Positions 1 through 64,000 of a DNA stretch of 64,000 nucleotides are shown in pieces. A model generated the notes under the pieces. It was not told the origin of the DNA and made no database searches. It was given only the letters and a program-made list of their open reading frames with translations. Where the stretch lies: contig NZ_CP007440.1 of the NCBI RefSeq assembly GCF_001579845.1, forward strand, positions 6,842,029-6,906,028, given 5' to 3'. Position 1 is the first letter of the stretch. Every line of letters begins with the position of its first letter. This DNA is from Rhodoplanes sp. Z2-YC6860 (GTDB lineage Bacteria; Pseudomonadota; Alphaproteobacteria; Rhizobiales; Xanthobacteraceae). A program made the translations under genes and the position numbers.

Positions 1-377
1 ATCAGCGGATAGGACTTCAGCTTGATCTTCTGACAGAAGCCGCTCTCGGAGGGTTCCGACGGCACCTCGATGCACTGGCCAGTGTGATCGTATTTCCAGC
101 CGTGATACGGGCAGCGCAGACCGTTCTGCTCGTTTCGTCCGAACCACAGCGACACGCCGCGGTGGGCGCAGAACTCGTCGGTCAGCGCGTAACGGCCCTG
201 CGTGTCGCGCCAGGCGAGCAGCCGCTCGGACATCAGCTTGATCCGCACCGGCGGGCATTCGTTCTCCGGCAGTTCCGACACATGCATCGCCGGAATCCAG
301 TAGCGCCGGAACAGATTGCCCATCGGCGTGCCGGGGCCGGTCTCGGTTGCGAACTTGTTCTGTTCAGCTCTGAGCAT
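1..377 (-). CDS. Rieske non-heme iron oxygenase, N-terminal part (cut by window edge)
   Basis: The visible 125 residues are the N-terminal Rieske domain of a ring-hydroxylating oxygenase. The cluster ligands read C-A-H-R-G, then C-P-Y-H-G-W about 18 residues later, the usual CxH...CxxH pattern. The opening residues resemble the phthalate 4,5-dioxygenase / phenoxybenzoate dioxygenase oxygenase group. The catalytic iron domain lies outside the window. The ATG at 377 is preceded by a good ribosome site (aaggag). A triple-RidA gene lies 73 bp upstream on the same strand and may be co-transcribed. Family membership is clear; the aromatic substrate is unknown. Confidence 0.85.
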   Translation of the reverse strand, partial: MLRAEQNKFATETGPGTPMGNLFRRYWIPAMHVSELPENECPPVRIKLMSERLLAWRDTQGRYALTDEFCAHRGVSLWFGRNEQNGLRCPYHGWKYDHTGQCIEVPSEPSESGFCQKIKLKSYPL

Positions 378-450
378 GGGCTGCTCCTTGTTGTTTCGCC
401 CCGACGGTTCGCTCGATCTTACAACAGAGCGAGCATGCCGCGCATCTCTT

Positions 451-1797
451 TCAACCCGGCACGTACACCCACAGGTCTACTTGAACGCGCGCACCGGGAA
501 CCGGCAGCCACGCGGTCTCGACCGGTGACAGCGGCAATGGCGCACGATCCATCGCCTCGTCCCACACTTCAATCGCGGCCGGAAGATCGGCGAGATCCGT
601 ATGGAATTGCTGAATGCGCACAGCGTTCCGCAGAGAGGTACCGGCCGCGCGGCAGATCGCTTCCGCCTGCCGGATGATCGATCGCATCTCGGCTTTGATG
701 GGAATGCCGTAGAACGGCTGGCGCGCATCGACCTGCGCTTCGGGGATCAGCCGGCCGCCTTCCATCGCCATCAAGCCGGAGAGGAACAGGAGATCGCCAG
801 CTTTGACGGCCGACACCCAGCCGTCGAACAACGGCGGCTCACGGCCGCGGATCACCTCACGCCTGGTCTTGCCTTTCGCGGCAATCGAGATGGTGTTGAT
901 CTCCATCAGGAGCTCGTTGATGGCGAAGCCCGGCTTCGAGGTCGCGATGATGGTCGTCGCCGGCGGACTGTTCTTGAAGTGCGACATCCAGACTTCGTTG
1001 AAGCCCGGCACATCTTCGCGGTCGGTGAGATAGACCTGCGCCTTCACCACGCTGTCGGGGCTTGCGCCCGCGGCCTTCAGCGAGGGCAGCAGCTTCTTCG
1101 TGATGATGAACTCGCTTTCGAGCTTCACGGGCCACTTGCGCCACGGCGCGCGCGGATCGCGCACCTGCGGATCGAGCGCCGGCCCGTCGTCGCTCATCGA
1201 CTCCGCGGTCTGGCCCGGAATGAATCGGAAGTCGCCGGCGCTCAACGCCGGGCTATAGCCCGACACCTGCGGAATGCTGTAGCCGGCCTTCGCAGTCTCG
1301 TGCCTGGCTTTGAAGCCCGGACCGGGCACTGCGGCCATGATCTGGATCTCGATGGTCTGGCCGGTGCGTGAAAACCGCTGATGCAGGTTCGAGGTCGACG
1401 GCGGGATCTTCGAGCCGAACACCTCGTGACGCACCTGATGATAGGGATGCATCGCGCGCTGTGCCGAATAGTACTGATCGACGCGCACCACGTCGGTGAA
1501 GTCGGCTTTGGCCTTGACCAGCACCTCCTTCACATTGCGATAGATGCGGCGCGACTCGCGCTTGTGGTGCGACTCGCCGTTGAGCGGCCGTGCCGCCTGC
1601 TCGACATCGGGCGCGAGCCCGTTGACGTAGTCGGTCGCGGCCTGACCGGTGGCGAACACCCAGCGGCCGGCGCGGATGCCGCGCGCAAGCCGCGCGGTCG
1701 TGTGCGGAATTTTCACCGGCAGGATCGGCTCGACGCTCTGTTCCGCAGCGGTCTTTTTCTGAGCGAGCGAAACACCCGCCCGCGATGGCCGTTTCAT
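451..1797 (-). CDS. Triple RidA (YjgF/YER057c/UK114) domain protein
   Basis: A protein of 448 residues made of three successive RidA-like units (about residues 25-155, 165-305 and 325-448). Each has the 'AGRWVFATG / AGDFRFIPG / AGDLLFLSG' strand and the late 'V+xxxY/FxTD' strand of this fold. Single-domain RidA is about 128 residues and trimeric, so the chain could supply all three protomers of one trimer; this is inference. The arginine that RidA enzymes use to bind the imine substrate (in P-A-R-S) is absent from all three units, which read P-S-T, P-A-T and L-S-P. Imine deamination is therefore not expected. The gene follows a Bug receptor gene by 20 bp, apparently in one operon. A paralogue of the same architecture lies at 47207-48511, also beside a Bug receptor. 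Confidence 0.85.
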   Translation of the reverse strand: MKRPSRAGVSLAQKKTAAEQSVEPILPVKIPHTTARLARGIRAGRWVFATGQAATDYVNGLAPDVEQAARPLNGESHHKRESRRIYRNVKEVLVKAKADFTDVVRVDQYYSAQRAMHPYHQVRHEVFGSKIPPSTSNLHQRFSRTGQTIEIQIMAAVPGPGFKARHETAKAGYSIPQVSGYSPALSAGDFRFIPGQTAESMSDDGPALDPQVRDPRAPWRKWPVKLESEFIITKKLLPSLKAAGASPDSVVKAQVYLTDREDVPGFNEVWMSHFKNSPPATTIIATSKPGFAINELLMEINTISIAAKGKTRREVIRGREPPLFDGWVSAVKAGDLLFLSGLMAMEGGRLIPEAQVDARQPFYGIPIKAEMRSIIRQAEAICRAAGTSLRNAVRIQQFHTDLADLPAAIEVWDEAMDRAPLPLSPVETAWLPVPGARVQVDLWVYVPG

Positions 1798-1817
1798 CCT
1801 CGACGTCCTTATGTCGT

Positions 1818-2780
1818 CTACTCGATCTTGATGTTCGATTCTTTGATCATCTCGCCGTATTCATCGAACCGACGACGGATGTAGCTTGCGAACTCGTCGC
1901 CGCACTGGCCGACCGGATAGAGCCCCTGCAACGCGAGCTTGGCCTTGACGTCGGGGTCCTTCAGCGCGGCCTGCAGCCAGCCGCTGATCTGCGCGATCGT
2001 TTCCTTCGGCGTATGCGCCGGCGCAACGATGCCGAACCAGTTGTCGACTTCGAGATTCTTGAAGCCCTGCTCGTCGAAGGTCGGCACATCCGGCAACGGC
2101 TCGATGCGTTTCGCGGTCGCGACGCCGAGCGCGCGCAGCTTGTCGGACTTCACGCTCTCCGAGACCACCGCCCAGCCCGAGAACGCCGAGGTCACGTGCT
2201 GGCCCATAACCGCAGTGATTGCCGGCGCACTGCCCTGATAAGGCACGTAGGTCATGGTCACGCCCGCGTGCTTGGTCATCTGCGTGAAGCCCATCTGGAA
2301 CGTCGAGCCCGGACCGACAGCAGCCATCGACAGTTCGCCGGGCCGCTTCTTGGCGTCGTCGAGCAGGTCCTTCAGCGACTTGTAGGGCGACGCGCTGTTG
2401 ACCACGAACACTGCAGGCGATTGCACCAGAAGGCAGATCGGTTCGAACGCCGTGACCGGATGGTAGTTCGCCTTCCGGGTCTGCGCGTCGATCAGATACG
2501 TGTTCGCGGTCATCAGCAGCGTCATGCCGTCGGGCGCCGCGCGCGACACCTGCTCGGTGCCGATCATGCCGCTCGCGCCGGGCCGGTTCTCGACCACGAG
2601 GGTGATGCCCTGGGCGCGGCCGATCTGCTCGGCCATCAGGCGCGCCACCGCGTCGGTCGAGGCGCCGGGCGGCACCGGGACCACGATCCGCACCGTCTTG
2701 CTCGATTGCGCCAACGCGCTGCCGATCGACAACGCAAGCGCCGCACAAGAAACCGCCAACCAAGACCCAACCCGAACCAT
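1818..2780 (-). CDS. TTT-family (Bug) periplasmic solute-binding protein
   Basis: A protein of 320 residues with a signal peptide ending near 'GSALAQ', then the Bug fold. It shows the ligand-loop signature 'VENRPGASG' followed by 'APDGMTLL', and later 'VPYQGSAPAIT'. Bug proteins normally deliver carboxylates to a TctA/TctB permease, and neither is nearby. The reading frame stays open far upstream, but the ATG at 2780 is preferred because the signal peptide follows directly and 'gagggcg' lies just upstream. The gene precedes the triple-RidA gene by 20 bp. The ligand is unknown. Confidence 0.88.
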   Translation of the reverse strand: MVRVGSWLAVSCAALALSIGSALAQSSKTVRIVVPVPPGASTDAVARLMAEQIGRAQGITLVVENRPGASGMIGTEQVSRAAPDGMTLLMTANTYLIDAQTRKANYHPVTAFEPICLLVQSPAVFVVNSASPYKSLKDLLDDAKKRPGELSMAAVGPGSTFQMGFTQMTKHAGVTMTYVPYQGSAPAITAVMGQHVTSAFSGWAVVSESVKSDKLRALGVATAKRIEPLPDVPTFDEQGFKNLEVDNWFGIVAPAHTPKETIAQISGWLQAALKDPDVKAKLALQGLYPVGQCGDEFASYIRRRFDEYGEMIKESNIKIE

Positions 2781-2957
2781 CGTTTCGCCCTCAACCCTGC
2801 CCAGCGCGCTAACCTGCTCTATCGAAAGCGTCATCGCAAGAACATGAGCCGATGACGATGTCGCATGGAATTGCAGGGTTTTCGGGCAATTGCATCCCTG
2901 AGCGTTTCCGGGCATGAAACGGTTCGACATGCAGGAATAAGCAAGCGAAGCCGAACG

Positions 2958-3911
2958 ATGGCGGAGCCAATCGATCTCATGTTCAATCTCTCGGGCAAGC
3001 GCGTCTGGGTGGCCGGCCATCGCGGCATGGCGGGCTCGGCCATCGTGCGCCGTCTCGAAAGCGAGCGCTGCGACATCATCGTTGCCGGCCGCGACGAGGT
3101 CGACCTGCGCCGTCAGGCCGATGTCGAAGCCTGGATCGAGCGCGCGCGGCCCGAGGTGGTGTTCTGCGCCGCCGCCAAGGTCGGCGGCATCAAGGCCAAC
3201 GACTCGCTGCCCGCGGATTTTCTCTACGACAATCTCGCGATCGAGCTTGCGGTGATCCACTCGGCCTACAAGGCTGGTGTGAAGAAACTGCTGTTTCTCG
3301 GTTCGACCTGCGTGTTTCCAAAGATGGCGCCGCAGCCGATGCCGGAGAGCGCGCTGCTGTCGGGTCCGCTCGAGCCGACCAACGAATGGTACGCGGTCGC
3401 CAAGATCGCCGGCATCAAGCTCTGCCAGGCCTATCGCCGGCAATACGGCGCCGACTTCATCTCGGTGATGCCGACCAATCTCTACGGGCTGCGCGACAAC
3501 TACCATCCCGATCATAGCCACGTGCCGGCGGCGCTCATCCGCCGCATGCACGAGGCGAAGCAGAGCGGCGCGCCGACCGTGACGATCTGGGGCACCGGCA
3601 CGCCGCGCCGCGAGTTTCTGTCCGCCGACGATCTTGCGGACGCCTGCGTGTTCCTGATGCAGCGTTACTCCGGCGAGGAGATGGTCAATATCGGCATCGG
3701 CACCGACATGACCATCGCCGAGTTCGCGAGCACGATCGCCGACGTCGTCGGCTACAAAGGCAAGCTCGTCTACGACACCTCGAAGCCCGACGGCACGCCG
3801 CGAAAGCTCGTCGACACGGCGAAGCTCGCGGCGCTGGGCTGGCGCGCCATGACACCGCTGCGCGACGGGCTCGCGAAGGCGTATGAGGATTTCATCCGCA
3901 ACCACGCCTGA
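2958..3911 (+). CDS. fcl: GDP-L-fucose synthase
   Basis: A protein of 317 residues of the extended SDR family that converts GDP-4-keto-6-deoxymannose to GDP-L-fucose with NADPH. It has the nucleotide motif GHRGMAG (20-26), the active-site serine in 'LGSTCVFP' (about 116), the catalytic Y145-AVA-K149, and the family-specific 'PTNLYG...NYHPDHSHV'. The length matches E. coli Fcl (321). An upstream in-frame ATG at 2865 would add 31 unrelated residues, so 2958 is preferred. No gmd or glycosyltransferase gene adjoins it, so its GDP-mannose dehydratase partner must be elsewhere. Confidence 0.93.
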   Translation: MAEPIDLMFNLSGKRVWVAGHRGMAGSAIVRRLESERCDIIVAGRDEVDLRRQADVEAWIERARPEVVFCAAAKVGGIKANDSLPADFLYDNLAIELAVIHSAYKAGVKKLLFLGSTCVFPKMAPQPMPESALLSGPLEPTNEWYAVAKIAGIKLCQAYRRQYGADFISVMPTNLYGLRDNYHPDHSHVPAALIRRMHEAKQSGAPTVTIWGTGTPRREFLSADDLADACVFLMQRYSGEEMVNIGIGTDMTIAEFASTIADVVGYKGKLVYDTSKPDGTPRKLVDTAKLAALGWRAMTPLRDGLAKAYEDFIRNHA

Positions 3912-4042
3912 CCGCGCGCGTGAGTTCCGGCGACCCCTGTGCGATCCCTGATTTCGGCTTGCTCGGAAGCCTAAGATCATGGATGCATTCGTGAGCGGCG
4001 CCTTTTGCCGTGTTGTCGAGTGTTGGTTCCGATTGGATGCCC

Positions 4043-4873
4043 ATGGATAGCCGGGCGGCGTGGCTGGTGACTTTGGCGTGCGGCACGGCGGTGACGCTCG
4101 GGGCCGGGACGCTGTTTTCAAATCTCGGCACATTCGATTCCTTCAAGGACTCGCTGGTCCGGACATCGGCGACCGCCGGTCACGACGGCAAGGCCGTCGA
4201 CGGCGCGGGTTCGAGTTCGAACGCCCAAGCTCAACTCCCGCCGCCCGGCGAGCCGGGCCCGCCGGGACCTGCGGGAGCGCCCGGCGCGCCCGGACCTCAA
4301 GGCCCGGCCGGCGAGCAGGGTGCGGCCGGCGAAAAGGGTCCAGCCGGTCCCGCTGGTGCCAAGGGTTCGGCCGGCGCCAAGGGCGAGCCGGGTGCCAAGG
4401 GCGAACCTGGCGCCAAGGGCGAAGCTGGCGCAAAGGGCGAACAAGGACCGCCCGGCCCTCCCGGACCGCGCGGCGAACCTGGACCTCAAGGCCCGAAAGG
4501 CGAGCCCGGGCCGCAAGGTCCAGCCGGCAACGCCGCAGGTCTCAAGAGCGAGGCCGGATCCGCAGGCCCGAAGGGCGACGCAGGTCCCAAGGGCGACGCG
4601 GGTCCCAAGGGCGACACAGGTCAAAAGGGCGACACAGGGCCGCAGGGCCCGAAAGGCGAGCCCGGCACGCCGGGCTTGAACCTCCGCGTGGTTCGCGGCC
4701 AGCCTTCGGCGTCGTGCCGCGCGGACGAAACGCTGATCGCTGCCTACTGCGTGAGTGGCGCGGACGAGATACAGTCGACGCCATTCATCAGCCCGCCCCG
4801 CGGTGCGCGTTGCGTCGGCGTGATAAGCCCTGCGGTGGTGATCACCTGCGTGAAGCTGCCGGCCGCGCCCTGA
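4043..4873 (+). CDS. Collagen-like Gly-X-Y repeat protein with N-terminal membrane anchor
   Basis: A protein of 276 residues from ATG 4043 (ATG 4037 is also possible). A hydrophobic N-terminal segment (about 5-25) is followed by roughly 40 polar residues, then about 48 Gly-X-Y triplets (residues 69-211), rich in [12 protein letters not shown] and GPKGDA. The register is broken once by GNAA and one glycine is replaced by serine shortly after. A C-terminal domain of about 65 residues has four cysteines, probably a trimerising head. Bacterial collagen-like proteins form triple helices at the cell surface; the role here is unknown. The triplet repeats create internal DNA repeats that could vary in number. 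Confidence 0.8.
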
Positions 4874-5017
4874 GTTTCCGGCTGCAGCCACGAATCTCTG
4901 CCCAACTGTGGACAAGCGACAACACATAACCGCGAGTTGACCCGGTCGGGCGCTGCTAGTTGTTGGCAAGCCCGGCAGTTCGAATATGGTGTCACCCGAG
5001 TGATCTGGGAGCGCGTC

Positions 5018-5455
5018 ATGAATGTGCGTCTTTTGATGTTGTGTGTATCCATTGCGGTTGTGTCGTTTGCCCACACCCTGGCCGATGCGGCTCCTGCAAA
5101 ACGGACAAATGCGACGCCGGTGACACTGCGGGCAAAGCCCCTCGGGGTCAGGACGGCGGCCTGCAAAAAGGATTGCACCTCCGGCAATGTCCACGGAGAT
5201 TACCGGCCCTACGGCGCAGCCGATCCGCAGCTCAAATCCCCCGAAGGGCGGAAGATGTACAACGAATGCGTCAAGCTGTGCCTTGACCCATTGCCCGGGA
5301 TTTACGTTCAGAAGCCGATCATCGAGGGCGGCGGTTCCTGGTTCGGCAAGACCAAAGCCGACTGCCTGGGTTGCCACGCCGCCGGCGCACCCAAGAGGGG
5401 CTGGGCCGGGGTCAATATCGTTCCGGACGCCCTCAAGCGGCCTCGCGATCAGTGA
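5018..5455 (+). CDS. Small secreted cysteine-rich protein with one CxxCH motif
   Basis: A protein of 145 residues with a signal peptide (about 1-25). The mature part carries CKKDC (49-53), CVKLC (84-88) and CLGCH (116-120). The last is the canonical covalent heme c site, so a small periplasmic monoheme cytochrome is possible. No clear axial methionine or cytochrome c fold is recognisable, so the motif may instead bind metal or form disulfides. The ATG at 5018 follows 'gggagcg'. It lies 144 bp after the collagen-like gene and 54 bp before the amidohydrolase gene. The family is not recognised. Confidence 0.65.
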   Translation: MNVRLLMLCVSIAVVSFAHTLADAAPAKRTNATPVTLRAKPLGVRTAACKKDCTSGNVHGDYRPYGAADPQLKSPEGRKMYNECVKLCLDPLPGIYVQKPIIEGGGSWFGKTKADCLGCHAAGAPKRGWAGVNIVPDALKRPRDQ

Positions 5456-5509
5456 CCGCGATGCGGTCCGCCCGCTATGCTCCCCCTCTCGCATGTCGGG
5501 AGGAACGCC

Positions 5510-7318
5510 ATGGCGAACAACAAAATGCTGCGCCGGAGTTTTCTCAAAGGCGCAGCGGGCACCGCTGCCGTTGCCGGTCTGACGCCGGGACTGCGTCTGC
5601 CCGCCGCCGCCCAATCGGCGGCCAGCCGTCCGGCTGATCTCGTCCTCAAGAACGGCAAGATCATCACCATCGACGGCCAGTCGAGGGTCGCGCAGGCGGT
5701 CGCGGTTTCCGGCGATCGCATCATCGCGGTCGGCTCCGACGCCAGCATGGCGGCGCACACTGCGCCCGGCACAATCGTGCGCGACCTTAACGGCCGCACC
5801 GTCATTCCGGGCCTGAACGACGGCCACGCACATATGGATCGCGAGGCGCTGCGCAACGTGTTCCCCGCGTTGGGACCGGTGCGCTCGATCAAGGACATCC
5901 AGGACCGCATTGCCGAGCTCGCCCGCGGCAAGAAGCCCGGCGAATGGATCGTCACCATGCCGATCGGCGATCCGCCCTATTATTTCGACGTGCCCGACAT
6001 CCTCGCGGAGAAGCGCTGGCCGACCCGCCAGGAGCTTGATGCGGCAGCGCCGAACAATCCGGTCTACATCCGCGCGATCTGGGGCTACTGGCGCGGCACC
6101 TTCCCGATTGTCTCCTGCGCCAACACCGAAGCCCTGAAGCGCGCCGGCATCACCCGCGACACCCCATCGCCCTCGCCGACTCTCGTGATCCAGAAGGACG
6201 TGAACGGCGATCCGACCGGTGTCTTCGTCGAGCAGGAGATGGCGCCGATCGCCGAGATGATCTGGTTCCGCGAGGCGACGCAGTTCACGCAGGCCGACCG
6301 GCTGCGCGCGCTGCCGCTTTCGGCCAAGGCGTATCACAGCTTCGGGACCACCAGTGTGTTCGAAGGCCACGGCGCCGCGACCGAGTTGTTGAAGGTCTAC
6401 AAGCAGGCCTATCACGACGGCACGCTGACCATGCGCGCCACGCTCGCGCTCAGCGCCAACTGGACCGCCGCCGGCAACGCGCCGCTCGGGCCTTTCGTCG
6501 AAGCGTGGATGGGCTGGCTCAGCGAACCCGGCTTCGGCAACGACTGGCTGAAGATGGGCGGGCTCTACGTGCACATCGGCCGCAGCGCCGCCGACGACGC
6601 GCGCGCGGAGGCCGCCCCCTACACCGGCTGGGCCGGCTTCAACTCCAACCACGGCCTGCCGCGCGACAAGGTGAAAGAGCTGCTGCTGCATTGTGCGAAG
6701 AACGACATCCGCCCCTGCGCGATCGCGGGCGGCGGCGGCCTTGGCATGCTCGACCTTTACGAGGAGGTCGACCGTGTGGTCCCGCTCAAGGGCCGGCGCT
6801 GGGTGATCAGCCACGTCAACGTGATCTCGCCGCGCGACGTCGAGCGCATCGCCCGCATGGGCCTCGTGCTGACCACGCACACCAACGCCTATCTCTACAA
6901 GGCGCTGGACGCGACCGCGAACAAACTGCCCGCCGATCAGTACGACCACATCGTGCCGATGAACGCGCTGCGCGAGGCTGGCGTCACGGTGTCGCTCGGC
7001 ACCGACAACGTGCCGATCTCGCTCTGGCTGCCGGTGCAGCAGACCATCGTGCGCAAGGACTACAAATCCGGCCGTCAGGTCGGCATGAAACAGGCGCTGT
7101 CGCGCATGGAGGCGCTGCGCTGCGCGACATTGAACGGGTCCTATCTCAGCTTCGACGAAAGCCGGAAAGGCTCGCTCGAAGCGGGCAAGTTCGCCGATCT
7201 TGCGGTGTTGAGCGCCGATCCGCTGATGGTCGCGGAGGACAAGATTTCCGAGACCACCGCGCTGATGACCATGGTCGGCGGCAAGGTGATGCACGAGACG
7301 CCAGGCTGGTTTGGGTGA
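5510..7318 (+). CDS. Tat-exported amidohydrolase, YtcJ-like (amidohydrolase family 3)
   Basis: A protein of 602 residues. It opens with a twin-arginine signal (RRSFLKG, 8-14) and a hydrophobic stretch ending near 'PAAAQS', so a folded, metal-loaded periplasmic enzyme is expected. The amidohydrolase beta-sandwich start 'LVLKNGKIITIDG' is followed by the metal-binding H-A-H at 106-108 in 'GLNDGHAHMD'. Later come 'WVISHVN' and 'LGTDNVP', the usual His and Asp positions. The ATG at 5510 has a strong ribosome site (gggagg). YtcJ-type enzymes hydrolyse C-N bonds of varied amides or cyclic compounds; the substrate is unknown. A composite palindrome begins 23 bp after the stop. Confidence 0.85.
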   Translation: MANNKMLRRSFLKGAAGTAAVAGLTPGLRLPAAAQSAASRPADLVLKNGKIITIDGQSRVAQAVAVSGDRIIAVGSDASMAAHTAPGTIVRDLNGRTVIPGLNDGHAHMDREALRNVFPALGPVRSIKDIQDRIAELARGKKPGEWIVTMPIGDPPYYFDVPDILAEKRWPTRQELDAAAPNNPVYIRAIWGYWRGTFPIVSCANTEALKRAGITRDTPSPSPTLVIQKDVNGDPTGVFVEQEMAPIAEMIWFREATQFTQADRLRALPLSAKAYHSFGTTSVFEGHGAATELLKVYKQAYHDGTLTMRATLALSANWTAAGNAPLGPFVEAWMGWLSEPGFGNDWLKMGGLYVHIGRSAADDARAEAAPYTGWAGFNSNHGLPRDKVKELLLHCAKNDIRPCAIAGGGGLGMLDLYEEVDRVVPLKGRRWVISHVNVISPRDVERIARMGLVLTTHTNAYLYKALDATANKLPADQYDHIVPMNALREAGVTVSLGTDNVPISLWLPVQQTIVRKDYKSGRQVGMKQALSRMEALRCATLNGSYLSFDESRKGSLEAGKFADLAVLSADPLMVAEDKISETTALMTMVGGKVMHETPGWFG

Positions 7319-7341
7319 AGTCAGCCAACGACGGTGGTGCT

Positions 7342-7476
7342 CACCCTCCCCCTCTAGGGCAGGGCGATCGCATTGTTCGCGGGCGAGGCCACGAGTCCCC
7401 TCTCCCGCTTGCGGGAGAGGGGACCAAATCGCAACAGCGAGCCATATGCGATCGCCCTGCCCTCCAGGGGAGGGTG
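7342..7476. repeat. Composite inverted repeat downstream of the amidohydrolase gene
   Basis: Outer arms of about 31 bp (7342-7373 and 7446-7476), rich in 'agggcgatcgcat', pair with few mismatches. Between them lies a perfect 14-bp hairpin with a 2-nt loop (7395-7424; gtcccctctcccgc and its complement). The form is that of a REP-like or BIME-like intergenic element. It could also end transcription of the gene finishing at 7318, but there is no T-run. Confidence 0.75.
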
Positions 7477-7623
7477 GGCGTGCTGCGGCAGCTCGGCTTT
7501 GATCTTCTGATTCAATTGTCAAACAGCCCGCGCTTTTCAGCGCATCCCTTCAACATCGATCCAGGCGTGATTCATCGGCCCCTTCAAAGCAGGCGCGGGG
7601 CCAGCGCCTCTCTCTTTTCCTCC

Positions 7624-7729
7624 CCCTCACAGAGTGAGGGCGCGGAGCGCCGGTTGGCGCTACGTGGTCGTCGGCACCTTGGGAGGTGCCGCGGGCTTTT
7701 TGCGAAGCCCGCTCGCCTCCCGGCGCTCC
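7624..7729. repeat. Nested multi-hairpin element
   Basis: A 7-bp hairpin (7624-7640, ccctcac / gtgaggg) is followed by a 10-bp outer stem (7644-7653 with 7720-7729, ggagcgccgg / ccggcgctcc). The outer stem encloses two adjacent perfect 7-bp hairpins: 7673-7690 (ggcacct / aggtgcc) and 7691-7712 (gcgggct / agcccgc). The result is a junction-like fold. It may be a mobile REP-type repeat or a structured RNA; the sequence alone does not decide. Confidence 0.6.
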
Positions 7730-8033
7730 ACTTGTGGCGATTTATTGCGAGGCCACCGTTCGAGATTCGATCGGACCGGCTGGGCTTTCACCCACCATGC
7801 TCCAGGGGGCATTTGCGCCCGCTTTCACCCGACCGCGCCCTGCCACTGAAGGCGGCCCCCTCATCGGGGACGGACGATGACCTCGCACCCTGGGACGTGG
7901 TCACGAGCCACGCCTGCAGGCGCCACACCCCGCTCCGCCAAATAGACGTCTCTAGATGACGCCCTCAGTGAACGAGGCAGAATCGCGTCTAAACGTGATT
8001 TGCGAGAATGCAAAGTGAAAAATGAGGCTCGCT

Positions 8034-8099
8034 CTCTCCCCACCTCATCCTGAGGAGCCGCGCGTCAGCGCAGCGTCTCGAAGGATGAGGTGGGGAGAG
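8034..8099. repeat. REP-like palindrome (cctcatcctgagg type)
   Basis: Arms of about 18 bp ('ctctccccacctcatcct' and its complement at 8081-8099) flank a GC-rich centre. Elements with the core 'cctcatcctgaggagc' are, to my knowledge, common between genes in Bradyrhizobium and relatives. It lies just past the 3' end of the minus-strand exonuclease gene. Confidence 0.7.
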
Positions 8100-8114
8100 T
8101 GCGCGGGCCCAGTA

Positions 8115-8999
8115 CTAGGAGTGACTTGGCTGATCCGCGAGCCGCTCAAGCCGCTCGGCGAGCTTGCCGAGTTGCCACTTGCGCGCCAGGGCCGCGGCGT
8201 TGACCCAGTCCGGCTTCGTGGCTTTCACCACCGGCAGCGGCGCCTTGTTGTCCATCGTCGCGATCTTGCGAAACAACCGAAGCTGCTCCGCCTCGCGCTG
8301 AAACCGCCCGGCCTTCAGCATGGCTTCCAGCGTGCCGTACTTCAGCAGCAGCGCGGCCGCGCCATCGGCTCCCACGCCTTTCGCACCGGGCAGCTTGTCG
8401 GACGGATCGCCGCGCAGCGCGATGAAATCCGGCACCTGCTCGGGCAGCACCCGGTATCGCTCGACCACCTGCTCGGGTCCGATGCGCGCGATCTCGCCGG
8501 CGCGAACCGGATAGAGAACGGTGCTCGTCTCCGACGCGAGCTGGAACGTATCGCGGTCACCGCTCGCCACCACGACCGGCCATTTGCGCTTCTTTGCCAG
8601 CGCCACAGCAGCCGCCAGGAAATCGTCGGCCTCGTAGCCGGCCTTCCGCGCATTGACGAAGCCGCAGGCGGCGACGAACTCGCGAAGTAGCGGGAATTGC
8701 GCAAGAAGCTCGCGATCGAACTGCCGGCCCGACTGGTAGGCCGCGAACGCCTTGTGCCGATAGGTCGGCGCTTCGAGCGTATCCCAGCCAACGACAACGG
8801 CGCGGGGCTGCTCGGCTTCATATAATTTGAGGAGGAAATTGGCGAAGCCCAGCACGGCGCCGGCGGGCTTGTTGCCGGCCATCCGGATGGTCTTCGGCAA
8901 CGCATGGTAGGAGCGGTGCGCGAAAGAATCGCCATCGACCGCGAGCAACGGCCCGGCGGGCTTGCGTTTTGCCGCGCGGCGGATTTGTTTTGCGGACAT
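8115..8999 (-). CDS. 5'-3' exonuclease, flap-endonuclease type (Pol I N-domain homologue)
   Basis: A protein of 294 residues, a stand-alone PIN-like / H3TH nuclease. Acidic metal-binding residues occur in the family order: D22 and D24 ('VDGDSF'), D125-D126 ('YEADDF'), D148 and D150 ('SGDRD'). The helix-hairpin-helix segment 'DKLPGAKGVGADGA' follows near residue 190. There is no polymerase domain. Stand-alone homologues process RNA primers or flaps. The ATG at 8999 has an upstream ggagc. The gene is divergent from the FUSC transporter gene with 27 bp between start codons, so the two promoters must overlap or lie inside the genes. Confidence 0.85.
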   Translation of the reverse strand: MSAKQIRRAAKRKPAGPLLAVDGDSFAHRSYHALPKTIRMAGNKPAGAVLGFANFLLKLYEAEQPRAVVVGWDTLEAPTYRHKAFAAYQSGRQFDRELLAQFPLLREFVAACGFVNARKAGYEADDFLAAAVALAKKRKWPVVVASGDRDTFQLASETSTVLYPVRAGEIARIGPEQVVERYRVLPEQVPDFIALRGDPSDKLPGAKGVGADGAAALLLKYGTLEAMLKAGRFQREAEQLRLFRKIATMDNKAPLPVVKATKPDWVNAAALARKWQLGKLAERLERLADQPSHS

Positions 9000-9026
9000 A
9001 ACAGTTGCTCCACTGAACGCTAGCAC

Positions 9027-10868
9027 ATGAACCGCTCGTTGCCACAAGCCTCGCAAGCCGCTTCGTTCCGGCTCCGCCAGCTGATCGAGCTGCGGCCCGG
9101 GCCGTGGCGCTGGTGGCTTGCCGTCCACACGTCGATCTGCCTCGCTGCGCCCGTCGCGATCGGCTGGGCCGCCGGCGACGTTCCGGCAGGTCTGATCGCC
9201 GCGATCGGCGCGTTCACGGCGCTCTACGGCGCCGACCGTCCGTATCGGAACCGCGCCTTGGTGCTGGCGACGACGGCCCTTGGCTTCGCATGCGCTGTGG
9301 CGCTCGGCGTCTGGTCACAGACGTTCGGCCCGGCCGCCATCGTCACCGTCGTGCTGGTGGCGATGGGCGCGACGTTCCTCTGCAACGCGTTTCGCATGGG
9401 CCCTCCCGGCGCCTATATGTTCGCGCTGGCCGGCGCGGTCGGCACCGGCCTTCCGATCCAGCATCTCACCTGGTGGCATGCGGGACTGCTCGTGCTCGCC
9501 GGCGGCGGCCTCTCGCTGCTGGTGCGCCTCGCCGGCACGTTGAGAGATCCGCGCGGGCCCGAGCGCAACGCGGTGGCCGCGGCGAGCGCAGCGGTCGCCC
9601 GCTTCCTGCAGGCGGTCGGCAGCTCCGCCGAAGACACAGCCCGGCATGCCGCCGCCTTGGCTCTGCACGACACCTGGAACACGCTCGTGTCGCGTCAGCC
9701 GGCGCGCCCCTCCAATGACAGCGTGCTGCACCGGTTGCGCTCGATCAGCCGCGAGCTGCACCGGCTGTTCATCGACGGCATCAGCGCCGGGCCGGGCTTC
9801 CCTGATCGCGACACGCGCGTAAAGCAGGCTCGCGAGCTCGGCACCGAGGCGCGGTTGAAACAGAGCCCGTCCGCGCGCGAAGCGCCCGAGCACCTGCCGC
9901 TGGGACGGCTCAGCCTCGCCGAATCCCTGCGCGAAAGCCTGATCTGGCCGTCACCCGTTCTCGTGGTAACGCTCCGCGTCGGCCTCGCAGCGGCGGTGTC
10001 CGGCCTGGTGGGAGCCGCATTCAACATCGAGCGCGCCTATTGGATGGTCGCCGCCGCCGTCCTCATTCTGCATCAGGGCTGGGACTGGAGCCGCAGCCTG
10101 CAGCGCACCGTGGAGCGCGTGATCGGCACCCTGCTCGGTCTTGTGCTCGCGGGCGTGGTGCTCTGGCTCGAACCGCAGGGCCTCTGGCTCGCGCTGACGC
10201 TTGGCGCGCTGCAGTTCGTCATCGAGTTGCTCGTGATCCGCAACTACACGCTGGCCGTCCTCTTCATCACCGCGATCGCGCTGACGATGTCGTCCGGCGG
10301 CCATGAGGCGCCGAGCATCCTGGTGATGCTGTGGGACCGCGGCGTCGACACCGTGATCGGCTGCGCGATCGGCATCGGCGTGCTGCTGGTGACGGCGCCG
10401 CGCGCGGTCGCGGTTCAGATCCCGCAGGAATTGGCCGCCGCGCTGAAGGCCGCGCAGGAGGTGTTGAATTTCGTCGCCACCGGCGACGCGGTGTCCACCG
10501 AGGCCAAGCGGGCGCGCCGCAATCTGCAGCACCGGGCGATCGTGCTGCTTACGGCGTATGAGCTTGGCGCCGGTGCGCGGGCACAAGACCGCCGTTATGC
10601 GGAAGAATTGTGGCCCGCAGTGATCTCGGCGCAGCGCTTGCTTTATCGGGTGCTCGCGTTCTGCTGGATGCTGGAAGACGCAGGCCCCGATCGAGCGATC
10701 AAGATCGCGCGCAAAGAGTTCGGAGCGGATGGGTTTACGAACGTCAGTAACGCGCTGGACATACTTGCGAACGCAGCAACGGACGGGCGGCCCGCCACGA
10801 TAGCCTCAGAGATGCCGGAGTTCTTGAAAGAAGAGCTCGACGATCTGTCCCGCTCATTGGCCCGGTAG
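9027..10868 (+). CDS. FUSC family inner-membrane transporter
   Basis: A protein of 613 residues with the duplicated FUSC / aromatic acid exporter layout. A first membrane block (about 25-170) is followed by a soluble helical linker (175-290), a second membrane block (about 310-455) containing 'ERAYWMVAAAVLILHQG', and a soluble C-terminus. Relatives (YccS, AaeB) export aromatic acids such as hydroxybenzoates, which would suit the catabolic surroundings, but the substrate is not shown. Its start lies 27 bp from that of the divergent nuclease gene. Confidence 0.82.
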   Translation: MNRSLPQASQAASFRLRQLIELRPGPWRWWLAVHTSICLAAPVAIGWAAGDVPAGLIAAIGAFTALYGADRPYRNRALVLATTALGFACAVALGVWSQTFGPAAIVTVVLVAMGATFLCNAFRMGPPGAYMFALAGAVGTGLPIQHLTWWHAGLLVLAGGGLSLLVRLAGTLRDPRGPERNAVAAASAAVARFLQAVGSSAEDTARHAAALALHDTWNTLVSRQPARPSNDSVLHRLRSISRELHRLFIDGISAGPGFPDRDTRVKQARELGTEARLKQSPSAREAPEHLPLGRLSLAESLRESLIWPSPVLVVTLRVGLAAAVSGLVGAAFNIERAYWMVAAAVLILHQGWDWSRSLQRTVERVIGTLLGLVLAGVVLWLEPQGLWLALTLGALQFVIELLVIRNYTLAVLFITAIALTMSSGGHEAPSILVMLWDRGVDTVIGCAIGIGVLLVTAPRAVAVQIPQELAAALKAAQEVLNFVATGDAVSTEAKRARRNLQHRAIVLLTAYELGAGARAQDRRYAEELWPAVISAQRLLYRVLAFCWMLEDAGPDRAIKIARKEFGADGFTNVSNALDILANAATDGRPATIASEMPEFLKEELDDLSRSLAR

Positions 10869-11016
10869 CCCGAAGGCGCCAAGGAACGGGCCACGTAAGA
10901 TCGTGGGGACCCGTGTCCATTCCCGCGCCGCCGGAGCCGCGCGATGCCCAGTCCACGTTGTCTAAAAAGTTTACTATTCAACTTACAATATGGCCGTCCG
11001 GCCGAATGGAATATCA

Positions 11017-11238
11017 ATGTCACAGGCTCAATTTGAAACAGCCCGTTGCCCAAAGTGCCGGACTGAACTGCTTTACGTGACCTCTCTGCCGCATCCGCAG
11101 TCGCGGTCCATGCGGAAAACAACGTTCGTTTGCAGTAAATGCCAGCGAACCTGGACCTATCCCTTGGCGGTGGAAATTGCCGAGCAGTATGCAGCCAAGG
11201 CGGCGCCCATCGATGGCGACGCCGGCGTGCCGGTCTGA
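11017..11238 (+). CDS. Small zinc-ribbon protein
   Basis: A protein of 73 residues from ATG 11017 (an ATG at 10990 would give 82). Two CxxC knuckles, CPKC and CSKC, are 25 residues apart, followed by 'QRTWTYPL', giving a single zinc ribbon. Such proteins in this group have no established function. The upstream 'aatgga' supports the shorter start. It is a stand-alone gene between the FUSC gene and a convergent Bug receptor gene. Confidence 0.65.
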   Translation: MSQAQFETARCPKCRTELLYVTSLPHPQSRSMRKTTFVCSKCQRTWTYPLAVEIAEQYAAKAAPIDGDAGVPV

Positions 11239-11305
11239 ACCACTCAGCTATCGCGGACAGCTACCTTCAGCAATGCAAGGCACAGAGGGTAATAAGCTCG
11301 ATCAC

Positions 11306-12289
11306 TCACGTGTGCTGCAGGTTGTTTTCCAGAATGACCGAGCGCCACTTCGCGACCTGCTCATAAAAGAACTTCCGAAACTCGTCAGGACCGGCCAGCG
11401 TCACATCGAGAAGCATCGTCGTCGATAGCTTCGACTGCATATCCGGGCGTTTGACGATCGACATGAGCTCCGAGACGAAGCGGTCTACCATCGCGGATGG
11501 CGTCTTCGACGGCGCATAGAAGCCCCAGAACGACGGCGCGCTGAAATCCGGGAAGCCGCTCTCCCTGACGGTCGGAATGTCCTTCAACGCCGGCAGGCGT
11601 TCCGTGCCGGTCTGCGCGATGCCGCGCAGCTTGCCATCGGCGAGATATGGCGCCAGCAGGCTTGCACTGCCTGCGATCAGAGGCACGTGGCCGCCGATGA
11701 CATCGTTCAAGGCCTGCGGCGCACCACGATACGTGACGGCCGTCAGGTTCGCTTTCGCAAGCTTGCCGAGCAGCACCATCGACACATGACCGAGCGTGTC
11801 GATCAGGACCGCAAGATTGACTCCCGCAGGCCGTCGCGCCGCGTCGAGCACCTCGCTCAACGTTCGATAGGGTGTGTCGGGACCCGCAGCGAGCACATTC
11901 GGCGATGTGCCGAGCAGCAGGATCGGATCGAGGTCATTCTGCCAATCGTAGGGCAGGCTGACGAGCAGCGACGGATTCAAGAACTGCGGATCGGCATTGA
12001 TCAGCCACTTGGTGCCGTCGCGCGGAGCCTTGCCCACGAAAGCCGCGCCAAGCGATGTGCCGCCGCCGCTGCGATTCTCGACGATGACGGTTGCGCCGAG
12101 CCGTTGCTGGAGATCGGGCTGGAAAAGACGCGCGAGGATATCGAGCGAGCCGCCCGCCGGTGCGGGGGCGACGAGCGAGATGATTCCCGACGGCCAATTG
12201 CCTTGTGCAAACGCGGAGCTTCGCGCGGCGGCAGCCAGGCCCGGCGCGGCAAGCGACCCGAGCAGAAACGATCGCCTTGAACTGATCAT
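11306..12289 (-). CDS. TTT-family (Bug) periplasmic solute-binding protein
   Basis: A protein of 327 residues whose signal is of Tat type (SSRRSFLLG), unusual among the Bug proteins here, which mostly have Sec signals. The ligand loops read 'VENRSGGGTSLG' and 'APRDGTKWL', a variant of the usual PDGYTL. It lies divergent from the ACMSD-type amidohydrolase gene with about 73 bp between starts, so the pair probably shares a control region. No permease subunits are near. The ligand is unknown. Confidence 0.87.
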   Translation of the reverse strand: MISSRRSFLLGSLAAPGLAAAARSSAFAQGNWPSGIISLVAPAPAGGSLDILARLFQPDLQQRLGATVIVENRSGGGTSLGAAFVGKAPRDGTKWLINADPQFLNPSLLVSLPYDWQNDLDPILLLGTSPNVLAAGPDTPYRTLSEVLDAARRPAGVNLAVLIDTLGHVSMVLLGKLAKANLTAVTYRGAPQALNDVIGGHVPLIAGSASLLAPYLADGKLRGIAQTGTERLPALKDIPTVRESGFPDFSAPSFWGFYAPSKTPSAMVDRFVSELMSIVKRPDMQSKLSTTMLLDVTLAGPDEFRKFFYEQVAKWRSVILENNLQHT

Positions 12290-12362
12290 GTGTCCTCCCC
12301 GGACCCGCAGCCTTATTTTTCAGGTATGTTACAGGCCCACCTCCGGTGAACAACCCGCAACC

Positions 12363-13325
12363 GTGCCGCAGCTCATCGACTTCCATCATCATGCGAGACC
12401 GGCCGCGTTCTTCGAGGCGCTCGCCGAAACCGGCCGCACCACGATGGGCGGACGACCGTTTCCAAAGGGATGGACGGCGCGCGAGGCACTGGCGTTCATG
12501 GACCGAATGGGCATCGCCACCGCCGTGGTGTCGGCGCCCGATGCCGACCTGCTCTACCGCGACCGCGCCATCGCGGTCCGGCTGGCGCGCCTGCTCAACG
12601 AACTGTTCGCCGATTGCATCCGGTCGCATCCGGCCCGCTTCGGCGCGTTCGCGTCGTTGCCGATGCCGCATGTCTCGGACACGCTGCATGAGATCGACCA
12701 CGCTTTCGATCATCTGCGGCTCGACGGCGTCATGCTCTCCACGAGCTACGACGGGCAGTATCTCGGGAGCGATCTGTTCGAGCCGGTGCTCGCGAGCCTC
12801 AACGCCAGGAACGCGCTGGTGTTCGTTCACCCGGTCACGCCGCCTGGGCTCAACCTGCTGGCGCTCGATTTTCCGGCTTCGCTGCTCGAATACGCATTCG
12901 ACACCACGCGCTGCATCGCGAATTTGCTGCGGCACTCGATTCCGGTCCGATATCCGAACATCCGGTTCATCTTCTCGCACGCCGGCGGCGCGATGCCGTA
13001 CCTGCTGCACCGGATGACACTCATGGAGTCCTTTTTGACCCCGGGTCATGTGCTTCAGGCAGACCGCGACCGGGATGCCATCAGGCAAGGGCTCCGTCAC
13101 TTCCACTACGACGTGGCGCTCGCCGCGTTCGATCCGGTGTTCGACCTGCTCCGGGATGTCGTCGGGCTCGACCGCATCGTCTTCGGCTCCGATTATCCGC
13201 AGGTCCCGGACAGCTACGTCGAAGCGTCGGTGCGCACGCTGGCCGCGTCGCCAAGATTGGATGACGAGGCGCGGACCCGAATCGGGCGAGCGAACGGCGA
13301 GACATTGCTGAGCCGTAGCCGATGA
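12363..13325 (+). CDS. Amidohydrolase family 2 (ACMSD / LigI-like decarboxylase or hydrolase)
   Basis: A protein of 320 residues from GTG 12363, placed just before the metal site D-F-H-H-H. Downstream motifs 'FIFSHAGGAMPYLLHR' and 'DRIVFGSDYPQVP' supply the further His and the catalytic Asp of the amidohydrolase-2 family. Characterised members decarboxylate or hydrolyse aromatic ring-cleavage products (aminocarboxymuconate semialdehyde, pyrone dicarboxylate, 5-carboxyvanillate). The start is uncertain because the frame is open upstream, but residues before the DFHHH motif do not resemble the family. Its stop overlaps the next start by 4 bp (ATGA), implying translational coupling. Confidence 0.85.
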   Translation: MPQLIDFHHHARPAAFFEALAETGRTTMGGRPFPKGWTAREALAFMDRMGIATAVVSAPDADLLYRDRAIAVRLARLLNELFADCIRSHPARFGAFASLPMPHVSDTLHEIDHAFDHLRLDGVMLSTSYDGQYLGSDLFEPVLASLNARNALVFVHPVTPPGLNLLALDFPASLLEYAFDTTRCIANLLRHSIPVRYPNIRFIFSHAGGAMPYLLHRMTLMESFLTPGHVLQADRDRDAIRQGLRHFHYDVALAAFDPVFDLLRDVVGLDRIVFGSDYPQVPDSYVEASVRTLAASPRLDDEARTRIGRANGETLLSRSR

Positions 13326-14539
13326 GACCGAGTGCCCGCCTCTGGCCTGGACTTCGCGCCGCGTCCCTGAACGCGCTGATCACGCTCATCGCAATCATCG
13401 CCGGTTATCTCATCATCGAATTGATATTCTTCCGCGTTTTCCTGCCCAACGTCGAACTGCAAAGCCGGCCCCATCTGCCGGAGACCGCCGGCGTTCTGCT
13501 GCAACGCTCCAAAGCGGGGTTCGTGCCGCAAAACTATGTCGCCGTGCTTGGCGATTCCTACGCCGAAGGCCTCGGCAACTGGCTCTTGAAAAACGGAGGC
13601 AACGAAGCCTTGCCGTTCGGCTCCGTCGATGTCCTGCACGCGATCTTGCGCCGGGACGTCGTGAGCTTCGGCCGCGGAGGAGCCGGCAATGCGGAAGGTT
13701 TCGTACGGCAGCCCGCACGGATCCTTGCCGGGAGCCATTGCCTGATTTTTCCGACGATCCCCGAGCCGGACCAGATCATCGCTTATTTTTACGAGGGCAA
13801 CGACATCGAGGACAATCTGCGTTTCCTCCAACGCGTCCATCAGCGATTTGGCAAGAGCGACACGACGGCAATCGACCAATTTCTCTCCACCGAGTACGCG
13901 CACTTTTCATTCTGGCAGTGCCGTCTTCAACTTGGCGATACGATCAGCCGAATGACGCGATTTCTGTTCGCATACAGAAATCTCAAGCTCAGCGATTTGA
14001 CGGAGACCCTATCGGGTCCAAACAAGGTCATCGTGGGCCAGGCTGAACTGGATGTGCCGCTGGTGGAGGCCCCGCCGATGCAACTCGATGATGACGACAT
14101 CCGCAAAGGCCTGGCGGTGTTCGAGCGCTCGCTGCTTTGGCTGCGTCATCGCTTTCCGGCGATTTCCATCACGGTCGTCTACATCCCGGCGCCATTGACG
14201 GTGTATCGCAAGGCGAACCCAACCGTGCATTATCGGTATGAGACGAACGATGAGCTCTTTACGAGCACAGCGGGTTCGGCGGCCCTGGAACGAAAAAGCG
14301 ACCAGATGTGTTCGTGGGTGCGCGATATGACGACCAAGGCCGGCGCGCGGTTTCTGGACTCAAGGCCTGCGGCGCGCGCTGTTGCCGCCGACAACTTCAT
14401 TCATGGCCCGGACGAATGGGAACACTACAACGAGCTGGGGTATCGCACCCTGGCAACGTTTCTGGCTCAAGCGCTCAGCCGCAGCGGTGACTCCGACCGA
14501 TGCTCCGCGCAAGCGCCGCCGACGCAAGCAGGGCCGTGA
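13322..14539 (+). CDS. Membrane-anchored SGNH/GDSL hydrolase-like protein
   Basis: A protein of 405 residues. One transmembrane helix (about 15-40) precedes a periplasmic domain with the SGNH blocks in order: 'VLGDSYAEG' (Ser79), 'FGRGGAGNAE' (Gly near 118), 'FYEGNDIEDN' (Asn160), and a final His in 'EHYNELGY' near residue 370. This looks like an intact lipase / esterase / acyl-transfer catalytic set, as in AlgX/AlgJ-like or glycan O-acylesterase enzymes. The substrate is unknown. It overlaps the upstream amidohydrolase by 4 bp. The C-terminal 20 residues run close to the convergent NMT1-type gene. Confidence 0.75.
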   Translation: MRPSARLWPGLRAASLNALITLIAIIAGYLIIELIFFRVFLPNVELQSRPHLPETAGVLLQRSKAGFVPQNYVAVLGDSYAEGLGNWLLKNGGNEALPFGSVDVLHAILRRDVVSFGRGGAGNAEGFVRQPARILAGSHCLIFPTIPEPDQIIAYFYEGNDIEDNLRFLQRVHQRFGKSDTTAIDQFLSTEYAHFSFWQCRLQLGDTISRMTRFLFAYRNLKLSDLTETLSGPNKVIVGQAELDVPLVEAPPMQLDDDDIRKGLAVFERSLLWLRHRFPAISITVVYIPAPLTVYRKANPTVHYRYETNDELFTSTAGSAALERKSDQMCSWVRDMTTKAGARFLDSRPAARAVAADNFIHGPDEWEHYNELGYRTLATFLAQALSRSGDSDRCSAQAPPTQAGP

Positions 14540-14576
14540 CCCGGATCACATCGAGCGGCGCCGGCACGGCGTTGCG

Positions 14577-15572
14577 CTACGGTTTGTACAGAAGATCGAA
14601 CAGACCCGACACGTCCTTCGGCTCAAGCAGTTTCGCCGTATACTTCTGGTCGGCGGCATCGCGCAGGGTCAGTTCGAGACCTTTGACCTCCGCGATCTGG
14701 AGAGCGGCCTTGGGATAGAACTCCCGCGTGCGCTTGGCCAAATCCACGGTGACCCGGTTCGCCTCGGCGTAATAAGTCAGGGAGCGGTCGTCCTGGTACG
14801 CCCAGTCGACCGCGCGCTGGTAGACCTTGAGGAATTTCGTCAGCAGGTCGCGCTTCTTCTGGAGCACATCCGCGCGCGTCACGTTCACGCGCAGGGTCTG
14901 GCCGCCGATTTCGGAAATATCGCTGCCCTTGGCGACGATCGCGATCTTGCCTTCGGACAGCGGACCGAGCGCGAATGGCGGCACCGACCAGCCGATGTCG
15001 ATCTGGCGCGTCATGACCTGGGTGAAGGTCGCAGGCGCCCCGCCCGCAGCAATGGGCTTCGCGGCGATCCCCGACTGCTTCAACAGCGCCAGCACCATCA
15101 GGTTCGTCGACGATCCCGGCGACGAAAACGCGATGGTTTTTCCGGCTGCGTCCTTCAACGAGCGGATGCCGCTTTCCGCCGTCGCATACCAGAAGGCGTC
15201 GCTCGCGCCCGTCATCTCGGCCGACACGACCCTGATCGGCGCGCCCTTCGAATAGCGGCCGACCACGCCCAGGAGGCCGTTCGACATGCCGATGTCGACG
15301 CTTCCGGACATGACCGCATCGAGCGTGGATGCCCCGCCATCGGTGTAGAAGGGCTCGATCTCGAGCCCTTCCTGTTTGAAGAAGTCCTGCTTGATCCCAA
15401 AATCGATGAACGAACTGTCCCAGAACCCGCGCTGCGAGATCGCGACCTTCAACGGTTCGGCGTTCGCCGTGGGCACGGCCAGCAGCGCTGTGACGATGCC
15501 CAGGGCCGATAGCCGGGCCGCCAGCATCTTGAGGGCACCTGAAACCCGGATTGAAGACCAGCCATTCCGCAT
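14577..15572 (-). CDS. NMT1/THI5-like (NitT/TauT-type) ABC substrate-binding protein
   Basis: A protein of 331 residues with a signal peptide ending near 'TANA'. It has the SsuA/THI5 pattern: 'GFWDSSFIDFGIKQDFFKQ' (query-like start), 'GSVDIGMSN', 'KDAAGKTIAFSSPGS', 'RQIDIGW'. Relatives bind sulfonates, nitrate, pyrimidine precursors or aromatic acids for an ABC importer. No ATPase or permease gene is adjacent, so it is an orphan receptor. The ATG at 15572 has a strong gggaggg upstream. Confidence 0.85.
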   Translation of the reverse strand: MRNGWSSIRVSGALKMLAARLSALGIVTALLAVPTANAEPLKVAISQRGFWDSSFIDFGIKQDFFKQEGLEIEPFYTDGGASTLDAVMSGSVDIGMSNGLLGVVGRYSKGAPIRVVSAEMTGASDAFWYATAESGIRSLKDAAGKTIAFSSPGSSTNLMVLALLKQSGIAAKPIAAGGAPATFTQVMTRQIDIGWSVPPFALGPLSEGKIAIVAKGSDISEIGGQTLRVNVTRADVLQKKRDLLTKFLKVYQRAVDWAYQDDRSLTYYAEANRVTVDLAKRTREFYPKAALQIAEVKGLELTLRDAADQKYTAKLLEPKDVSGLFDLLYKP

Positions 15573-15870
15573 AACGCCCTCCCCTGGTTCGCGCACGATC
15601 GCAGCACGCGTCGTCCGGCTTTGCGCCGTGACCTTCAGCATAGCGCACCCGTGCTTCACTTCTACCAGGACGTGGCGCCGGCCGGATCGCCAGCGCCGGA
15701 TGGGCAAGCGCTGCCCAATCGCGCGGGCGAACGGTGCGACGCTGCCGAACCGCCGCCACGATTTCATCCGAAGTTGATTCCAGCGTCGCCGTATACAACC
15801 TGCCGGCAGGGGCCTGACACAATGCCGCAGGCCTGCCATAACACCGTCAGGCCAAAGGACCGTTGCACTG

Positions 15871-16050
15871 ATGAATCATGGACGTCGTGAAGTCGTCGCG
15901 CTGCTCTCGACCGGCGCGGCCGTCGCCATCGTGCTGTACGCCTTGGCAACAAACTCCGGAATGACCATCAGCGCATTGCGCTTCGACGCGTTGTTCGGCG
16001 CCGATGTTCTGGGGATCGGACTTGCGCTGGCAACCGTTCTGATCGGCTGA
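15871..16050 (+). CDS. Small membrane protein, two predicted helices
   Basis: A protein of 59 residues starting MNHGRREVVALLS. Two hydrophobic stretches (about 8-27 and 42-59) suggest a hairpin in the membrane. 'aaagga' lies 11 nt before the ATG. It ends 23 bp before the tRNA-Glu fragment at 16074. I recognise no family. It could be real or chance; helix-like composition and a plausible ribosome site favour real. Confidence 0.45.
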   Translation: MNHGRREVVALLSTGAAVAIVLYALATNSGMTISALRFDALFGADVLGIGLALATVLIG

Positions 16051-16073
16051 ACTGTCGCGGGATCAAATCCCGC

Positions 16074-16109
16074 TGGCGCTCCCTACCGGAATCGACCGGT
16101 GTTTCAGCC
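16074..16109 (-). repeat. Partial copy of tRNA-Glu(CTC) 3' end (candidate attachment site)
   Basis: 36 nt match the 3' end of the tRNA-Glu gene at 55830-55905 (T-arm, acceptor strand and CCA), in the same orientation, with one single-base deletion in the T-loop; the match stops abruptly in the anticodon-arm region. A 3'-end tRNA fragment in direct orientation about 40 kb beyond the 3' end of the intact gene is the expected product of site-specific integration into a tRNA. No integrase gene is visible. Confidence 0.75.
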
Positions 16110-16149
16110 GAGAGAGTGCTGTTCCACTCGAATTTGGTTCATATCGACG

Positions 16150-17118
16150 CTACTCCGCGGCGGCGCCGCTCGCCTTGATCGGCCCGGCCCATTTCACGAT
16201 TTCGCTTTTGACGAACTCGCGCAGATAGGCCGGCGTGCGCTGCCCGGGCTTCGGGATCACCGCGCCGAGCTTGAGCAGCCGTTCCTGGACCAATGGCGTG
16301 TCGAGCGCCGTCATCAACGCAGCGTGCAGCTTGTTGACGACCGGCTCCGGTGTGCCTTTGGGCAGGAACATGGCGTTCCAGTTGTAGGCTTCGAAATCCT
16401 TCAGCCCCTGCTCGGACGCGGTCGGCACGTCCGGCATGGCCGCCGAGCGCTCTTTGGTCAGCACCGCGAGTGCCTTCAGCACCTTGCCCTCGACCTGCGG
16501 CAGTGCGCCGAGGACGAAGTCGCAGCCAAAGTCGATGCGCCCGGCCGTGAGATCCTGCATGACCGGCCCCATGCCGCGATACGGCACGTGCGTTGCGTTG
16601 AATCCTGCGGCGTCGGTCAGCAGCGCGCAGCTCAGATGAGTGGCGGACCCCACGCCCGCGGAGCCGTAGGTCGTCGGATGGGTCTTCGCGTATGCGATGA
16701 AGGCCTTGAGATCGTCCGCCGGGAGATCCTTGCGCACCTCCAGCACCAGCGGCGACTCCGCGATCAGCGCCAGCGGCGTGAAATCGTTGGCCGCGTCATA
16801 GGGCGGGTTCTTGTAGAGCGTCTGGCTCTGCGCGTGGGTGCCGGTGCCGCCCTGCACGAACATGTATCCGTCCGGCGGCGCCTTGGCCACGCGAGTGACG
16901 CCGACGGTGCCGCCGGCGCCCGCGATGTTTTCGACCACCACCTGCTGGCCGAGCGCCTCGCTCATGCGCTGCGCGAGCAGGCGCCCGATCACGTCGGCCG
17001 GGCTGCCGGCGCCGTAGGGCACCACCATCGTCACCGGCCGGGTCGGAAAATCCTGGGCCTGCGCGCCCGCGGAAACCGCGAGAAAGGCCGACAGGATTGC
17101 TGCGGGAAACTTTGTCAT
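16150..17118 (-). CDS. TTT-family (Bug) periplasmic solute-binding protein
   Basis: A protein of 322 residues with a Sec signal ending at 'GAQA'. The loops read 'VENIAGAGGTVG' and 'APPDGYMFV', with the later 'VPYRGMGPVMQDL'. It is the last gene of the minus-strand run that starts with the molybdenum hydroxylase, 68 bp after the RraA-like gene, so it probably serves uptake for that set. Ligand unknown; no TctA/TctB nearby. Confidence 0.88.
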   Translation of the reverse strand: MTKFPAAILSAFLAVSAGAQAQDFPTRPVTMVVPYGAGSPADVIGRLLAQRMSEALGQQVVVENIAGAGGTVGVTRVAKAPPDGYMFVQGGTGTHAQSQTLYKNPPYDAANDFTPLALIAESPLVLEVRKDLPADDLKAFIAYAKTHPTTYGSAGVGSATHLSCALLTDAAGFNATHVPYRGMGPVMQDLTAGRIDFGCDFVLGALPQVEGKVLKALAVLTKERSAAMPDVPTASEQGLKDFEAYNWNAMFLPKGTPEPVVNKLHAALMTALDTPLVQERLLKLGAVIPKPGQRTPAYLREFVKSEIVKWAGPIKASGAAAE

Positions 17119-17186
17119 CGTCGTCGCACTCTTACTTGCTCGATCGCTGCAGTTGACGTGAGTCGCGGCGCGCCCGGCCGCGTCGG

Positions 17187-17873
17187 CTAAACGTGCCCAT
17201 ACTTGTCGAGGGCCTGCTTCAGCGTCATGCCGGAGGCGATCTCCTGCCGGATCAGCACCTCCTTGCGGGTGAGCTCCTCGGCCGCCTCCAGCACGCTCAT
17301 GAGATGGCCCGCCGGAATGACGATGCCGCCGTCCTCGTCGCAGAGCACGAAATCGCCCGGATGAATCACCACGCGCTCGCTGGTCGCGCCCGCAAGATAG
17401 ACCGGCTCCTGCTTGCCGGTGACGCGCCAGCGGCCGATCGACTGCACCGCCGTGCGGTAGCGGGCATAGACCGCGAAGCTATGCTCGCCGAGCCAGCGCA
17501 CGTCGCGGATGCCGCCGTCGACCAGCGCGCCGACACAGCCGCGCTCCTTCATGCCGAGCGCGATCAGTTCGCCGAAATAGCAGATGCCGGCGCCGTCCCC
17601 GCTCCACACGCTGATCTCGTCGGGGCCGACGCCCTGGCAGGCTTCCATCTTCGCCGCGTCGCCGGTGCCCTCGTAGGGCGCCATCTGGCCGCGGATCGTA
17701 TAAGCAAAGCCCGCGAGCTTGCCTGCATCGGCGGGGAACGGACGGAAATCCGCCGCGAGCCCCTGATCGAACAACCCCATCTGGTCGAGCACGTCGGCCA
17801 CGTTCGAGGTGTCGACCGCGAGAAAGCGCTCGCGGATCATCCGCTTTGCAGCGGGGTCAATTCCGTCAGTCAT
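17187..17873 (-). CDS. RraA / HMG-aldolase family protein
   Basis: A protein of 228 residues of the RraA-like fold. 'SNVADVLDQMG' near the start, 'GALVDGGIRD' (the Gly-Gly-x-Arg-Asp active-site loop) and 'VVIHPGDFVLCDEDGG' are typical of 4-hydroxy-4-methyl-2-oxoglutarate / 4-carboxy-4-hydroxy-2-oxoadipate aldolases, which act late in aromatic ring-cleavage pathways. The Arg and Asp needed for aldolase chemistry are present, so an enzyme is likelier than the RNase E inhibitor. Its ATG shares one base with the stop of the SDR gene (TGATG), indicating coupled translation. Confidence 0.85.
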   Translation of the reverse strand: MTDGIDPAAKRMIRERFLAVDTSNVADVLDQMGLFDQGLAADFRPFPADAGKLAGFAYTIRGQMAPYEGTGDAAKMEACQGVGPDEISVWSGDGAGICYFGELIALGMKERGCVGALVDGGIRDVRWLGEHSFAVYARYRTAVQSIGRWRVTGKQEPVYLAGATSERVVIHPGDFVLCDEDGGIVIPAGHLMSVLEAAEELTRKEVLIRQEIASGMTLKQALDKYGHV

Positions 17874-18658
17874 CAGATACTCCCAATCAGGCCGCCATCG
17901 ACCCGAACCATGGACCCGGTCACGTAGGACGCGCGCGCGCTCGCGAGGAACGCCACCATGTCCGCATATTCCTGCGGCTCGCCGTAGCGCCGCATCGGAA
18001 TCGTCGCGGTGCTCGCCGCGACGATCTCCTCCAGCGGCCGCTTCTCGCGCGCCGCCCGCGTCTCGTCGAGCTGACGGATGCGCTTGGTCGCGATGCGGCC
18101 GGGCACGATCACATTCACGGTCACGCCGTCGGCCGCCACCTCGCGCGCCAGCGTCTTCGACCAGCCGACGAGCGTCGAGCGCAGCGCGTTGGACAGCCCG
18201 AGATCGGGGATCGGCATCACCACGCCGGACGACACGCTGGTGACGATGCGGCCCCACTTGCGCCGACGCATGCCGGGCAGCACGAGGTCGGTGACGCGCG
18301 TCACCGACAGCACCATGGCGCGGAAGTGCTTCTCCCACACCTCCGGCGCGGTGCCGGCCATCGGGCCGGCCGGCGGCCCGCCGGTGATGTTCACGAGGAC
18401 GTCGATCTCGCCCACGGTCTCGACGATCTCCTCCACCATCTCGCCCAGCGCCGCGAGATCGGAGAGATCGACGGGAAACGCCTCGGCGGCGCCGCCGTTC
18501 TTGACGATGTTGCCTGCGACCGCGTCGAGCGCGGCTTCGTTGACGTCGGAGACGCAGACCGTCGCCCCCTCCTCGGCCAGCGTTCCGGCGATCCTCTCGC
18601 CGAGACCGCCGCCTGCGGCCAGCACCAGAGCAACCTTGCCTTTCAGTCCCAAATTCAT
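17873..18658 (-). CDS. SDR-family oxidoreductase lacking the canonical Tyr-Lys pair
   Basis: A protein of 261 residues with a Rossmann fold. The glycine-rich loop 'AAGGGLG' (about 14-20) and 'LVNITGGP' (NAG-like position) are present, and the end has 'RVDGGLIGSI'. Where YxxxK normally stands the sequence reads L155-SNA-L159, so both catalytic Tyr and Lys are missing, although the upstream serines ('SVSSG') remain. A divergent SDR branch with 'LSN.LR' at this site is known to me from other bacteria, so this is probably not a sequencing error. It lies 7 bp after the aspartate-dehydrogenase-like gene and is coupled to the RraA-like gene. Confidence 0.82.
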   Translation of the reverse strand: MNLGLKGKVALVLAAGGGLGERIAGTLAEEGATVCVSDVNEAALDAVAGNIVKNGGAAEAFPVDLSDLAALGEMVEEIVETVGEIDVLVNITGGPPAGPMAGTAPEVWEKHFRAMVLSVTRVTDLVLPGMRRRKWGRIVTSVSSGVVMPIPDLGLSNALRSTLVGWSKTLAREVAADGVTVNVIVPGRIATKRIRQLDETRAAREKRPLEEIVAASTATIPMRRYGEPQEYADMVAFLASARASYVTGSMVRVDGGLIGSI

Positions 18659-18665
18659 GTCGTCC

Positions 18666-19541
18666 TCATGATCCGACGCGCAGCGGCGCGTTGAGCTTGC
18701 GCAACGCCGCGACCGCGCTGAGCGGGGTGATTTTTCCGGTCTTCGGGTTCTCGCTCGGAATGTTGCGGATCGTCATCTCGAAGCTCGCGGAATCGGCATC
18801 GACCATGATCTGGTGCGTGTTGCGCTCGATCGCTGGATCGGCCCAGATTTCCAGAACCGTCCGGTCCGGCCCGATACCCGCGAGCGACAGCGCCACCGCG
18901 ACGTTGAGATTCGCCGGAAAGCCTATCGCGGCTTCGCGCGCGGTGCCTTCGAACACCTTGGTCGGCACCTTGACGTTGCTGACGTCGATCTTGTTCTCGA
19001 CGAGATAGGGCGCGCCCAGAAGCCCCTTGATCGGCTTCGTCGTCTTCATCCGCACCGAATGGATCACGCCTTCGGCGGCGGCGGCCACCGCATCGAGGCC
19101 GAGCAGCGCGCCGGTCGGCACGATGATCTGGCCGTGGTGCCGGCCGGCAAGCTCAAGCAGTTCGGGATGGCTGAGCAGCGCGCCGACGCTCAGCACCATC
19201 ACCTTCTTGCCCGCCTCCAGCATGGGCCGGGCGATCTGTTCGAGGATCGCGGCCGGCGCGCATTCGATCGCAAGGTCGGCAACCTTCGGCAGATCGGCAA
19301 TCGCCGCAACCCGGACACCGCCGCCAAGCTCGGCCGCGACGCGCTCAGCCTTCGCGGTGTCGCGCGCCGACACCGCGACGAGCTCGATGCCCGGCACCGC
19401 GCCGCCTTTCAGTTTGTCCGCAAGCGTCGCGCCGATCGCGCCGAGACCGACGATCGCGACGCGGAGCGGACCGCCTTGGGTGATCGCGGCGGATGGCGGG
19501 GGACTGGCGGCTTCGTGCTTGTTCATCGGGTTCGCATTCAT
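18666..19541 (-). CDS. L-aspartate dehydrogenase-like protein (AspDH family)
   Basis: A protein of 291 residues from ATG 19541 (a GTG at 19556 and an ATG at 19526 are alternatives). After a low-complexity leader the NAD-binding motif 'VAIVGLGAIG' opens the fold. 'IVPTGALLGLDAV' and 'GFPANLNVAVALSLAGIG' are characteristic of aspartate dehydrogenase, which interconverts L-aspartate and oxaloacetate/iminoaspartate. In a catabolic operon it may act on another amino or keto acid; that is inference. It sits 56 bp after the molybdenum hydroxylase large-subunit gene and 7 bp before the SDR gene. Confidence 0.82.
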   Translation of the reverse strand: MNANPMNKHEAASPPPSAAITQGGPLRVAIVGLGAIGATLADKLKGGAVPGIELVAVSARDTAKAERVAAELGGGVRVAAIADLPKVADLAIECAPAAILEQIARPMLEAGKKVMVLSVGALLSHPELLELAGRHHGQIIVPTGALLGLDAVAAAAEGVIHSVRMKTTKPIKGLLGAPYLVENKIDVSNVKVPTKVFEGTAREAAIGFPANLNVAVALSLAGIGPDRTVLEIWADPAIERNTHQIMVDADSASFEMTIRNIPSENPKTGKITPLSAVAALRKLNAPLRVGS

Positions 19542-19597
19542 TGCGGCGGCCGGCACGGCGCCGGGCCTGGTTCGTGGGATTGCAGGGCTTGCTTCAC

Positions 19598-21829
19598 TCA
19601 GGATCGCATCGCGGCCTTCACGCGCTCCGGCAGCATCGGCATCCGCCTGAGCCTCACGCCGGTCAGCGCCGCGACCGCGTTGGCGACCGCCGGCGCGGCC
19701 GGCGGGACGCCCGGCTGGCCCGCGCCCGAGATGCCTTTGAAACCGGTGTCGACGATCTTGACCTCGATGTCGGGAACGCCGGCGCTGCGCGTCAGCTCAT
19801 AGTCGTAGAAATTGGCCTCCTGCACCTCGCCCTGCTTCAGCGTGATGCGCTCGCGCAGCGCGGTGCCGAGCCCGAACAGGATGCTGGTCTCGATCTGCTG
19901 CTTGAGATGGCCCGGCTGCACGACGATGCCCGGATCGACCGCCGCGAAGATCTTGTGGACCTTGATGACGCCGGACGCGCGGTCGACCGAAACCTCGGCG
20001 ACCTGCGCGCATTTGCAGTTCCATTCGCCGCCGTCGCTGTAGGCGATGCCGAGCGCCCGCCCCTCGCGGCTGCGGCCCCAGCCGGCCATCGCCGCCGCCT
20101 CTTCGATCGTGCGCCGCCCACGCGGCTCGCTCAGCATCTCGAGGCGGATCGCCACCGGATCCTTGCCGAGCTCCCTGGCGATGTCGTCGATGAAGCATTC
20201 GATCGCGAAGTTGGTGAGCCCTGCGCCGTTGGCGTTCCAGTAGCCAACCGGAACACCGCGATCCTGATGGATGAATTCGTGGTGCTTGTTGGCGATGTTG
20301 TAAGGCGTGACGGCCCCCGACATCACCACCACGTCGAAGCCTTTGAATTGCTCGAACTGCGACGTGCGCGCGCGCCACGTCACCGAATCCGCGACCAGCC
20401 GATGCTTCCAGCCGGTGATCCTGCCATTGCTGTCGACCGCAGCTTCCAGCCGGTGCGCCGCCGCCGGGCGGTAGGCGCCGTTCTGCACGTCGTCCTCGCG
20501 GCTCCAGATCACTTTGACCGGCTTGCCCATCTCGCGCGACAACCGCACCGCTTCGACCGTGGTGAGCTGCTCGGTCTTCAGCCCGAATCCGCCGCCCAGC
20601 ATGGTGGTGTGGACCTTCACCTTGTCCGCCGGCACGCCGAGCACCTTCACGATGGTGTCGCGGGCCCAGGTCTGGCCCTGCGTCGGACTCCACAGCTCCA
20701 CCTCATCGCCGCGCACCCAGGCGGTCGCGTTCATCGGCTCCATGGCCGCGTGATAGACGTGTTCCGAGGAGAACTCGCCCGCGAACGTCTTCGCGGCGGC
20801 GTTGAACGCCGCCGGCACATCGCCGGTGTTGCCACGCGTGACGCCGCTGCGCGACGGATCGCGCGCGGTGGCGGCGAACTCGTCGAGCGCTTCGAGGCTG
20901 TCGTAGTTCGCGCTTTTTGCGCCTTTCTGCCACTCGACCTTGAGCGCGCGCTTGCCCTTCACGGTCGCCCAGTAGTCGGTGCCGACCACCGCAACGCCGT
21001 GAGGAAGCTTCACCACCTTGAGCACGCCTTCGATCGCGAGCGCCGCGCCGTCGTCGACGCGCTCCGGGCCGATGACCGTCGCCTTGTCGTAGAGCGGGTG
21101 CGGGAAGGTCGCGACCGGCGGACGCAGCACCGACGCGTAGAGCATGTCCGGCAATTGCACGTCGATGCCGTATTTCGCGCTGCCGTTGACCTTGCCCGGC
21201 ACCTCGACGCGCGGCACGTCGCGTCCGATCAGCCGCCAGTTCGCCTGCGGCTTCAGATCGCTGTCCTTCAGCGCCGCAAGATCGACCGGCACGGTCGCGA
21301 AGCTCGCGATCTCGCCGTAGCTCATCGAGCGGCCCGAGGCGGCGTGGATCACCTTGCCCGGCTCGGTGGCGACCTCGGATGCCGGTACGCTCCAGCGCGC
21401 CGCCGCGTTCGCAATCAGGATCTGCCGGGTCCGCGCGCCGGCCAGCCGCATCGGCATCCAGTAGCCGCGCATGCTGCGGCTGCCGCCGACGCCCTGGCTG
21501 TTGAAATGCACCGGATTGTTGAACACGGCATCCACCGGCGCCTGCGCGACACGCACACGGCTCCAGTCCGCGTCCATCTCCTCGGCGAAGATCAGCGGCA
21601 ACGACGTGTAGATGCCCTGCCCCATCTCGGAGGTGGGACACATGAGCGTGACGGTGCCGTCGGTTGCGACGGACACCCAGGCACTGGCCTTGAACGACGT
21701 GTTCTGCGCGCGAGCCTCGAAGACCTCCACGCCGCGTTCGTTCAGGACAAAGCCGAGCGCGAAGCCGCCCAACCCGCCCAGCAGGGTTCGGCGCGAGATT
21801 TCAGGAATGCCGGAGGTCGCTGCGCGCAT
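19598..21829 (-). CDS. Molybdenum hydroxylase large subunit (isoquinoline 1-oxidoreductase / nicotinate dehydrogenase type)
   Basis: A protein of 743 residues with a Tat signal (SRRTLLGGLGG, about 12-22). The Mo-cofactor binding domains show 'TSEMGQGIYT', 'GGGFGLK' and 'GYWNANGAG'. IorB-type enzymes hydroxylate N-heteroaromatics with water and pass electrons through the 2Fe-2S subunit to a cytochrome. The C-terminal motif that normally reads G-E-P-G with the catalytic base Glu is G-Q-P-G here (codon CAG near 19710). The gene begins 1 bp after the 2Fe-2S subunit gene ends. No FAD subunit or coenzyme-insertion protein is nearby. Confidence 0.87.
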   Translation of the reverse strand: MRAATSGIPEISRRTLLGGLGGFALGFVLNERGVEVFEARAQNTSFKASAWVSVATDGTVTLMCPTSEMGQGIYTSLPLIFAEEMDADWSRVRVAQAPVDAVFNNPVHFNSQGVGGSRSMRGYWMPMRLAGARTRQILIANAAARWSVPASEVATEPGKVIHAASGRSMSYGEIASFATVPVDLAALKDSDLKPQANWRLIGRDVPRVEVPGKVNGSAKYGIDVQLPDMLYASVLRPPVATFPHPLYDKATVIGPERVDDGAALAIEGVLKVVKLPHGVAVVGTDYWATVKGKRALKVEWQKGAKSANYDSLEALDEFAATARDPSRSGVTRGNTGDVPAAFNAAAKTFAGEFSSEHVYHAAMEPMNATAWVRGDEVELWSPTQGQTWARDTIVKVLGVPADKVKVHTTMLGGGFGLKTEQLTTVEAVRLSREMGKPVKVIWSREDDVQNGAYRPAAAHRLEAAVDSNGRITGWKHRLVADSVTWRARTSQFEQFKGFDVVVMSGAVTPYNIANKHHEFIHQDRGVPVGYWNANGAGLTNFAIECFIDDIARELGKDPVAIRLEMLSEPRGRRTIEEAAAMAGWGRSREGRALGIAYSDGGEWNCKCAQVAEVSVDRASGVIKVHKIFAAVDPGIVVQPGHLKQQIETSILFGLGTALRERITLKQGEVQEANFYDYELTRSAGVPDIEVKIVDTGFKGISGAGQPGVPPAAPAVANAVAALTGVRLRRMPMLPERVKAAMRS

Positions 21830-21830
21830 C

Positions 21831-22298
21831 TCAGCCCTCCCGCGCGGCGCGCTCGACCGCCGCGACGATGCGGCGATACGATCCGCAACGGCAGAGATTG
21901 AGTTGCATCTCGGCGAGGATGTCGTCGCGCGAGGGGCGCGGATTCTTTTTCAGCAGCGCCGAGGCGCGCATGATCTGCCCCGACTGGCAGTAGCCGCATT
22001 GCGGCACCTGCTCGGCGATCCACGCCTTCTGCACGGGATGCGAGGAGTCGGGGGAGAGCCCCTCAATCGTGGTGATCGCGCGGCTCCCCACTTCGGAGAG
22101 CGGAATTTGACACGACTGCGCGGCCACACCGTCGATGTGCACGAGGCAGGCACTGCATTGCGCAACGCCGCAGCCGTATTTCGTGCCGGTCATCTTGAGA
22201 GTTTCGCGCAGCACCCAGAGCAGCGGCGTGTCGGGATGCGCCTGGACCTGCCGGTCGACGCCGTTCACGCGCACGGATGTCTGGATCATCTGGGTCAT
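21831..22298 (-). CDS. Molybdenum hydroxylase small subunit, two [2Fe-2S] clusters
   Basis: A protein of 155 residues with the full ligand set: plant-type cluster C43, C48, C51, C63, and second cluster C101, C104, C136, C138 in 'CGYCQSG' and 'CRCGSY'. This is the electron-transfer subunit of the enzyme encoded immediately downstream, and the length matches IorA. It is the first gene of the minus-strand operon. Its upstream region carries the 11-mer atgcatacaat, a candidate GntR operator. Confidence 0.92.
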
Positions 22299-22336
22299 GC
22301 TGACGCCTCCTCGGCTTTGTATATCATTATTGTGTT

Positions 22337-22347
22337 ATGCATACAAT
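22337..22347. promoter_or_regulatory. Candidate GntR operator, copy 1
   Basis: The 11-mer atgcatacaat lies 39 bp upstream of the 2Fe-2S subunit start in an AT-rich patch unlike the surrounding DNA. The identical 11-mer recurs at 23740-23750. FCD-type GntR proteins often bind short palindromes of this kind (tgcatac). The assignment to the regulator at 22519-23157 is inference. Confidence 0.5.
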
Positions 22348-22518
22348 AAGAGGGAGTATGCGTTTTTCAGCCGCAGCGCTCGATGACGCCGACAAGGCCG
22401 CGGCCCGCTGCGGCGCGCCGGAAATGGTCCCGCGATCCGAAGGAATTGCGGATCAGCCGGTCAGTGCGGTCGTTCTGTCAGATGGCGGGTGCGCTTCCAG
22501 CTTGCCCGCGTCCGGCGG

Positions 22519-23157
22519 CTACTTGCCGGACCGGAGCAGCCCGAGGATGCCGCTCGAGAGCCGGGCGTTGTGCAGCCGCATGGCGTTGTAGGCCGCGTCC
22601 TGATTGTCGCTCAGGATCGCGTCCACGATCTTGGCATGCTCTTCGTGCGAGCGCGACAGCCTGCGCTCCCCCGACTGCGATTGCCGGAACGGCGCAAGGC
22701 GCGTGCGCAGCTCGCGCGCCATCGTCGTCAGCGTGGCGTTGTGCGCACCGTCGCAGATCATGTCGTGGAAGGTCTGGTTGATGACGAGGTAGCGCGTCTC
22801 GTCCTTCTCGCGCGTCAATTCTTTCGCCTGGTTGTGGCACTCCTGCAGGGCGCCCTTCTCCACGGCGGTCATGCGCTGCGCGGCGAGCCGTGCACAGAGC
22901 GCCTCGATCTCGCATTCGGCGTCGAGCATGTCGGCGAGCTGGTCGATGCTGATCTGCGCGACGATACCGCCGCGATGCGGCACGAGCTCGATCAGGCCGC
23001 GCGCGCCGAGCTCGCGCAGGGCCTCGCGAATGGGCGTTCGCGACACGCCGAACTCGCTGGCCAGGGCCTTTTCGTCGAGCTTGTAGCCGGGCCTGAGTTC
23101 GCCTTTGACGATCTTCGTGGTCAGCGATTTCTGAACCCGCGCGGCGATCGTCGTCAT
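22519..23157 (-). CDS. GntR-family transcriptional regulator, FCD (FadR) subfamily
   Basis: A protein of 212 residues. The N-terminal winged helix 'ALASEFGVSRTPIREALRELGARGLIEL' (about 30-58) is a textbook GntR DNA reader. The C-terminal all-helical FCD domain has 'NQTFHDMI' and 'SHEEHAKIVDAI', supplying the Asp/His metal and ligand site. The ATG at 23157 is preferred over an upstream in-frame ATG at 23217. It sits between two enzyme sets whose promoters share an 11-mer and probably controls both, released by a carboxylate effector. Confidence 0.88.
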   Translation of the reverse strand: MTTIAARVQKSLTTKIVKGELRPGYKLDEKALASEFGVSRTPIREALRELGARGLIELVPHRGGIVAQISIDQLADMLDAECEIEALCARLAAQRMTAVEKGALQECHNQAKELTREKDETRYLVINQTFHDMICDGAHNATLTTMARELRTRLAPFRQSQSGERRLSRSHEEHAKIVDAILSDNQDAAYNAMRLHNARLSSGILGLLRSGK

Positions 23158-23208
23158 TGTCGAATCCCCAGAAATTCTGCTGTCAGACGATGTATCCAAA
23201 GCCTCCAC

Positions 23209-23232
23209 GCCGGGCAAGCTGTCCTGCCCGGC
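23209..23232 (-). terminator. Hairpin between the VOC and GntR genes
   Basis: A perfect 8-bp stem gccgggca / tgcccggc with an 8-nt loop, 28 bp after the VOC gene stop. No T-run follows, so it may attenuate or stabilise rather than end transcription. Confidence 0.35.
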
Positions 23233-23259
23233 GCGGCGCTGTCATCGGACATGCCCGGG

Positions 23260-23685
23260 TCAGGCTGCCTTGGCGCCGCCGGCCGGCACGACGTCCTTCA
23301 CCGCGCCCTTCCAGCCGTTCGCGGTCACGTCGAACACGATGCCCTCGGGGGTCTTGTACTTGACCTCGTAGAACACGTTCGGATCCTTCTCGAAGCGGCC
23401 GGTCATGTAGCTGCCGCCCGCGTCCTTGATCAGCTTGTCGGCGCGATCGGTGTCGTCGACCCACATGCCGAAGTGGATCAGCCCCTCGTAGTCCTTCTGC
23501 GTCTCGAACCCCGGCACCGGCTCCTCGCCGAAGTTCAGCAACGCCACGTTCATGATGCCGTCCGTGAGATACACGCCGCGCATGGCGTTGCCGGCGCGGG
23601 TCATGCCAAACGCCTGTTCGAAGAACTGCGCGGCTTTCTCCGGATTCTTCACTGCGATCGCGATGTGACGAACCTTGGCGGCCAC
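23260..23685 (-). CDS. VOC-fold (glyoxalase/dioxygenase superfamily) protein
   Basis: A protein of 141 residues from GTG 23685, which follows the good site 'aaggagaagg'. One vicinal-oxygen-chelate unit: 'KVRHIAIAVKNPEKAAQFFE' (first metal His), 'LIHFGMWVDD' and 'VFYEVKYKTPEGIVFDV' (late acidic ligand). It is a clear paralogue of the protein at 25949-26326, both with 'LRH.A..V.(N/D)PE' and 'HFGMWVDD'. Possible roles are a lyase or isomerase on ring-cleavage products; the function is unknown. Divergent from the FAH-family gene. Confidence 0.8.
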   Translation of the reverse strand: MAAKVRHIAIAVKNPEKAAQFFEQAFGMTRAGNAMRGVYLTDGIMNVALLNFGEEPVPGFETQKDYEGLIHFGMWVDDTDRADKLIKDAGGSYMTGRFEKDPNVFYEVKYKTPEGIVFDVTANGWKGAVKDVVPAGGAKAA

Positions 23686-23739
23686 TGGACCTTCTCCTTG
23701 GATCAAAGAAACAGGGTGCGCCGCATCAAGCGGCACTTG

Positions 23740-23750
23740 ATGCATACAAT
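23740..23750. promoter_or_regulatory. Candidate GntR operator, copy 2
   Basis: The second exact copy of atgcatacaat lies in the divergent promoter region between the VOC gene (start 23685) and the FAH-family gene (start 23831). 'tatgcaaagcatac' follows 4 bp later as a further related half-site pair. The placement suits shared control of both directions by the adjacent GntR protein; this is inference. Confidence 0.5.
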
Positions 23751-23830
23751 CTAATATGCAAAGCATACACACGCAACAGGGATTTGCGGACCTGCGGCTG
23801 CCTGTTGGATGGAAAGAGGAGCGGTTTCTC

Positions 23831-24754
23831 GTGGTTTGGCACGCTTTGGCGACTTGTGACGCAGGCGGCGGACATTACGCACCGGCGCTGGTGCTCGACG
23901 GTAAAGCCTATGATCTGGAACCGCTTTTTGCCGCGCATCCGTCCCCCGCGCTGCAAGCCGTCGCGGCGCGCGGTCTCCTGTCCGAGTTCGGCAACTGGCC
24001 GGCCATCGCTTCGGAGCTCGCCCGGATCGCCGGACAGGCCCAGGCCGGAACGCTGAAGCTCGGCCCTGTGGCCCCGTCCCGTCTGGTCCAGCCGTTTACC
24101 CCGCATCGCATTTTCGCGACGGCATCGAACTTCATCGAGCACGCCAACGAGATGGGAACGGTGCTGGCCGCGAAGGCTGAAAGCGCCCCCTACGTCTTCA
24201 TGAAGGCGTCCACCAGCGTGGTCGGACCGGACGCGCCGATCGTGCTTCCCGCCGTTTCCAAGCAAGTGGACTGGGAGGTCGAGCTCGCGGCGGTGATCGG
24301 CCAGGGCGGCCGCAACATCCCGCTCGACCGGGCGCTCGATCACGTTGCCGCCTATACGATCATGAACGACATCAGCGCGCGCGACATGACGCGGCGGAAC
24401 GATTATCCATTCAAGTTCGACTGGTTCCGCGGCAAGTCTTTCGACACGTTCGGACCATTTGGGCCGTGGCTCGTCCCCGCCGCGCTGATCGACGATCCGC
24501 AAAAGCTCAAGCTGCGGCTCGAGGTCAACGGCAAGACGATGCAGGACGACAGCACCGCCGCGATGATCTTCACCGTCGCCGAGCAGATCGCCTACCTGTC
24601 GTCGATCCTCACGCTGCAGCCGGGCGACGTGATCGCGACCGGAACGCCGAACGGCGTCGGCATGGGCACCAACACGTATCTCAAGCCCGGCGACGACGTG
24701 GTCGCCAGCATCGAACGCATCGGCAGCCTGCGCAATCCCGTCATTCAATCCTGA
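23831..24754 (+). CDS. Fumarylacetoacetate hydrolase (FAH) family protein
   Basis: A protein of 307 residues from GTG 23831, chosen because aaagaggag precedes it and the family N-terminus aligns there; the frame also has an ATG at 23756. The catalytic FAH domain shows 'KASTSVVGPDAPIVLP', 'DWEVELAAVIG' (metal Glu ligands), 'YTIMNDISARD' and 'GDVIATGTPNGVG'. Members hydrolyse or isomerise C-C bonds of ring-cleavage products. It lies upstream of the extradiol-dioxygenase-like gene in the same direction, consistent with one pathway. Confidence 0.88.
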   Translation: MVWHALATCDAGGGHYAPALVLDGKAYDLEPLFAAHPSPALQAVAARGLLSEFGNWPAIASELARIAGQAQAGTLKLGPVAPSRLVQPFTPHRIFATASNFIEHANEMGTVLAAKAESAPYVFMKASTSVVGPDAPIVLPAVSKQVDWEVELAAVIGQGGRNIPLDRALDHVAAYTIMNDISARDMTRRNDYPFKFDWFRGKSFDTFGPFGPWLVPAALIDDPQKLKLRLEVNGKTMQDDSTAAMIFTVAEQIAYLSSILTLQPGDVIATGTPNGVGMGTNTYLKPGDDVVASIERIGSLRNPVIQS

Positions 24755-24840
24755 CGACGGCATGGCCCGCAAGCGCGCAGCGGATTTCAGCCGGGAAGTC
24801 CATGCGTAACTCTCTCGCGCCGGCGCGTTAAGAGACGCAC

Positions 24841-25731
24841 ATGATCAAAGCCAAGCGAATTGGGCACGCCTCGTTCACGACGACGGACCTCGACAGGCAG
24901 ATCGACTATTACCGCGAGGTCGTCGGGCTGCACCTCGTCGATCGCGAGCCCAAGCGCGCATTCCTCGGCAGCAACGCCGGACAGCTCGCGGTGGTCCTCG
25001 AGCACGGCTCGCAGCAAAGCTGCAACCGCCTGTCGTTCGAGGTGTCGCCTGCGGTGAGCTTCGCCGACATGGCGCGCGAGCTGACCGCCAAGGGATTGAA
25101 AAGCGAGACGCGCAGCGACTCCATCCCAGGCCTCGCGAACGTCCTCACGTTTCAGGATTTGAAAGGCACCACCATCGAGCTGTTCTCCGAGCCGCGTTTC
25201 GTGGCGAAGGGGCCGGGTGTCGGCGGCGCGGTGGCCCTGAAACTCGGCCACCTGGCCTTCGCGGTGCCGGATCCGAAGGCCGTCGCGGATTTCTACGAGC
25301 AGGTGCTCGGCTTTCGGACCTCGGACTGGATCGGCGATTTCTTCGTGTTCCTGCGCTGCGGGCCGGATCATCACACGGTGAACTTCATCCGTGGACCGGC
25401 CAAGATGCACCACATCGCGTTCGAGATGCGCGACGCCGCTCATCTGCACAATTCCTGCGACGTGCTCGGGCAGAAGCGGATGGAGATCGTCTGGGGCCCG
25501 GTTCGGCATGGGCCCGGACACAACGTCGCCGCCTATCATTTCAATCCCGACGGACAGATGGTCGAGTTCTTCGCCGAGCTGGACAGGATGTCGGACGAGG
25601 AAGGCGGATATTTCGATCCGAAACCCTGGCACCGGGACCTGCCGCAAAGGCCGAAGGTGTGGGATCCGAGCCTGCAACGCGACATGTGGGGCACACCGCC
25701 CACCGCGAAGTTCATCAACTTCGCCAAATAG
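24841..25731 (+). CDS. Extradiol ring-cleavage dioxygenase-like protein (type I, two VOC modules)
   Basis: A protein of 296 residues, the normal size for catechol 2,3-dioxygenase relatives. Two VOC modules occur (residues 5-120 and 133-250). In the second, the iron ligands appear present: H137 ('KLGHLAF'), H190 or H191 ('MHHIAFEM') and E242 ('GQMVEFF'). An Fe(II) enzyme that opens a catechol or hydroxylated heteroaromatic ring is likely. It follows the FAH gene by 86 bp and precedes the VOC and FAD monooxygenase genes. Confidence 0.83.
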   Translation: MIKAKRIGHASFTTTDLDRQIDYYREVVGLHLVDREPKRAFLGSNAGQLAVVLEHGSQQSCNRLSFEVSPAVSFADMARELTAKGLKSETRSDSIPGLANVLTFQDLKGTTIELFSEPRFVAKGPGVGGAVALKLGHLAFAVPDPKAVADFYEQVLGFRTSDWIGDFFVFLRCGPDHHTVNFIRGPAKMHHIAFEMRDAAHLHNSCDVLGQKRMEIVWGPVRHGPGHNVAAYHFNPDGQMVEFFAELDRMSDEEGGYFDPKPWHRDLPQRPKVWDPSLQRDMWGTPPTAKFINFAK

Positions 25732-25948
25732 CCCGCGAAGCCGCAGGCCTCACGTCCATCCAGATCATCGCCAAGCCGCGAGCAGGACGTTGCTGCTGCA
25801 ACACGTCCCGCTGCATGTTCGCGCGCGCCGTATCATTAGAAAAACTACTGTTTCTTATCAGATTTACTCAGCTCGGTGCCTTCTGCTTGCGTTAGCGGGC
25901 ACCGCGTTCAATCGTCAGTCAAATCCATTCTCACAAGGGAGCCACCCG

Positions 25949-26326
25949 ATGGCAAAACTCCGTCACGTCGCACTGATCGTCGAAGACCCGGAAGCCTCTG
26001 CCCGCTTCTTCGAGCAGGCCTTCGACATGAAGCGCGCCGGCAAGGCACGCCGCGGCATCTATATGTCCGACGGCATCGTCAACGTCGCGCTCCTCAAGAA
26101 GGAAGGCGACAAGGAAAAGGTCGGCATCTATCACTTCGGCATGTGGGTCGACGACCTCGATGCCAGCGAGAAAAAGGTCGTCAAAGCCGGCGGCGAATAT
26201 CTCGCCGGACGGCCGACCTCGCCGAACTCGTTTTACGAGGCCAAGTATCGCGACCCGAACGGAATCGTGTTCGATCTCACGCATTCCGGCTGGGCCGGAG
26301 CGGTGAAAGACGTGGTTGCCAAGTAG
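25949..26326 (+). CDS. VOC-fold protein, paralogue of the one at 23260-23685
   Basis: A protein of 125 residues. A single VOC unit starts 'MAKLRHVALIVEDPEASARFFE', with 'YHFGMWVDD' and 'SFYEAKYRDPNGIVFDL'. It has the ribosome site 'aaggga'. The preceding 217-bp gap is AT-richer than its surroundings and may carry its own promoter. It lies 14 bp before the FAD monooxygenase gene. Function unknown; possibly an isomerase or decarboxylase acting on the ring-cleavage intermediate. Confidence 0.8.
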   Translation: MAKLRHVALIVEDPEASARFFEQAFDMKRAGKARRGIYMSDGIVNVALLKKEGDKEKVGIYHFGMWVDDLDASEKKVVKAGGEYLAGRPTSPNSFYEAKYRDPNGIVFDLTHSGWAGAVKDVVAK

Positions 26327-26340
26327 GCGGGCAACAGCCA

Positions 26341-27558
26341 ATGCCAGCGAAGCAATCCGTGATCGTGATCGGCGCAGGCCCCGTGGGCCTGTGCCTGACG
26401 CTCGCTCTCGCACAACAGGGCGTGCCGATCGTCCTCATCGAGGCGCTGTCGGACGACAACTATCTGCAGCAGGTGCCGCGCGCCGGCAGCAACCATCCTT
26501 CGACGCTCGAGTTCTTCGACAGGATCGGGCTGTACGAGCGCCTGCTGCCGCGCGGCATCGTCGCCCCGAAGTTCCAGTATTGGGACCGGCAGGATTCGGC
26601 CGTCATCGCGGAGTTCGACCACGTTCACCTGAAGGACGACACCAAGTTCCCGTTCGTCCTGCAGTGCGAGCGCATCAAGATCATCGAAGAAGCGCTCGCC
26701 ATGGCCAAGGCGCACCCGCTGGTCACGGTGCGGATGTCGACGACGTTTACCGGCTTCAGCCAGAGCGCCGATGGCGTGACCGTCGAGGTCACCAACCCGG
26801 ACGGCGAAACCGAGACGCTGTCGGGCGGCTACCTCGTCAGCGCAGAAGGCGCACGCAGCATCGTGCGCAAGGAGCTCGGGCTCGAATTCGAGGGCTTCAC
26901 CTATCCGGAGCGCACGCTCAACATCGAAGTCGCCTACGACTTCAAGAAGCACGGCTTCACCGAGCGCAATTACATCTCCGATCCGGTCGAGTATTCGAAC
27001 CTGTTCCATTGGAAAGGCCCGCCGGACCGCTGGCGTATCCACTTCCCGACGGACCCGGACGAGGACGAGGCCAAGCTCACCGATCACAAGGCGATGCAGG
27101 CGCGGCTCAAGGCCTTCCTGCCGATCGATGGCGACTTCGACATCTGCGGCTTCAACCTGTACCCGGTGCATCAGCGCGTCGCGAAGAAGTTCCGCGTCGG
27201 GCGCGTGATCCTGGTCGGCGATTCAGCCCACGTGAACAGCCCGATCGGCGGCATGGGACTGAACAGCGGCGTGCATGACGCCTTCAACCTTGCGGACAAG
27301 CTGGTCCGGGTCTTGCGAGGAGAAGCGCATGACGGCGAACTCGACCGATACGACAGGCAACGGCGGCAGATCGCGATCAAGCACACCCAGGCCCAGACCA
27401 TCCGCAACAAGCGGCTGCTCGAGGAGCGCGAGCCTGCGGTGCGCCGGCGCAACCACGAAGAGCTTCGCAGGTCCGCCGAAGATCCGGTCCTGGCTCGCAA
27501 GTTTCTCCTGCGTGCGTCGCTCCTGGAAAGCCTGCGCGATGCGGAACAGATCGAGTAG
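26341..27558 (+). CDS. FAD-dependent aromatic hydroxylase-like monooxygenase
   Basis: A protein of 405 residues, class A flavoprotein monooxygenase (PHBH / PheA / MhpA group). GAGPVG (11-16) binds the ADP part of FAD, and 'GRVILVGDSAHVNSPIGGMGLNSG' (GDSAH 293-297) is the second FAD motif. The middle 'DG' motif reads 'SAEGARSIVRK' with Glu in place of the usual Asp, a conservative change. It would hydroxylate an aromatic ring before cleavage by the dioxygenase-like protein encoded upstream. It is the last gene of the plus-strand run and converges on the LysR gene. Confidence 0.87.
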   Translation: MPAKQSVIVIGAGPVGLCLTLALAQQGVPIVLIEALSDDNYLQQVPRAGSNHPSTLEFFDRIGLYERLLPRGIVAPKFQYWDRQDSAVIAEFDHVHLKDDTKFPFVLQCERIKIIEEALAMAKAHPLVTVRMSTTFTGFSQSADGVTVEVTNPDGETETLSGGYLVSAEGARSIVRKELGLEFEGFTYPERTLNIEVAYDFKKHGFTERNYISDPVEYSNLFHWKGPPDRWRIHFPTDPDEDEAKLTDHKAMQARLKAFLPIDGDFDICGFNLYPVHQRVAKKFRVGRVILVGDSAHVNSPIGGMGLNSGVHDAFNLADKLVRVLRGEAHDGELDRYDRQRRQIAIKHTQAQTIRNKRLLEEREPAVRRRNHEELRRSAEDPVLARKFLLRASLLESLRDAEQIE

Positions 27559-27562
27559 CGGG

Positions 27563-28579
27563 CTACTCGACATCGTCCCGTTCGTCGGGTTCCCCGACGA
27601 TGGCCATGTGATCCGCGAGAGCAGGTATCCGCTGCTGCAAAAGCGGCAGATACTTCGTCCGCAGAACCTGCCGGCAGAGCGCGCCGATCTGACGCGGCAG
27701 GTCGCCGAGCTCGTTCTTGCGGGCCACGAGAAGGATGTTGCGCGCCAGACCCGGCTTCGGCAACGCACGCAATTCGACGTTCGCTCCAGCCGGCGCCGCA
27801 TGGACCACGTGCGTGGCCGGAGTGATCGCCCAGCCTTGTCCCATCCCGATCATCGCATACAGATCTTCCGGCGCGTCGAAGGTGTGCCCGTGCGGGATGT
27901 CGAGCCGCAGGCGGCGCAGGTGCTGCTCGATCAGGCGGCCCGCCTCGGTCCGCGCCGAATATCGGATCATCGGCAGGTGCTCTGCCATGTCGCGGAGGCT
28001 GGCCTGCCGCGGGACTATTCCTTTGGGCAGGATCAGCATGAAGCGCTCGTGAATGATTTCGTGCCGCTCCATGCCGTCCACGTCGCTGAGCGGGTTGGAC
28101 GTGATGATCACATCGACATCGCGGCGAGGTAGGTCCCGCGCATGCTGCACGGCCATCCCACGCAGGATGGAAACGGTCTTGATCGGCAGTTTCCCCCGCA
28201 CCACCGCCCTGACCAATGCCGGCGACAGCGTTCGCGCCAGCGTCCCGAACATCGCGATCCGCAGGTGGGGCAGCGGGCCCGACGCGATCTGGCGCACCTC
28301 CGCCCGGACCTGATCGGCATGCAGAAGCACGTCGGCGGCGCGCTGCCGCAAAGCCTGTCCCGCCGGCGTCAAGCGGAGTGGCCGCAGTCTCCGGTCCATC
28401 AACGTGACGCGCATCTCCGTTTCCAGGAGCTTCAGCTGCTGCGAGATCGCCGATTGCGTGATCTTCAGCTGCCGGGCGGCGGTGGTCATGCTGCCGGAAT
28501 CTGCAGCCGCAAGGAAAACCTCCAGCGCCCGCAGCAGATCGATCTTGGCGTGCTCGCGCACCATCCGATGCCCAATCAT
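27563..28579 (-). CDS. LysR-family transcriptional regulator
   Basis: A protein of 338 residues from ATG 28579 (ATG 28564 gives 333). The helix-turn-helix 'GSMTTAARQLKITQSAISQQLKLLE' is followed by a periplasmic-binding-fold effector domain. It is divergent from the Bug receptor / 4,5-dihydroxyphthalate-decarboxylase-like pair with about 117 bp between, so it most likely controls them. Its stop is 4 bp from that of the FAD monooxygenase gene. Confidence 0.88.
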   Translation of the reverse strand: MIGHRMVREHAKIDLLRALEVFLAAADSGSMTTAARQLKITQSAISQQLKLLETEMRVTLMDRRLRPLRLTPAGQALRQRAADVLLHADQVRAEVRQIASGPLPHLRIAMFGTLARTLSPALVRAVVRGKLPIKTVSILRGMAVQHARDLPRRDVDVIITSNPLSDVDGMERHEIIHERFMLILPKGIVPRQASLRDMAEHLPMIRYSARTEAGRLIEQHLRRLRLDIPHGHTFDAPEDLYAMIGMGQGWAITPATHVVHAAPAGANVELRALPKPGLARNILLVARKNELGDLPRQIGALCRQVLRTKYLPLLQQRIPALADHMAIVGEPDERDDVE

Positions 28580-28696
28580 TCTTTCAATGCCGAAACACCG
28601 CCGCGTCACGACAGCGCATTGCGTTCGATTGCGGATCGTACTGCGATCCGTCGAAACACGGAAACAGGCTGCTTCGGCAGCAGACGGAGAACTTGA

Positions 28697-29674
28697 ATGG
28701 CACGTCCTCGACTTGCTTTCCTGGCGATCTTGATCGCCGCTGTGACCAGCTCTCGTCTTGCATGCGCAGCGGAATGGCCGGACCGGCCTTTGCGGCTCAT
28801 CGTGCCGTTCAGCGCCGGCAGCAGCTCCGATACGATCGCACGCATCGTGGCCGCCAAGATGGCCGACTCGCTGGGCCAGGCGGTGATCGTGGAAAATCGG
28901 GTCGGAGGCAGCGCGATCATCGGCACCGACGCGGTCGCCAAATCCGCACCCGATGGCTACACGTTGGGGCTGGCGAACACGACCTCGCACGCGGCAAGCG
29001 TGGCGCTCACGCCGAAGCTGCCGTTCGACGTCCTGAAAGATTTCGTTCCGGTCGGCATGATCGGTCAGTCGCCGTTCGTTCTGGTGGGCTCGCCGAACCT
29101 GCCGGCCGCGACGCTGGCCGAGTTCGTGGGGCTCGCCAAGGCCAAGCCCGGATCGCTGAGCTATGCGTCCGCCGGGACCGGCACCCTCGCCCATCTGGCC
29201 GGCGAGCTTTTCAAGCACAAGGCCGGCATCGATGTGGTCCACGTGTCGTATCGGGGGACCGAGCAATCCACGCTCGATCTGATGCAGGGCCGCATCGACC
29301 TGTCCGTCAGCACGATCGCGCCGACCCTCCAGCAGATCCGCGGCGGCAAGATCAAGGCCCTCGCCGTGATGGACGTGCATCGCAACGAGATGATGCCGGA
29401 TGTTCCGACGGTGGCAGAGGCGGGCGTGGCGGGTTGCGAGGCGGAATTATGGACCGCCCTCGTGGTGCCGGCCGGCGTGCCGAGCGCGGTGGTCGGCCGG
29501 CTGAACCAGGCCTTGAACGCCGCCGTTCGCAGCACCGCCGTTCAGGACACGCTCCGAATTCAGGGTGTGGAGCCGCTGCCGGGCCCGCCGGAGGCCGTGA
29601 CTGCGGCGATCAAAGCCGACATACAGAAGTGGCGCGATATCGTCGTGGCGGCCAAGATCGGCGAGCAGAAGTAG
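28697..29674 (+). CDS. TTT-family (Bug) periplasmic solute-binding protein
   Basis: A protein of 325 residues with a Sec signal ending near 'LACA'. Loops 'VENRVGGSAIIG' and 'APDGYTLGL', later 'VSYRGTEQSTLDL'. It is the first gene after the divergent LysR control region and is followed 4 bp later by the decarboxylase-like gene, so the ligand may be that enzyme's substrate or its precursor, such as a phthalate-like diacid. Confidence 0.88.
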   Translation: MARPRLAFLAILIAAVTSSRLACAAEWPDRPLRLIVPFSAGSSSDTIARIVAAKMADSLGQAVIVENRVGGSAIIGTDAVAKSAPDGYTLGLANTTSHAASVALTPKLPFDVLKDFVPVGMIGQSPFVLVGSPNLPAATLAEFVGLAKAKPGSLSYASAGTGTLAHLAGELFKHKAGIDVVHVSYRGTEQSTLDLMQGRIDLSVSTIAPTLQQIRGGKIKALAVMDVHRNEMMPDVPTVAEAGVAGCEAELWTALVVPAGVPSAVVGRLNQALNAAVRSTAVQDTLRIQGVEPLPGPPEAVTAAIKADIQKWRDIVVAAKIGEQK

Positions 29675-29678
29675 GACG

Positions 29679-30650
29679 ATGGAAAATATCACATTGAAGC
29701 TGGCCTGCTGGGAATACGACCGGACCCGCCCCCTGCTCGACGGGCGCGTGCGCCCGCAGGACCTCGAGCTCGACATCACGCTGATGCGCCCGCAGCAGGC
29801 CTTTCAGGCGATGCTCCATGGGCGCGAGTTCGACATCGCCGAAATGTCGCTCGCCAACTACACGTCCCTCAAGGCGCGGGGAGATTGTCCGTTCGTCGCC
29901 ATTCCGGTCATGCTGTCCAAGATGTTCCGGCATTCGTGCATCTACGTGCACGCGGATGCCGGAATTCGCTCGCCGTCCGACCTGAAAGGCAAGCGCGCCG
30001 GCACCGCGCAGTTCACCTCGACAGGCGTCGTCTTCGTCAAAGGAGTGCTCGAACACGAGTACGGCATTTCCCAGCGCGATATGAGCTGGTGGATCGGCGG
30101 CCTGCACAAGCCTGTGCCGTCTCCGCAAACGCTCCCGAACGCACCGGAGGGCGTATCAATCCACTATCTCGGCGCCGGACAAACACTTGAACGGATGCTC
30201 AAGGCCGGCGAACTGGACGTCCTGTTCTCGAACCATTTCCCTTCGCTGTGGCTCGAAGGCTGGCCCGGCATCCGGCGGCTGTTCCCGGATTACCGGATGC
30301 TCGAACAGGACTATTACAAGCGGACCGGGATTTTTCCGGTGATGCACACGATCGTCATGCGCGAAGAGCTGCACCAGCGGCACCCGTTCGTCGCGGCAAG
30401 CCTGTATCGCGCGTTCTGCGAGGCCAAGGATCTGGCCATCGGCGACCTGTACGACACCGATGCGCTCCGCGTGACGCTGCCGTGGCTCATCGACCACGTC
30501 GAAGAGGCACGCCGAACGCTGGGTCACGATTACTTCTCGTACGGCATCGATGCGAACCGCCGCGCCCTGGAAGCCATCGGCCGGTATCTCTACGAGCAGC
30601 AGATCGCGCCCCGGATCGTCACGCCGGAGGAGCTGTTCATCGACGTGTGA
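29679..30650 (+). CDS. 4,5-dihydroxyphthalate decarboxylase-like protein (PBP2 fold, cytosolic)
   Basis: A protein of 323 residues without a signal peptide. The opening 'LACWEYDRTRPLLDGRVRP' and 'GREFDIAEMSLANY' match the 4,5-dihydroxyphthalate decarboxylase (Pht5) family, enzymes built on the type 2 periplasmic-binding fold. It would remove a carboxyl group from a dihydroxy aromatic diacid. The substrate here is unproven, but a Rieske gene of phthalate-dioxygenase type lies at the left window edge. It is the second gene of the LysR-linked pair. Confidence 0.82.
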   Translation: MENITLKLACWEYDRTRPLLDGRVRPQDLELDITLMRPQQAFQAMLHGREFDIAEMSLANYTSLKARGDCPFVAIPVMLSKMFRHSCIYVHADAGIRSPSDLKGKRAGTAQFTSTGVVFVKGVLEHEYGISQRDMSWWIGGLHKPVPSPQTLPNAPEGVSIHYLGAGQTLERMLKAGELDVLFSNHFPSLWLEGWPGIRRLFPDYRMLEQDYYKRTGIFPVMHTIVMREELHQRHPFVAASLYRAFCEAKDLAIGDLYDTDALRVTLPWLIDHVEEARRTLGHDYFSYGIDANRRALEAIGRYLYEQQIAPRIVTPEELFIDV

Positions 30651-30676
30651 AGCCTGGCCGTCGTCGCGAGCCGCGA

Positions 30677-32134
30677 TCAGGTCGGATCGGCGAACGCCGC
30701 AAGTCGTTTGTTGGAGACCTGCAGCTCGGCCATGATGCGATCCTGGTCGATCGAAGTGAACTTGCCGCCGGCGCGCATGATGCGGCCGTCCGCGACCACG
30801 AGATCGACGTTCTGCGGCGTGCCGCCCACGACGATCGCATCCCAGGGATTGCTCATCGGGAAGATGTTGGGGTCGGTGGTGCGCACCGTGATGAGGTCCG
30901 CGCGCTTGCCGACCGAAAGCGATCCAGTCTCGGCCGCGAGGCCCAAGGCCTTGGCGCCTTCGATGGTGGCGAGCTCGACCATCCGTTTGGTGGAAATCGC
31001 CGGTACGGTCTCTCCCATCCGATGCTTGTGGTATTTGTAAAGCGTCCGCATCACGTTGAAATAGTCCGCGGTGCCTTCCACGGTTTCGTCGAGCGACAGG
31101 CTGGTGAGGACCTTGTCCTGAATGAGCTCGCCGAGTTGCACCACGCCGCCCTCGGGCGGACGCATCACTTCACCGATGGGAGACGTGGCGAAGCTCGTGC
31201 CGCGGCTGCGCAGGATCGCGCGCTCCTCCGCCACGGTGAACATCGGATGGACCAGCTGGACGTCGGGACCGAGCAGCTTCTCCTTTTCGAGCTCGAAAAC
31301 CAGATCCTTTGGCGAGGCGTGCAGCGTGATCGGCAGGTTGAGCTCGCGGGCGCCGCCCCAATCCCGATGCGCCATCGCGAAGGTGATCGCGCCGCGGATG
31401 CTCTGCCCGGGAACGAGATTGCGCGAACAAATGCCAAGCGACAGGCGGCCATCCGTCGTCGCGGGATCGCCGAACCATTCCTTTTTAACCCGCGCCAGAT
31501 CGGCGAGGTCCATCGGCTGATCGGTCGGTCCACGCTGCGGCCCGCCATAGGAGTATCGGCCGCGAATGCCCATGTCGCGCATGGCCGAAAGCTCGGCGTC
31601 GGCCCAGGCCGGGCCGCGCGTGTTGTGACACCAGTTGTGCACCGTGGTGATGCCGCACGTCAGCGCTTCCGTGAGTCCGAAGCTGACGGCGCGATAGGCA
31701 TCCTCCGGCAACGTGTTGATTCCGATGCGCGACGTCAGCGGGAAATACCAATAGCGGGGATCGTTGGTCCGGAGCCAAGCCCGGCAGTTGCAATTCCACA
31801 GATGCCAATGGGTGTCGATGAAGCCCGGCATCACGATCATGCCGCGCCCGTCGATCACCCGGGCGCCTGGCGCCGCGAGATTGGTCCCGACGGCCATGAT
31901 CCGGCCGTTGCGGACATGGACGTCGCCGTTCGGCAGTTCGCCCACCGCCGGATCCATGGACAGAACATGGCCGTTGCGGATCACGAACTCGGTGCGTTCC
32001 GGAAGCGCTCCTCGCGGGGACGCGGAGCTTTGAAAGGGGCTGCGCTCTTGCGCGCGCAGGGCAGCGCTCAACATCACGGTTGAGCCGATCGCGGCCGTCG
32101 CGCTGAACAGGAATCTCCGGTTGATCTTTTTCAT
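30677..32134 (-). CDS. Tat-exported amidohydrolase (TRZ/ATZ-like, cyclic amidohydrolase superfamily)
   Basis: A protein of 485 residues. The signal 'INRRFLFSATAA' is of twin-arginine type. The metal-dependent hydrolase fold shows 'VMPGFIDTHWHLWN' (H-W-H 109-111), a later 'LPITLHAS' His and 'LVHPMF'. 'GSLSVGKRADLITV' ends the barrel. A periplasmic deaminase or hydrolase is likely; the substrate is unknown. It lies 78 bp after the secreted RidA gene in the same direction. The ATG at 32134 is preferred over an ATG at 32155 because gggagcc precedes it. Confidence 0.83.
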   Translation of the reverse strand: MKKINRRFLFSATAAIGSTVMLSAALRAQERSPFQSSASPRGALPERTEFVIRNGHVLSMDPAVGELPNGDVHVRNGRIMAVGTNLAAPGARVIDGRGMIVMPGFIDTHWHLWNCNCRAWLRTNDPRYWYFPLTSRIGINTLPEDAYRAVSFGLTEALTCGITTVHNWCHNTRGPAWADAELSAMRDMGIRGRYSYGGPQRGPTDQPMDLADLARVKKEWFGDPATTDGRLSLGICSRNLVPGQSIRGAITFAMAHRDWGGARELNLPITLHASPKDLVFELEKEKLLGPDVQLVHPMFTVAEERAILRSRGTSFATSPIGEVMRPPEGGVVQLGELIQDKVLTSLSLDETVEGTADYFNVMRTLYKYHKHRMGETVPAISTKRMVELATIEGAKALGLAAETGSLSVGKRADLITVRTTDPNIFPMSNPWDAIVVGGTPQNVDLVVADGRIMRAGGKFTSIDQDRIMAELQVSNKRLAAFADPT

Positions 32135-32212
32135 GGACGTTGGCTCCCGATGCATTCTTTAAGTTTTTCGCAGCGTCTCTGCGCTGCGCCACGCACGACC
32201 GGCGACAGATCG

Positions 32213-32719
32213 CTAGTCCGGCAGCGCGGCCGTGACTTCGACCTCGACAAGCATGCCGGGAAGCGCGAGCTGGCTCACGTTGAGGAAGGTGTGCGGGGGA
32301 TAGGGAGCATCGCCAAGCGCTGCTTTCTTGCAGGCGTTGTTGGCGCCGAGAGTTCGCGGATCCGTAACATAGGTGACGATCCGGACGATGTTCTTCACCG
32401 AGCCGCCTTCGCGCTCCAGGATCTTCTTGATGCTGGCCCAGGCGGCGTTGCACTGCGCGGCAAAGTCGCCCACGTGCTGAACGGTGCCTTCCATCTCTTC
32501 TTCGGAGCCCACGCCGGACAAGAACAGCATCCGGCCTGGCTTCGTCACGCGGGCGGCTTGGGAGAACCCCACACGCGACTGCCAGTTGCCCCAGTTGAGA
32601 TAGCGGACATCGAAGCCCGATTGACCGGATTGCGCCTGCGCATGGCCCAGCGCCAGCAGAGCCAGTGGCGATGCAAGTGCGGCTGCAACCGTCACGGCCA
32701 GAGCGATTTTCCGTACCAT
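32213..32719 (-). CDS. Secreted RidA-family protein
   Basis: A protein of 168 residues whose signal peptide (about 1-30, 'LGHAQAQ') makes it periplasmic, whereas classical RidA is cytosolic. One RidA unit shows 'PGRMLFLSGVG', 'KNIVRIVTYVTDPR' and 'LALPGMLVEVEVTAAL'. The substrate-binding Arg position reads P-P-H-T-F-L, so the arginine is again missing. The ATG at 32719 has ggagg upstream. A 26-bp dyad lies about 68 bp upstream. Confidence 0.83.
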   Translation of the reverse strand: MVRKIALAVTVAAALASPLALLALGHAQAQSGQSGFDVRYLNWGNWQSRVGFSQAARVTKPGRMLFLSGVGSEEEMEGTVQHVGDFAAQCNAAWASIKKILEREGGSVKNIVRIVTYVTDPRTLGANNACKKAALGDAPYPPHTFLNVSQLALPGMLVEVEVTAALPD

Positions 32720-32786
32720 TCCACGACCTCCGGTCTGCCCGCGACAACGCCAAGAATGCCCGTCGTTTCTAGTCGGTTTTGGATGT

Positions 32787-32812
32787 GTATGCAATATGTT
32801 GATATTGAATAC
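32787..32812. promoter_or_regulatory. Inverted repeat upstream of the secreted RidA gene
   Basis: Arms gtatgcaatat and atattgaatac match at 10 of 11 pairs around a 4-nt spacer, in AT-rich DNA 68-93 bp before the RidA start. It is a plausible operator. The 'gtatgc' core resembles the candidate GntR sites at 22337 and 23740, but the response regulator encoded nearby is an equally good candidate binder. Confidence 0.45.
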
Positions 32813-32860
32813 ATCAGGTTTGCGACAACGAATTCCGGTCAGCCGTGGTGCGACAACAGG

Positions 32861-32892
32861 AAAAATGCCGGGCGGTGTTGTCCGCCCGGCAT
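32861..32892 (-). terminator. Rho-independent terminator of the GlcG/HbpS-family gene
   Basis: A perfect 11-bp stem (atgccgggcgg / ccgcccggcat) with a 6-nt loop and a T-run on the minus strand, beginning 39 bp after the stop at 32932. It separates this gene from the secreted RidA gene. Confidence 0.8.
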
Positions 32893-32931
32893 CAGCACTT
32901 CAATCAAAGTGAAACGATTGGATTCGGTATT

Positions 32932-33420
32932 TTACTTGAGCTGGCCCGCGACCTTCTCGAGGGCCTTGGCGGCGCAAGCCTCGTCGAGGTGTCCGCCGGG
33001 CGCGCCACCGACGCCGACCGCGCCGATCACAGCATCGCCTGCCTTGATCGGAACGCCGCCGCCCAGCACCAGGAAGCCCTCGATGTGGACCAGGCCGGCC
33101 GCGCCGGGATTCTTCTGGACGTTGTCTGCGATCGTGGAGGTCGGGATGCGAGCCGAAGCCGAGGTGAAGGCCTTGTCGCGCGCCGCCGACACCGTGTGCG
33201 GGCCGGCGTTGTCGGCCCGCACGAGCGCACGCAGCACGCCCGCGCGGTCCACCACCGCGGCGGTCACGTTGTACTTGTCGGCAGCGCAGGCCGCGACCGC
33301 ACCCTGGGCGATCTCAACGGCGAGGCTCGACGAAATGTTCTTCTCGGTCAGCACCTGGGCGGAAGCCGCGCCGCAGAGGGCAACAGAAGCGGCGGCGGCG
33401 ATGAAAAAGCTCTTGATCAT
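32932..33420 (-). CDS. Secreted GlcG/HbpS-family protein
   Basis: A protein of 162 residues with a signal peptide ending 'GAASA'. The GlcG/HbpS (PF03928-type) domain shows 'AAVVDRAGVLRALVRADNA', 'ARDKAFTSASAR' and 'LGGGVPIKAGDAVIGAVGVGG'. HbpS binds heme extracellularly and signals to a two-component system; GlcG is linked to glycolate use. A sensor kinase / response regulator pair is encoded immediately upstream on the same strand, which makes a sensing accessory role plausible but unproven. Confidence 0.82.
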   Translation of the reverse strand: MIKSFFIAAAASVALCGAASAQVLTEKNISSSLAVEIAQGAVAACAADKYNVTAAVVDRAGVLRALVRADNAGPHTVSAARDKAFTSASARIPTSTIADNVQKNPGAAGLVHIEGFLVLGGGVPIKAGDAVIGAVGVGGAPGGHLDEACAAKALEKVAGQLK

Positions 33421-33540
33421 GACTGGTTTCCTGTCCTGACGTTTGCGGAGAAAGCGTTTTTGCTCATCCGCCATCAGAACTATCCGCCGGCCGGCTCGCG
33501 GAGAATCCGCGATGCCACTGCTGCCCGTAGGTAGCGCTAC

Positions 33541-34134
33541 CTATGCTCCGGGCCGCATCAGGGCGAGCCGGACCTGTTCGGCCACCGAACTCGTGCCGAG
33601 CTTCTCGGCAATCCTCGCCCGATGCGCGTCGATGGTCCGCGCCGACAGGTCGAGAGCCGCCGCGATCTCCTTGCTGGCCCAGCCACGCGCCACCATGTCC
33701 AGCACCTCGCGCTCGCGTTCCGTGAGCCGGTCCAGGAGCACCTGCGCGTCTCGCCTTTCGAGCCACACATCCAGGCTGGCGAACGCCTGGTGCAGCGCAT
33801 TGACAAGGCTCTCCCCGTCAACCGGTTTGGTCAGAAAGTCCTGAATGCCGGCCTTGAACGCGCGCCGGCAGGCCGCCACGTCACCGTGGCCCGTGATCAT
33901 GATCGTCGGCCAGTCGATGCCGCGCGCGGCAAGCTTCTGGTGGAGCTGCAATCCCGATATCAGCGGCATGCGCAAGTCCACCAACAGGCAGCCCGGCTTG
34001 TTCTCATCCACATGGGCCAGGAACACCGCGGGATCGCCGAAGGTCTCAACCTCGATGCCGTAGGTGCCCAGGAGCAGGGCCAACGCGTCGCGCACCGCTT
34101 CATCGTCGTCGATCAGATAGACCTTGTGAGTCAT
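33541..34134 (-). CDS. FixJ/NarL-type response regulator
   Basis: A protein of 197 residues. The receiver domain has the acidic pocket 'LIDDDEA' and phospho-acceptor Asp53 in 'LLVDLRMP', then 'ITGHGD' and 'KPVDG'. The C-terminal LuxR-type helix-turn-helix reads 'LTEREREVLDMVARGWASKEIA' (about 135-180). Its ATG overlaps the kinase stop by 4 bp, so the two are co-translated. The downstream GlcG/HbpS and RidA genes are likely targets. Confidence 0.92.
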   Translation of the reverse strand: MTHKVYLIDDDEAVRDALALLLGTYGIEVETFGDPAVFLAHVDENKPGCLLVDLRMPLISGLQLHQKLAARGIDWPTIMITGHGDVAACRRAFKAGIQDFLTKPVDGESLVNALHQAFASLDVWLERRDAQVLLDRLTEREREVLDMVARGWASKEIAAALDLSARTIDAHRARIAEKLGTSSVAEQVRLALMRPGA

Positions 34135-35726
34135 TGCGCCGCCTGACTCTGGTTTTCCAAGAGCGGCAGCGAAACGGTAAACCGTGCGCCACCAGCCGGC
34201 AGGTTGTCCGCCTCGATGCGTCCATCGACCCGCTCCACGAGCGTGGCGCACAGCGAAAGTCCCAGCCCCATGCCGTCCGCTTTGGTGGTGACGAACGGCG
34301 TGAACAGCTTGGGCAGCAACGCCGCGGAAAGCCCCGGTCCGTTGTCGCTGACGACGAACCTTGCTTCGCCGCCAACCGCCTGCGTCTCGATCGTGATGAG
34401 CCCGCCGTTTCCCGCCGCCTCGGCCGCGTTGCGGATCAGGTTGTGCAGCACCTGCTGGGTTTCGATCGCATCGACCATGGCATGGGGAGCGGGCTCGGCC
34501 AGTTTCAACGAAAGCTTGATGCCTCGCTGCTCGAGATCGGCGCGCACCAGCGCCACGGTCTCGGTCACGATCATGTTGAGATCCTGCGGCGTCCGCTGCG
34601 GCGTCTTGTTGGACGCGTAGTCCCGCATCCGCTTCAGAATTTCGCCGGCCCGTTTGGCCTCTCGCACATTCAGAGCAAGCGTCTCCGAGATGAGCGGCAG
34701 GTTGGGCTTGTCGACCTGCGCCAATCTCGACGCCGCCTCGCTGCGGCTAAGAAGCGCCGTCAGCGGCTGCGTCAGCTCATGAGCGATGCCCGAGGCCAGT
34801 TCACCCATGCTGTTGACGCGCGATGCATGCGCGAGCCGTGTTTCACGCTCCTGGATGATCAACCGCTCCTTCGCCTCGCGCGCCGCTTCCTGAGAACGGG
34901 CGATTGCAGCGCGCTGACGAAGCCCGAAGACCAGCGCAAGACACAGCAACGCCGCCGCCACGGCAAAACCGAGGAACTGTTTCACGGGGATCAGCGTGCC
35001 CAGCGGCAGCGCCCGGTCGAGTTCGAGCAGAAGCCGCTGCCCGTCGCCGTCGATGACCTTTTCAAAGTGCAGCGGCGACAGCCAGGATGCGCCGGAAACG
35101 AGAGCCGTATCCGCCGGTTGCTCGACCAGGGGGCGGCCGCCGAGGCTGAGTTTGAGATCGGCGAACGCCGGCCGCTCCTCGGGCTCCACGAGCTGAGCTG
35201 CATCGATCAGCAGCACGACCGCCACGTTTGAAGCGCCCGGCGCGCGCTTGGCGAGCAGGTAACGCGCGCCGCCGATCGAATAGATGCTCGGCCGGCCCCG
35301 CTGCTGGCCGGCGATGTCTGCCGCGAGCGGCGCAAGATCGATCCCACCGGCGTCCGGCACGGCCACGATCGTGCGAGCCGTGGTGGCGCGACCGGCGGGC
35401 TTTGGCGCATTCGCATCGCTTTCGAGCGCTATCAACGCGATCCAGACGATGCGCGGATAGAAGCGCGAGATGCTCTCCATCACCTGCCGCGCGGTGCCCG
35501 CCGGCACCGGCTCGTTTCCGCTCGAGAGCGCGATCAGGCTGGTCAGGTGCGCATCGTGCTGCGCCACGCGCTGCGAGATCAGCCGGTGCAGTGTCTGCCC
35601 CGTCACATCGAGCTCGTCGGCCAGCCGCTGCCGGGACGTCACAATCGTGACAAGCGCAAAGGCGCCAAGCGCAGCGAGCCAAAGCGCAAGGCCGAGCAAC
35701 CAGGATTTTGAGAGAGTACGGCTCAC
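34131..35726 (-). CDS. Membrane sensor histidine kinase (DctB/TtrS-like layout)
   Basis: A protein of about 531 residues from GTG 35726 (a TTG at 35759 would add 11). A first TM helix lies just after the N-terminus, followed by a periplasmic sensor region of about 220 residues, a second TM (about 250-270), then the kinase core. The core has the H-box 'GELASGIAHELTQPL', N-box 'HNLIRNAAEAA', and G-boxes 'DNGPGL' and 'GMGLGLS'. It is of the type that senses external carboxylates. It is encoded upstream of its response regulator with 4-bp overlap. Confidence 0.88.
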   Translation of the reverse strand: MSRTLSKSWLLGLALWLAALGAFALVTIVTSRQRLADELDVTGQTLHRLISQRVAQHDAHLTSLIALSSGNEPVPAGTARQVMESISRFYPRIVWIALIALESDANAPKPAGRATTARTIVAVPDAGGIDLAPLAADIAGQQRGRPSIYSIGGARYLLAKRAPGASNVAVVLLIDAAQLVEPEERPAFADLKLSLGGRPLVEQPADTALVSGASWLSPLHFEKVIDGDGQRLLLELDRALPLGTLIPVKQFLGFAVAAALLCLALVFGLRQRAAIARSQEAAREAKERLIIQERETRLAHASRVNSMGELASGIAHELTQPLTALLSRSEAASRLAQVDKPNLPLISETLALNVREAKRAGEILKRMRDYASNKTPQRTPQDLNMIVTETVALVRADLEQRGIKLSLKLAEPAPHAMVDAIETQQVLHNLIRNAAEAAGNGGLITIETQAVGGEARFVVSDNGPGLSAALLPKLFTPFVTTKADGMGLGLSLCATLVERVDGRIEADNLPAGGARFTVSLPLLENQSQAAQ

Positions 35727-35874
35727 GTGAAACTCGGTGACGAGCAGATTCAATCTCAATATACCAGTTTCAACGTCTGTTTTTCACCGGTGACTCGGGC
35801 AGCCACAAGGATTGAATTTCCTGCCAGTTGACGCAGGCGCCGATGTGATGGCGCGCGCGATCGCGCCAAGTCGA

Positions 35875-37305
35875 TCAGGCGCTGGCGCCGTCGTCGAATT
35901 TCAACAGCCGCCACAATTCGCCGAGATCGCCGACGTGATCGAGCTGAGAGATATATTGAGCGATCTGCCTTGAACGGCCGCGGCCCGATCGCGCCATCAG
36001 CCTCTCGTATTTTTGCGACAGCTCATCCGTGCTCATCGGATCTTCCGGGCTGCCTTTCCGGTAGAGCACGCTGGTCTCATGCCGGGCTCCGCCTTTGCAC
36101 TCCACGACCAGCCGGCAGGCAACCCGGTAGCGCCCGTTCTCGCCTTCGAAGCGTGGCTCATGCTCAATTGCGATCCGGTCGATGATCGCCATGATGTTCG
36201 GGTCGCGCAATCGCGCCTCGTTGAACTGGGCGGGGCCGGCGGTCCGGTCGAGCGCCATCACGGCAAGGCCGTAGCGCAGGCTCATCTGCGCCGTCAGCAC
36301 GCTTTGCACCCGGTCCGGCTCGTAAGGCCAACCGCAGTGATGCAGCGTGTTGTCGCTGACATAGGCCGTGATCCGTTCGATGTCGGCGGCCGACAGGCCC
36401 TGCTCGCGCATGATCGTGTCGATCGCCGTCATGCCGGTGATGCTGCCGTTGGCGGCCGGTGCCGGCTTGAAGCCGGTCCGGAGCATGTGCCAGTGCGACG
36501 ACAAGCCTTCACACATCGCCGGCGCCGACCAGTCGTCCAGAAACGCGCTGAAGAACGTCCCATAGGAGCCGTCCAGCACGTCGGCGATCCCGGTGTAGCC
36601 GAGCTGCGCGAGCTGTGCCGCATAGACGCCGCCCTGCGCGGCGCGGCCGCAATGAAACGACTTGGTCATTGCGCCGTTTTGCACCGCCATCAGGCCGGCA
36701 GCCTGCGAGCCCGCGATTCCGAACGCATGTGTCGTCTGCCCGGCATCGAGGCGCAGGATGCGCGCTGCGGCCGCAGCCGCCACGAACACGCCGGTGGTGC
36801 CCTGGTTGTGAAAGCCGCTTTTGAACATGCCGCCCCTGGCGGCCAAGCCGATCCGGATGCCGATCTCGCTCGCTGCCGCCATCGCGACAATCAGATCGCG
36901 GCCGCTGACCGCGTGGCCGGCCTCCGCCAGCGCGAAAGCGGCCGGCAACGCCAGCGAACCCGGATGCAGCGTTGATTCGATATGGATCTCGTCGAACTGG
37001 AACGCATGAGCGCTGGTGCCGTTCACAAGCGCGGCCAGCGCGGCACTGGTTCGAAGCGGCAGGCTGAACACTGTCGCGACCGGTGCTGCGTTCTCGGCGG
37101 CGGCCATTGCGGCGACCTTGCCGACCGACGCGAGCGAAGCGCCGAACACGCAGCAGCCGAGCGTATCGACGATCGAGGCCTTGGCTTTGGCGACAACCTC
37201 CGTCGGCAACTGGTCGAAACGCAGCGACGCGCAGAACTCTGCCAGCAGCGCGGTCGACCCGGTTGCGGAAGCCCCTTTGTCAGAAATGCGTTCTGTGCTG
37301 CTCAT
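35875..37305 (-). CDS. MmgE/PrpD family protein
   Basis: A protein of 476 residues, the usual length. Family motifs 'VDTLGCCVFGA', 'FDEIHIESTLHPGS', 'FHNQGTTGVF' and 'KSFHCGRAAQGGVYAA' are present. PrpD dehydrates 2-methylcitrate, and other members are cis-aconitate decarboxylase or act on related tricarboxylates. It is the last gene of a minus-strand operon with two Bug receptors and an enolase-superfamily dehydratase, so it probably acts on the carboxylic acid they import. The gap to the upstream receptor gene is 21 bp. Confidence 0.88.
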   Translation of the reverse strand: MSSTERISDKGASATGSTALLAEFCASLRFDQLPTEVVAKAKASIVDTLGCCVFGASLASVGKVAAMAAAENAAPVATVFSLPLRTSAALAALVNGTSAHAFQFDEIHIESTLHPGSLALPAAFALAEAGHAVSGRDLIVAMAAASEIGIRIGLAARGGMFKSGFHNQGTTGVFVAAAAAARILRLDAGQTTHAFGIAGSQAAGLMAVQNGAMTKSFHCGRAAQGGVYAAQLAQLGYTGIADVLDGSYGTFFSAFLDDWSAPAMCEGLSSHWHMLRTGFKPAPAANGSITGMTAIDTIMREQGLSAADIERITAYVSDNTLHHCGWPYEPDRVQSVLTAQMSLRYGLAVMALDRTAGPAQFNEARLRDPNIMAIIDRIAIEHEPRFEGENGRYRVACRLVVECKGGARHETSVLYRKGSPEDPMSTDELSQKYERLMARSGRGRSRQIAQYISQLDHVGDLGELWRLLKFDDGASA

Positions 37306-37326
37306 CGGATCCCCGCAACGGCTTCG

Positions 37327-38337
37327 TCATTTCGCTTGGGTGAGGTTCGGCAGCACGGTCCGCAAGTCCTCGTACTGCGCGTCGAGGAAACGGCGCGCAT
37401 CGTCGCCGGTGCGAAAATCGGCATCCCAGTAGTTGCGGCTCAGGCTCTCCGCCCATTCGGGGCTCCGCACCACGTCCGCGAGCCGGCTGCTCCAGAACGC
37501 CACCTCGCTCGGACCAAGCTCCCTGGGCCCGACGATTCCCCGCCAGTTGCCCTCGACCACGTCCAGGTTGAGCTCCCTCCAGGTCGGGATCGACGACATT
37601 TCGCCGGCAAGACGAGCTGGCGCTGCGACCGCGACGATGCGCATCTTCCCGGTTTTCAGCGACGGCGCCAGCACCGCCATCGTCCCGACCGAGACATCGA
37701 TGTGGCCGCCAAGGAGCGCCGTCACGGATTCATTGGCTCCCTTGAACGGCACGATCACCAGCCGACCCGGATCGATGCCGGCGGCGCGCGCGAGCTTGAG
37801 AAGCGCAACATGATTGGAGCCGCCGAATCCCGGCGCCACGCCGACCGAGGGCGGCGTCGGCGACGCCAGCGCCTTGACGAGATCTGCGCCGGATTTGATC
37901 GGACCGTCGGCGGCGACCGCGAACCCGGTGTACTCGGTGAACAGCTGCGCGATCGGCGTCACATCCTTGTAGCTCAGATCGCCGATATGCAGGAGGTCTT
38001 GGCTCAAGAGCGTGGGCCCGCTGATCGCGAGCGTGTGCCCGTCGCCCGTCTTGCGGCTGACATACGACCAGGCCAATGCGCCGCCCGCACCGGATTTAAC
38101 CTGCACGATGACGGGTTTGGTCACCAGTTGGTACTTCTGCCAGATGTTCTGAACAGTCCGGGCGAGCAGGTCCATCGTACTCCCGGCCGCGGTCGGAACG
38201 ACGAATTCGATGCTCTTCTGCGGTGTCCACTCGGTTTGTGCGACACCGGCGCCGGGCGTCAGGGCGCAGCCGGCCGCAACGACCAGCATGGGCCTGAGAG
38301 CCGACATCATCGTGGCTCTGCGAGAGGGTTTCGTCAT
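37327..38337 (-). CDS. TTT-family (Bug) periplasmic solute-binding protein, divergent
   Basis: A protein of 336 residues from ATG 38337. A signal-like leader ending near 'AGVAQ' is preceded by 'PSRRATMM', which may reflect a Tat or an extended Sec signal. The first ligand loop is unusual: 'VIVQVKSGAGGALAWSY' instead of VENRPG, and 'TGDGHTLA' replaces PDGYTL. It is one of two adjacent Bug genes (24 bp apart) with little obvious similarity, so they may bind different ligands. Part of the enolase / MmgE operon. Confidence 0.83.
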   Translation of the reverse strand: MTKPSRRATMMSALRPMLVVAAGCALTPGAGVAQTEWTPQKSIEFVVPTAAGSTMDLLARTVQNIWQKYQLVTKPVIVQVKSGAGGALAWSYVSRKTGDGHTLAISGPTLLSQDLLHIGDLSYKDVTPIAQLFTEYTGFAVAADGPIKSGADLVKALASPTPPSVGVAPGFGGSNHVALLKLARAAGIDPGRLVIVPFKGANESVTALLGGHIDVSVGTMAVLAPSLKTGKMRIVAVAAPARLAGEMSSIPTWRELNLDVVEGNWRGIVGPRELGPSEVAFWSSRLADVVRSPEWAESLSRNYWDADFRTGDDARRFLDAQYEDLRTVLPNLTQAK

Positions 38338-38361
38338 GGGCCGCGCCCTCATGCTAGGCCG

Positions 38362-39312
38362 CTACTTCGCGGCGCCGACCGTCTCCAGGAACGCGCGATA
38401 GGCGGCGACCTCTTCGCGCACCTGCCGCTGCATGCCATCGAGCGAAACCGTCACCGACGACTGCATGTTTTGCCTGGAGAACTCCTGCCATTCCTTGGAT
38501 CGCTTGATGGTCTCCATCGCTTCGATCAGCTTGTCTACGATGGGTCGCGGCGTGTCGGCCCTCACCATCACGCCGCGCCACAGCGCCTCGACAATATCGA
38601 GCCCCTGCTCCTTGAAAGTCGGAACCTCGGGCAGATATTCATCGCGCTTCGCTGAACTCACGGCGATGAGCCGGATGTCACCGTTCTGGATCTGCGACAG
38701 CGCCGAGCTCGGCGTCATCACCGAGGCCTGGATGTGCCCGCCGAGCAACGCCGTGGCGGCATCTCCGCCACCCTTGAACGGAACCCAGATGGACTTGAAG
38801 CCCGCCATCTGCTGCATCCGGTAGTACACATACTGATGGAAGCCGGCCGAGGAAAATCCACCGACCGAGATGCGTTCCGGCTGTGCGCGGACCGCGGCAA
38901 TGAAGTCCTGAACTGTCTTGAAGGGGCTGTCGGCACGGACCGCGACGGCCGACGGCTCGCTTTGCAGCGCCGGCAGCACGGTGAATTCATGCGGCGTATG
39001 CCGGCCGCCCCGGGTCGCCATCGCAAACGACATGCTCGATGTCGTCGACAGGATCGTGTAGCCGTCGGCCGGGCTGTTGAGCAGCGCCGCCATGGCGATG
39101 CCGCCCTCGCCGCCCGGACGGTTCTCGACCACGAACGGCTGGCCCAGCAGGTCAGCAAGCTGCCGGCCGAGCTGGCGCATCATCACATCGAGCGGCGAGC
39201 CGGCGCTGCTCCAGCACAGCAGCCTGACCGTGCGCGACGGATAGGAGTCTTGGGCCGCGGCCATGCCGCCAGCAAGCCACATGGCGGCCAGTGCGATGAT
39301 GATGCGCTTCAT
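38362..39312 (-). CDS. TTT-family (Bug) periplasmic solute-binding protein
   Basis: A protein of 316 residues with a Sec signal ending 'GMAAA'. Canonical loops 'VENRPGGEGGIA' and 'PADGYTIL', later 'VPFKGGGDAATAL'. The strand after the signal has 'VRLLCWSSAGSPLDVM', where Cys-Trp-Ser-Ser replaces the usual V-P-x-x-A-G. It is the second gene of the operon that starts with the galactonate-dehydratase-like enzyme, 44 bp after it. Confidence 0.88.
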   Translation of the reverse strand: MKRIIIALAAMWLAGGMAAAQDSYPSRTVRLLCWSSAGSPLDVMMRQLGRQLADLLGQPFVVENRPGGEGGIAMAALLNSPADGYTILSTTSSMSFAMATRGGRHTPHEFTVLPALQSEPSAVAVRADSPFKTVQDFIAAVRAQPERISVGGFSSAGFHQYVYYRMQQMAGFKSIWVPFKGGGDAATALLGGHIQASVMTPSSALSQIQNGDIRLIAVSSAKRDEYLPEVPTFKEQGLDIVEALWRGVMVRADTPRPIVDKLIEAMETIKRSKEWQEFSRQNMQSSVTVSLDGMQRQVREEVAAYRAFLETVGAAK

Positions 39313-39356
39313 GCGACGATCCTCCGGCGATCACGCTTTGCGGCAACAGAACGGCG

Positions 39357-40508
39357 TCAGGGCCCTTCGTCGGCCGGCTGCCGGAATGTGCGCGCCGGGA
39401 ATTGCTTGCCCTTCGCCTCGCGCACCGCCTTCTCGTCGACATCGAGGCCAAGGCCCGGCCCCTCCGGCAGCGGCAAGTAGCCGTTGACCGGCTTCAGCGC
39501 GTTCGGACAAAGCTTGCTGCTGATCTCCTCGAACGGCAGGAAATATTCGGTGATGATGAAGTTCTGCATGCAGGCCGCCGCATGCACCGTGGCCGACAGC
39601 GACAGCGAGGTCGAGTTGTAGTTGTGCGGGGAGACCGCGATCGCCTCCGATTCCGCCGCGGCCGCGATGTTCATCAGTTCGAGGATGCCGCCGCAGTTGG
39701 ACACGTCCGGATTGATGATGTCGACGGCGCGGGCGCGGAAGAACGGCCGGAAGTCCGCGCGCGTGTAGAGCGCTTCGCCGGTCACCACGGGAATCTTGCC
39801 GATGCGGCGAACGTCGCCGATCGCCTCCACGTTGGAGGCGTGACACGGCTCTTCGAACCAGTAGGGCTCGAACTCCGCGAGCGCGTTGGCGAGGTCGATC
39901 GCATGCATCGGCGCAAGCCGCCGGTGGATTTCCAGCAGCAGGTCGACGTCCGGCCCGACCGCATCGCGGATCGCCCGCACCACCTTCACGGCGTGCCGGA
40001 CGTGCTCCTTGGGGATATAGGTGCGCCACGGGCCGGGCACCGGGTCGAACTTGATGGCGGAGAAGCCGGTCTTGATCACCGCCTCGGCCTTGCGCGCAAA
40101 CTCGTCCGGCTGCTGGACCTTGTAGCTCCAGCCGTTGGCATAAACGCGGATCTTCGATCGCACCGGGCCGCCGAGGAGGTTGTACACCGGCTGCTTCGTC
40201 GCCTTGCCGAGAATGTCCCACAGCGCCTGCTCGATGCCCGACGTCGCGCAATAGAGCTCGAGCGAACCGCGGCGCTGCGCGTAGTCGTCGAAGGCGATCT
40301 GCAGGATGTGCCGGATCTGGAACGGGTCGCGGCCGATCAGGTAGCGGCCGAGCTCCTCCACCTGTGCGCCGACCGCGCGGTCGCGGTCGTACTGGCTATA
40401 GGCTTCGCCCCAGCCGACGATGCCGGCGTCGGTCTCGATGCGGACGAACACGAAGTTCTTGCGCCAGCCCGCAAAGACCGGAAGGCACTCGACGCTGGTG
40501 ATTTTCAT
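39357..40508 (-). CDS. Enolase-superfamily dehydratase, D-galactonate dehydratase-like
   Basis: A protein of 383 residues; E. coli DgoD has 382. Residues line up with DgoD at a constant offset of about +10: metal ligands E193 (Asp in DgoD), E219 and E245, and catalytic H195 ('EIHRR') and H295 ('SPHNYNS'). This pattern marks the acid-sugar dehydratase group, which forms 2-keto-3-deoxy acids. The sugar specificity is unknown. The ATG at 40508 has a strong aggag site. First gene of the operon, divergent from a LysR gene. Confidence 0.87.
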   Translation of the reverse strand: MKITSVECLPVFAGWRKNFVFVRIETDAGIVGWGEAYSQYDRDRAVGAQVEELGRYLIGRDPFQIRHILQIAFDDYAQRRGSLELYCATSGIEQALWDILGKATKQPVYNLLGGPVRSKIRVYANGWSYKVQQPDEFARKAEAVIKTGFSAIKFDPVPGPWRTYIPKEHVRHAVKVVRAIRDAVGPDVDLLLEIHRRLAPMHAIDLANALAEFEPYWFEEPCHASNVEAIGDVRRIGKIPVVTGEALYTRADFRPFFRARAVDIINPDVSNCGGILELMNIAAAAESEAIAVSPHNYNSTSLSLSATVHAAACMQNFIITEYFLPFEEISSKLCPNALKPVNGYLPLPEGPGLGLDVDEKAVREAKGKQFPARTFRQPADEGP

Positions 40509-40650
40509 GACGTCTCCTGTGAGGACTGGCGTTTGGCGGATGCCGACGGCGCTGGAGCCTTCGCTCGGTCTCGCATGGGACCGGGGCTCAATTGGACAAC
40601 GAAGCGATTGAGCGTACAATGCGTAATATCAAAACTATTGATCAGATATC

Positions 40651-41598
40651 GTGATCTATCCCTCGTTCAGCAAAATCCGAAGCTTTGCTGCCGTTGCCGC
40701 GCATGGCAGCTTTCGCAGAGCATCCGAGCATCTGCATTTGTCGCAGCCTGCGTTGAGTGCACATATTCGGGACCTGGAAGAAACGTTGGGCGTCCCGCTG
40801 TTCCACCGCACAACTCGAAGCTTGCGCCTGACGTCCGACGGTGAGCGCTTTCTCGTTCGCGCCAGACGAATGATCGAAGAATTCGAGGCAGGCGTCGTCG
40901 AGTTGCAGGATCAAGCCAAATTGCAACGCGGCCGCATCGTTGTGACTTGCATTACGACAATCGCCTGTCACGTCTTGCCAAAGGTGCTGGCGACGTATTG
41001 TCAGCGGTATCCGGGAATCAAAGTTCAGGTGTTTGATGATCCCGCACCGATACTGCTGCGGCGAGTGGCAGACGGCACAGCCGACATTGGGATCGGACCG
41101 CTTTCCGAGCGCGCAGGCGACCTCCAATTCCAGCTAATAACACACGATCGTTTCGTTGCTGTTTTTCCGCACCGTCATCCGCTCAGTCATGCACCCAGCG
41201 TGCGCCTCAGCGAGCTCGTCAAATACCCATTGCTGACCCTGCAGCCCGGCACAAACGTTCGTGCCGTTCTCGAACAGGCGTTTGCGAAACGTGGAATGGC
41301 TTTTGAGCCCGCCTTCGAGGTCAGGAACCATTTTACGCTAAGCGGAATGGTGGAAGCCGGGCTGGGAATAACGATACTTCCATCCATGGCAATTTCGATG
41401 CTCAGCAATCCGTTGCTGAAGACGGCAGTGATTACAAATCCTGGAATCGCGCGCGCGGTCGGTATTGTTCAACGCCGCGATCATGCGCGCGCACCTCTGG
41501 TCGACGCATTTCTTCAGACATTGGCTGAAACCCTCGGCCGGGCAGCCGATGGCCGCAAAGTCCGCAGCACGTTCCTGCACGCAGCTTCAGGCAATTGA
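40651..41598 (+). CDS. LysR-family transcriptional regulator
   Basis: A protein of 315 residues from GTG 40651. The helix-turn-helix 'GSFRRASEHLHLSQPALSAHIRDLE' is followed by a typical effector domain ('GTADIGIGPLSE', 'VEAGLGITILP'). It is divergent from the enolase / two Bug / MmgE operon with 142 bp between, which contains AT-rich stretches (40615-40650) suited to LysR binding. Codon use appears less GC-biased than in neighbours. The target assignment is inference from position. Confidence 0.88.
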   Translation: MIYPSFSKIRSFAAVAAHGSFRRASEHLHLSQPALSAHIRDLEETLGVPLFHRTTRSLRLTSDGERFLVRARRMIEEFEAGVVELQDQAKLQRGRIVVTCITTIACHVLPKVLATYCQRYPGIKVQVFDDPAPILLRRVADGTADIGIGPLSERAGDLQFQLITHDRFVAVFPHRHPLSHAPSVRLSELVKYPLLTLQPGTNVRAVLEQAFAKRGMAFEPAFEVRNHFTLSGMVEAGLGITILPSMAISMLSNPLLKTAVITNPGIARAVGIVQRRDHARAPLVDAFLQTLAETLGRAADGRKVRSTFLHAASGN

Positions 41599-41634
41599 TA
41601 AAAAGGTTTTCGTCTGCGCCCGCGTATCTGCTGC

Positions 41635-43008
41635 CTACGCCAACGGTCGCATCCGACCGCTGTCGTTTTTCGGAAAGAATTGATTCGCCGGGATCGGCAG
41701 TCCCATGTTGCCGCGGAGCGTTTCGCTTTCGTATTCCCGACGAAACAGACCCCGACGTTGCAGCTCCGGCACGACCAAGTCCACGAAATTGTTCAGACTC
41801 CGCGGAATCATTGGCGCGCTCACCATGAATCCGTCGCAGGCGCCGTTCGCATACCAAGACTCCATCTGATCGGCGACCTGAACAGGGTCGCCCCGGAACG
41901 TCAGAAGTCCTCGAGCCGGAACGACCCGCTCATAGGTTTGACGGACAGTAAGCCCCTGCTCGCGGGCCATGGTGCCTATCGCCACCCGCATGCTGTTGAA
42001 GCCAAGGACTTCCGTCTTGTCCAACTCGGGAAACGGACCATCCAAGTCGTAGCCCGTGAGATCGTGAGCCACTGCCTTCGACAAGTAGCGAACCCCGACG
42101 GCTGGCGGGATCAGCGTGCTGAGTTCGTGATAGAACGCCTCCGCCTCCTCTGCGGTCGTCGCTACGACAACCGTCGCCGATGGAATGATCTTCAAGTGTT
42201 CGGCGGCGCGCCCATACTTGGCCATCCGCCCCCGTAGATCGGATGAAAGCGATTGCGCCTGCTTCTGATCCGCCGCGATGGCGAACACGCAATCGGCGGA
42301 TTTCGCGGCGAGTTCGAGCCCGGCCTCCGACTGCCCCGCTGTAAACACCACAGGATGCCCTTGCGGCCCACGCGTGATATTCAGCGGGCCCCGCACGGAG
42401 AAATGTTCGCCCTTGTGATTCAGAACATGCATGCGGGCGGGATCGAGAAAGCGCCCCATCTCCCGGTCCTGTATGAATGCATCGGAAGCCCAGCTGTCCC
42501 ACAGACCTTTTACGACATCGACAAATTCGACAGCGCGCGCGTAACGCTTGGTGCGATCCACGTGCTCGACGTAGCTGAAGTTCAAGGCATCCTGAGGGTC
42601 CGAAGTCGTCACGACATTCCAACCTGCGCGCCCGGCACTGAGGTGATCGAGCGACGCGAAGCGACGGGCGACCAAATAGGGCTCTTCGTAGGTGGTGGTG
42701 GCGGTAGCGACCAGGCCTATGTGTTCCGTGCACATGGATAGAGCAGACAGGAGCGTCGTCGGCTCGAACACCGCGGGACGATCGGATGGGGACGTAGCCG
42801 CCAACATTTCGGGATCGTCGAGCTGACGTACGCCGTTGCCGTCCGCGAGGAAGATCGCGTCGAACTTTCCACGCTCGGCGATTTGAGCGAGCTCGATCAT
42901 GCGCTTCAGATCCAGCACCGTGTTCTGCCATGCGTCCGGATGACGCCAGGCTCCTACGGCGCCGCCGACGGGGCTGGGTATGGTCAGCAGACTCATCATG
43001 AGTGCCAC
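41635..43008 (-). CDS. LLM-class flavin monooxygenase, NtaA/SnaA/DszA subfamily
   Basis: A protein of 457 residues, the size of NtaA/DszA enzymes. Family landmarks 'WRHPDAW', 'FLADG', 'EPTTLLSALSMCTEHIGLVATATTTYEEPYLVARRFASLDHLS' (read in part) and 'GRAGWNVVTT' are present. These FMNH2-dependent enzymes oxidise nitrilotriacetate-like, sulfone or other recalcitrant compounds with reduced flavin from a separate reductase. No reductase is encoded here. It is the last gene of the LysR-linked operon, 6 bp after a second LLM enzyme. Confidence 0.88.
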   Translation of the reverse strand: MALMMSLLTIPSPVGGAVGAWRHPDAWQNTVLDLKRMIELAQIAERGKFDAIFLADGNGVRQLDDPEMLAATSPSDRPAVFEPTTLLSALSMCTEHIGLVATATTTYEEPYLVARRFASLDHLSAGRAGWNVVTTSDPQDALNFSYVEHVDRTKRYARAVEFVDVVKGLWDSWASDAFIQDREMGRFLDPARMHVLNHKGEHFSVRGPLNITRGPQGHPVVFTAGQSEAGLELAAKSADCVFAIAADQKQAQSLSSDLRGRMAKYGRAAEHLKIIPSATVVVATTAEEAEAFYHELSTLIPPAVGVRYLSKAVAHDLTGYDLDGPFPELDKTEVLGFNSMRVAIGTMAREQGLTVRQTYERVVPARGLLTFRGDPVQVADQMESWYANGACDGFMVSAPMIPRSLNNFVDLVVPELQRRGLFRREYESETLRGNMGLPIPANQFFPKNDSGRMRPLA

Positions 43009-43014
43009 ATCCCG

Positions 43015-44166
43015 TCAGCTGGCCCTGGACAGCACGGCCTGATCTTCGATCGCGGGCCGGCGCAGGCCACGCTTCTCCAACTGCGGCAGCACATCCCGAG
43101 TAAAGCGCTTCAGTCCGTCCTCAAAGTCGACCCAAGTGAATAGGATGCCGTCCAGACCGGCGTCCGAGAGACAGGCCAGCCGCCCGGAAAGCGTGTCGGC
43201 AGACCCGATCAATTGGTATCCGCCGCCGCCTGCGGCGAAATGCCGACTGAGGGATCGGCGCGCCTCATCGGACATGCCCTTGGCGGTTCCTTGATGTCCC
43301 GAAATCCAGGCCTCGACGCTCTCCCGGTCGGCATTCTCGACTGCGTAGTGATCGCGATAGGCCTCCGCCTCTGCATCTGTGTCCCGTTGGACGACAGGTG
43401 CCAGCGTCCAGACTTGCACCTTCCGGCCGAATTCATCCCAGGCGAATTTCTTGTATTGAGCGATCTGCGCGGCCCAGGCCTCGGGATTGTCCCGGTGCAG
43501 GAGGATGAAGCAAAGGTCGGCTCGCTCGCAGGCAAATCGGCGTCCGACCTCCGATCCTCCTGCGCTCATGATGGGCGGCCGAGGTTGTTGAATCGGCTTC
43601 GGCTGCGACATGCCTTTCGAAATCGCGAAGAACTCGCCTCGGAAGTCGATCTCGCCGGATTCCGACCAGAGCCTCTCGACCACCGTGAGCCATTCGGCCA
43701 GGTGCTGATAGCGCGCCTCGTGCTCGCGGAAGGGCGCGCCGAACATTTCAAGTTCGGGCCTGTTCCAGCCGGCCACGACGTTCAGTGCGAGGCGTCCGTT
43801 CGAAATAATGTCGATGGTCGCGCATTGCTTCGCGGCAACCAGCGGATGGATGGTGGGCGCATGACTGGTGGCGAAGACGGCGGCGTGCCGCGTGGCCTGC
43901 GCGATGCCGGCACAGAACGTAAAGGGATCCAGGATCACACCGCTGGCGTGCTCGGGTTTTCCGGCGATGTATCCCTTCCAACGGGCATAGGCGACGATCG
44001 CCTCGAATCCGGCATCGTCCGCGAGGCGTGACGCCGACAACGCAGCCTGCCACGTCGGGCGGTATGCTTCTGGCACGGTCGTGTGGGCCGACCCCTTGCC
44101 GTTTAGACCGAACAAACCAAGCTTGAGCTTGTTCGGGCCGAACACCGGATTGCCGGAGATCGACAT
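43015..44166 (-). CDS. LLM-class flavin monooxygenase, SsuD/luciferase-like
   Basis: A protein of 383 residues, a different LLM branch from its neighbour. 'ARWKGYIAGKPEHASGVILDPFTF', 'SHAPTIHPLVAAKQ' and 'GRLALNVVAGW' (each read in part) are close to alkanesulfonate and dialkylsulfone monooxygenases. An FMNH2-dependent C-S or C-N cleaving oxidation is likely. It begins 2 bp after the alpha/beta hydrolase gene ends. The pair of distinct LLM enzymes suggests two successive oxidations. Confidence 0.87.
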   Translation of the reverse strand: MSISGNPVFGPNKLKLGLFGLNGKGSAHTTVPEAYRPTWQAALSASRLADDAGFEAIVAYARWKGYIAGKPEHASGVILDPFTFCAGIAQATRHAAVFATSHAPTIHPLVAAKQCATIDIISNGRLALNVVAGWNRPELEMFGAPFREHEARYQHLAEWLTVVERLWSESGEIDFRGEFFAISKGMSQPKPIQQPRPPIMSAGGSEVGRRFACERADLCFILLHRDNPEAWAAQIAQYKKFAWDEFGRKVQVWTLAPVVQRDTDAEAEAYRDHYAVENADRESVEAWISGHQGTAKGMSDEARRSLSRHFAAGGGGYQLIGSADTLSGRLACLSDAGLDGILFTWVDFEDGLKRFTRDVLPQLEKRGLRRPAIEDQAVLSRAS

Positions 44167-44168
44167 GG

Positions 44169-45044
44169 CTAGGTCCGCTTGGACGTATCGCGAAGCGCCG
44201 CAACAACCGACTGCAGAACGGGACCTTCCTGGCACAAGGCCTCGCAGGTGCCCTGATGGTGCGCGTCCAGCGCGAAAATCTCGACCGCGGTTCCACGTTC
44301 CTCCAGAGCTGCACCGAGCGGCCGGCCCGAGCGCTCGAACCTTCGACCGTCTCCCGTGTTCTGTTCATCGACGCCGAACACGATGATGGCACGCCGAGGC
44401 ACTCTCTGCAGATTGCAGATGACTGTGCCTTCCTCGCGGCGCGCGAGATCGCGGACGAGGTTCTCCGCAAACTCGGGCCGATGATCGTAGTTGGCGCCAG
44501 CGAGGACCACGGTGTCGAGGATGCCTTCGGGTACACCCGCCGTCTTCTGCCAATCGGTGCGGACGGCAGCCAAGGCTATCATCAGCGCCCCCGACGAATG
44601 TCCGGACATGACCAACCGGCGGCTATCGAGCCCGTATTTTGGCAGACGGGCGTGCAGCCAGCTCGAGAGCGCCGCGACGTCCTGCACGTGGTCGGGATAG
44701 AAAGCCTCGGGCGCAAGCCGATAACCGGCGCTGATGAACGCGATACCGCGTTCGAGATACGGCTTGCCGACGAAGCCATATTGACGAGGATGCCCCTCGC
44801 GGAACGCGCCGCCATGCAAGAAGACAAAACAAGGCGTCTCGGCGTTGACCGTCTCTGGCAGATATACGTCGAGCGTCTGGAAGATACTGCTTCCGTAGGG
44901 CACATCGAGCTCGTGTCGATAGCGAGAGAGCAGCGCATCGGTGCGCGCAAGGGACTCGCGGTAGAACGGCTCCCAACTGACCTTGAACAGCTCCGGCGAG
45001 CGGACGGTCTTGTAGTCTTTGTAGTCGTGCGAACGTGGCTGCAT
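44169..45044 (-). CDS. Alpha/beta hydrolase (HGG-type esterase / formamidase-like)
   Basis: A protein of 291 residues. Oxyanion motif 'FLHGGAF' (76-82) and nucleophile elbow GHSSG (148-152, Ser150) are present, with the catalytic His in 'LDAHHQGT' near the end. Similar to carboxylesterases and kynurenine formamidase-type enzymes. No signal peptide, so cytosolic. It lies between the Bug receptor and the two LLM monooxygenases, probably opening an ester or amide before or after the oxidation. Confidence 0.85.
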   Translation of the reverse strand: MQPRSHDYKDYKTVRSPELFKVSWEPFYRESLARTDALLSRYRHELDVPYGSSIFQTLDVYLPETVNAETPCFVFLHGGAFREGHPRQYGFVGKPYLERGIAFISAGYRLAPEAFYPDHVQDVAALSSWLHARLPKYGLDSRRLVMSGHSSGALMIALAAVRTDWQKTAGVPEGILDTVVLAGANYDHRPEFAENLVRDLARREEGTVICNLQRVPRRAIIVFGVDEQNTGDGRRFERSGRPLGAALEERGTAVEIFALDAHHQGTCEALCQEGPVLQSVVAALRDTSKRT

Positions 45045-45098
45045 GTCCCGGCCTTTGCGTGTCAGCGCATGGTCCGCCCTTGCGGGCCAGCAGGCGCC

Positions 45099-46073
45099 TT
45101 ACTTGATGGCGATGTTTGCATCACGAATGACGCGTTTCCATTTTTCGGAATCGCTCTTCATGATTTGATGAAGCTCGGCTGGGGTCGAACCGATCGTCTC
45201 AAGACCACGCTCGCGAAACGGCGTCTGAAAATCCGGATCCGCCAGAATCTTGCGAACGTGACGATTGAAGTAGGCGACGGCGTCGGGCGGAGTTTCCACC
45301 GGAGCGAGCAGAGCAAACCAGAGTTCGACCTTGTAGCCTGGGTAACTCTCGCCGATGGTGGGAGTGTCCGGCCACGCCGGCATACGCTTATCACCCGTCA
45401 CTCCCAGAAGACGCAGGTTACCCGCTTTGACCTGAACGCCCGCCGTCTCCGGAGCATCAAACAGAACGTCGACTTGCCCGCCGATCGCATCGGTCAGGGC
45501 ACCTCCGCCGCTGCCGCGGTACGGAACGTTCAGCATTTTGATGCCGGCGGAGGACTCCAGGAGTGCTGCCGCAAGGTGCGTGATGCTGCCGGCGCCGATC
45601 GTGCCGTAGGAGAGCTTCCCGGGTTGCGCCTTTGCCAACCGAACCAGATCGGTCAGCGACTCGACGGGCAGTTTCGGATTCGCCACGAGCAAGAGCGGAG
45701 AGCGTGCGACGAATGTGACCGGCTCGAACGCTGTCAGCGGATCGATCGGCATTGTCGTCGCTGGAAGGTGCGGATTGATCGTGAGGCACGCCGAGCAGCC
45801 CATGATCAGGGTTGTGCCATCCGGTGCTGACTTGGCCACCGAACTCATCGCGAGCACACCGGCAGCGCCGGTTCGGTTCTCCACGATCACAGGCCGGCCT
45901 ATCAACGGCGACAGCCGCGTTGCGATTGCGCGCGTGACGATGTCGTTAACGCCACCGGCTGAAAAGGGCACCACGATGGTGAGCGGCTTGCTGGGAGCCC
46001 AGTCCGCATTCGCAGCGCTCGCAAGGCCTGCAGTCAGGATAAGCACAGCCCCCAGCGAGACTTTCAGGTTCAT
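45099..46073 (-). CDS. TTT-family (Bug) periplasmic solute-binding protein
   Basis: A protein of 324 residues with a Sec signal ending 'SAANA'. Loops 'VENRTGAAGVLA' and 'APDGTTLIM', later 'VPYRGSGGGALTD'. First gene of the minus-strand operon with the hydrolase and two LLM enzymes, divergent from a LysR gene. The receptor presumably captures the compound those enzymes attack. Confidence 0.88.
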   Translation of the reverse strand: MNLKVSLGAVLILTAGLASAANADWAPSKPLTIVVPFSAGGVNDIVTRAIATRLSPLIGRPVIVENRTGAAGVLAMSSVAKSAPDGTTLIMGCSACLTINPHLPATTMPIDPLTAFEPVTFVARSPLLLVANPKLPVESLTDLVRLAKAQPGKLSYGTIGAGSITHLAAALLESSAGIKMLNVPYRGSGGGALTDAIGGQVDVLFDAPETAGVQVKAGNLRLLGVTGDKRMPAWPDTPTIGESYPGYKVELWFALLAPVETPPDAVAYFNRHVRKILADPDFQTPFRERGLETIGSTPAELHQIMKSDSEKWKRVIRDANIAIK

Positions 46074-46131
46074 CGCGTTTTTCCCTGGCGCGTTCGGCCG
46101 GCACCTCCCTAGTAGACCTCGCCCGCGGTGG

Positions 46132-46151
46132 TTCATAATAGATGGTATGAA
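46132..46151. promoter_or_regulatory. Candidate LysR operator dyad
   Basis: A perfect inverted repeat ttcata-N8-tatgaa lies in the 101-bp region between the divergent Bug receptor (start 46073) and LysR (start 46175) genes. Its size and T...A ends fit a LysR-type recognition box. It overlaps an alternative LysR start (ATG 46151), which supports the later start. Confidence 0.5.
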
Positions 46152-46174
46152 TGTCGCTTATTTTGGAAACAAAT

Positions 46175-47086
46175 ATGGACGGCGGGCCGCTCGACCTCAA
46201 TCTTCTGGCAGTTTTCAAGGCGCTCCTGGACGAGCAAAGCGTCACCAAAGCGGCCAGGAGAGTGGGCCTCAGCCAGCCCGCCGCAAGCAGTGCGCTGGCG
46301 CGTTTGCGCCACCAATTGGGCGATCCGTTGTTTGTTCGCACACAGCAAGGCATGCTGCCGACGGCCAAGGCCAAAGCGCTCGAGGCGCCAATCCGAACAG
46401 CCCTGGGACAGATCGAAGACGTCATCCGCCTTCAAACGCCATTCAGCGCGCAGACTTCCAGACGTTCATTTCGGATCATGGTGACCGATCACGCCCTCAC
46501 CCGAGTCGCGCCGCAGCTGGCTCGCATCCTTTCGAAAGACGCGCCGAAGATCCGATTCGACATCAGCTCCGTGGGCCCGGAGACGGACTACGAAAGGCTG
46601 CGGACCGGCGATACGGACTTGATGATCAGCTTCATCGTTGTCCAGCCACCACCAAGCTTCAAGGCGATGAAGCTATTTTCCGAGAAACATGTTGTGCTGG
46701 TCCGCCAAAAGCATCCCAAGATCCGTACGAAGCTTACACTGAAAGACTACGCCGAAGCCGATCATGTCCTCGTCGCGCCGCGTGGCGGTTGGGTTGCCGG
46801 ACCGATCGATCAAATTCTGGCCGAGAAGGGGCTTAAGCGAAAAGTACGGATGGCGATCCCAAGCTATCTCGCCGCACCGCACTGCGTCGCCTTCTCCGAC
46901 ATGCTTGTCACGCTACCGGAAAGTGTCGCAAAGCAGCACGTCGACATTCTTCCTGTAAAAATCTTCGATATTCCAGCGGAGGCCCGCCCCTTCACGGTCT
47001 CCATGGTCTGGCACGAGCGAAATCACGATGACCCGGCCCATCATTGGTTGCGTGCGAAAGTAAGGGAAGCCGGCCGCGCAATCTGA
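46175..47086 (+). CDS. LysR-family transcriptional regulator (NodD/PcpR-like subgroup)
   Basis: A protein of 303 residues from ATG 46175 (ATG 46151 would add 8). 'LDLNLLAVFKALLDEQSVTKAARRVGLSQPAASSALARLR' (read in part) is the winged helix of the subgroup that begins 'DLNLL'. The effector domain follows. It is divergent from the Bug / hydrolase / LLM operon and probably controls it. Confidence 0.88.
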   Translation: MDGGPLDLNLLAVFKALLDEQSVTKAARRVGLSQPAASSALARLRHQLGDPLFVRTQQGMLPTAKAKALEAPIRTALGQIEDVIRLQTPFSAQTSRRSFRIMVTDHALTRVAPQLARILSKDAPKIRFDISSVGPETDYERLRTGDTDLMISFIVVQPPPSFKAMKLFSEKHVVLVRQKHPKIRTKLTLKDYAEADHVLVAPRGGWVAGPIDQILAEKGLKRKVRMAIPSYLAAPHCVAFSDMLVTLPESVAKQHVDILPVKIFDIPAEARPFTVSMVWHERNHDDPAHHWLRAKVREAGRAI

Positions 47087-47206
47087 CCGAACCACCGTGC
47101 AGGCTTAGATGTCGTCCATCCGCCCTGAGAACACAGGATGCGGCGGCATCAGCGCACATGCTGTGCTCGCTGACAAACACGCCGCGTGAGTCTGACGGCT
47201 CGTGGA

Positions 47207-48511
47207 TTATGGCGCGTAGGCCCAGGCTTCGATCATCACGGTCGCACCCGGAACCGGCAACGGCGCTTGCACCTCCACGGCGGAGAACGGCAGCGGCCGG
47301 CCGCCGAGGCGGCGCTCCCAGACCTGATAGATCGGATAGAATTCGTCGAGGTCGGTGTGGAATTGCAGCACGCGCACGATGTTATCGAGCGACGTGCCGG
47401 CGGCTCGACAGAGCTTCTCGATGTTGTCGATGATGTGCTCGGCCTGGACTTGCGCGCGCGAGCCGAAGCGCGGTTGTCGCGCGTCTTTTGCCGCCGCGAT
47501 CAGGCCGCCGTTGCTGTCGATCGCCATCTGCGCCGGCATGAACAGGAGGTCGCCGGCCTTCACGGCTTGCGGCTGGTGACGGAATGCCATCGGAACGCCG
47601 GCGTCGACGTGTCGCTTCTGCGCGGCGCTGCCCGGCTTCGCCGCCAGCACGTTGATCTCGATCGTGCCGTCATAGGACGCGAGCCCATGCGGCGCGATGG
47701 GGATGATCGACACCGACGGCCGCGTTTTTGCGAAGTGCCGGCACCAGGTTTCATTGAAGGCTGAGTAATCTTCCGGGTTGGTCAGATAGACCTGGGCATG
47801 GATGATGTCGTCGATGGTGGCGCCGGCCAGCGCGAGCGAGGGCATGATCCGCTGCCTGATGATGAACTCGGTCTCCACCTTGATCGGCTGACCGGCCCAT
47901 TGCTGGCCATCGGCCAGCAATGCGGCCTTGGCCACGCCGTTGCGATGCGGCTCGTCATCTTTTGCGCTCGCTGTGAGGCCGGGCACGAAGATGAAGTCGC
48001 CCACGGTCAGCGCCGCAGGCCAGCCTGCGGTTGGCCGGGAGGCGAGACGCTCGTCCTTGACATGGGCGATCTCGAATCCGGGACCCGGGATGATCCCGAG
48101 CGCCTGGATATTCATGTCGGCGCCTGGCAGCAGCAAGCCCTGCTGCGTGACGGAGGTCGATGGCGCGACCTTGCCTGCGAGGAATTCGCGCCGCACGTGC
48201 TGATAGGCAGGCACGGCCTTGACCGTCGCATAGTACTGGTCGGTGCGCACCAGGTTGTTGCGGTCGGAGCCGCCCGCGCGCAGAACCGCGTCGATGTTTT
48301 CCCAGATGCGCAGCGCTTCCTTCTCGCGCTTGGGCAAGCCGGCATGCGGGGCGTCCTCGGCCAGCACGTCCGGCGCGATGCCGTTCTTGAAATCCTGGGC
48401 CATGACGCCGGTGGCGAACACCCACCGGCCGGCCTTCATGCCCCGTGCGAACTTCACCTTGCCGGCGCCGAGTTCGACGGGGAGCAACGGTTCTGCATTT
48501 TTGTTGGTCAT
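47207..48511 (-). CDS. Triple RidA (YjgF/YER057c/UK114) domain protein, paralogue
   Basis: A protein of 434 residues with the same three-unit architecture as the protein at 451-1797 and clear similarity along its length ('ARGMKAGRWVFATG', 'VETEFIIRQRIMPSLALAGA', 'AICRAAGTSL'-like segment). The Arg position of active RidA is again replaced in every unit (P-S-T, P-S-V, F-S-A). The ATG at 48511 has a good aaggaaggg site. It is divergent from a Bug receptor gene, 143 bp apart, whereas the other copy shares an operon with one. Confidence 0.85.
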   Translation of the reverse strand: MTNKNAEPLLPVELGAGKVKFARGMKAGRWVFATGVMAQDFKNGIAPDVLAEDAPHAGLPKREKEALRIWENIDAVLRAGGSDRNNLVRTDQYYATVKAVPAYQHVRREFLAGKVAPSTSVTQQGLLLPGADMNIQALGIIPGPGFEIAHVKDERLASRPTAGWPAALTVGDFIFVPGLTASAKDDEPHRNGVAKAALLADGQQWAGQPIKVETEFIIRQRIMPSLALAGATIDDIIHAQVYLTNPEDYSAFNETWCRHFAKTRPSVSIIPIAPHGLASYDGTIEINVLAAKPGSAAQKRHVDAGVPMAFRHQPQAVKAGDLLFMPAQMAIDSNGGLIAAAKDARQPRFGSRAQVQAEHIIDNIEKLCRAAGTSLDNIVRVLQFHTDLDEFYPIYQVWERRLGGRPLPFSAVEVQAPLPVPGATVMIEAWAYAP

Positions 48512-48654
48512 TCCGCCCTTCCTTGCCGTCCCTATCCTTGTTTGTTGCCGGCAGCATCGCATCGCCGCCGCGCCGGGGGAAGATGGGGCGGACTTTGACT
48601 CCGGCGCGCGTTCAACACACTATTGCAGAGCTGAATTGCAGGCGCGGCGAACCG

Positions 48655-49647
48655 ATGAAGTTTGCATTGCGATGGCTGAGCTGGATCGCGGCTTGTCTTG
48701 CCGCGACATGCACCGCCTGGGCTCAGGCGGACAACTATCCGAACCGCACCATCACCGTGGTGGTGCCGTTCCCGGCCGGCGGCCTGACTGACGTGCCCGT
48801 GCGCCTTGCTGCGTCCCTGCTGCAGGAAAAGATCGGTCAGCCGATCGTCATCGAAAACCGCACCGGTGCCTCCGGCACGATCGGCGCAGCCTACGTCGCG
48901 CGCGCCACGCCGGACGGCTACACGCTGTATGCCAACTCGATCGGCGATGCGCAGAGCATCCATTTCATGCCGCTGCCCTATCATCCGATGGACGACTTTG
49001 CGAATATCGGCTGGATTGTCGACGGGCCGCCGCTGATCCTGACGATCGACGCCACGCTGCCGATCAAGACGATCGCCGAACTGGTCGCTGACGCCAAGGC
49101 CAATCCGTCGAAGTACAACTTCGCAACGGCCGGTCCGGCGTCATCGCCATACGCGACGCTGATGCGATTCAATGCCGTCGCGGGGACCAAGATCCAGGCG
49201 GTGCATTATCGCGGTTCGGGCGAGGCTGCGACCGCCGTTGCGACCAGCGCGATCCAAGGCACCTTCACGTACTTCTCGCAGGGCAAGGCGCTGGTAGACG
49301 GCGGCAAGCTGCGGGCGCTTGCGATCGCCGGCCCCAAGCGCATGGACGCCTGGCCGGACGTTCCGACCTTGATCGAAGCGGGCTTCGACATCGATATCCG
49401 CGGCTTCGTCGGGCTCGGGGCGCCAGCCAAGACACCGAAACCGATCGTCGCCTATCTCAACAAGCGCCTCAACGAAGTGTTGCAGACCGATACGTTCAAG
49501 AAGCCCATGGCGGTGCTCGGCATGGCGCCGCCGCCGGCCGCCGACAACACGCCCGAGAAGTTCGAAAAGTTCTTTCGCGACGAGATCGCGCGGCAGGGAG
49601 AGCTGGCAGCACTGACGGGACTGAAGATCGCGCCACAGAAGCAATAG
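48655..49647 (+). CDS. TTT-family (Bug) periplasmic solute-binding protein
   Basis: A protein of 330 residues with a Sec signal ending 'CTAWAQA'. Canonical loops 'IENRTGASGTIG' and 'TPDGYTLY', later 'VHYRGSGEAATAV'. ATG 48655 is chosen because the signal peptide starts there, although the frame is open for another 210 bp. It is divergent from the second triple-RidA gene. No permease genes follow; the next 199 bp hold no recognisable gene. Confidence 0.88.
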   Translation: MKFALRWLSWIAACLAATCTAWAQADNYPNRTITVVVPFPAGGLTDVPVRLAASLLQEKIGQPIVIENRTGASGTIGAAYVARATPDGYTLYANSIGDAQSIHFMPLPYHPMDDFANIGWIVDGPPLILTIDATLPIKTIAELVADAKANPSKYNFATAGPASSPYATLMRFNAVAGTKIQAVHYRGSGEAATAVATSAIQGTFTYFSQGKALVDGGKLRALAIAGPKRMDAWPDVPTLIEAGFDIDIRGFVGLGAPAKTPKPIVAYLNKRLNEVLQTDTFKKPMAVLGMAPPPAADNTPEKFEKFFRDEIARQGELAALTGLKIAPQKQ

Positions 49648-49846
49648 ACGCGCGGTCTGCTTCGAAAACTTAGGACGTGTACTCATAAAAACGATGTTGT
49701 TATCGGAGGGGAAGCGGACATTCTTTTTTGGGCTGTACATGTCGCCTTTTGGCCCAAAGCGGATATAGGAACCCGAAAGACATTAAGCGGACGTGACGCC
49801 GGCAACCATCACGGGCGCGGCGTCGGCGGACAGAATGGCCGCCTGA

Positions 49847-50257
49847 TCAGTCATTCACGCTGATGTCCGTAAAAAGGAACCCCGCAGGCATCTTGGTGAA
49901 GACGAAGATGCTCTGGCCGCAGAAGATGGAGTAAGAGTCATTTTTGTAGCCATCGCGGGCATAGATGGCTTTCCCGCCCTGGATACACGCGCGGATTTTC
50001 GCCGTGAATTCGGGCTTATAAATCTTCTCGCGGAATTGGGCAGCGTCGCGAGCAGAGTCGTCGTTCATGAACGGCAGCCGGGTCATGCCGGCGACGGCGG
50101 CGGAATCGTTGGCCTTCAGCGCCGCACGAAATTTCTCAATGAAGCCAGCGAATTCCTTCTGCACTGCAGGAGAGGCGACGGCTTCCTTCGCCCGGGCGAA
50201 GGCGGGAGCAAGTTGCACGAGAGCGGCTGCGAGCACAATTCTCAACAAGACTCTCAT
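49847..50257 (-). CDS. Small secreted protein, unknown function
   Basis: A protein of 136 residues with a clear signal peptide (about 1-23, ending 'AFARA'). The mature part has an NTF2-like feel ('FIEKFRAALKANDSAAVAGMTRLPF', read in part, and a C-terminal 'AGFLFTDISVND'), with two cysteines (about 91 and 113) that could pair. Such folds often bind small ligands. The family is not identified. It stands alone between a Bug gene and a LysR gene. Confidence 0.65.
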   Translation of the reverse strand: MRVLLRIVLAAALVQLAPAFARAKEAVASPAVQKEFAGFIEKFRAALKANDSAAVAGMTRLPFMNDDSARDAAQFREKIYKPEFTAKIRACIQGGKAIYARDGYKNDSYSIFCGQSIFVFTKMPAGFLFTDISVND

Positions 50258-50518
50258 GGTTGGGCTCCGTCCAGCGATTTATCCGACGCCCGCAAATCTA
50301 GCATGCCGCCAAAGAGTCAAAAGCGCTCTGCCAGAAAACCAGCCGAAATTTCACCGGGCAAACTCCTTGATCGAATGAAATGGCCTGATGCCGCTATTGG
50401 ACCCATAGCGAACTCGCCCAGAGCGTCTTACGATGCTGCAATACATAGAGTCGGTGGGGCATAACCGCTGACGCGGCCCGGCCGCCTCGCCCCGCCTCAT
50501 CAAGCACCGCGTCATAAA

Positions 50519-51472
50519 CTACGTTTGCTTCAGGCCCTTCCCGAGTGGCTTGACGATTTCCCGCGCGCTCTCGATGAACAGCGTTGTCGCGGGATTTATC
50601 GTCCGGTTCTTCAAAGTGAGAATTCCGACCGGATACGTCGGAATGGACACGTCCGTCGACCAGGCCTTGAGCGAAAGGTTCTCTCGGCAATAGTGCAAGA
50701 CATTGCCGGGCAGAAATGAGAGGTAGCGCCCTGTCGCAATGAGACTGTTCAGCACTTGAATCGAACGGGTCGTTACGATTTGCCGCGGCAAGTCGAGACC
50801 TTCGCCCCGAAAGGCCTCGGCTATCAAATTCCAGGGATGGCTGTCGAGCGGCGGCAAACACCAGGGCCTGTCGACCAACTGACTCAATCGCACCCTGCGG
50901 CCGCGGACCAGGTGGCTTTGCCGCGCGGTTACCAGCAGCGTGTGCTCCTGGTACAGGATATTCGCTTCGAGATCGTCGGGAACAACGACGGGAAGCCGGC
51001 CGATGATCAAATCGAGGCCGCGCGACTGCAATTCGCGGTGCTGCAAGTCCGTCAAGCCGCCTCCCAGCGTCACCTCGAAGATCAGCCGCGGGTGTCGCTG
51101 GCTGAGCCTGTCGATAATGGCGCCGACCATGCCTGACGCGACGGCGTCGCTGCTTCCGATCCGCAGTTCGCCGGCGGTCGGGTCGGCCATCAGATCGAGC
51201 TCCGTAATGCCCGTCTGAAGATCATTGAAAACTGCGACACTGCGCTTGAGAAGCGCCTGGCCGTAGGGCGTCAAAGCCACCCCACGACGATCACGATCGA
51301 ACAGGCGCATGCCGAGCGTTTGCTCCAAGTCCGCGATCGTCTTTGATACAACGGGCTGCGTGATGGCCAATTGTCGGGCGGCCTTCGCCATGTTGCCCGA
51401 CTGCCCCACGGCGATGAGGACTTCGAGCTGGCGCAGCTTGAGCCTGCGGCTGACGTGCTCTGCGCGTTGCAT
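50519..51472 (-). CDS. LysR-family transcriptional regulator (GbpR/CbbR-like)
   Basis: A protein of 317 residues from ATG 51472 (an ATG at 51523 would add 17). The helix-turn-helix 'GNMAKAARQLAITQPVVSKTIADLE' is typical of the GbpR (galactose-binding-protein regulator) branch. It is divergent from the TauE exporter gene with about 190 bp between starts, which includes AT-rich DNA at 51480-51535. It is likely to regulate that gene and perhaps the convergent ThDP enzyme gene. Confidence 0.87.
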   Translation of the reverse strand: MQRAEHVSRRLKLRQLEVLIAVGQSGNMAKAARQLAITQPVVSKTIADLEQTLGMRLFDRDRRGVALTPYGQALLKRSVAVFNDLQTGITELDLMADPTAGELRIGSSDAVASGMVGAIIDRLSQRHPRLIFEVTLGGGLTDLQHRELQSRGLDLIIGRLPVVVPDDLEANILYQEHTLLVTARQSHLVRGRRVRLSQLVDRPWCLPPLDSHPWNLIAEAFRGEGLDLPRQIVTTRSIQVLNSLIATGRYLSFLPGNVLHYCRENLSLKAWSTDVSIPTYPVGILTLKNRTINPATTLFIESAREIVKPLGKGLKQT

Positions 51473-51663
51473 CTTCTGATATCCAAAAATTCTATCGAGA
51501 TAGAGAAAAATAGAACTATTCATCTATAGCAAATCGACCCACCTTCCACCCGTGCCGCAAAGGCGCGCAGACCTGCAAATTGGCGAAGAGTTCGACCTGT
51601 GGGTCGCCGCAGAGGGGGCAGAATGGAAAAGATCAAAACCGCAACTTTGGTGTCGGCAACGCG

Positions 51664-52416
51664 ATGAACCTCGGTGAAGTGACGATCGTCGCTCTGGTCT
51701 TTGCTCTCGCCGGCCTGGTCAAGGGCGCAATCGGGCTCGGCCTGCCGACCATCTCAATGGGACTGCTGGGCGCCCTCATGCCTCCGGGGCAAGCTGCGGC
51801 CATTCTGATCGTGCCCGCGTTGGCGACCAACGCGTGGCAAATCTGGGACGGCCCCGCGCTGAAAGCGCTATTGCTACGGCTGTGGCCGGTGCTGGTGTGC
51901 ACCATTTTCGGCACCTTGGCGGCTGTCGGAATTCTCACGAAAGTGGATGTCCGGCTGACGGGCGCGTTACTCGGCGCCATCCTGATCGTCTATTCGATCA
52001 CTGCCTTGAGCGGCATAGGGTTCAAGGTAGCGCCACGCTCTGAACCGATCGTGGGCGCCGTGGTTGGGCTGACCACTGGTATCATCAATGGGGCGACTGG
52101 AATTTTCGTCGTACCTGCGGTGCCCTACATTCAGGCGATCGGCCTCTCAAAGGACGAACTGGTACAGGCGCTTGCGATTTCAGCATTCGTCTCGTCGATA
52201 GCACTGGGCCTTGGCTTGGGCATGAACAAGGGCCTCACCAGTGCCGTCGCAGCGCCGGCGGTGGTCGGTCTAGCCGCTTCGTTCGTTGGTATGGCAATGG
52301 GCAAGGCACTGCGCTCTCGCTTGTCAGCTGACACTTTCCGTCGCTTCGTGCTGATCGGCCTTCTTGCCCTCGGCGCAAGCATGATCTGCCGCCATATTTA
52401 CTCGGCCGGAAGCTGA
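51664..52416 (+). CDS. TauE/SafE-family membrane transporter
   Basis: A protein of 250 residues with about eight hydrophobic helices and the duplicated family signature ('LAGLVKGAIGLGLPTISMGL' and 'VVGLTTGIINGATGIFVVP'). TauE/SafE proteins export sulfite, sulfonates or small organic anions. No strong ribosome site precedes ATG 51664, but upstream residues do not look membrane-like. The neighbouring C-S lyase-like gene makes sulfite or sulfur-anion export reasonable; this is inference. Confidence 0.85.
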   Translation: MNLGEVTIVALVFALAGLVKGAIGLGLPTISMGLLGALMPPGQAAAILIVPALATNAWQIWDGPALKALLLRLWPVLVCTIFGTLAAVGILTKVDVRLTGALLGAILIVYSITALSGIGFKVAPRSEPIVGAVVGLTTGIINGATGIFVVPAVPYIQAIGLSKDELVQALAISAFVSSIALGLGLGMNKGLTSAVAAPAVVGLAASFVGMAMGKALRSRLSADTFRRFVLIGLLALGASMICRHIYSAGS

Positions 52417-52519
52417 CCGATTCGAGCCAGCGATCTGAACAACCTATTTCGCACCGTTCGAAGGCCGAGCACTTGTTGTTGGAGGCAGAGCGGACATCAG
52501 GAGTTTACGAGTACACGCC

Positions 52520-54286
52520 TCAGTCCGCCTGTAACAGCCGCGGCAACCACACCGAAATGACCGCCGACGTTCCCTCTCGGACGCTTTTCATGCCGCGTTG
52601 CAGTGCTGGTCCGACTTCTTTGGGATCCGTCACGTTTTCTCCGTATGCGCCCGCTGATCGGGCTTCAGCCGCAAAATCAATCGGCGGCTCGAAGTAGCCG
52701 CCGTGGTAGCCGGCTTTGGCAGCAAAGCCATCCGGATAGCTGCGCGACACGCGAAGCGTTCCGGTCGAATAGCTGCGGTTCTGGTAGACGATGGTGAGGT
52801 ACGGAGCCTTGTATTGCGCAGCCGACCACAGCGAATGGATTCCCGGGGCGAACATGTAGAAGCCGTCTCCGGTGATCGCGACGACGTTGCGATCGCGGGC
52901 CGCGAGCTTGGCGCCGAATGCTGCACCCGGCGCCCATCCGCCGCTGCTGGCAGGATTGCAGAAATAGGAGTTCGGCCGGGCGCATTGAAGATAATCGTGA
53001 ACCTGACTGATGCCGATCGTGTCGTCGAACACGACCCAGTCATCCTCGAGCGCCTGTCCGATCTGGTACGAGAGCCAGCGTACGTCGATCGGCGTGTTGC
53101 CCGCCGCAGCCTTTGCGTTGTCAGCGAGCGCCCGGCGGCGCCTTTCGGACGTCTCGCTCCAGCGCTTGGCACGGGCGGCAAAGCGTTCGCGGTCGGCTGC
53201 CGAGCTGATGGCGCGAACCTCCGATTCCAGCGCCTCGAGCGTCAGCAACGTATCGGCGGTGAGCCGCAGGTCGGCGGTGAATTCCATGATCGGGATGCGG
53301 CGCTTGGACGGCTCGACATCGACCATGGCAACGAACGCATCGTCCGACGGCGCATTCGGTCCGATCATCCAGGGGATGTCGACGTCGAGCACGAGCACCA
53401 CGTCGGCATCCTTAAGGCTGACGCTCCCCTGATAGAGCGGGTGGGTGAACGGGAAGCAGTGGTACGAACGTTTGGCCGACTGCGCGACCGGCAATCCCAT
53501 GAGTTCGCAGAAGCGGACAAGCGCAGGCACAGTCGCCGGATCGCGGCCCGAGCGGGACACCACAACGATGGGATTGTCCGCTTTCACGAGCCGCGCTGCG
53601 AGCTCACGAACGCCGTCCGGCTCCGGCGCCGCCGGACGCCCCACGCCGAGCTGATCCAAGGTGGGGAAGCGTGCGTTGTCCGCCTTCGCAAGCGACACTT
53701 CGCGCGGAATGCTGAGATAAACTGGCCCGCGCGGCTCGGTGCAAGCGACCTGCAGGGCGCGTGAGACGGTCAAGCCGGGATTGTCCTGGAATTTCAGCAG
53801 GTGATCCCATTTGGTGTATTGCCGCACGATGCCGTTCTGGTCGAACGTTTGTTGCAGCCAGAGGTGCCCCTCCGGCTCGCGCGCGCCGATCATGCTGCCT
53901 GGATACGCAGTCGGCGGAATTCCGGCGGTGATCAGCACCGGCAGTCCTGCATGCCAGGCCGTGTGGACTGCGCCGCCATAGTGCTGGGTTCCGCAGTCGA
54001 CGTGGGCCGCCGTCGCGACCGGCTTGCCGCTGACCGCAGCGCAGCCGAGCGCAGCGTTGAGGTTCACATGTTCATGCGTCACGGAGATCAGCTTCGGCGC
54101 CTTGCGGCCCTGAGCCTCGGCCTTGGCGATCGCTTCCTGATAGAAGCCGATCTCGGAGCCGGATGTGAAGAACACGAACTCCACGCCCGCCTCGGTCATC
54201 GCGGCGACGATGGCCTCGCCATTGTCCGCAACGGGGATATTCACCCACTCGCGGCTTTGGTTGCGGCGGTCGCCGGTGTAATTCAT
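52520..54286 (-). CDS. Thiamine diphosphate-dependent enzyme, acetolactate-synthase-like
   Basis: A protein of 588 residues with three domains (PYR, central, PP). The activating Glu is in 'VTHEHVNLNAA' (E72). The ThDP/Mg motif 'ITGDGFYMF' is followed about 25 residues later by 'YQNRSY'. The catalytic set is intact. Relatives include acetolactate synthase, sulfoacetaldehyde acetyltransferase, oxalyl-CoA decarboxylase and benzoylformate decarboxylase; the active-site segment matches none of these closely. Convergent with the TauE gene and 54 bp from the MalY-like gene that lies upstream. Confidence 0.85.
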   Translation of the reverse strand: MNYTGDRRNQSREWVNIPVADNGEAIVAAMTEAGVEFVFFTSGSEIGFYQEAIAKAEAQGRKAPKLISVTHEHVNLNAALGCAAVSGKPVATAAHVDCGTQHYGGAVHTAWHAGLPVLITAGIPPTAYPGSMIGAREPEGHLWLQQTFDQNGIVRQYTKWDHLLKFQDNPGLTVSRALQVACTEPRGPVYLSIPREVSLAKADNARFPTLDQLGVGRPAAPEPDGVRELAARLVKADNPIVVVSRSGRDPATVPALVRFCELMGLPVAQSAKRSYHCFPFTHPLYQGSVSLKDADVVLVLDVDIPWMIGPNAPSDDAFVAMVDVEPSKRRIPIMEFTADLRLTADTLLTLEALESEVRAISSAADRERFAARAKRWSETSERRRRALADNAKAAAGNTPIDVRWLSYQIGQALEDDWVVFDDTIGISQVHDYLQCARPNSYFCNPASSGGWAPGAAFGAKLAARDRNVVAITGDGFYMFAPGIHSLWSAAQYKAPYLTIVYQNRSYSTGTLRVSRSYPDGFAAKAGYHGGYFEPPIDFAAEARSAGAYGENVTDPKEVGPALQRGMKSVREGTSAVISVWLPRLLQAD

Positions 54287-54340
54287 GGGTTTATCCTCCG
54301 CCTCTGACCGGACGCCGTTGCGATCAATCCAATCGATGAC

Positions 54341-55528
54341 TTACCGCCCAGCCCGCAAATCCTGAAATGCCGCCTCTAACCGCGTCATGGCGTCGTCAAG
54401 AATCGGTCGCGGCGTCGCAAAGTTGAAGCGAAGCCATCGCTCTCCACCAGGCCCGAATTGAGAGCCGGGGCTTGCAAATATCCGTGCTCCTGTCGCGACC
54501 CTGTCCGCAACGTCTTCGGGCGGCAGGCCTGTCCCGGAAAAATCGACCCACGCGAGGTATGTGCCGTCGAGATGCATCGATCGTGCGCCAGGCACAGCGG
54601 CTTCAATTCGCTTGTCGAAAATATCGCGATTCCCGGCGAGGTACGGCATCAGCGCATCGAGCCATGCTGCTCCGGTTCGCCAGGCGGCCTCGGTCGCCGC
54701 CATTCCAAATGCGTTGTAGGAACCGAGCCCGCTTGCCGCGATGCGCGCGTCCAGCCGTTTCTTCAACGCCGGATTTGAAACGATGCAGGCGCCGACATGG
54801 GCGCCGGCGAGATTGAAGGTTTTTGTTGCGGCAACGCACGTGATCAAACGGTCGGCGATCTCAGGCGCGGCCGACATTGTCGGAATATGCTTGGCGCCGG
54901 CGAACACGAGATCGCAGTGAATTTCGTCGGAGACCAGAATCAAATCGCGGTCCGCGCAAAAGGATGCCAGCGCTCGCGTCTCGTCCGCGGACCACGCGGT
55001 GCCGCCTGGATTGTGCGGACTGCAGAAGAACACGACCTTCGTGCGAGTCGTGACCTTGTCGCGCAGCAGGTCGAGGTCCATCGAATAACGGCCCTCGATC
55101 TCGACAAGCGGCACGTCGAGAATGCGCCGCTCGTTGGCAAGGATGATCTTGCGAAACGCATGATAAGCGGGCGGAAAAACCACGACCTCATCGCCGGGCG
55201 CGGTGACCGCTTGCAGGATGAGACCGAGCCCTGAAACAATTCCCGGTGTCGGGCTGACCCAACTCGGATTGAGCGTCAGCCCGTGACGGCGAGCCATCCA
55301 ATCCACCAGCGCGGCCGCCCAGCTTCCGGTGTCTGCGTAATAGCCGTGAACGGCGCGATCGACCTCCGCCTTCATGGCCTCTGTCACGCCCGGCGGCGCG
55401 GCGAAATCCATGTCTGCAACCCACATCGGGATGGCATCCGGCGCCTCGATGCCCGACAGACGGGCAATCTGATCCCATTTTGAGGAGTGAGTGCCGCGGC
55501 GCTCAATGATGCGGTCAAAATCAAACAT
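54341..55528 (-). CDS. PLP-dependent C-S beta-lyase (MalY/PatB type aminotransferase fold)
   Basis: A protein of 395 residues. Fold-type I landmarks: 'NPGG' (173-176), 'SDEIHCDLVF' with Asp201, and PLP Lys236 in 'AATKTFNLAG'. The start 'FDFDRIIERRGTHSSKWD' and 'PMWVADMDF' are diagnostic of MalY/PatB, which cleave cystathionine or cysteine S-conjugates to thiol, pyruvate and ammonia. ATG 55528 fits the family N-terminus. It is the last protein gene before the tRNA-Glu boundary. Confidence 0.9.
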   Translation of the reverse strand: MFDFDRIIERRGTHSSKWDQIARLSGIEAPDAIPMWVADMDFAAPPGVTEAMKAEVDRAVHGYYADTGSWAAALVDWMARRHGLTLNPSWVSPTPGIVSGLGLILQAVTAPGDEVVVFPPAYHAFRKIILANERRILDVPLVEIEGRYSMDLDLLRDKVTTRTKVVFFCSPHNPGGTAWSADETRALASFCADRDLILVSDEIHCDLVFAGAKHIPTMSAAPEIADRLITCVAATKTFNLAGAHVGACIVSNPALKKRLDARIAASGLGSYNAFGMAATEAAWRTGAAWLDALMPYLAGNRDIFDKRIEAAVPGARSMHLDGTYLAWVDFSGTGLPPEDVADRVATGARIFASPGSQFGPGGERWLRFNFATPRPILDDAMTRLEAAFQDLRAGR

Positions 55529-55829
55529 GAGGTGACAACTTCCAATCCAGGGTGGCGCGCACAGGTCCATTCCAGATACGCGGAGCGCTACAACCGACTC
55601 TTAACGCAAGGTGCAGGATAGAGCCGCTTCCAAAGCGTCGCTCAGCACCGTCGCGGAATTTTTCAGGCAAGCCTCCAGCGCGCCCGGCGAGCAGGTCGCC
55701 GGGCGATCGCGCATGCCGATTTTAGAAGAGAAGCTCCGTTCGCCATCGGCCGTTCGCCGAAGCGCGCAGATGGATATTTGACGGATATTAGCCGGCTTTT
55801 TCGCCCGAGAGATAAACTATTGAAATCAT
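55529..55829. other. Gene-free interval adjoining the tRNA-Glu 3' end
   Basis: About 300 bp with no convincing gene. It is the place where a phage-type integrase would be expected if 16074-55866 were an intact island, and none is present. AT-rich patches occur at 55775-55830. Confidence 0.55.
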
Positions 55830-55905
55830 TGGCGCTCCCTACCGGAATCGAACCGGTGTTTCAGCCTTGAGAGGGCCGCGTCCTAGACCGCTAGACGAAG
55901 GGAGC
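55830..55905 (-). tRNA. tRNA-Glu (anticodon CTC)
   Basis: 76 nt including encoded CCA. Acceptor stem GCTCCCT pairs with AGGGAGC; the anticodon stem CGGCC/GGCTG encloses loop CTCTCAA with CTC at positions 34-36; T-stem ACCGG/CCGGT with loop TTCGATT. D-arm contains TAGCGGTCTAG. A 36-nt partial copy of its 3' end lies at 16074-16109 in the same orientation. Confidence 0.95.
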
Positions 55906-55991
55906 CTTGGGCAAGGCCGTTCAGATAGCCTCGATCCCGCGTTGAAGCAAGCATTCGAATTGCGGCCCAACGGCTTGCGTTAAAAGCCGCC

Positions 55992-56339
55992 TCAGGGCTC
56001 GGTGGCGAAGCGCAGCCGCCCGGTCGGCTGCATGGTCTTGATGTCGAAGGCCCTGATCTCCACGGAGCCGCCGAGCTCGACCGTCACCAAGATCCGGTCG
56101 TCGCTCACCGCGGTCTGGACCACCTTGGCGCCCTTGGGCAGCAGCGCCGTCACCTCGCGGGGCGCGGCGTCGCCGCCGCTCCGGAACATGCGGTAGCCGA
56201 CCACGCCGATCACCACGGCGATGCCGAGGAACGTCGCAAAGCCCGACATCAGCATCAGCCAGCGCGCCTTGGCGACGATCTTTTGCTGCTCGGGGGTGAG
56301 CGGCTTGTCGTCGTCGGCGTTATGATCGGGCGTCACCAT
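55992..56339 (-). CDS. Small one-TM protein next to rluD
   Basis: A protein of 115 residues from ATG 56339 (a TTG at 56351 is possible). A polar N-terminus is followed by one transmembrane helix (about 28-50, 'MLMSGFATFLGIAVVIGVVGY', read in part) and a small soluble domain of about 65 residues rich in beta-strand character. It resembles conserved alphaproteobacterial proteins of unknown function found beside rluD. Its start is 12 bp from that of the divergent rluD. Confidence 0.7.
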   Translation of the reverse strand: MVTPDHNADDDKPLTPEQQKIVAKARWLMLMSGFATFLGIAVVIGVVGYRMFRSGGDAAPREVTALLPKGAKVVQTAVSDDRILVTVELGGSVEIRAFDIKTMQPTGRLRFATEP

Positions 56340-56350
56340 ATTGGGCTTCA

Positions 56351-57427
56351 ATGTCGTCGCAGGATTACCAGGAAACGGAGCCCGGCTCGGAAGGGCCGGA
56401 CACGGAGCTTACGATCGAAGTCACCGGCGGGGCCGCCGGCGGCCGGATCGACCGCGTGCTGTCCGAGCACTGCGAACTGTCCCGCACCCGGCTCAAGGCG
56501 CTGATCCTCGAAGGCGCGGTGACGATCGGCGGCCGCACGATCCTTGATCCAAGCCATCGCGTCAATGCGGGCGACGTGGTCGTGGTGAATGTGCCCGAGC
56601 CCGAGGAGGCCGAGCCCTCGGGGGAGGACATCCCGCTCAACATCGTGTTCGAGGACGACCAGATGATCGTCCTCGACAAGCCCGCCGGCCTCGTGGTGCA
56701 TCCGGCGGCGGGGCACGCCACAGGGACGCTGGTCAATGCGCTGATCGCCCATTGCGGCGAAAGCCTCTCGGGCATCGGCGGCGTGAAGCGGCCGGGCATC
56801 GTGCACCGGCTCGACAAGGACACCACCGGCGTCATGGTCGTCGCCAAGACCGACCGCGCCCATCAGGCGCTGGCCGCGCAGTTCGCCGACCACGGCCGCA
56901 CCGGCCCGCTGGAGCGCGCCTACCTGGCGTTTGTCTGGGGCGTGCCGCGAGAGCCGAAGGGCACGGTGGACGCCCCGCTCGGACGCCATCCCCGAAGCCG
57001 CGACAAGATCGCGGTTCGCGGCGACGGCCGGCCGTCGATCACCCATTGGCGGGTGCTGGAGCGATTCTCCGGCAAGGACGGCAAGCCTGTCGCGAGCCTG
57101 ATCGAATGCCGGCTGGAAACCGGCCGCACCCACCAGATCCGCGTCCATATGGCCCATATCGGCCATCCGCTCCTGGGCGATCCGGTCTACGGCCCGGGAT
57201 TCCGCACGAAAACGGCCCGGTTACCGGCCGAAGCGGGCCAAATCCTGGAGGGTCTTGGAAGACAGGCCCTCCATGCTTATCTCCTGGCAGTCCAACATCC
57301 GACCAAAGGCCAGCAACTGCAGTTCCGTTCGGAACTGCCGGTTGACTTGGCCCGTTTGCATGACAGCCTCGCCGCTCCAAGCGCATCTCCCCAGAAGCCC
57401 AAAAGGCCTTCCCGGCCAAAGGGTTGA
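56351..57427 (+). CDS. rluD: RluD-type 23S rRNA pseudouridine synthase
   Basis: A protein of 358 residues. The N-terminal S4 RNA-binding domain (about 32-80, 'RIDRVLSEHCELSRTRLKALI', read in part) is followed by the RluA-family catalytic domain with 'HRLDKDTTG' (152-160, nucleophile Asp155). RluD modifies helix 69 of 23S rRNA. The 'IECRLETGRTHQIRVHM' and 'LLGDPVYG' motifs are intact. The C-terminal 20 residues are a basic, proline-rich tail. rluD next to rpoH is a common arrangement in this group. Confidence 0.9.
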   Translation: MSSQDYQETEPGSEGPDTELTIEVTGGAAGGRIDRVLSEHCELSRTRLKALILEGAVTIGGRTILDPSHRVNAGDVVVVNVPEPEEAEPSGEDIPLNIVFEDDQMIVLDKPAGLVVHPAAGHATGTLVNALIAHCGESLSGIGGVKRPGIVHRLDKDTTGVMVVAKTDRAHQALAAQFADHGRTGPLERAYLAFVWGVPREPKGTVDAPLGRHPRSRDKIAVRGDGRPSITHWRVLERFSGKDGKPVASLIECRLETGRTHQIRVHMAHIGHPLLGDPVYGPGFRTKTARLPAEAGQILEGLGRQALHAYLLAVQHPTKGQQLQFRSELPVDLARLHDSLAAPSASPQKPKRPSRPKG

Positions 57428-57621
57428 AGGATGCGACTAAAGGCTGCCTGGGGTCACGATGGTGTGAAAGCCGTTCTTCTTCCTTTCGCCCCATTCGGTC
57501 CGGTATTCTTGCCTCATGCGGTCGGGGGTAGCGGCCGCGAACTTCGGTGCTGTCGGCTCGGGGAGCGGCGGCACACCTCGCCCGCCGGGTAGCCGGGGGC
57601 AACCAAATGGAGGGCGCTATC

Positions 57622-58533
57622 ATGGCCCGTGTTTCGGCTTTGCCGATCGTCACCGCCGAAGGCGGTCTGACGAGATATCTGGAAGAAATCCGGCGGTTCC
57701 CAATGTTGGAACCGCAACAGGAATATATGCTGGCCAAGAGCTGGAAGGAGCACGGCGATCGTGACGCCGCGCACCAACTCGTCACCAGCCATCTGCGTCT
57801 CGTCGCCAAAATCGCGATGGGTTACCGCGGCTACGGCCTGCCGATCTCCGAGGTGATCTCGGAAGGCAACGTCGGCCTGATGCAGGCGGTGAAGCGCTTC
57901 GAGCCCGAGAAGGGCTTCCGACTCGCGACCTATGCGATGTGGTGGATCAAGGCGTCGATCCAGGAATACATCCTGCGTTCGTGGTCGCTCGTGAAGATGG
58001 GCACCACCGCGAACCAGAAGAAGCTGTTCTTCAATCTCCGCAAGGCGAAGAGCAAGATCTCCGCGCTGCAGGAGGGCGATCTGCGCCCCGATCAGGTGCA
58101 GGTCATCGCCAAGCGCCTCGGCGTCACCGAGCAGGACGTGGTCGACATGAACCGCCGCCTCGGCGGTGACGCGTCGCTCAACGCTCCGATCCGCGACGAT
58201 GGCGAGAGCGGCGAATGGCAGGACTGGCTCGCTGACGACAGCGAGAGCCAGGAAAGCGTGATGGCCGAGCACGAGGAGCTCGACAACCGCCGCAAGGCGC
58301 TGTCGTCGGCGCTCGAAGTGCTCAACGACCGCGAGCGCCGCATCTTCCAGGCGCGGCGTCTGGCGGACGATCCGGTCACGCTCGAGGATCTCGCCGCCGA
58401 GTTTGGCGTGTCGCGCGAGCGCGTGCGCCAGATCGAGGTGCGCGCGTTCGAGAAGGTGCAGAAGGCGGTGAAGAACCGCGTGGCCGCGATGGAAGCGCCC
58501 ACGGCTGCACCGCAGGCGATCGCGGCGCACTGA
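57622..58533 (+). CDS. rpoH: RNA polymerase sigma-32 factor (heat shock)
   Basis: A protein of 303 residues. Region 2 'SHLRLVAKIAMGYRGYGLP' and 'EGNVGLMQAVKRF' bind core polymerase and the -10 element; the RpoH box 'QKKLFFNLR' (132-140) is diagnostic for sigma-32. Region 4 'TLEDLAAEFGVSRERVRQIE' reads the -35 element. ATG 57622 has a strong ggaggg 8 bp upstream. A clear terminator follows. The 194 bp upstream hold no gene and should contain its promoter and mRNA leader. Confidence 0.96.
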   Translation: MARVSALPIVTAEGGLTRYLEEIRRFPMLEPQQEYMLAKSWKEHGDRDAAHQLVTSHLRLVAKIAMGYRGYGLPISEVISEGNVGLMQAVKRFEPEKGFRLATYAMWWIKASIQEYILRSWSLVKMGTTANQKKLFFNLRKAKSKISALQEGDLRPDQVQVIAKRLGVTEQDVVDMNRRLGGDASLNAPIRDDGESGEWQDWLADDSESQESVMAEHEELDNRRKALSSALEVLNDRERRIFQARRLADDPVTLEDLAAEFGVSRERVRQIEVRAFEKVQKAVKNRVAAMEAPTAAPQAIAAH

Positions 58534-58557
58534 TCGAACGCTTGTAGAGAGAATGCG

Positions 58558-58591
58558 ACCGGCGGCGCCAAAAGCGCCGCCGGTTTTTTTT
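58558..58591 (+). terminator. Rho-independent terminator of rpoH
   Basis: A perfect 11-bp GC-rich stem (accggcggcgc / gcgccgccggt) with a short A-rich loop and a run of eight T, starting 25 bp after the rpoH stop. Confidence 0.93.
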
Positions 58592-58594
58592 CGC

Positions 58595-58634
58595 GAAGTG
58601 CTTCAAGCTGGAATGAAGTGCTTCAAGCTGGAAT
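58595..58634. repeat. Two tandem copies of a 20-bp unit
   Basis: The 20-mer gaagtgcttcaagctggaat occurs twice back to back with no mismatch, immediately after the rpoH terminator. Probably a slippage duplication. Confidence 0.85.
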
Positions 58635-58653
58635 AAGGCACGTCCGCGCACGC

Positions 58654-58766
58654 TGTCACCCGCGGGCTTGACCCGAGGGTCCATACGGTGGCGCAACAAC
58701 GTAAGCGCTTACGGCTGCCCTTGCAGCGGCCGCTCATGGATTGCCGGGTCAAGCCCGCGGGTGACA
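58654..58766. repeat. Inverted repeat with 21-bp perfect arms
   Basis: Arms at 58654-58674 and 58746-58766 (starting tgtcacccgcgggcttg) are exact complements. The 71-bp centre includes a 12-bp palindrome gtaagcgcttac. It lies between the convergent rpoH and lytic transglycosylase genes. The 'gggcttgacccg' core is of the REP-like kind common in this bacterial group. Confidence 0.8.
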
Positions 58767-58806
58767 CCACCGTGGCGGACCATGGTGGACGTCAGCTGCG
58801 AACCAC

Positions 58807-59568
58807 TCAAAACATCTCCCGACGATCGCTCCGCATCCAGGGCGGCGTATCGAAGTCCGCGTGCCGGGCGCGAGCGCGCCGCGCCGGCCTCTGCCAGTTC
58901 GACTCCTGCCAATTCGAAGCTTGCCAATTCGGCTGCTGCCAATTCGAGCCCATGGCGAACGCGTCCGAACCCGGCGCCTCATATGGCGACATGCCGCGAC
59001 GCTTTGCCTGCGCGTAATAGCCGCGCGCATAGTTTGCGACTGCGCCGCTCTCGCTGCCGCCCGCGGCCTTGTAGGCGCCCGCGAGATACTTCACCGCATA
59101 GGTCATGTTGGTCTCGGGATCGAGCAGGCCCGCGGCGCTGCCGCTGTAGCCCATGGCGCGCGCGGTGCCGAGGCGGATCTGCATCATGCCGTAATTGCCC
59201 TTGCTCACGGCGCGAGGGTTGTAGCGGCTCTCGCGCATGATCACGCGATGCACGAGAGACACCGGGATGCCGTTCGCGGCGGCGTGGCGCGCGACCATGT
59301 CCGAATAGGCTCCCTGCCCGGGCGCGCCGTCGCGCGCGAAGCGCCGCGCGCGCGGCTGCGCGTCGAAGCCCCAGCCCGCGGAACCCATCTCCGCATTTCC
59401 GAACGGCTGCTGCGACGCACCCGCGACGAACACATGCCTGTGATGATGATAGTGATGATGAGCGGCCACGTGCGTGTGATGACGGGCGTACCTGTGATGG
59501 TCTGAGCTGCGGGCGAGAGCGGGCGTCGAAACGACGGCGAGGATCACCGCGATACAGATTGCCTTCAT
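58807..59568 (-). CDS. Lytic transglycosylase (SLT domain) with His-rich and Asn-Trp-Gln segments
   Basis: A protein of 253 residues with a signal peptide (about 1-19). A histidine-rich stretch (24-45) precedes the SLT domain (about 88-195), with catalytic Glu113 in 'IMRESRYNP', then 'GNYGMMQIR' and 'ANYARGYYAQ'. This cleaves peptidoglycan between MurNAc and GlcNAc. After the domain come four short NWQ-type repeats (209-226) and a basic tail. The His stretch could bind metal. The ATG at 59568 has a strong caggag site. Confidence 0.88.
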   Translation of the reverse strand: MKAICIAVILAVVSTPALARSSDHHRYARHHTHVAAHHHYHHHRHVFVAGASQQPFGNAEMGSAGWGFDAQPRARRFARDGAPGQGAYSDMVARHAAANGIPVSLVHRVIMRESRYNPRAVSKGNYGMMQIRLGTARAMGYSGSAAGLLDPETNMTYAVKYLAGAYKAAGGSESGAVANYARGYYAQAKRRGMSPYEAPGSDAFAMGSNWQQPNWQASNWQESNWQRPARRARARHADFDTPPWMRSDRREMF

Positions 59569-59867
59569 CCAATACTCCTGGCTGACCCAGCCCGACGGCC
59601 GGTTCTTGTTGGTCGAATCTGGCGTCAGTGCGACAGAAGAATGCCCGAGCTGCGAGCACCTTGCGGCAAGTACCGCCGTGCCGTGCGCGATCGCCAATTC
59701 ACCGCCGGCCATTGGGCTATAGCGATTGCCGATCGGGTCCTGCCAAAGAGCGATGATGTTGTATGACGCCCACACATCGGCAGAAAAGGTACGTTTCCCG
59801 GTTTAGCGCCTATCCGGGGTTGGCATCCTTCGATAAGCCTAAGCGCCTCAACTAAGGAGAAAAATTG

Positions 59868-60380
59868 ATGCGCGTTTTCGCAGGCCTCGCCGTTGCCGCG
59901 GCCCTTGCAGCGTCCAGCTCGCAGGCCCTGGCTCAGAATGCCGTTGAAGCTGGCTATCTCGAGTGCCGTGGTCAGACCCAGGCCTTCGTGGTCGGCTCGA
60001 TCACCAAGCTCGAATGCCTGTTCCGGCCGACCTTCGGCCGCCCGCAGGCGTACTTGGGCACCATCCGCCGTGCCGGCCTCGACATCGGCTGGACCGATTC
60101 CACGGTGCTGCACTGGCAGGTCTATGCGCCGACCAACCGGCTCGGCCCGTATGCGCTCGCCGGCAGCTACGGCGGCGGCGCGGCCAGCGTGACCTTCGGT
60201 GTCGGCGTTGGCGCCAACGCGCTGTGGGGCGGTTCGAACTCGACCATCTCGCTGCAGCCGCTGAGCGTGCAGGGCCAGACCGGCCTCAGCGCCGCCGCTG
60301 GCATCGCGGGCATGGACCTCGAGCCTGCCGGTCGCCCGGTGCGCATGCACCGTCATCGCCACCATCGCCATCACCGCTAA
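59868..60380 (+). CDS. DUF992 secreted protein
   Basis: A protein of 170 residues with a signal peptide ending 'SQALAQ'. The mature domain starts 'VEAGYLECRGQTQAFVVGS' and continues with 'LECLFRP' and 'YALAGSYGGGAASVTFGVGVGAN' (read in part), the pattern of DUF992 proteins in Rhizobiales; two cysteines near 33 and 50 may pair. Function unknown. A His/Arg-rich tail (HRHRHHRHHR) ends the chain. ATG 59868 follows aaggag. A terminator lies downstream. Confidence 0.85.
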   Translation: MRVFAGLAVAAALAASSSQALAQNAVEAGYLECRGQTQAFVVGSITKLECLFRPTFGRPQAYLGTIRRAGLDIGWTDSTVLHWQVYAPTNRLGPYALAGSYGGGAASVTFGVGVGANALWGGSNSTISLQPLSVQGQTGLSAAAGIAGMDLEPAGRPVRMHRHRHHRHHR

Positions 60381-60402
60381 CCGTCGATCATCTTCGATGG
60401 AC

Positions 60403-60442
60403 AATCGCCGTCGCGTGGCTCACGCGGCGGCGATTTGCTTTT
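60403..60442 (+). terminator. Terminator of the DUF992 gene
   Basis: A 15-bp stem with one wobble pair (aatcgccgtcgcgtg and its partner at 60421-60435), a 3-nt loop and a short T-rich tail, 23 bp after the stop. Confidence 0.75.
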
Positions 60443-60555
60443 GAGCCAGCCCATCGAGTCTTAGGCGGCGGCCGCGCGGATATGACCGCGCCGTTGCGTC
60501 ATCGCGCCGCTCCCGACCGTGCAAGCCGTCGTTGACAGGCGAAGCTTCGCGGCAT

Positions 60556-60590
60556 ATTCAACCAATTAGTTGACAACTAATCGGTTGAAT
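60556..60590. promoter_or_regulatory. 35-bp operator dyad upstream of the ArsR-type gene
   Basis: Two 17-bp arms are complementary at all but one pair, around one central base at 60573. The core is attagttg-a-caactaat, a form expected for an ArsR-family dimer. It ends 4 bp before the ATG at 60595, so bound repressor would block the promoter or start. Self-regulation is inferred. Confidence 0.75.
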
Positions 60591-60594
60591 ACCA

Positions 60595-60936
60595 ATGCCG
60601 ACCGACCGCCTCAGTTCGACGCTGTTCGCCCTGGCCGATCCAACGCGCCGCGGCATCCTGGCTCGGCTTGCGACCGGCGACGCCACCGTCAAGGAACTCG
60701 CCGAGCCCTATGAGATGAGCCTCGCGGCAGTCTCCAAGCATCTCAAAGTGCTGGAGGGCGCCGGCCTGATCACCCGCGGCCGCGAAGCACAATGGCGGCC
60801 CTGCCATCTCGAAGGCGCGCCGCTGCAAGCGGTGTCCGAATGGCTCGAGGACTATCGCCGCTTTTGGGACCGCAACATGGACAGCCTCGCCGCGTACCTG
60901 AAGACCATGAAACCAAACGACCCCGGCGGGCCGTGA
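60595..60936 (+). CDS. ArsR-family transcriptional regulator
   Basis: A protein of 113 residues. Winged helix: 'LADPTRRGILARLATGDATVKELAEPYEMSLAAVSKHLKVLEGAGLI' (positions 13-59, read in part). No cysteine pair for metal binding, so it belongs to the non-metal branch that often pairs with AHSA1/SRPBCC proteins, as here. Four bases separate the operator dyad from the ATG, and no ribosome site is visible, so the message may be nearly leaderless. Confidence 0.88.
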   Translation: MPTDRLSSTLFALADPTRRGILARLATGDATVKELAEPYEMSLAAVSKHLKVLEGAGLITRGREAQWRPCHLEGAPLQAVSEWLEDYRRFWDRNMDSLAAYLKTMKPNDPGGP

Positions 60937-60984
60937 CCCTTCACCATCCCTCAACCCGTACACCAGCGATGAAAGGCAAGAGTC

Positions 60985-61467
60985 ATGTCCTCCAGTATCG
61001 AAGCGGATTCCGCCGTCGAGGCCGTCATCACCATGAGCCGCGTGTTCGACGCGCCGCGCGAGCTGGTCTGGGAGGCTTTCACTCAGCCGAGACACGTGTC
61101 GCAATGGTGGGGCGGGCCGGGCTTCACCAATCCGGTATGCGAAATGGATCTGCGCCCAGGCGGCCGCTGGCGCCACGTCATGCGCACACCCGACGGCCAG
61201 GAGTTCAAGTTCGATTTCGTGTTCGTCGAGGTCGTGAAGCCCGAGCGGCTGGTCTGGCAGAACGCCGACCACGGCAAGAACATCCCGGGCGGTCCGCCGA
61301 CCTGCCAGAACATCGTGACCCTCGAGGATCAAGGCCAGCAGACCAGATGGCGGCTCGTCGCGCGCTTCAACTCGCTCGCCGAACGCGACCTCGCCGTGAA
61401 GATGGGCTTCACCGGCATGATCGGCGTCAGCAACGATCGCCTGGCCGCTTACCTGCCAACGATGTGA
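60985..61467 (+). CDS. AHSA1/SRPBCC-domain protein
   Basis: A protein of 160 residues, a START-like helix-grip domain. 'SRVFDAPRELVWEAFTQPRHVSQWWG' (read in part) and 'DLRPGGRWRHVMRTPDG' are typical of the AHSA1 / YndB-type branch. It probably binds a hydrophobic ligand. It follows the ArsR gene by 48 bp; ArsR and AHSA1 pairs form a common operon whose physiological role is unsettled. Confidence 0.87.
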   Translation: MSSSIEADSAVEAVITMSRVFDAPRELVWEAFTQPRHVSQWWGGPGFTNPVCEMDLRPGGRWRHVMRTPDGQEFKFDFVFVEVVKPERLVWQNADHGKNIPGGPPTCQNIVTLEDQGQQTRWRLVARFNSLAERDLAVKMGFTGMIGVSNDRLAAYLPTM

Positions 61468-61492
61468 AGTCGATCTGCACCCGGAACGATTG

Positions 61493-61518
61493 TGGCCCCG
61501 CGCGAAAGCGCGGAGCCA
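61493..61518. terminator. GNRA-type hairpin between convergent genes
   Basis: An 11-bp stem with one mismatch (tggccccgcgc / gcgcggagcca) and a GAAA loop, 25 bp after the AHSA1 gene. No T-run, so a weak or Rho-assisted terminator at best. Confidence 0.35.
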
Positions 61519-61560
61519 TGTCCCATCGCATCGACAATGCTTTGCTGGGCGAAATAAAGC

Positions 61561-63177
61561 TTACTGCTTCCACGACGCGAACGCGTCGTTGAACGCCTTT
61601 TCACCCGGCGAGCCCTTTTCCATCGCCAGGATCGCGCGGCGGTTGTTGTTGTAGACGATCGGGATGTCGAACCACGAGCGCTCTTTCAGAAGCTGAATGT
61701 TACGCTGCATGTCGGCCTCGAGCGCCGACAGGCCGATCAGGAAGAAGCCTGGCGTCACCTTCACGGCAAGACCCGCGAGCGGCACGCCGCGGGTCTGCTC
61801 GGCCTGCTTCATCAGCACGCCCGGCACGTTCTGGATGCCGCCGGTCGCCGCGTCATTGCCGAGATTGAACACGATCTCGATCGTGTGGCTCGCCGGCAGC
61901 GACTGATCGGTGTTGCGGCGGAGCGACCAGGTGATGCTCATCTGCCGCTCCGGAATCTCGATGTCGGCGCGCACCGCAAGCTCCGGCGGCCGCCCCGCAG
62001 CGCCGGGCTTGGTCTCGGTGCGCCAGATCGCGGTGCCGACGAAGCGCTTGCCCTGCGGATCGGCGGGGTCTTCTTCGTACAGCACGACGCGCTGCGCGAC
62101 CGCGAGGCCGGCCTGCGGCTGGGCCGATTGCGAACCGACCCTGTCCGGAATCTTGGGCTTCGACGGCGCCTGCGTCTCGCGTGGCGCCTGCTGCGTCGGT
62201 GACGGCCGCAGCAGCGCCATGACGACGCTTGTAACGCCGGCAATGTTGGTGCGCTGCCAGTAGGCCGCGCCCGCGATGGCGAGGATCAAAACGGCGATGA
62301 GCCCGAGCCGGATGTAGCGGCCGTAGGACCGCGGCTGCCGCACGCGCCGCGGCGACGCGGGCTGCTCATCGTATTGCGGCTCGTGACGGGGCTGCTGCTC
62401 GGAGGGGTCGTAACCGGCCGGCACGCCCTGCTCGTCTTGCGACCAGGCATTCTCCGGCTGCATCTGCGGCTCGAGCTGGCCGTACTCGGCGAGCGGATTG
62501 CGATCGGGCGGCGGCAGCGAAGGCGCCGGCGGCAGATTGCGTTCCGACTGCTGGCGGCCGTAGTCGTAACGCTGGGCCTGCTGAGCCTGCCGCGCCTCGG
62601 CCTCGGCGATCTGGCGAGCCTCGGCCACGGCATGCGGGTCGTTCGCCACATCGCGGAAGCCACGCAAAGCCTCGTCGGCGATCGTCTGCGATTTGCGAGC
62701 GGTCTGACCGGATGGTGTCGGCCGGGCCTGCTCGGCTCGCGGCGGAGCCGCGGGCTGTGCCTGCTGCGCCGCGGAGCCGGTTGCGGTTCGCGTTTGCGCA
62801 AATGTGCTCGGCCGCGCCGGAGCGCGGGAAGCGTCTGCCGAAGACGCGGCCGGCTGCGTCGCCGGCCTTTGCGCCGCCGTGCCGGCCAGCCGGGCGGACG
62901 CGTCCTGACGGGGTGACGGCGCCTCAGCGCGTTTGATGAAAGCCGGGCGCGCGGTCTCGCGGGCGTGCCTCGCTGATTCCGCCTCGACCTTGCGGATCGC
63001 TTCTTCGAGGGCGAGGCGCTCGCGGGTTATTTCCGACTCTTCGAGCGGCGGGTTGACGCCCCGCAGTTGCGCCACGAGCGCGGTGCGCGCCCGCTCGTAA
63101 AGCGCACGCCGATTCTCACCGGTGTTCTTGTCGAGACCGGCGACGGCGCGGGCGATGAGCGGGTGATAGTCGGCCAT
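61561..63177 (-). CDS. Proline/glutamine-rich membrane-anchored protein next to purA
   Basis: A protein of 538 residues. A helical N-terminal domain (1-75, 'NRRALYERARTALVAQLRG') is followed by a long disordered Pro/Ala/Gln-rich region (80-280), one TM helix (about 290-307), and a periplasmic domain of about 190 residues ('AQRVVLYEEDP...FVGTAIWRTE', 'VNPG-like FNLGND'). Conserved beside purA in Rhizobiales as far as I recall; function unknown. No enzymatic motif is seen. Confidence 0.8.
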   Translation of the reverse strand: MADYHPLIARAVAGLDKNTGENRRALYERARTALVAQLRGVNPPLEESEITRERLALEEAIRKVEAESARHARETARPAFIKRAEAPSPRQDASARLAGTAAQRPATQPAASSADASRAPARPSTFAQTRTATGSAAQQAQPAAPPRAEQARPTPSGQTARKSQTIADEALRGFRDVANDPHAVAEARQIAEAEARQAQQAQRYDYGRQQSERNLPPAPSLPPPDRNPLAEYGQLEPQMQPENAWSQDEQGVPAGYDPSEQQPRHEPQYDEQPASPRRVRQPRSYGRYIRLGLIAVLILAIAGAAYWQRTNIAGVTSVVMALLRPSPTQQAPRETQAPSKPKIPDRVGSQSAQPQAGLAVAQRVVLYEEDPADPQGKRFVGTAIWRTETKPGAAGRPPELAVRADIEIPERQMSITWSLRRNTDQSLPASHTIEIVFNLGNDAATGGIQNVPGVLMKQAEQTRGVPLAGLAVKVTPGFFLIGLSALEADMQRNIQLLKERSWFDIPIVYNNNRRAILAMEKGSPGEKAFNDAFASWKQ

Positions 63178-63191
63178 CTATTCCGGGTTTG

Positions 63192-64000
63192 TCAGGTCTC
63201 GAAAGGATTCTGCATCAGGATTGTGTCTTCCCGCTCGGGGCTCGTCGACAACAAAGCCACAGGACAGCCTATCAATTCCTCAATTCTGCGCACATATTTG
63301 ATGGCCTGGGCAGGAAGTTCTGCCCACGACCGGGCCTTGGCGGTGACCTCGTCCCAGCCCTCGGCGGTCTCATAGATCGGTTCCACCCGGGCCTGGGAGT
63401 GCTCGCTGGCCGGCAGGTAGTCGATCTCGCGGCCATCGAGCTTGTAGCCGGTGCAGATCTTGATCTCCTCGAAGCCGTCGAGGATGTCGAGCTTGGTCAG
63501 GGCGATGCCCTGGATACCACTGGTGCGCACGGTCTGCCGCACCAGCACGGCGTCGAACCAGCCGCAGCGCCGCGGGCGTCCCGTGACGACGCCGAACTCC
63601 TTGCCCTTGGTGCCGAGCGTCTTGCCGATCTCGTTGAGCTGCTCGGTCGGGAACGGCCCCTGCCCGACACGCGTCGTGTAGGCTTTGCAGATGCCGAGCA
63701 CGTAGCCGATCGCGTTGGGTCCGAGCCCCGAACCGGTCGCGGCCTGCGCCGCCACGGTGTTGGACGACGTCACGTAAGGATAGGTGCCGTGGTCGATGTC
63801 GAGCAGTGCGCCTTGTGCGCCTTCGAACAGGATGCGCTTGCCCTCGCGGCGCTTCTCATCGAGCAGCGACCACACCGAATCCATGAACGGCAGCACTTTG
63901 GGCGCGATTTCAGCGAGATCGTCGTAGACCGTGCGTGCATTGATCTCTTCCATACCGAGGCCGCGGCGCAGCGCGTTGTGATGCGTCAGCAGCCGCTCGA
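63192..64000 (-). CDS. purA: Adenylosuccinate synthetase, C-terminal part (cut by window edge)
   Basis: About 269 C-terminal residues of PurA, which makes adenylosuccinate from IMP, aspartate and GTP. Visible motifs: '[24 protein letters not shown]' (read in part), '[14 protein letters not shown]' (GRPRR cap and Arg residues for IMP) and 'LTKLDILDG' (guanine-specific TKLD). The N-terminal P-loop part lies outside the window. Its stop is 14 bp before the start of the downstream Pro/Gln-rich gene. Confidence 0.96.

Follow-up and report, generated by a model that had tools for sequence, protein, structure and literature searches.

Whether the DNA behind the tRNA-Glu(CTC) gene of the soil bacterium Rhodoplanes sp. 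Z2-YC6860 was placed there by an integrase, and whether it forms one island, is the question raised by this locus. The window, the whole 64,000-nt stretch analysed here (6842029-6906028), carries a sole tRNA by ARAGORN and Rfam (RF00005), an intact tRNA-Glu(CTC) at 55830..55905 on the minus strand. A displaced 3′ fragment of this gene, reaching from the anticodon loop to CCA, lies at 16074..16116, also on the minus strand (BLAST and alignment). A sequence-only reading had proposed a 39.8-kb island at tRNA-Glu and reported that the last 37 nt of the gene recur at 16074-16109, in direct orientation with one deletion, on the 3′ side of the intact tRNA. The recurrence, its orientation and its side were confirmed by ARAGORN and alignment, and the alignment runs on to 16116, with 41 of 44 columns identical, two mismatches and one gap. 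With the intact gene as the putative integration target on the attL side and the fragment as an attR-type scar, integrase-mediated insertion at tRNA-Glu(CTC), in layered or single-element form, is very likely, and the zone is probably decayed mosaic DNA left by repeated insertions of this kind.

A BLAST search with the tRNA and its flank against the 8.19 Mb genome returned four matches: the tRNA itself, the scar (E 3.6e-11), the tRNA-Glu(TTC) gene at 3871896-3871967 and a 15-mer. The scar is therefore a single copy in the genome and no dispersed repeat, the objection that the sequence-only reading had raised against its own proposal. Its local alignment score is 37. When the 52-kb interval was shuffled 100 times with a second-order Markov model and both strands were aligned, no score exceeded 20, which excludes chance similarity. 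The match spans just 43 nt and the window holds no integrase, as would be expected if a chance match or a decayed ordinary tRNA duplication had arisen without an integrase; this explanation is highly improbable in view of the genome-wide E value, the shuffled scores, the 3′ end that falls exactly at CCA and the fact that scars next to integrase genes in two relatives break at a similar point. The 5′ breakpoint lies in the anticodon loop, within a few nucleotides of those in G010 (L074) and G003 (L121), and the tRNA-Glu scars found in three of 11 genus genomes (G000, G003 and G010) all start in the same anticodon-loop stretch. A further G010 fragment (C67) was rejected as a complete tRNA-Arg, and some other partial matches (G004 C154 and G009 C22) look like tRNA-Glu(TTC). 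No match to the tRNA region was found in the plasmid collection searched.

In G010, an integrase gene stands beside the same kind of scar. Its contig C4 carries, in order, an integrase ORF (116-1534), the scar (1587-1632), about 17 kb of DNA and then backbone that runs collinearly with the present genome between -4836 and -33344 (positions below 1 lie left of the window start); the intact tRNA-Glu of G010 is on another contig. G003 likewise has an integrase (418-1716) beside its scar, and G004 has an integrase remnant behind its intact tRNA-Glu. When a small integrase profile was applied to 44 loci including the window, integrase-like ORFs appeared only in L072 and L110, both on the same G004 contig.

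No such gene was detected in the window, in line with the sequence-only reading, which had seen neither integrase nor transposase. None of the 18 genome-wide PF00589 matches (E up to 1) falls inside 6842029-6906028, and Pfam scanning of 41 ORFs between 16 and 55.8 kb, a subset of the interval's ORFs of which eight had no family, revealed no recombinase, transposase or conjugation protein. The same 41 ORFs contained no relaxase, coupling protein or type IV secretion gene of an ICE and no phage family of a prophage. No excisionase was found among the scanned interval ORFs, and a PHROGs search of seven window ORFs, six of them gap ORFs of the interval, gave no match. A decayed integrase was sought by tblastn with the G010 and G003 integrases against the window, L082 and L083, which yielded only chance matches (best E 0.67); integrase fragments envisaged at the two ends were found neither in this way nor with the profile. 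The negative outcome of these searches for integrase, excisionase and transfer genes weighs against layered insertion.

The type of event is known already and ordinary in kind; here, its layers are visible. Bradyrhizobium is a related alphaproteobacterium. The symbiosis ICE of Bradyrhizobium USDA76, as outlined in PMC9174649, also has a tRNA-Glu gene as its integration site, but is an element of about 0.77 Mb, whereas the present locus has 40-52 kb of catabolic genes and no transfer gene was found in it. The tRNA hot spots of Sinorhizobium meliloti, in the account of PMC11476347, are similar in that certain tRNA genes are used again and again for integration, the att sites spanning the 3′ part of the tRNA; unlike the present locus they hold phage-related sequences and islands with integrases. 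In form, the locus resembles the tDNA islands of Islander as set out in PMC4383910: a regenerated tRNA, a displaced 3′ fragment in the correct, direct orientation on the 3′ side of the intact gene, and an anticodon-centred crossover (subsite A). Judged from the anticodon-loop breakpoint, the crossover would fall in this known subsite, its position being placed where similarity stops. By the definition given there, an island must carry an integrase gene within its interval; unlike in those islands, no tyrosine integrase gene was found inside it here (genome PF00589 search, Pfam on 41 ORFs, PHROGs on six gap ORFs), and the fragment does not mark where the inserted DNA ends.

We compared the surroundings of tRNA-Glu in relatives. 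The right-hand backbone consists of hyp119 (−), an RluD-like gene (+) and RpoH (+) at 55992..58533; hyp119 and the RluD-like gene adjoin tRNA-Glu at 12 of the relatives' 15 tRNA loci, the exceptions being L070 and L076, where the contigs end, and L081, which is without both genes. On the other side, the distance from tRNA-Glu to the next backbone gene, a DUF2927 orthologue, is 347 bp at L109, 1.7 kb at L115, 4.6 kb in G026 and 62.8 kb here. The near-empty sites L109 and L115 belong to other genera of the same family, and none was seen within the genus. The same tRNA with fixed flanks is thus followed by differing DNA in relatives, and we propose, as part of the best explanation, that the 3′ side of tRNA-Glu(CTC) is an integration hotspot of the genus.

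The DNA between the left-hand backbone and the tRNA is layered. The layer nearest the backbone (-6807..-4841) is present in G001, G004, G006, G008 and G010, all five genus members readable there; -4844..-1914 is common to G001 and G006, and -904..3908 is found in G006 only. Within the window, the layer shared with G006 occupies 1..3908 and is collinear at 82-88% DNA identity, the matched blocks being -904..389, 1818..2741 and 2981..3908, with 390-1817 unmatched. The DNA from 3.9 to 55.8 kb was seen at this place in the present genome alone and in none of those five. The order of the layers is drawn from five genus members, because 16 of the 24 loci read behind tRNA-Glu, many of them short, reached no backbone gene. 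The other ten genomes of the genus are fragmented. The segment beyond the scar, 3909..16073, is missing at this place in G006 (locus comparison) and has no second scar, the genome search having given a single fragment, and single genes of it sit elsewhere in relatives' genomes. By this comparison, the 16074 scar marks an internal seam. For the proposed 39.8-kb island, integration is therefore upheld by the scar, its anticodon-loop breakpoint, the relatives' integrases and the near-empty sites, while the extent is not, since 3.9-16.07 kb is also missing from this place in G006. The expected empty site, in which the gene left of 16074 would abut tRNA-Glu, was not seen: the two shared a contig in none of 61 genomes, many of whose contigs end near the tRNA. 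The lack of such a relative, and of a scar belonging to 3.9-16.07 kb, speaks against layered insertion.

Under repeated insertion at tRNA-Glu(CTC), a tyrosine integrase would cut in the anticodon loop and insert an element. The tRNA would be rebuilt with the element's own copy of the 3′ half, and the original 3′ half would stay behind as a fragment at the distal end. With each new insertion, older DNA would be moved further from the tRNA, and therefore the youngest DNA should lie beside the tRNA and the oldest beside the backbone; we infer that age follows distance in this way. The fragment at 16074-16116 would be the scar of the last traceable insertion, presumably made by an integrase. Between it and 55830 would lie decayed, mosaic DNA whose integrase is gone, which is probably unable to excise on its own and whose interior later gene exchange would have shuffled.

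The flank directly behind the tRNA (55751..55829) carries the motif RRTTTCAANRRYTT, has a similar counterpart of about 80 bp in G007, and is possibly the end of an inserted element. The ~80 bp recurring in G007 could also be native, and a simple insertion would have displaced a native flank, which counts against layered insertion. Accordingly, an alternative holds that the scar was imported with DNA transferred or rearranged from a different tRNA-Glu locus, that the present tRNA was never split by the DNA behind it and that 55751-55829 is its native flank. The recurrence of the first bases of the flank behind tRNA-Glu in G001 and G003 agrees with this, as does the absence of the motif behind tRNA-Glu in G004 and G010, both of which have integrase sequences tied to the site and carry other flanks. 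Against it, tRNA-Arg in G010 and tRNA-Pro in G006 are also followed by the motif, which is absent behind tRNA-Glu at the near-empty L109 and L115, at L076 and in the backbone-leading contig of G026; moreover, two G026 contigs have 129 bp in common through tRNA-Glu and then diverge, one into a motif-like flank and the other towards the backbone. On balance, we regard an imported scar as unlikely. As a mark of elements, the motif gave mixed evidence. Across nine genomes it had 35 matches with at most one mismatch, compared with eight for a reversed control pattern; six of the 35 lie behind tRNAs (tRNA-Glu in four genomes, tRNA-Arg and tRNA-Pro), and of six exact matches, three stand behind tRNA-Glu and three have no tRNA within 1.5 kb. 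At this genome's tRNAs near integrases, it was seen only loosely, at tRNA-Lys.

The tRNA-proximal segment (16117..55750, 39.6 kb) is not behind tRNA-Glu in G006. Its cargo is catabolic, as had been claimed (Pfam, 41 ORFs), with no mobility gene found (Pfam; PF00589 search). One scar, one intact tRNA and this coherent content would suit a single 39.7-kb element inserted once between 16074 and 55830 that then lost its integrase, but the parts of the segment differ in history. The gene for a TPP-dependent enzyme at 52522..54333 (−; NF006203) shares 93-95% DNA identity with G010 and G007 and 88% with G008, and probably spread lately within the genus. A RidA-like gene (−) and a TctC gene (48445-49647, +; profile and DNA comparison) at 47118..49668 (Pfam, DNA comparison) show 86-88% identity to G010 and G007 (G007 from 48157 only), where they adjoin the TPP gene; the LysR regulator and TauE exporter that separate the two blocks here (49669..52520; Pfam) are missing between them there. 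The last gene before the tRNA encodes a PatB-family C-S lyase / aminotransferase class I/II (54341..55570, −; PF00155, TIGR04350). In 36-47 kb, only one 400-bp piece was matched, at about 70%, in G001, G005 and G006 (E up to 1e-40; 27 scored candidates per genome). Two luciferase-like monooxygenases occupy 41635..44235 (−; family searches), and the closest match of the second is in a genome from a different family (61%), followed by one from a different genus of the same family as this strain (57%); the best match in its own genus reaches 43%. A cluster paralogous to 25.9-30.6 kb occurs at another place in this genome, and several relatives have one too. The interval thus looks like a mosaic rather than the one element originally proposed, and a single insertion is improbable.

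GC and tetranucleotide profiling across 16 and 56 kb, which the sequence-only reading had called for, showed no step at either position; composition was rejected as boundary evidence, and the missing step also weighs against layered insertion. Only 40-56 kb is lower in GC, at 61-62% in 4-kb pieces, whereas 75 reference pieces average 64.1% (SD 1.7%). Since the 52-63 kb insertion zone has no composition step, composition-based finders could miss it. According to PMC5994714, low-GC islands of this strain held 11 of 434 TctC genes, and the record TctC expansion came mainly from in-lineage duplication, with transfer not the main route. Those islands were found by their low GC, whereas the tRNA-Glu zone has near-normal GC and seven TctC genes in 51.9 kb (135 per Mb), counted with a profile seeded with six proteins from the zone itself. 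A genome sample of 15 evenly spaced 20-kb pieces held 18 (60 per Mb). The enrichment is modest, with a Poisson P of 0.02 when 53 per Mb is taken as background and 0.04 when the sample is, in a post hoc comparison of clustered genes. It is conceivable, though doubtful, that the tRNA-Glu site serves as a composition-matched point of exchange, through which cassettes of TctC binding-protein genes (tripartite tricarboxylate transporter) with catabolic genes pass from one genus member to another, with GC-hidden lateral transfer adding notably to the 434-gene expansion. The counts at the zone open the view of TctC expansion expressed in PMC5994714 to a direct test. At the same place in G006, an unrelated 17 kb contains three TctC genes.

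The gene for tRNA-Glu(CTC) lies on the minus strand at 55830–55905 of the window, and a displaced copy of its 3′ part was found on the same strand at 16074–16116. Alignment of this fragment with the tRNA gave 41 of 44 identical columns, with two mismatches and one gap. Its 3′ limit falls exactly at the CCA end and its start lies in the anticodon loop, where CTCTC is the last stretch in which the two sequences agree. The tRNA and its flank, searched against the whole 8,193,889-base genome, returned only four matches, namely the tRNA itself, the fragment (E 3.6e-11), the tRNA-Glu(TTC) gene and one 15-mer, which ruled out both a chance match and the widespread dispersed repeat that the sequence-only reading had considered and bore out the duplicated 3′ end that it had claimed. 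The entire window (6842029–6906028) lies within a single 8.19-Mb contig. According to excerpts of PMC4383910, Islander defines islands by a tRNA, a fragment and an integrase, and an anticodon-loop subsite is among those given; the fragment in Rhodoplanes sp. Z2-YC6860 likewise starts in that loop. A symbiosis ICE at tRNA-Glu is described for Bradyrhizobium in part of PMC9174649. We conclude that the feature is a real att-type scar inside a layered, decayed tRNA-Glu hotspot, which is a structure of a known kind.

The layering was evident on the left side, where negative coordinates denote positions left of the window start. We searched for 36 ORFs, drawn from the 40 kb adjoining the window on the left and from the window's first 4.2 kb, behind (on the 3′ side of) tRNA-Glu at 24 loci representing 23 places, as two loci (L066 and L100) are one contig, with cut-offs of E up to 1e-25, identity of at least 45% and query coverage of at least 35%; weaker rows were dropped. 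Eight of the 24 loci extended to backbone genes; the remaining 16, many of which are short, yielded none. The DUF2927 orthologue starts only 347 bp behind the tRNA in JACQTM010000195.1 (locus L109; 57% identity), followed by the next backbone gene, and 1.7 kb behind it in JALHLQ010000009.1 (locus L115), followed by six more backbone genes in order, including the EipA and CheA-like orthologues. It starts at 4.6 kb in relative G026, and the next backbone gene starts at 5.3 kb in locus L111. In Rhodoplanes sp. Z2-YC6860, a distance of 62.8 kb separates tRNA-Glu from the DUF2927 gene, whose end lies at −6943.

Ten further genus members, each in 60 to 550 contigs, were compared. Genes from −6807 to −4841 were collinear in all five members readable there (G001, G004, G006, G008 and G010), the P-type ATPase gene at −4844 to −1914 was present at this place in G001 and G006, and only G006 extended to 3908 (with 390–1817 unmatched). 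Beyond the equivalent of 3908, G006 carries 17.1 kb of DNA that is unrelated, short matches excepted, and then tRNA-Glu. An ORF with collagen-like Gly-X-Y repeats and 18-bp tandem repeats (about 4040–4873, plus strand) starts just beyond the end of the G006 similarity. Of the 39.8-kb island proposed from sequence, the att-type scar held, but the outer boundary was drawn too narrowly, since none of the five members was found to carry 3909–55829 at this place. Repeated insertion at the tRNA end would displace older, more widely shared DNA away from the tRNA, and the more widely shared DNA indeed lies further from it, the pattern that such insertion predicts.

The right flank of tRNA-Glu is fixed across relatives. 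The genes hyp119 and RluD-like adjoin it in 12 of the 15 relatives' loci containing the tRNA, the exceptions being two loci cut by contig ends (L070 and L076) and one in G020 (L081) that has neither gene there. A query spanning the tRNA to RluD matched 59 of 61 genomes and a shorter one 9 of 11 genus genomes; the genomes missed (G002, G005 and G045) are 76–84% complete.

On the other side, the sequence directly behind the tRNA (55751–55829) is similar in G007, and its initial stretch (RRTTTCAANRRYTT) is found behind tRNA-Glu in G001 and G003 as well. Scanning nine genomes for this motif at a tolerance of one mismatch identified 35 sites, against 8 for the reversed control; at six of the 35 the motif follows a tRNA gene, namely tRNA-Glu (four genomes), tRNA-Arg (G010) or tRNA-Pro (G006). 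Two contigs of G026 (C74 and C76) have 129 bp in common, running through tRNA-Glu(CTC), and separate thereafter, one leading to backbone and the other carrying a motif-like flank, as would be seen if the sample contained the site in both occupied and unoccupied form. The motif was not found behind tRNA-Glu in the near-empty loci L109 and L115, in keeping with an element end; against that reading, it is also missing in G004 and G010, despite integrase genes tied to both of their loci, and it was seen only loosely at host tRNAs adjoining integrases. We lean weakly towards the flank being the end of an inserted element.

Tyrosine-integrase matches were collected for 14 relatives and judged by position, and three integrases touch tRNA-Glu(CTC) or its fragment. 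In G010, contig C4 carries an integrase ORF (116–1534) and a fragment (1587–1632), and, 17 kb past the fragment, backbone that is collinear with the host's −4836 to −33344; its intact tRNA-Glu is on a separate contig ending 0.5 kb behind the tRNA, so that the element was not read through. In G003, an 8-kb contig (C177) without genomic placement carries an integrase (418–1716) beside a fragment (1864–1907), and in G004 a truncated integrase follows the intact tRNA at a distance of about 150 bp. A tRNA-Glu fragment was detected in 3 of the 11 genus genomes. The integrases of G010 and G003 are 39% identical to each other; compared with the loci of all 18 host integrase matches, they gave 24–33% over 138–458 residues, and 40–43% over 58–67 residues at one locus, so none of those loci yielded a close relative. 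Our literature search found no paper combining Rhodoplanes, genomic island, tRNA and integrase. As 8 of 13 host loci around integrase matches (L189–L201) contain a tRNA gene (Gln, Phe, Met, Gly, Lys, Thr, Val or Ser), other tRNA-linked islands probably exist in this genome. Near an integrase at tRNA-Lys(CTT), a 178-bp piece (6589090–6589266 of the genome; L197 3091–3267) matches the C-S lyase gene adjoining tRNA-Glu at 83% identity.

The 41 ORFs examined at 16–55.8 kb belong by Pfam to transport, hydrolase, oxidoreductase and regulator families, with eight assigned to no family and no mobility gene among them. DNA identity to G010 and G007 was 93–95% at 52.5–54.3 kb (88% to G008) and 86–88% at 47.1–49.7 kb; given backbone identities of 72–85% (G010 and G008) and 75% (G007), the former stands out clearly and the latter less so. 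The LysR–TauE piece between them is absent in G010 and G007, and, at a cut-off of E 1e-40, 36–47 kb is almost without matches among genus members. The second luciferase-like gene, matched in 56 of 299 genomes (host counted) at E up to 1e-60, had its best match (61%) in another family of the order, then 57% in another genus of the family, and at best 43% within the genus. These similarities indicate that histories differ between parts of the interval, and a single element is an unlikely reading of it. Neither GC nor tetranucleotide composition distinguished the zone (3.9–55.8 kb).

Among side observations, G010 has two similar copies of a TPP/RidA block on short contigs (C109, C111 and C2) that end within the TPP gene, which suggests multi-copy DNA or a mixture of strains. 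Elsewhere in the host, a stretch of 230 bp near tRNA-Leu(CAA) (L202 1933–2163) matches 49753–49924 and 50344–50400 at 89–95%; in the window these two parts stand about 420 bp apart. A repeat of about 515 bp (7505–8021) has at least 26 further host copies at 86–97% identity (14 copies compared), with partial copies also in loci L135 and L200.

A profile built from six TctC proteins of the zone detected seven TctC genes there (135 per Mb), compared with 18 in 15 evenly spaced 20-kb genome pieces (60 per Mb), two in four flanking 20-kb pieces and three in the 17 kb of G006. As the excess (Poisson P 0.02–0.04) is post hoc and the genes are clustered, the enrichment is only suggestive. In the parts of PMC5994714 consulted, this 8.193-Mb genome is reported to hold 434 TctC genes, and transfer as their main route is argued against on two grounds: low-GC islands are poor in them (11 of the 434), and 234 have their best match within the genome, with 102 possibly acquired by transfer. 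Set against those excerpts, a GC-normal zone such as this one evades the low-GC-island argument, but not the best-match argument.
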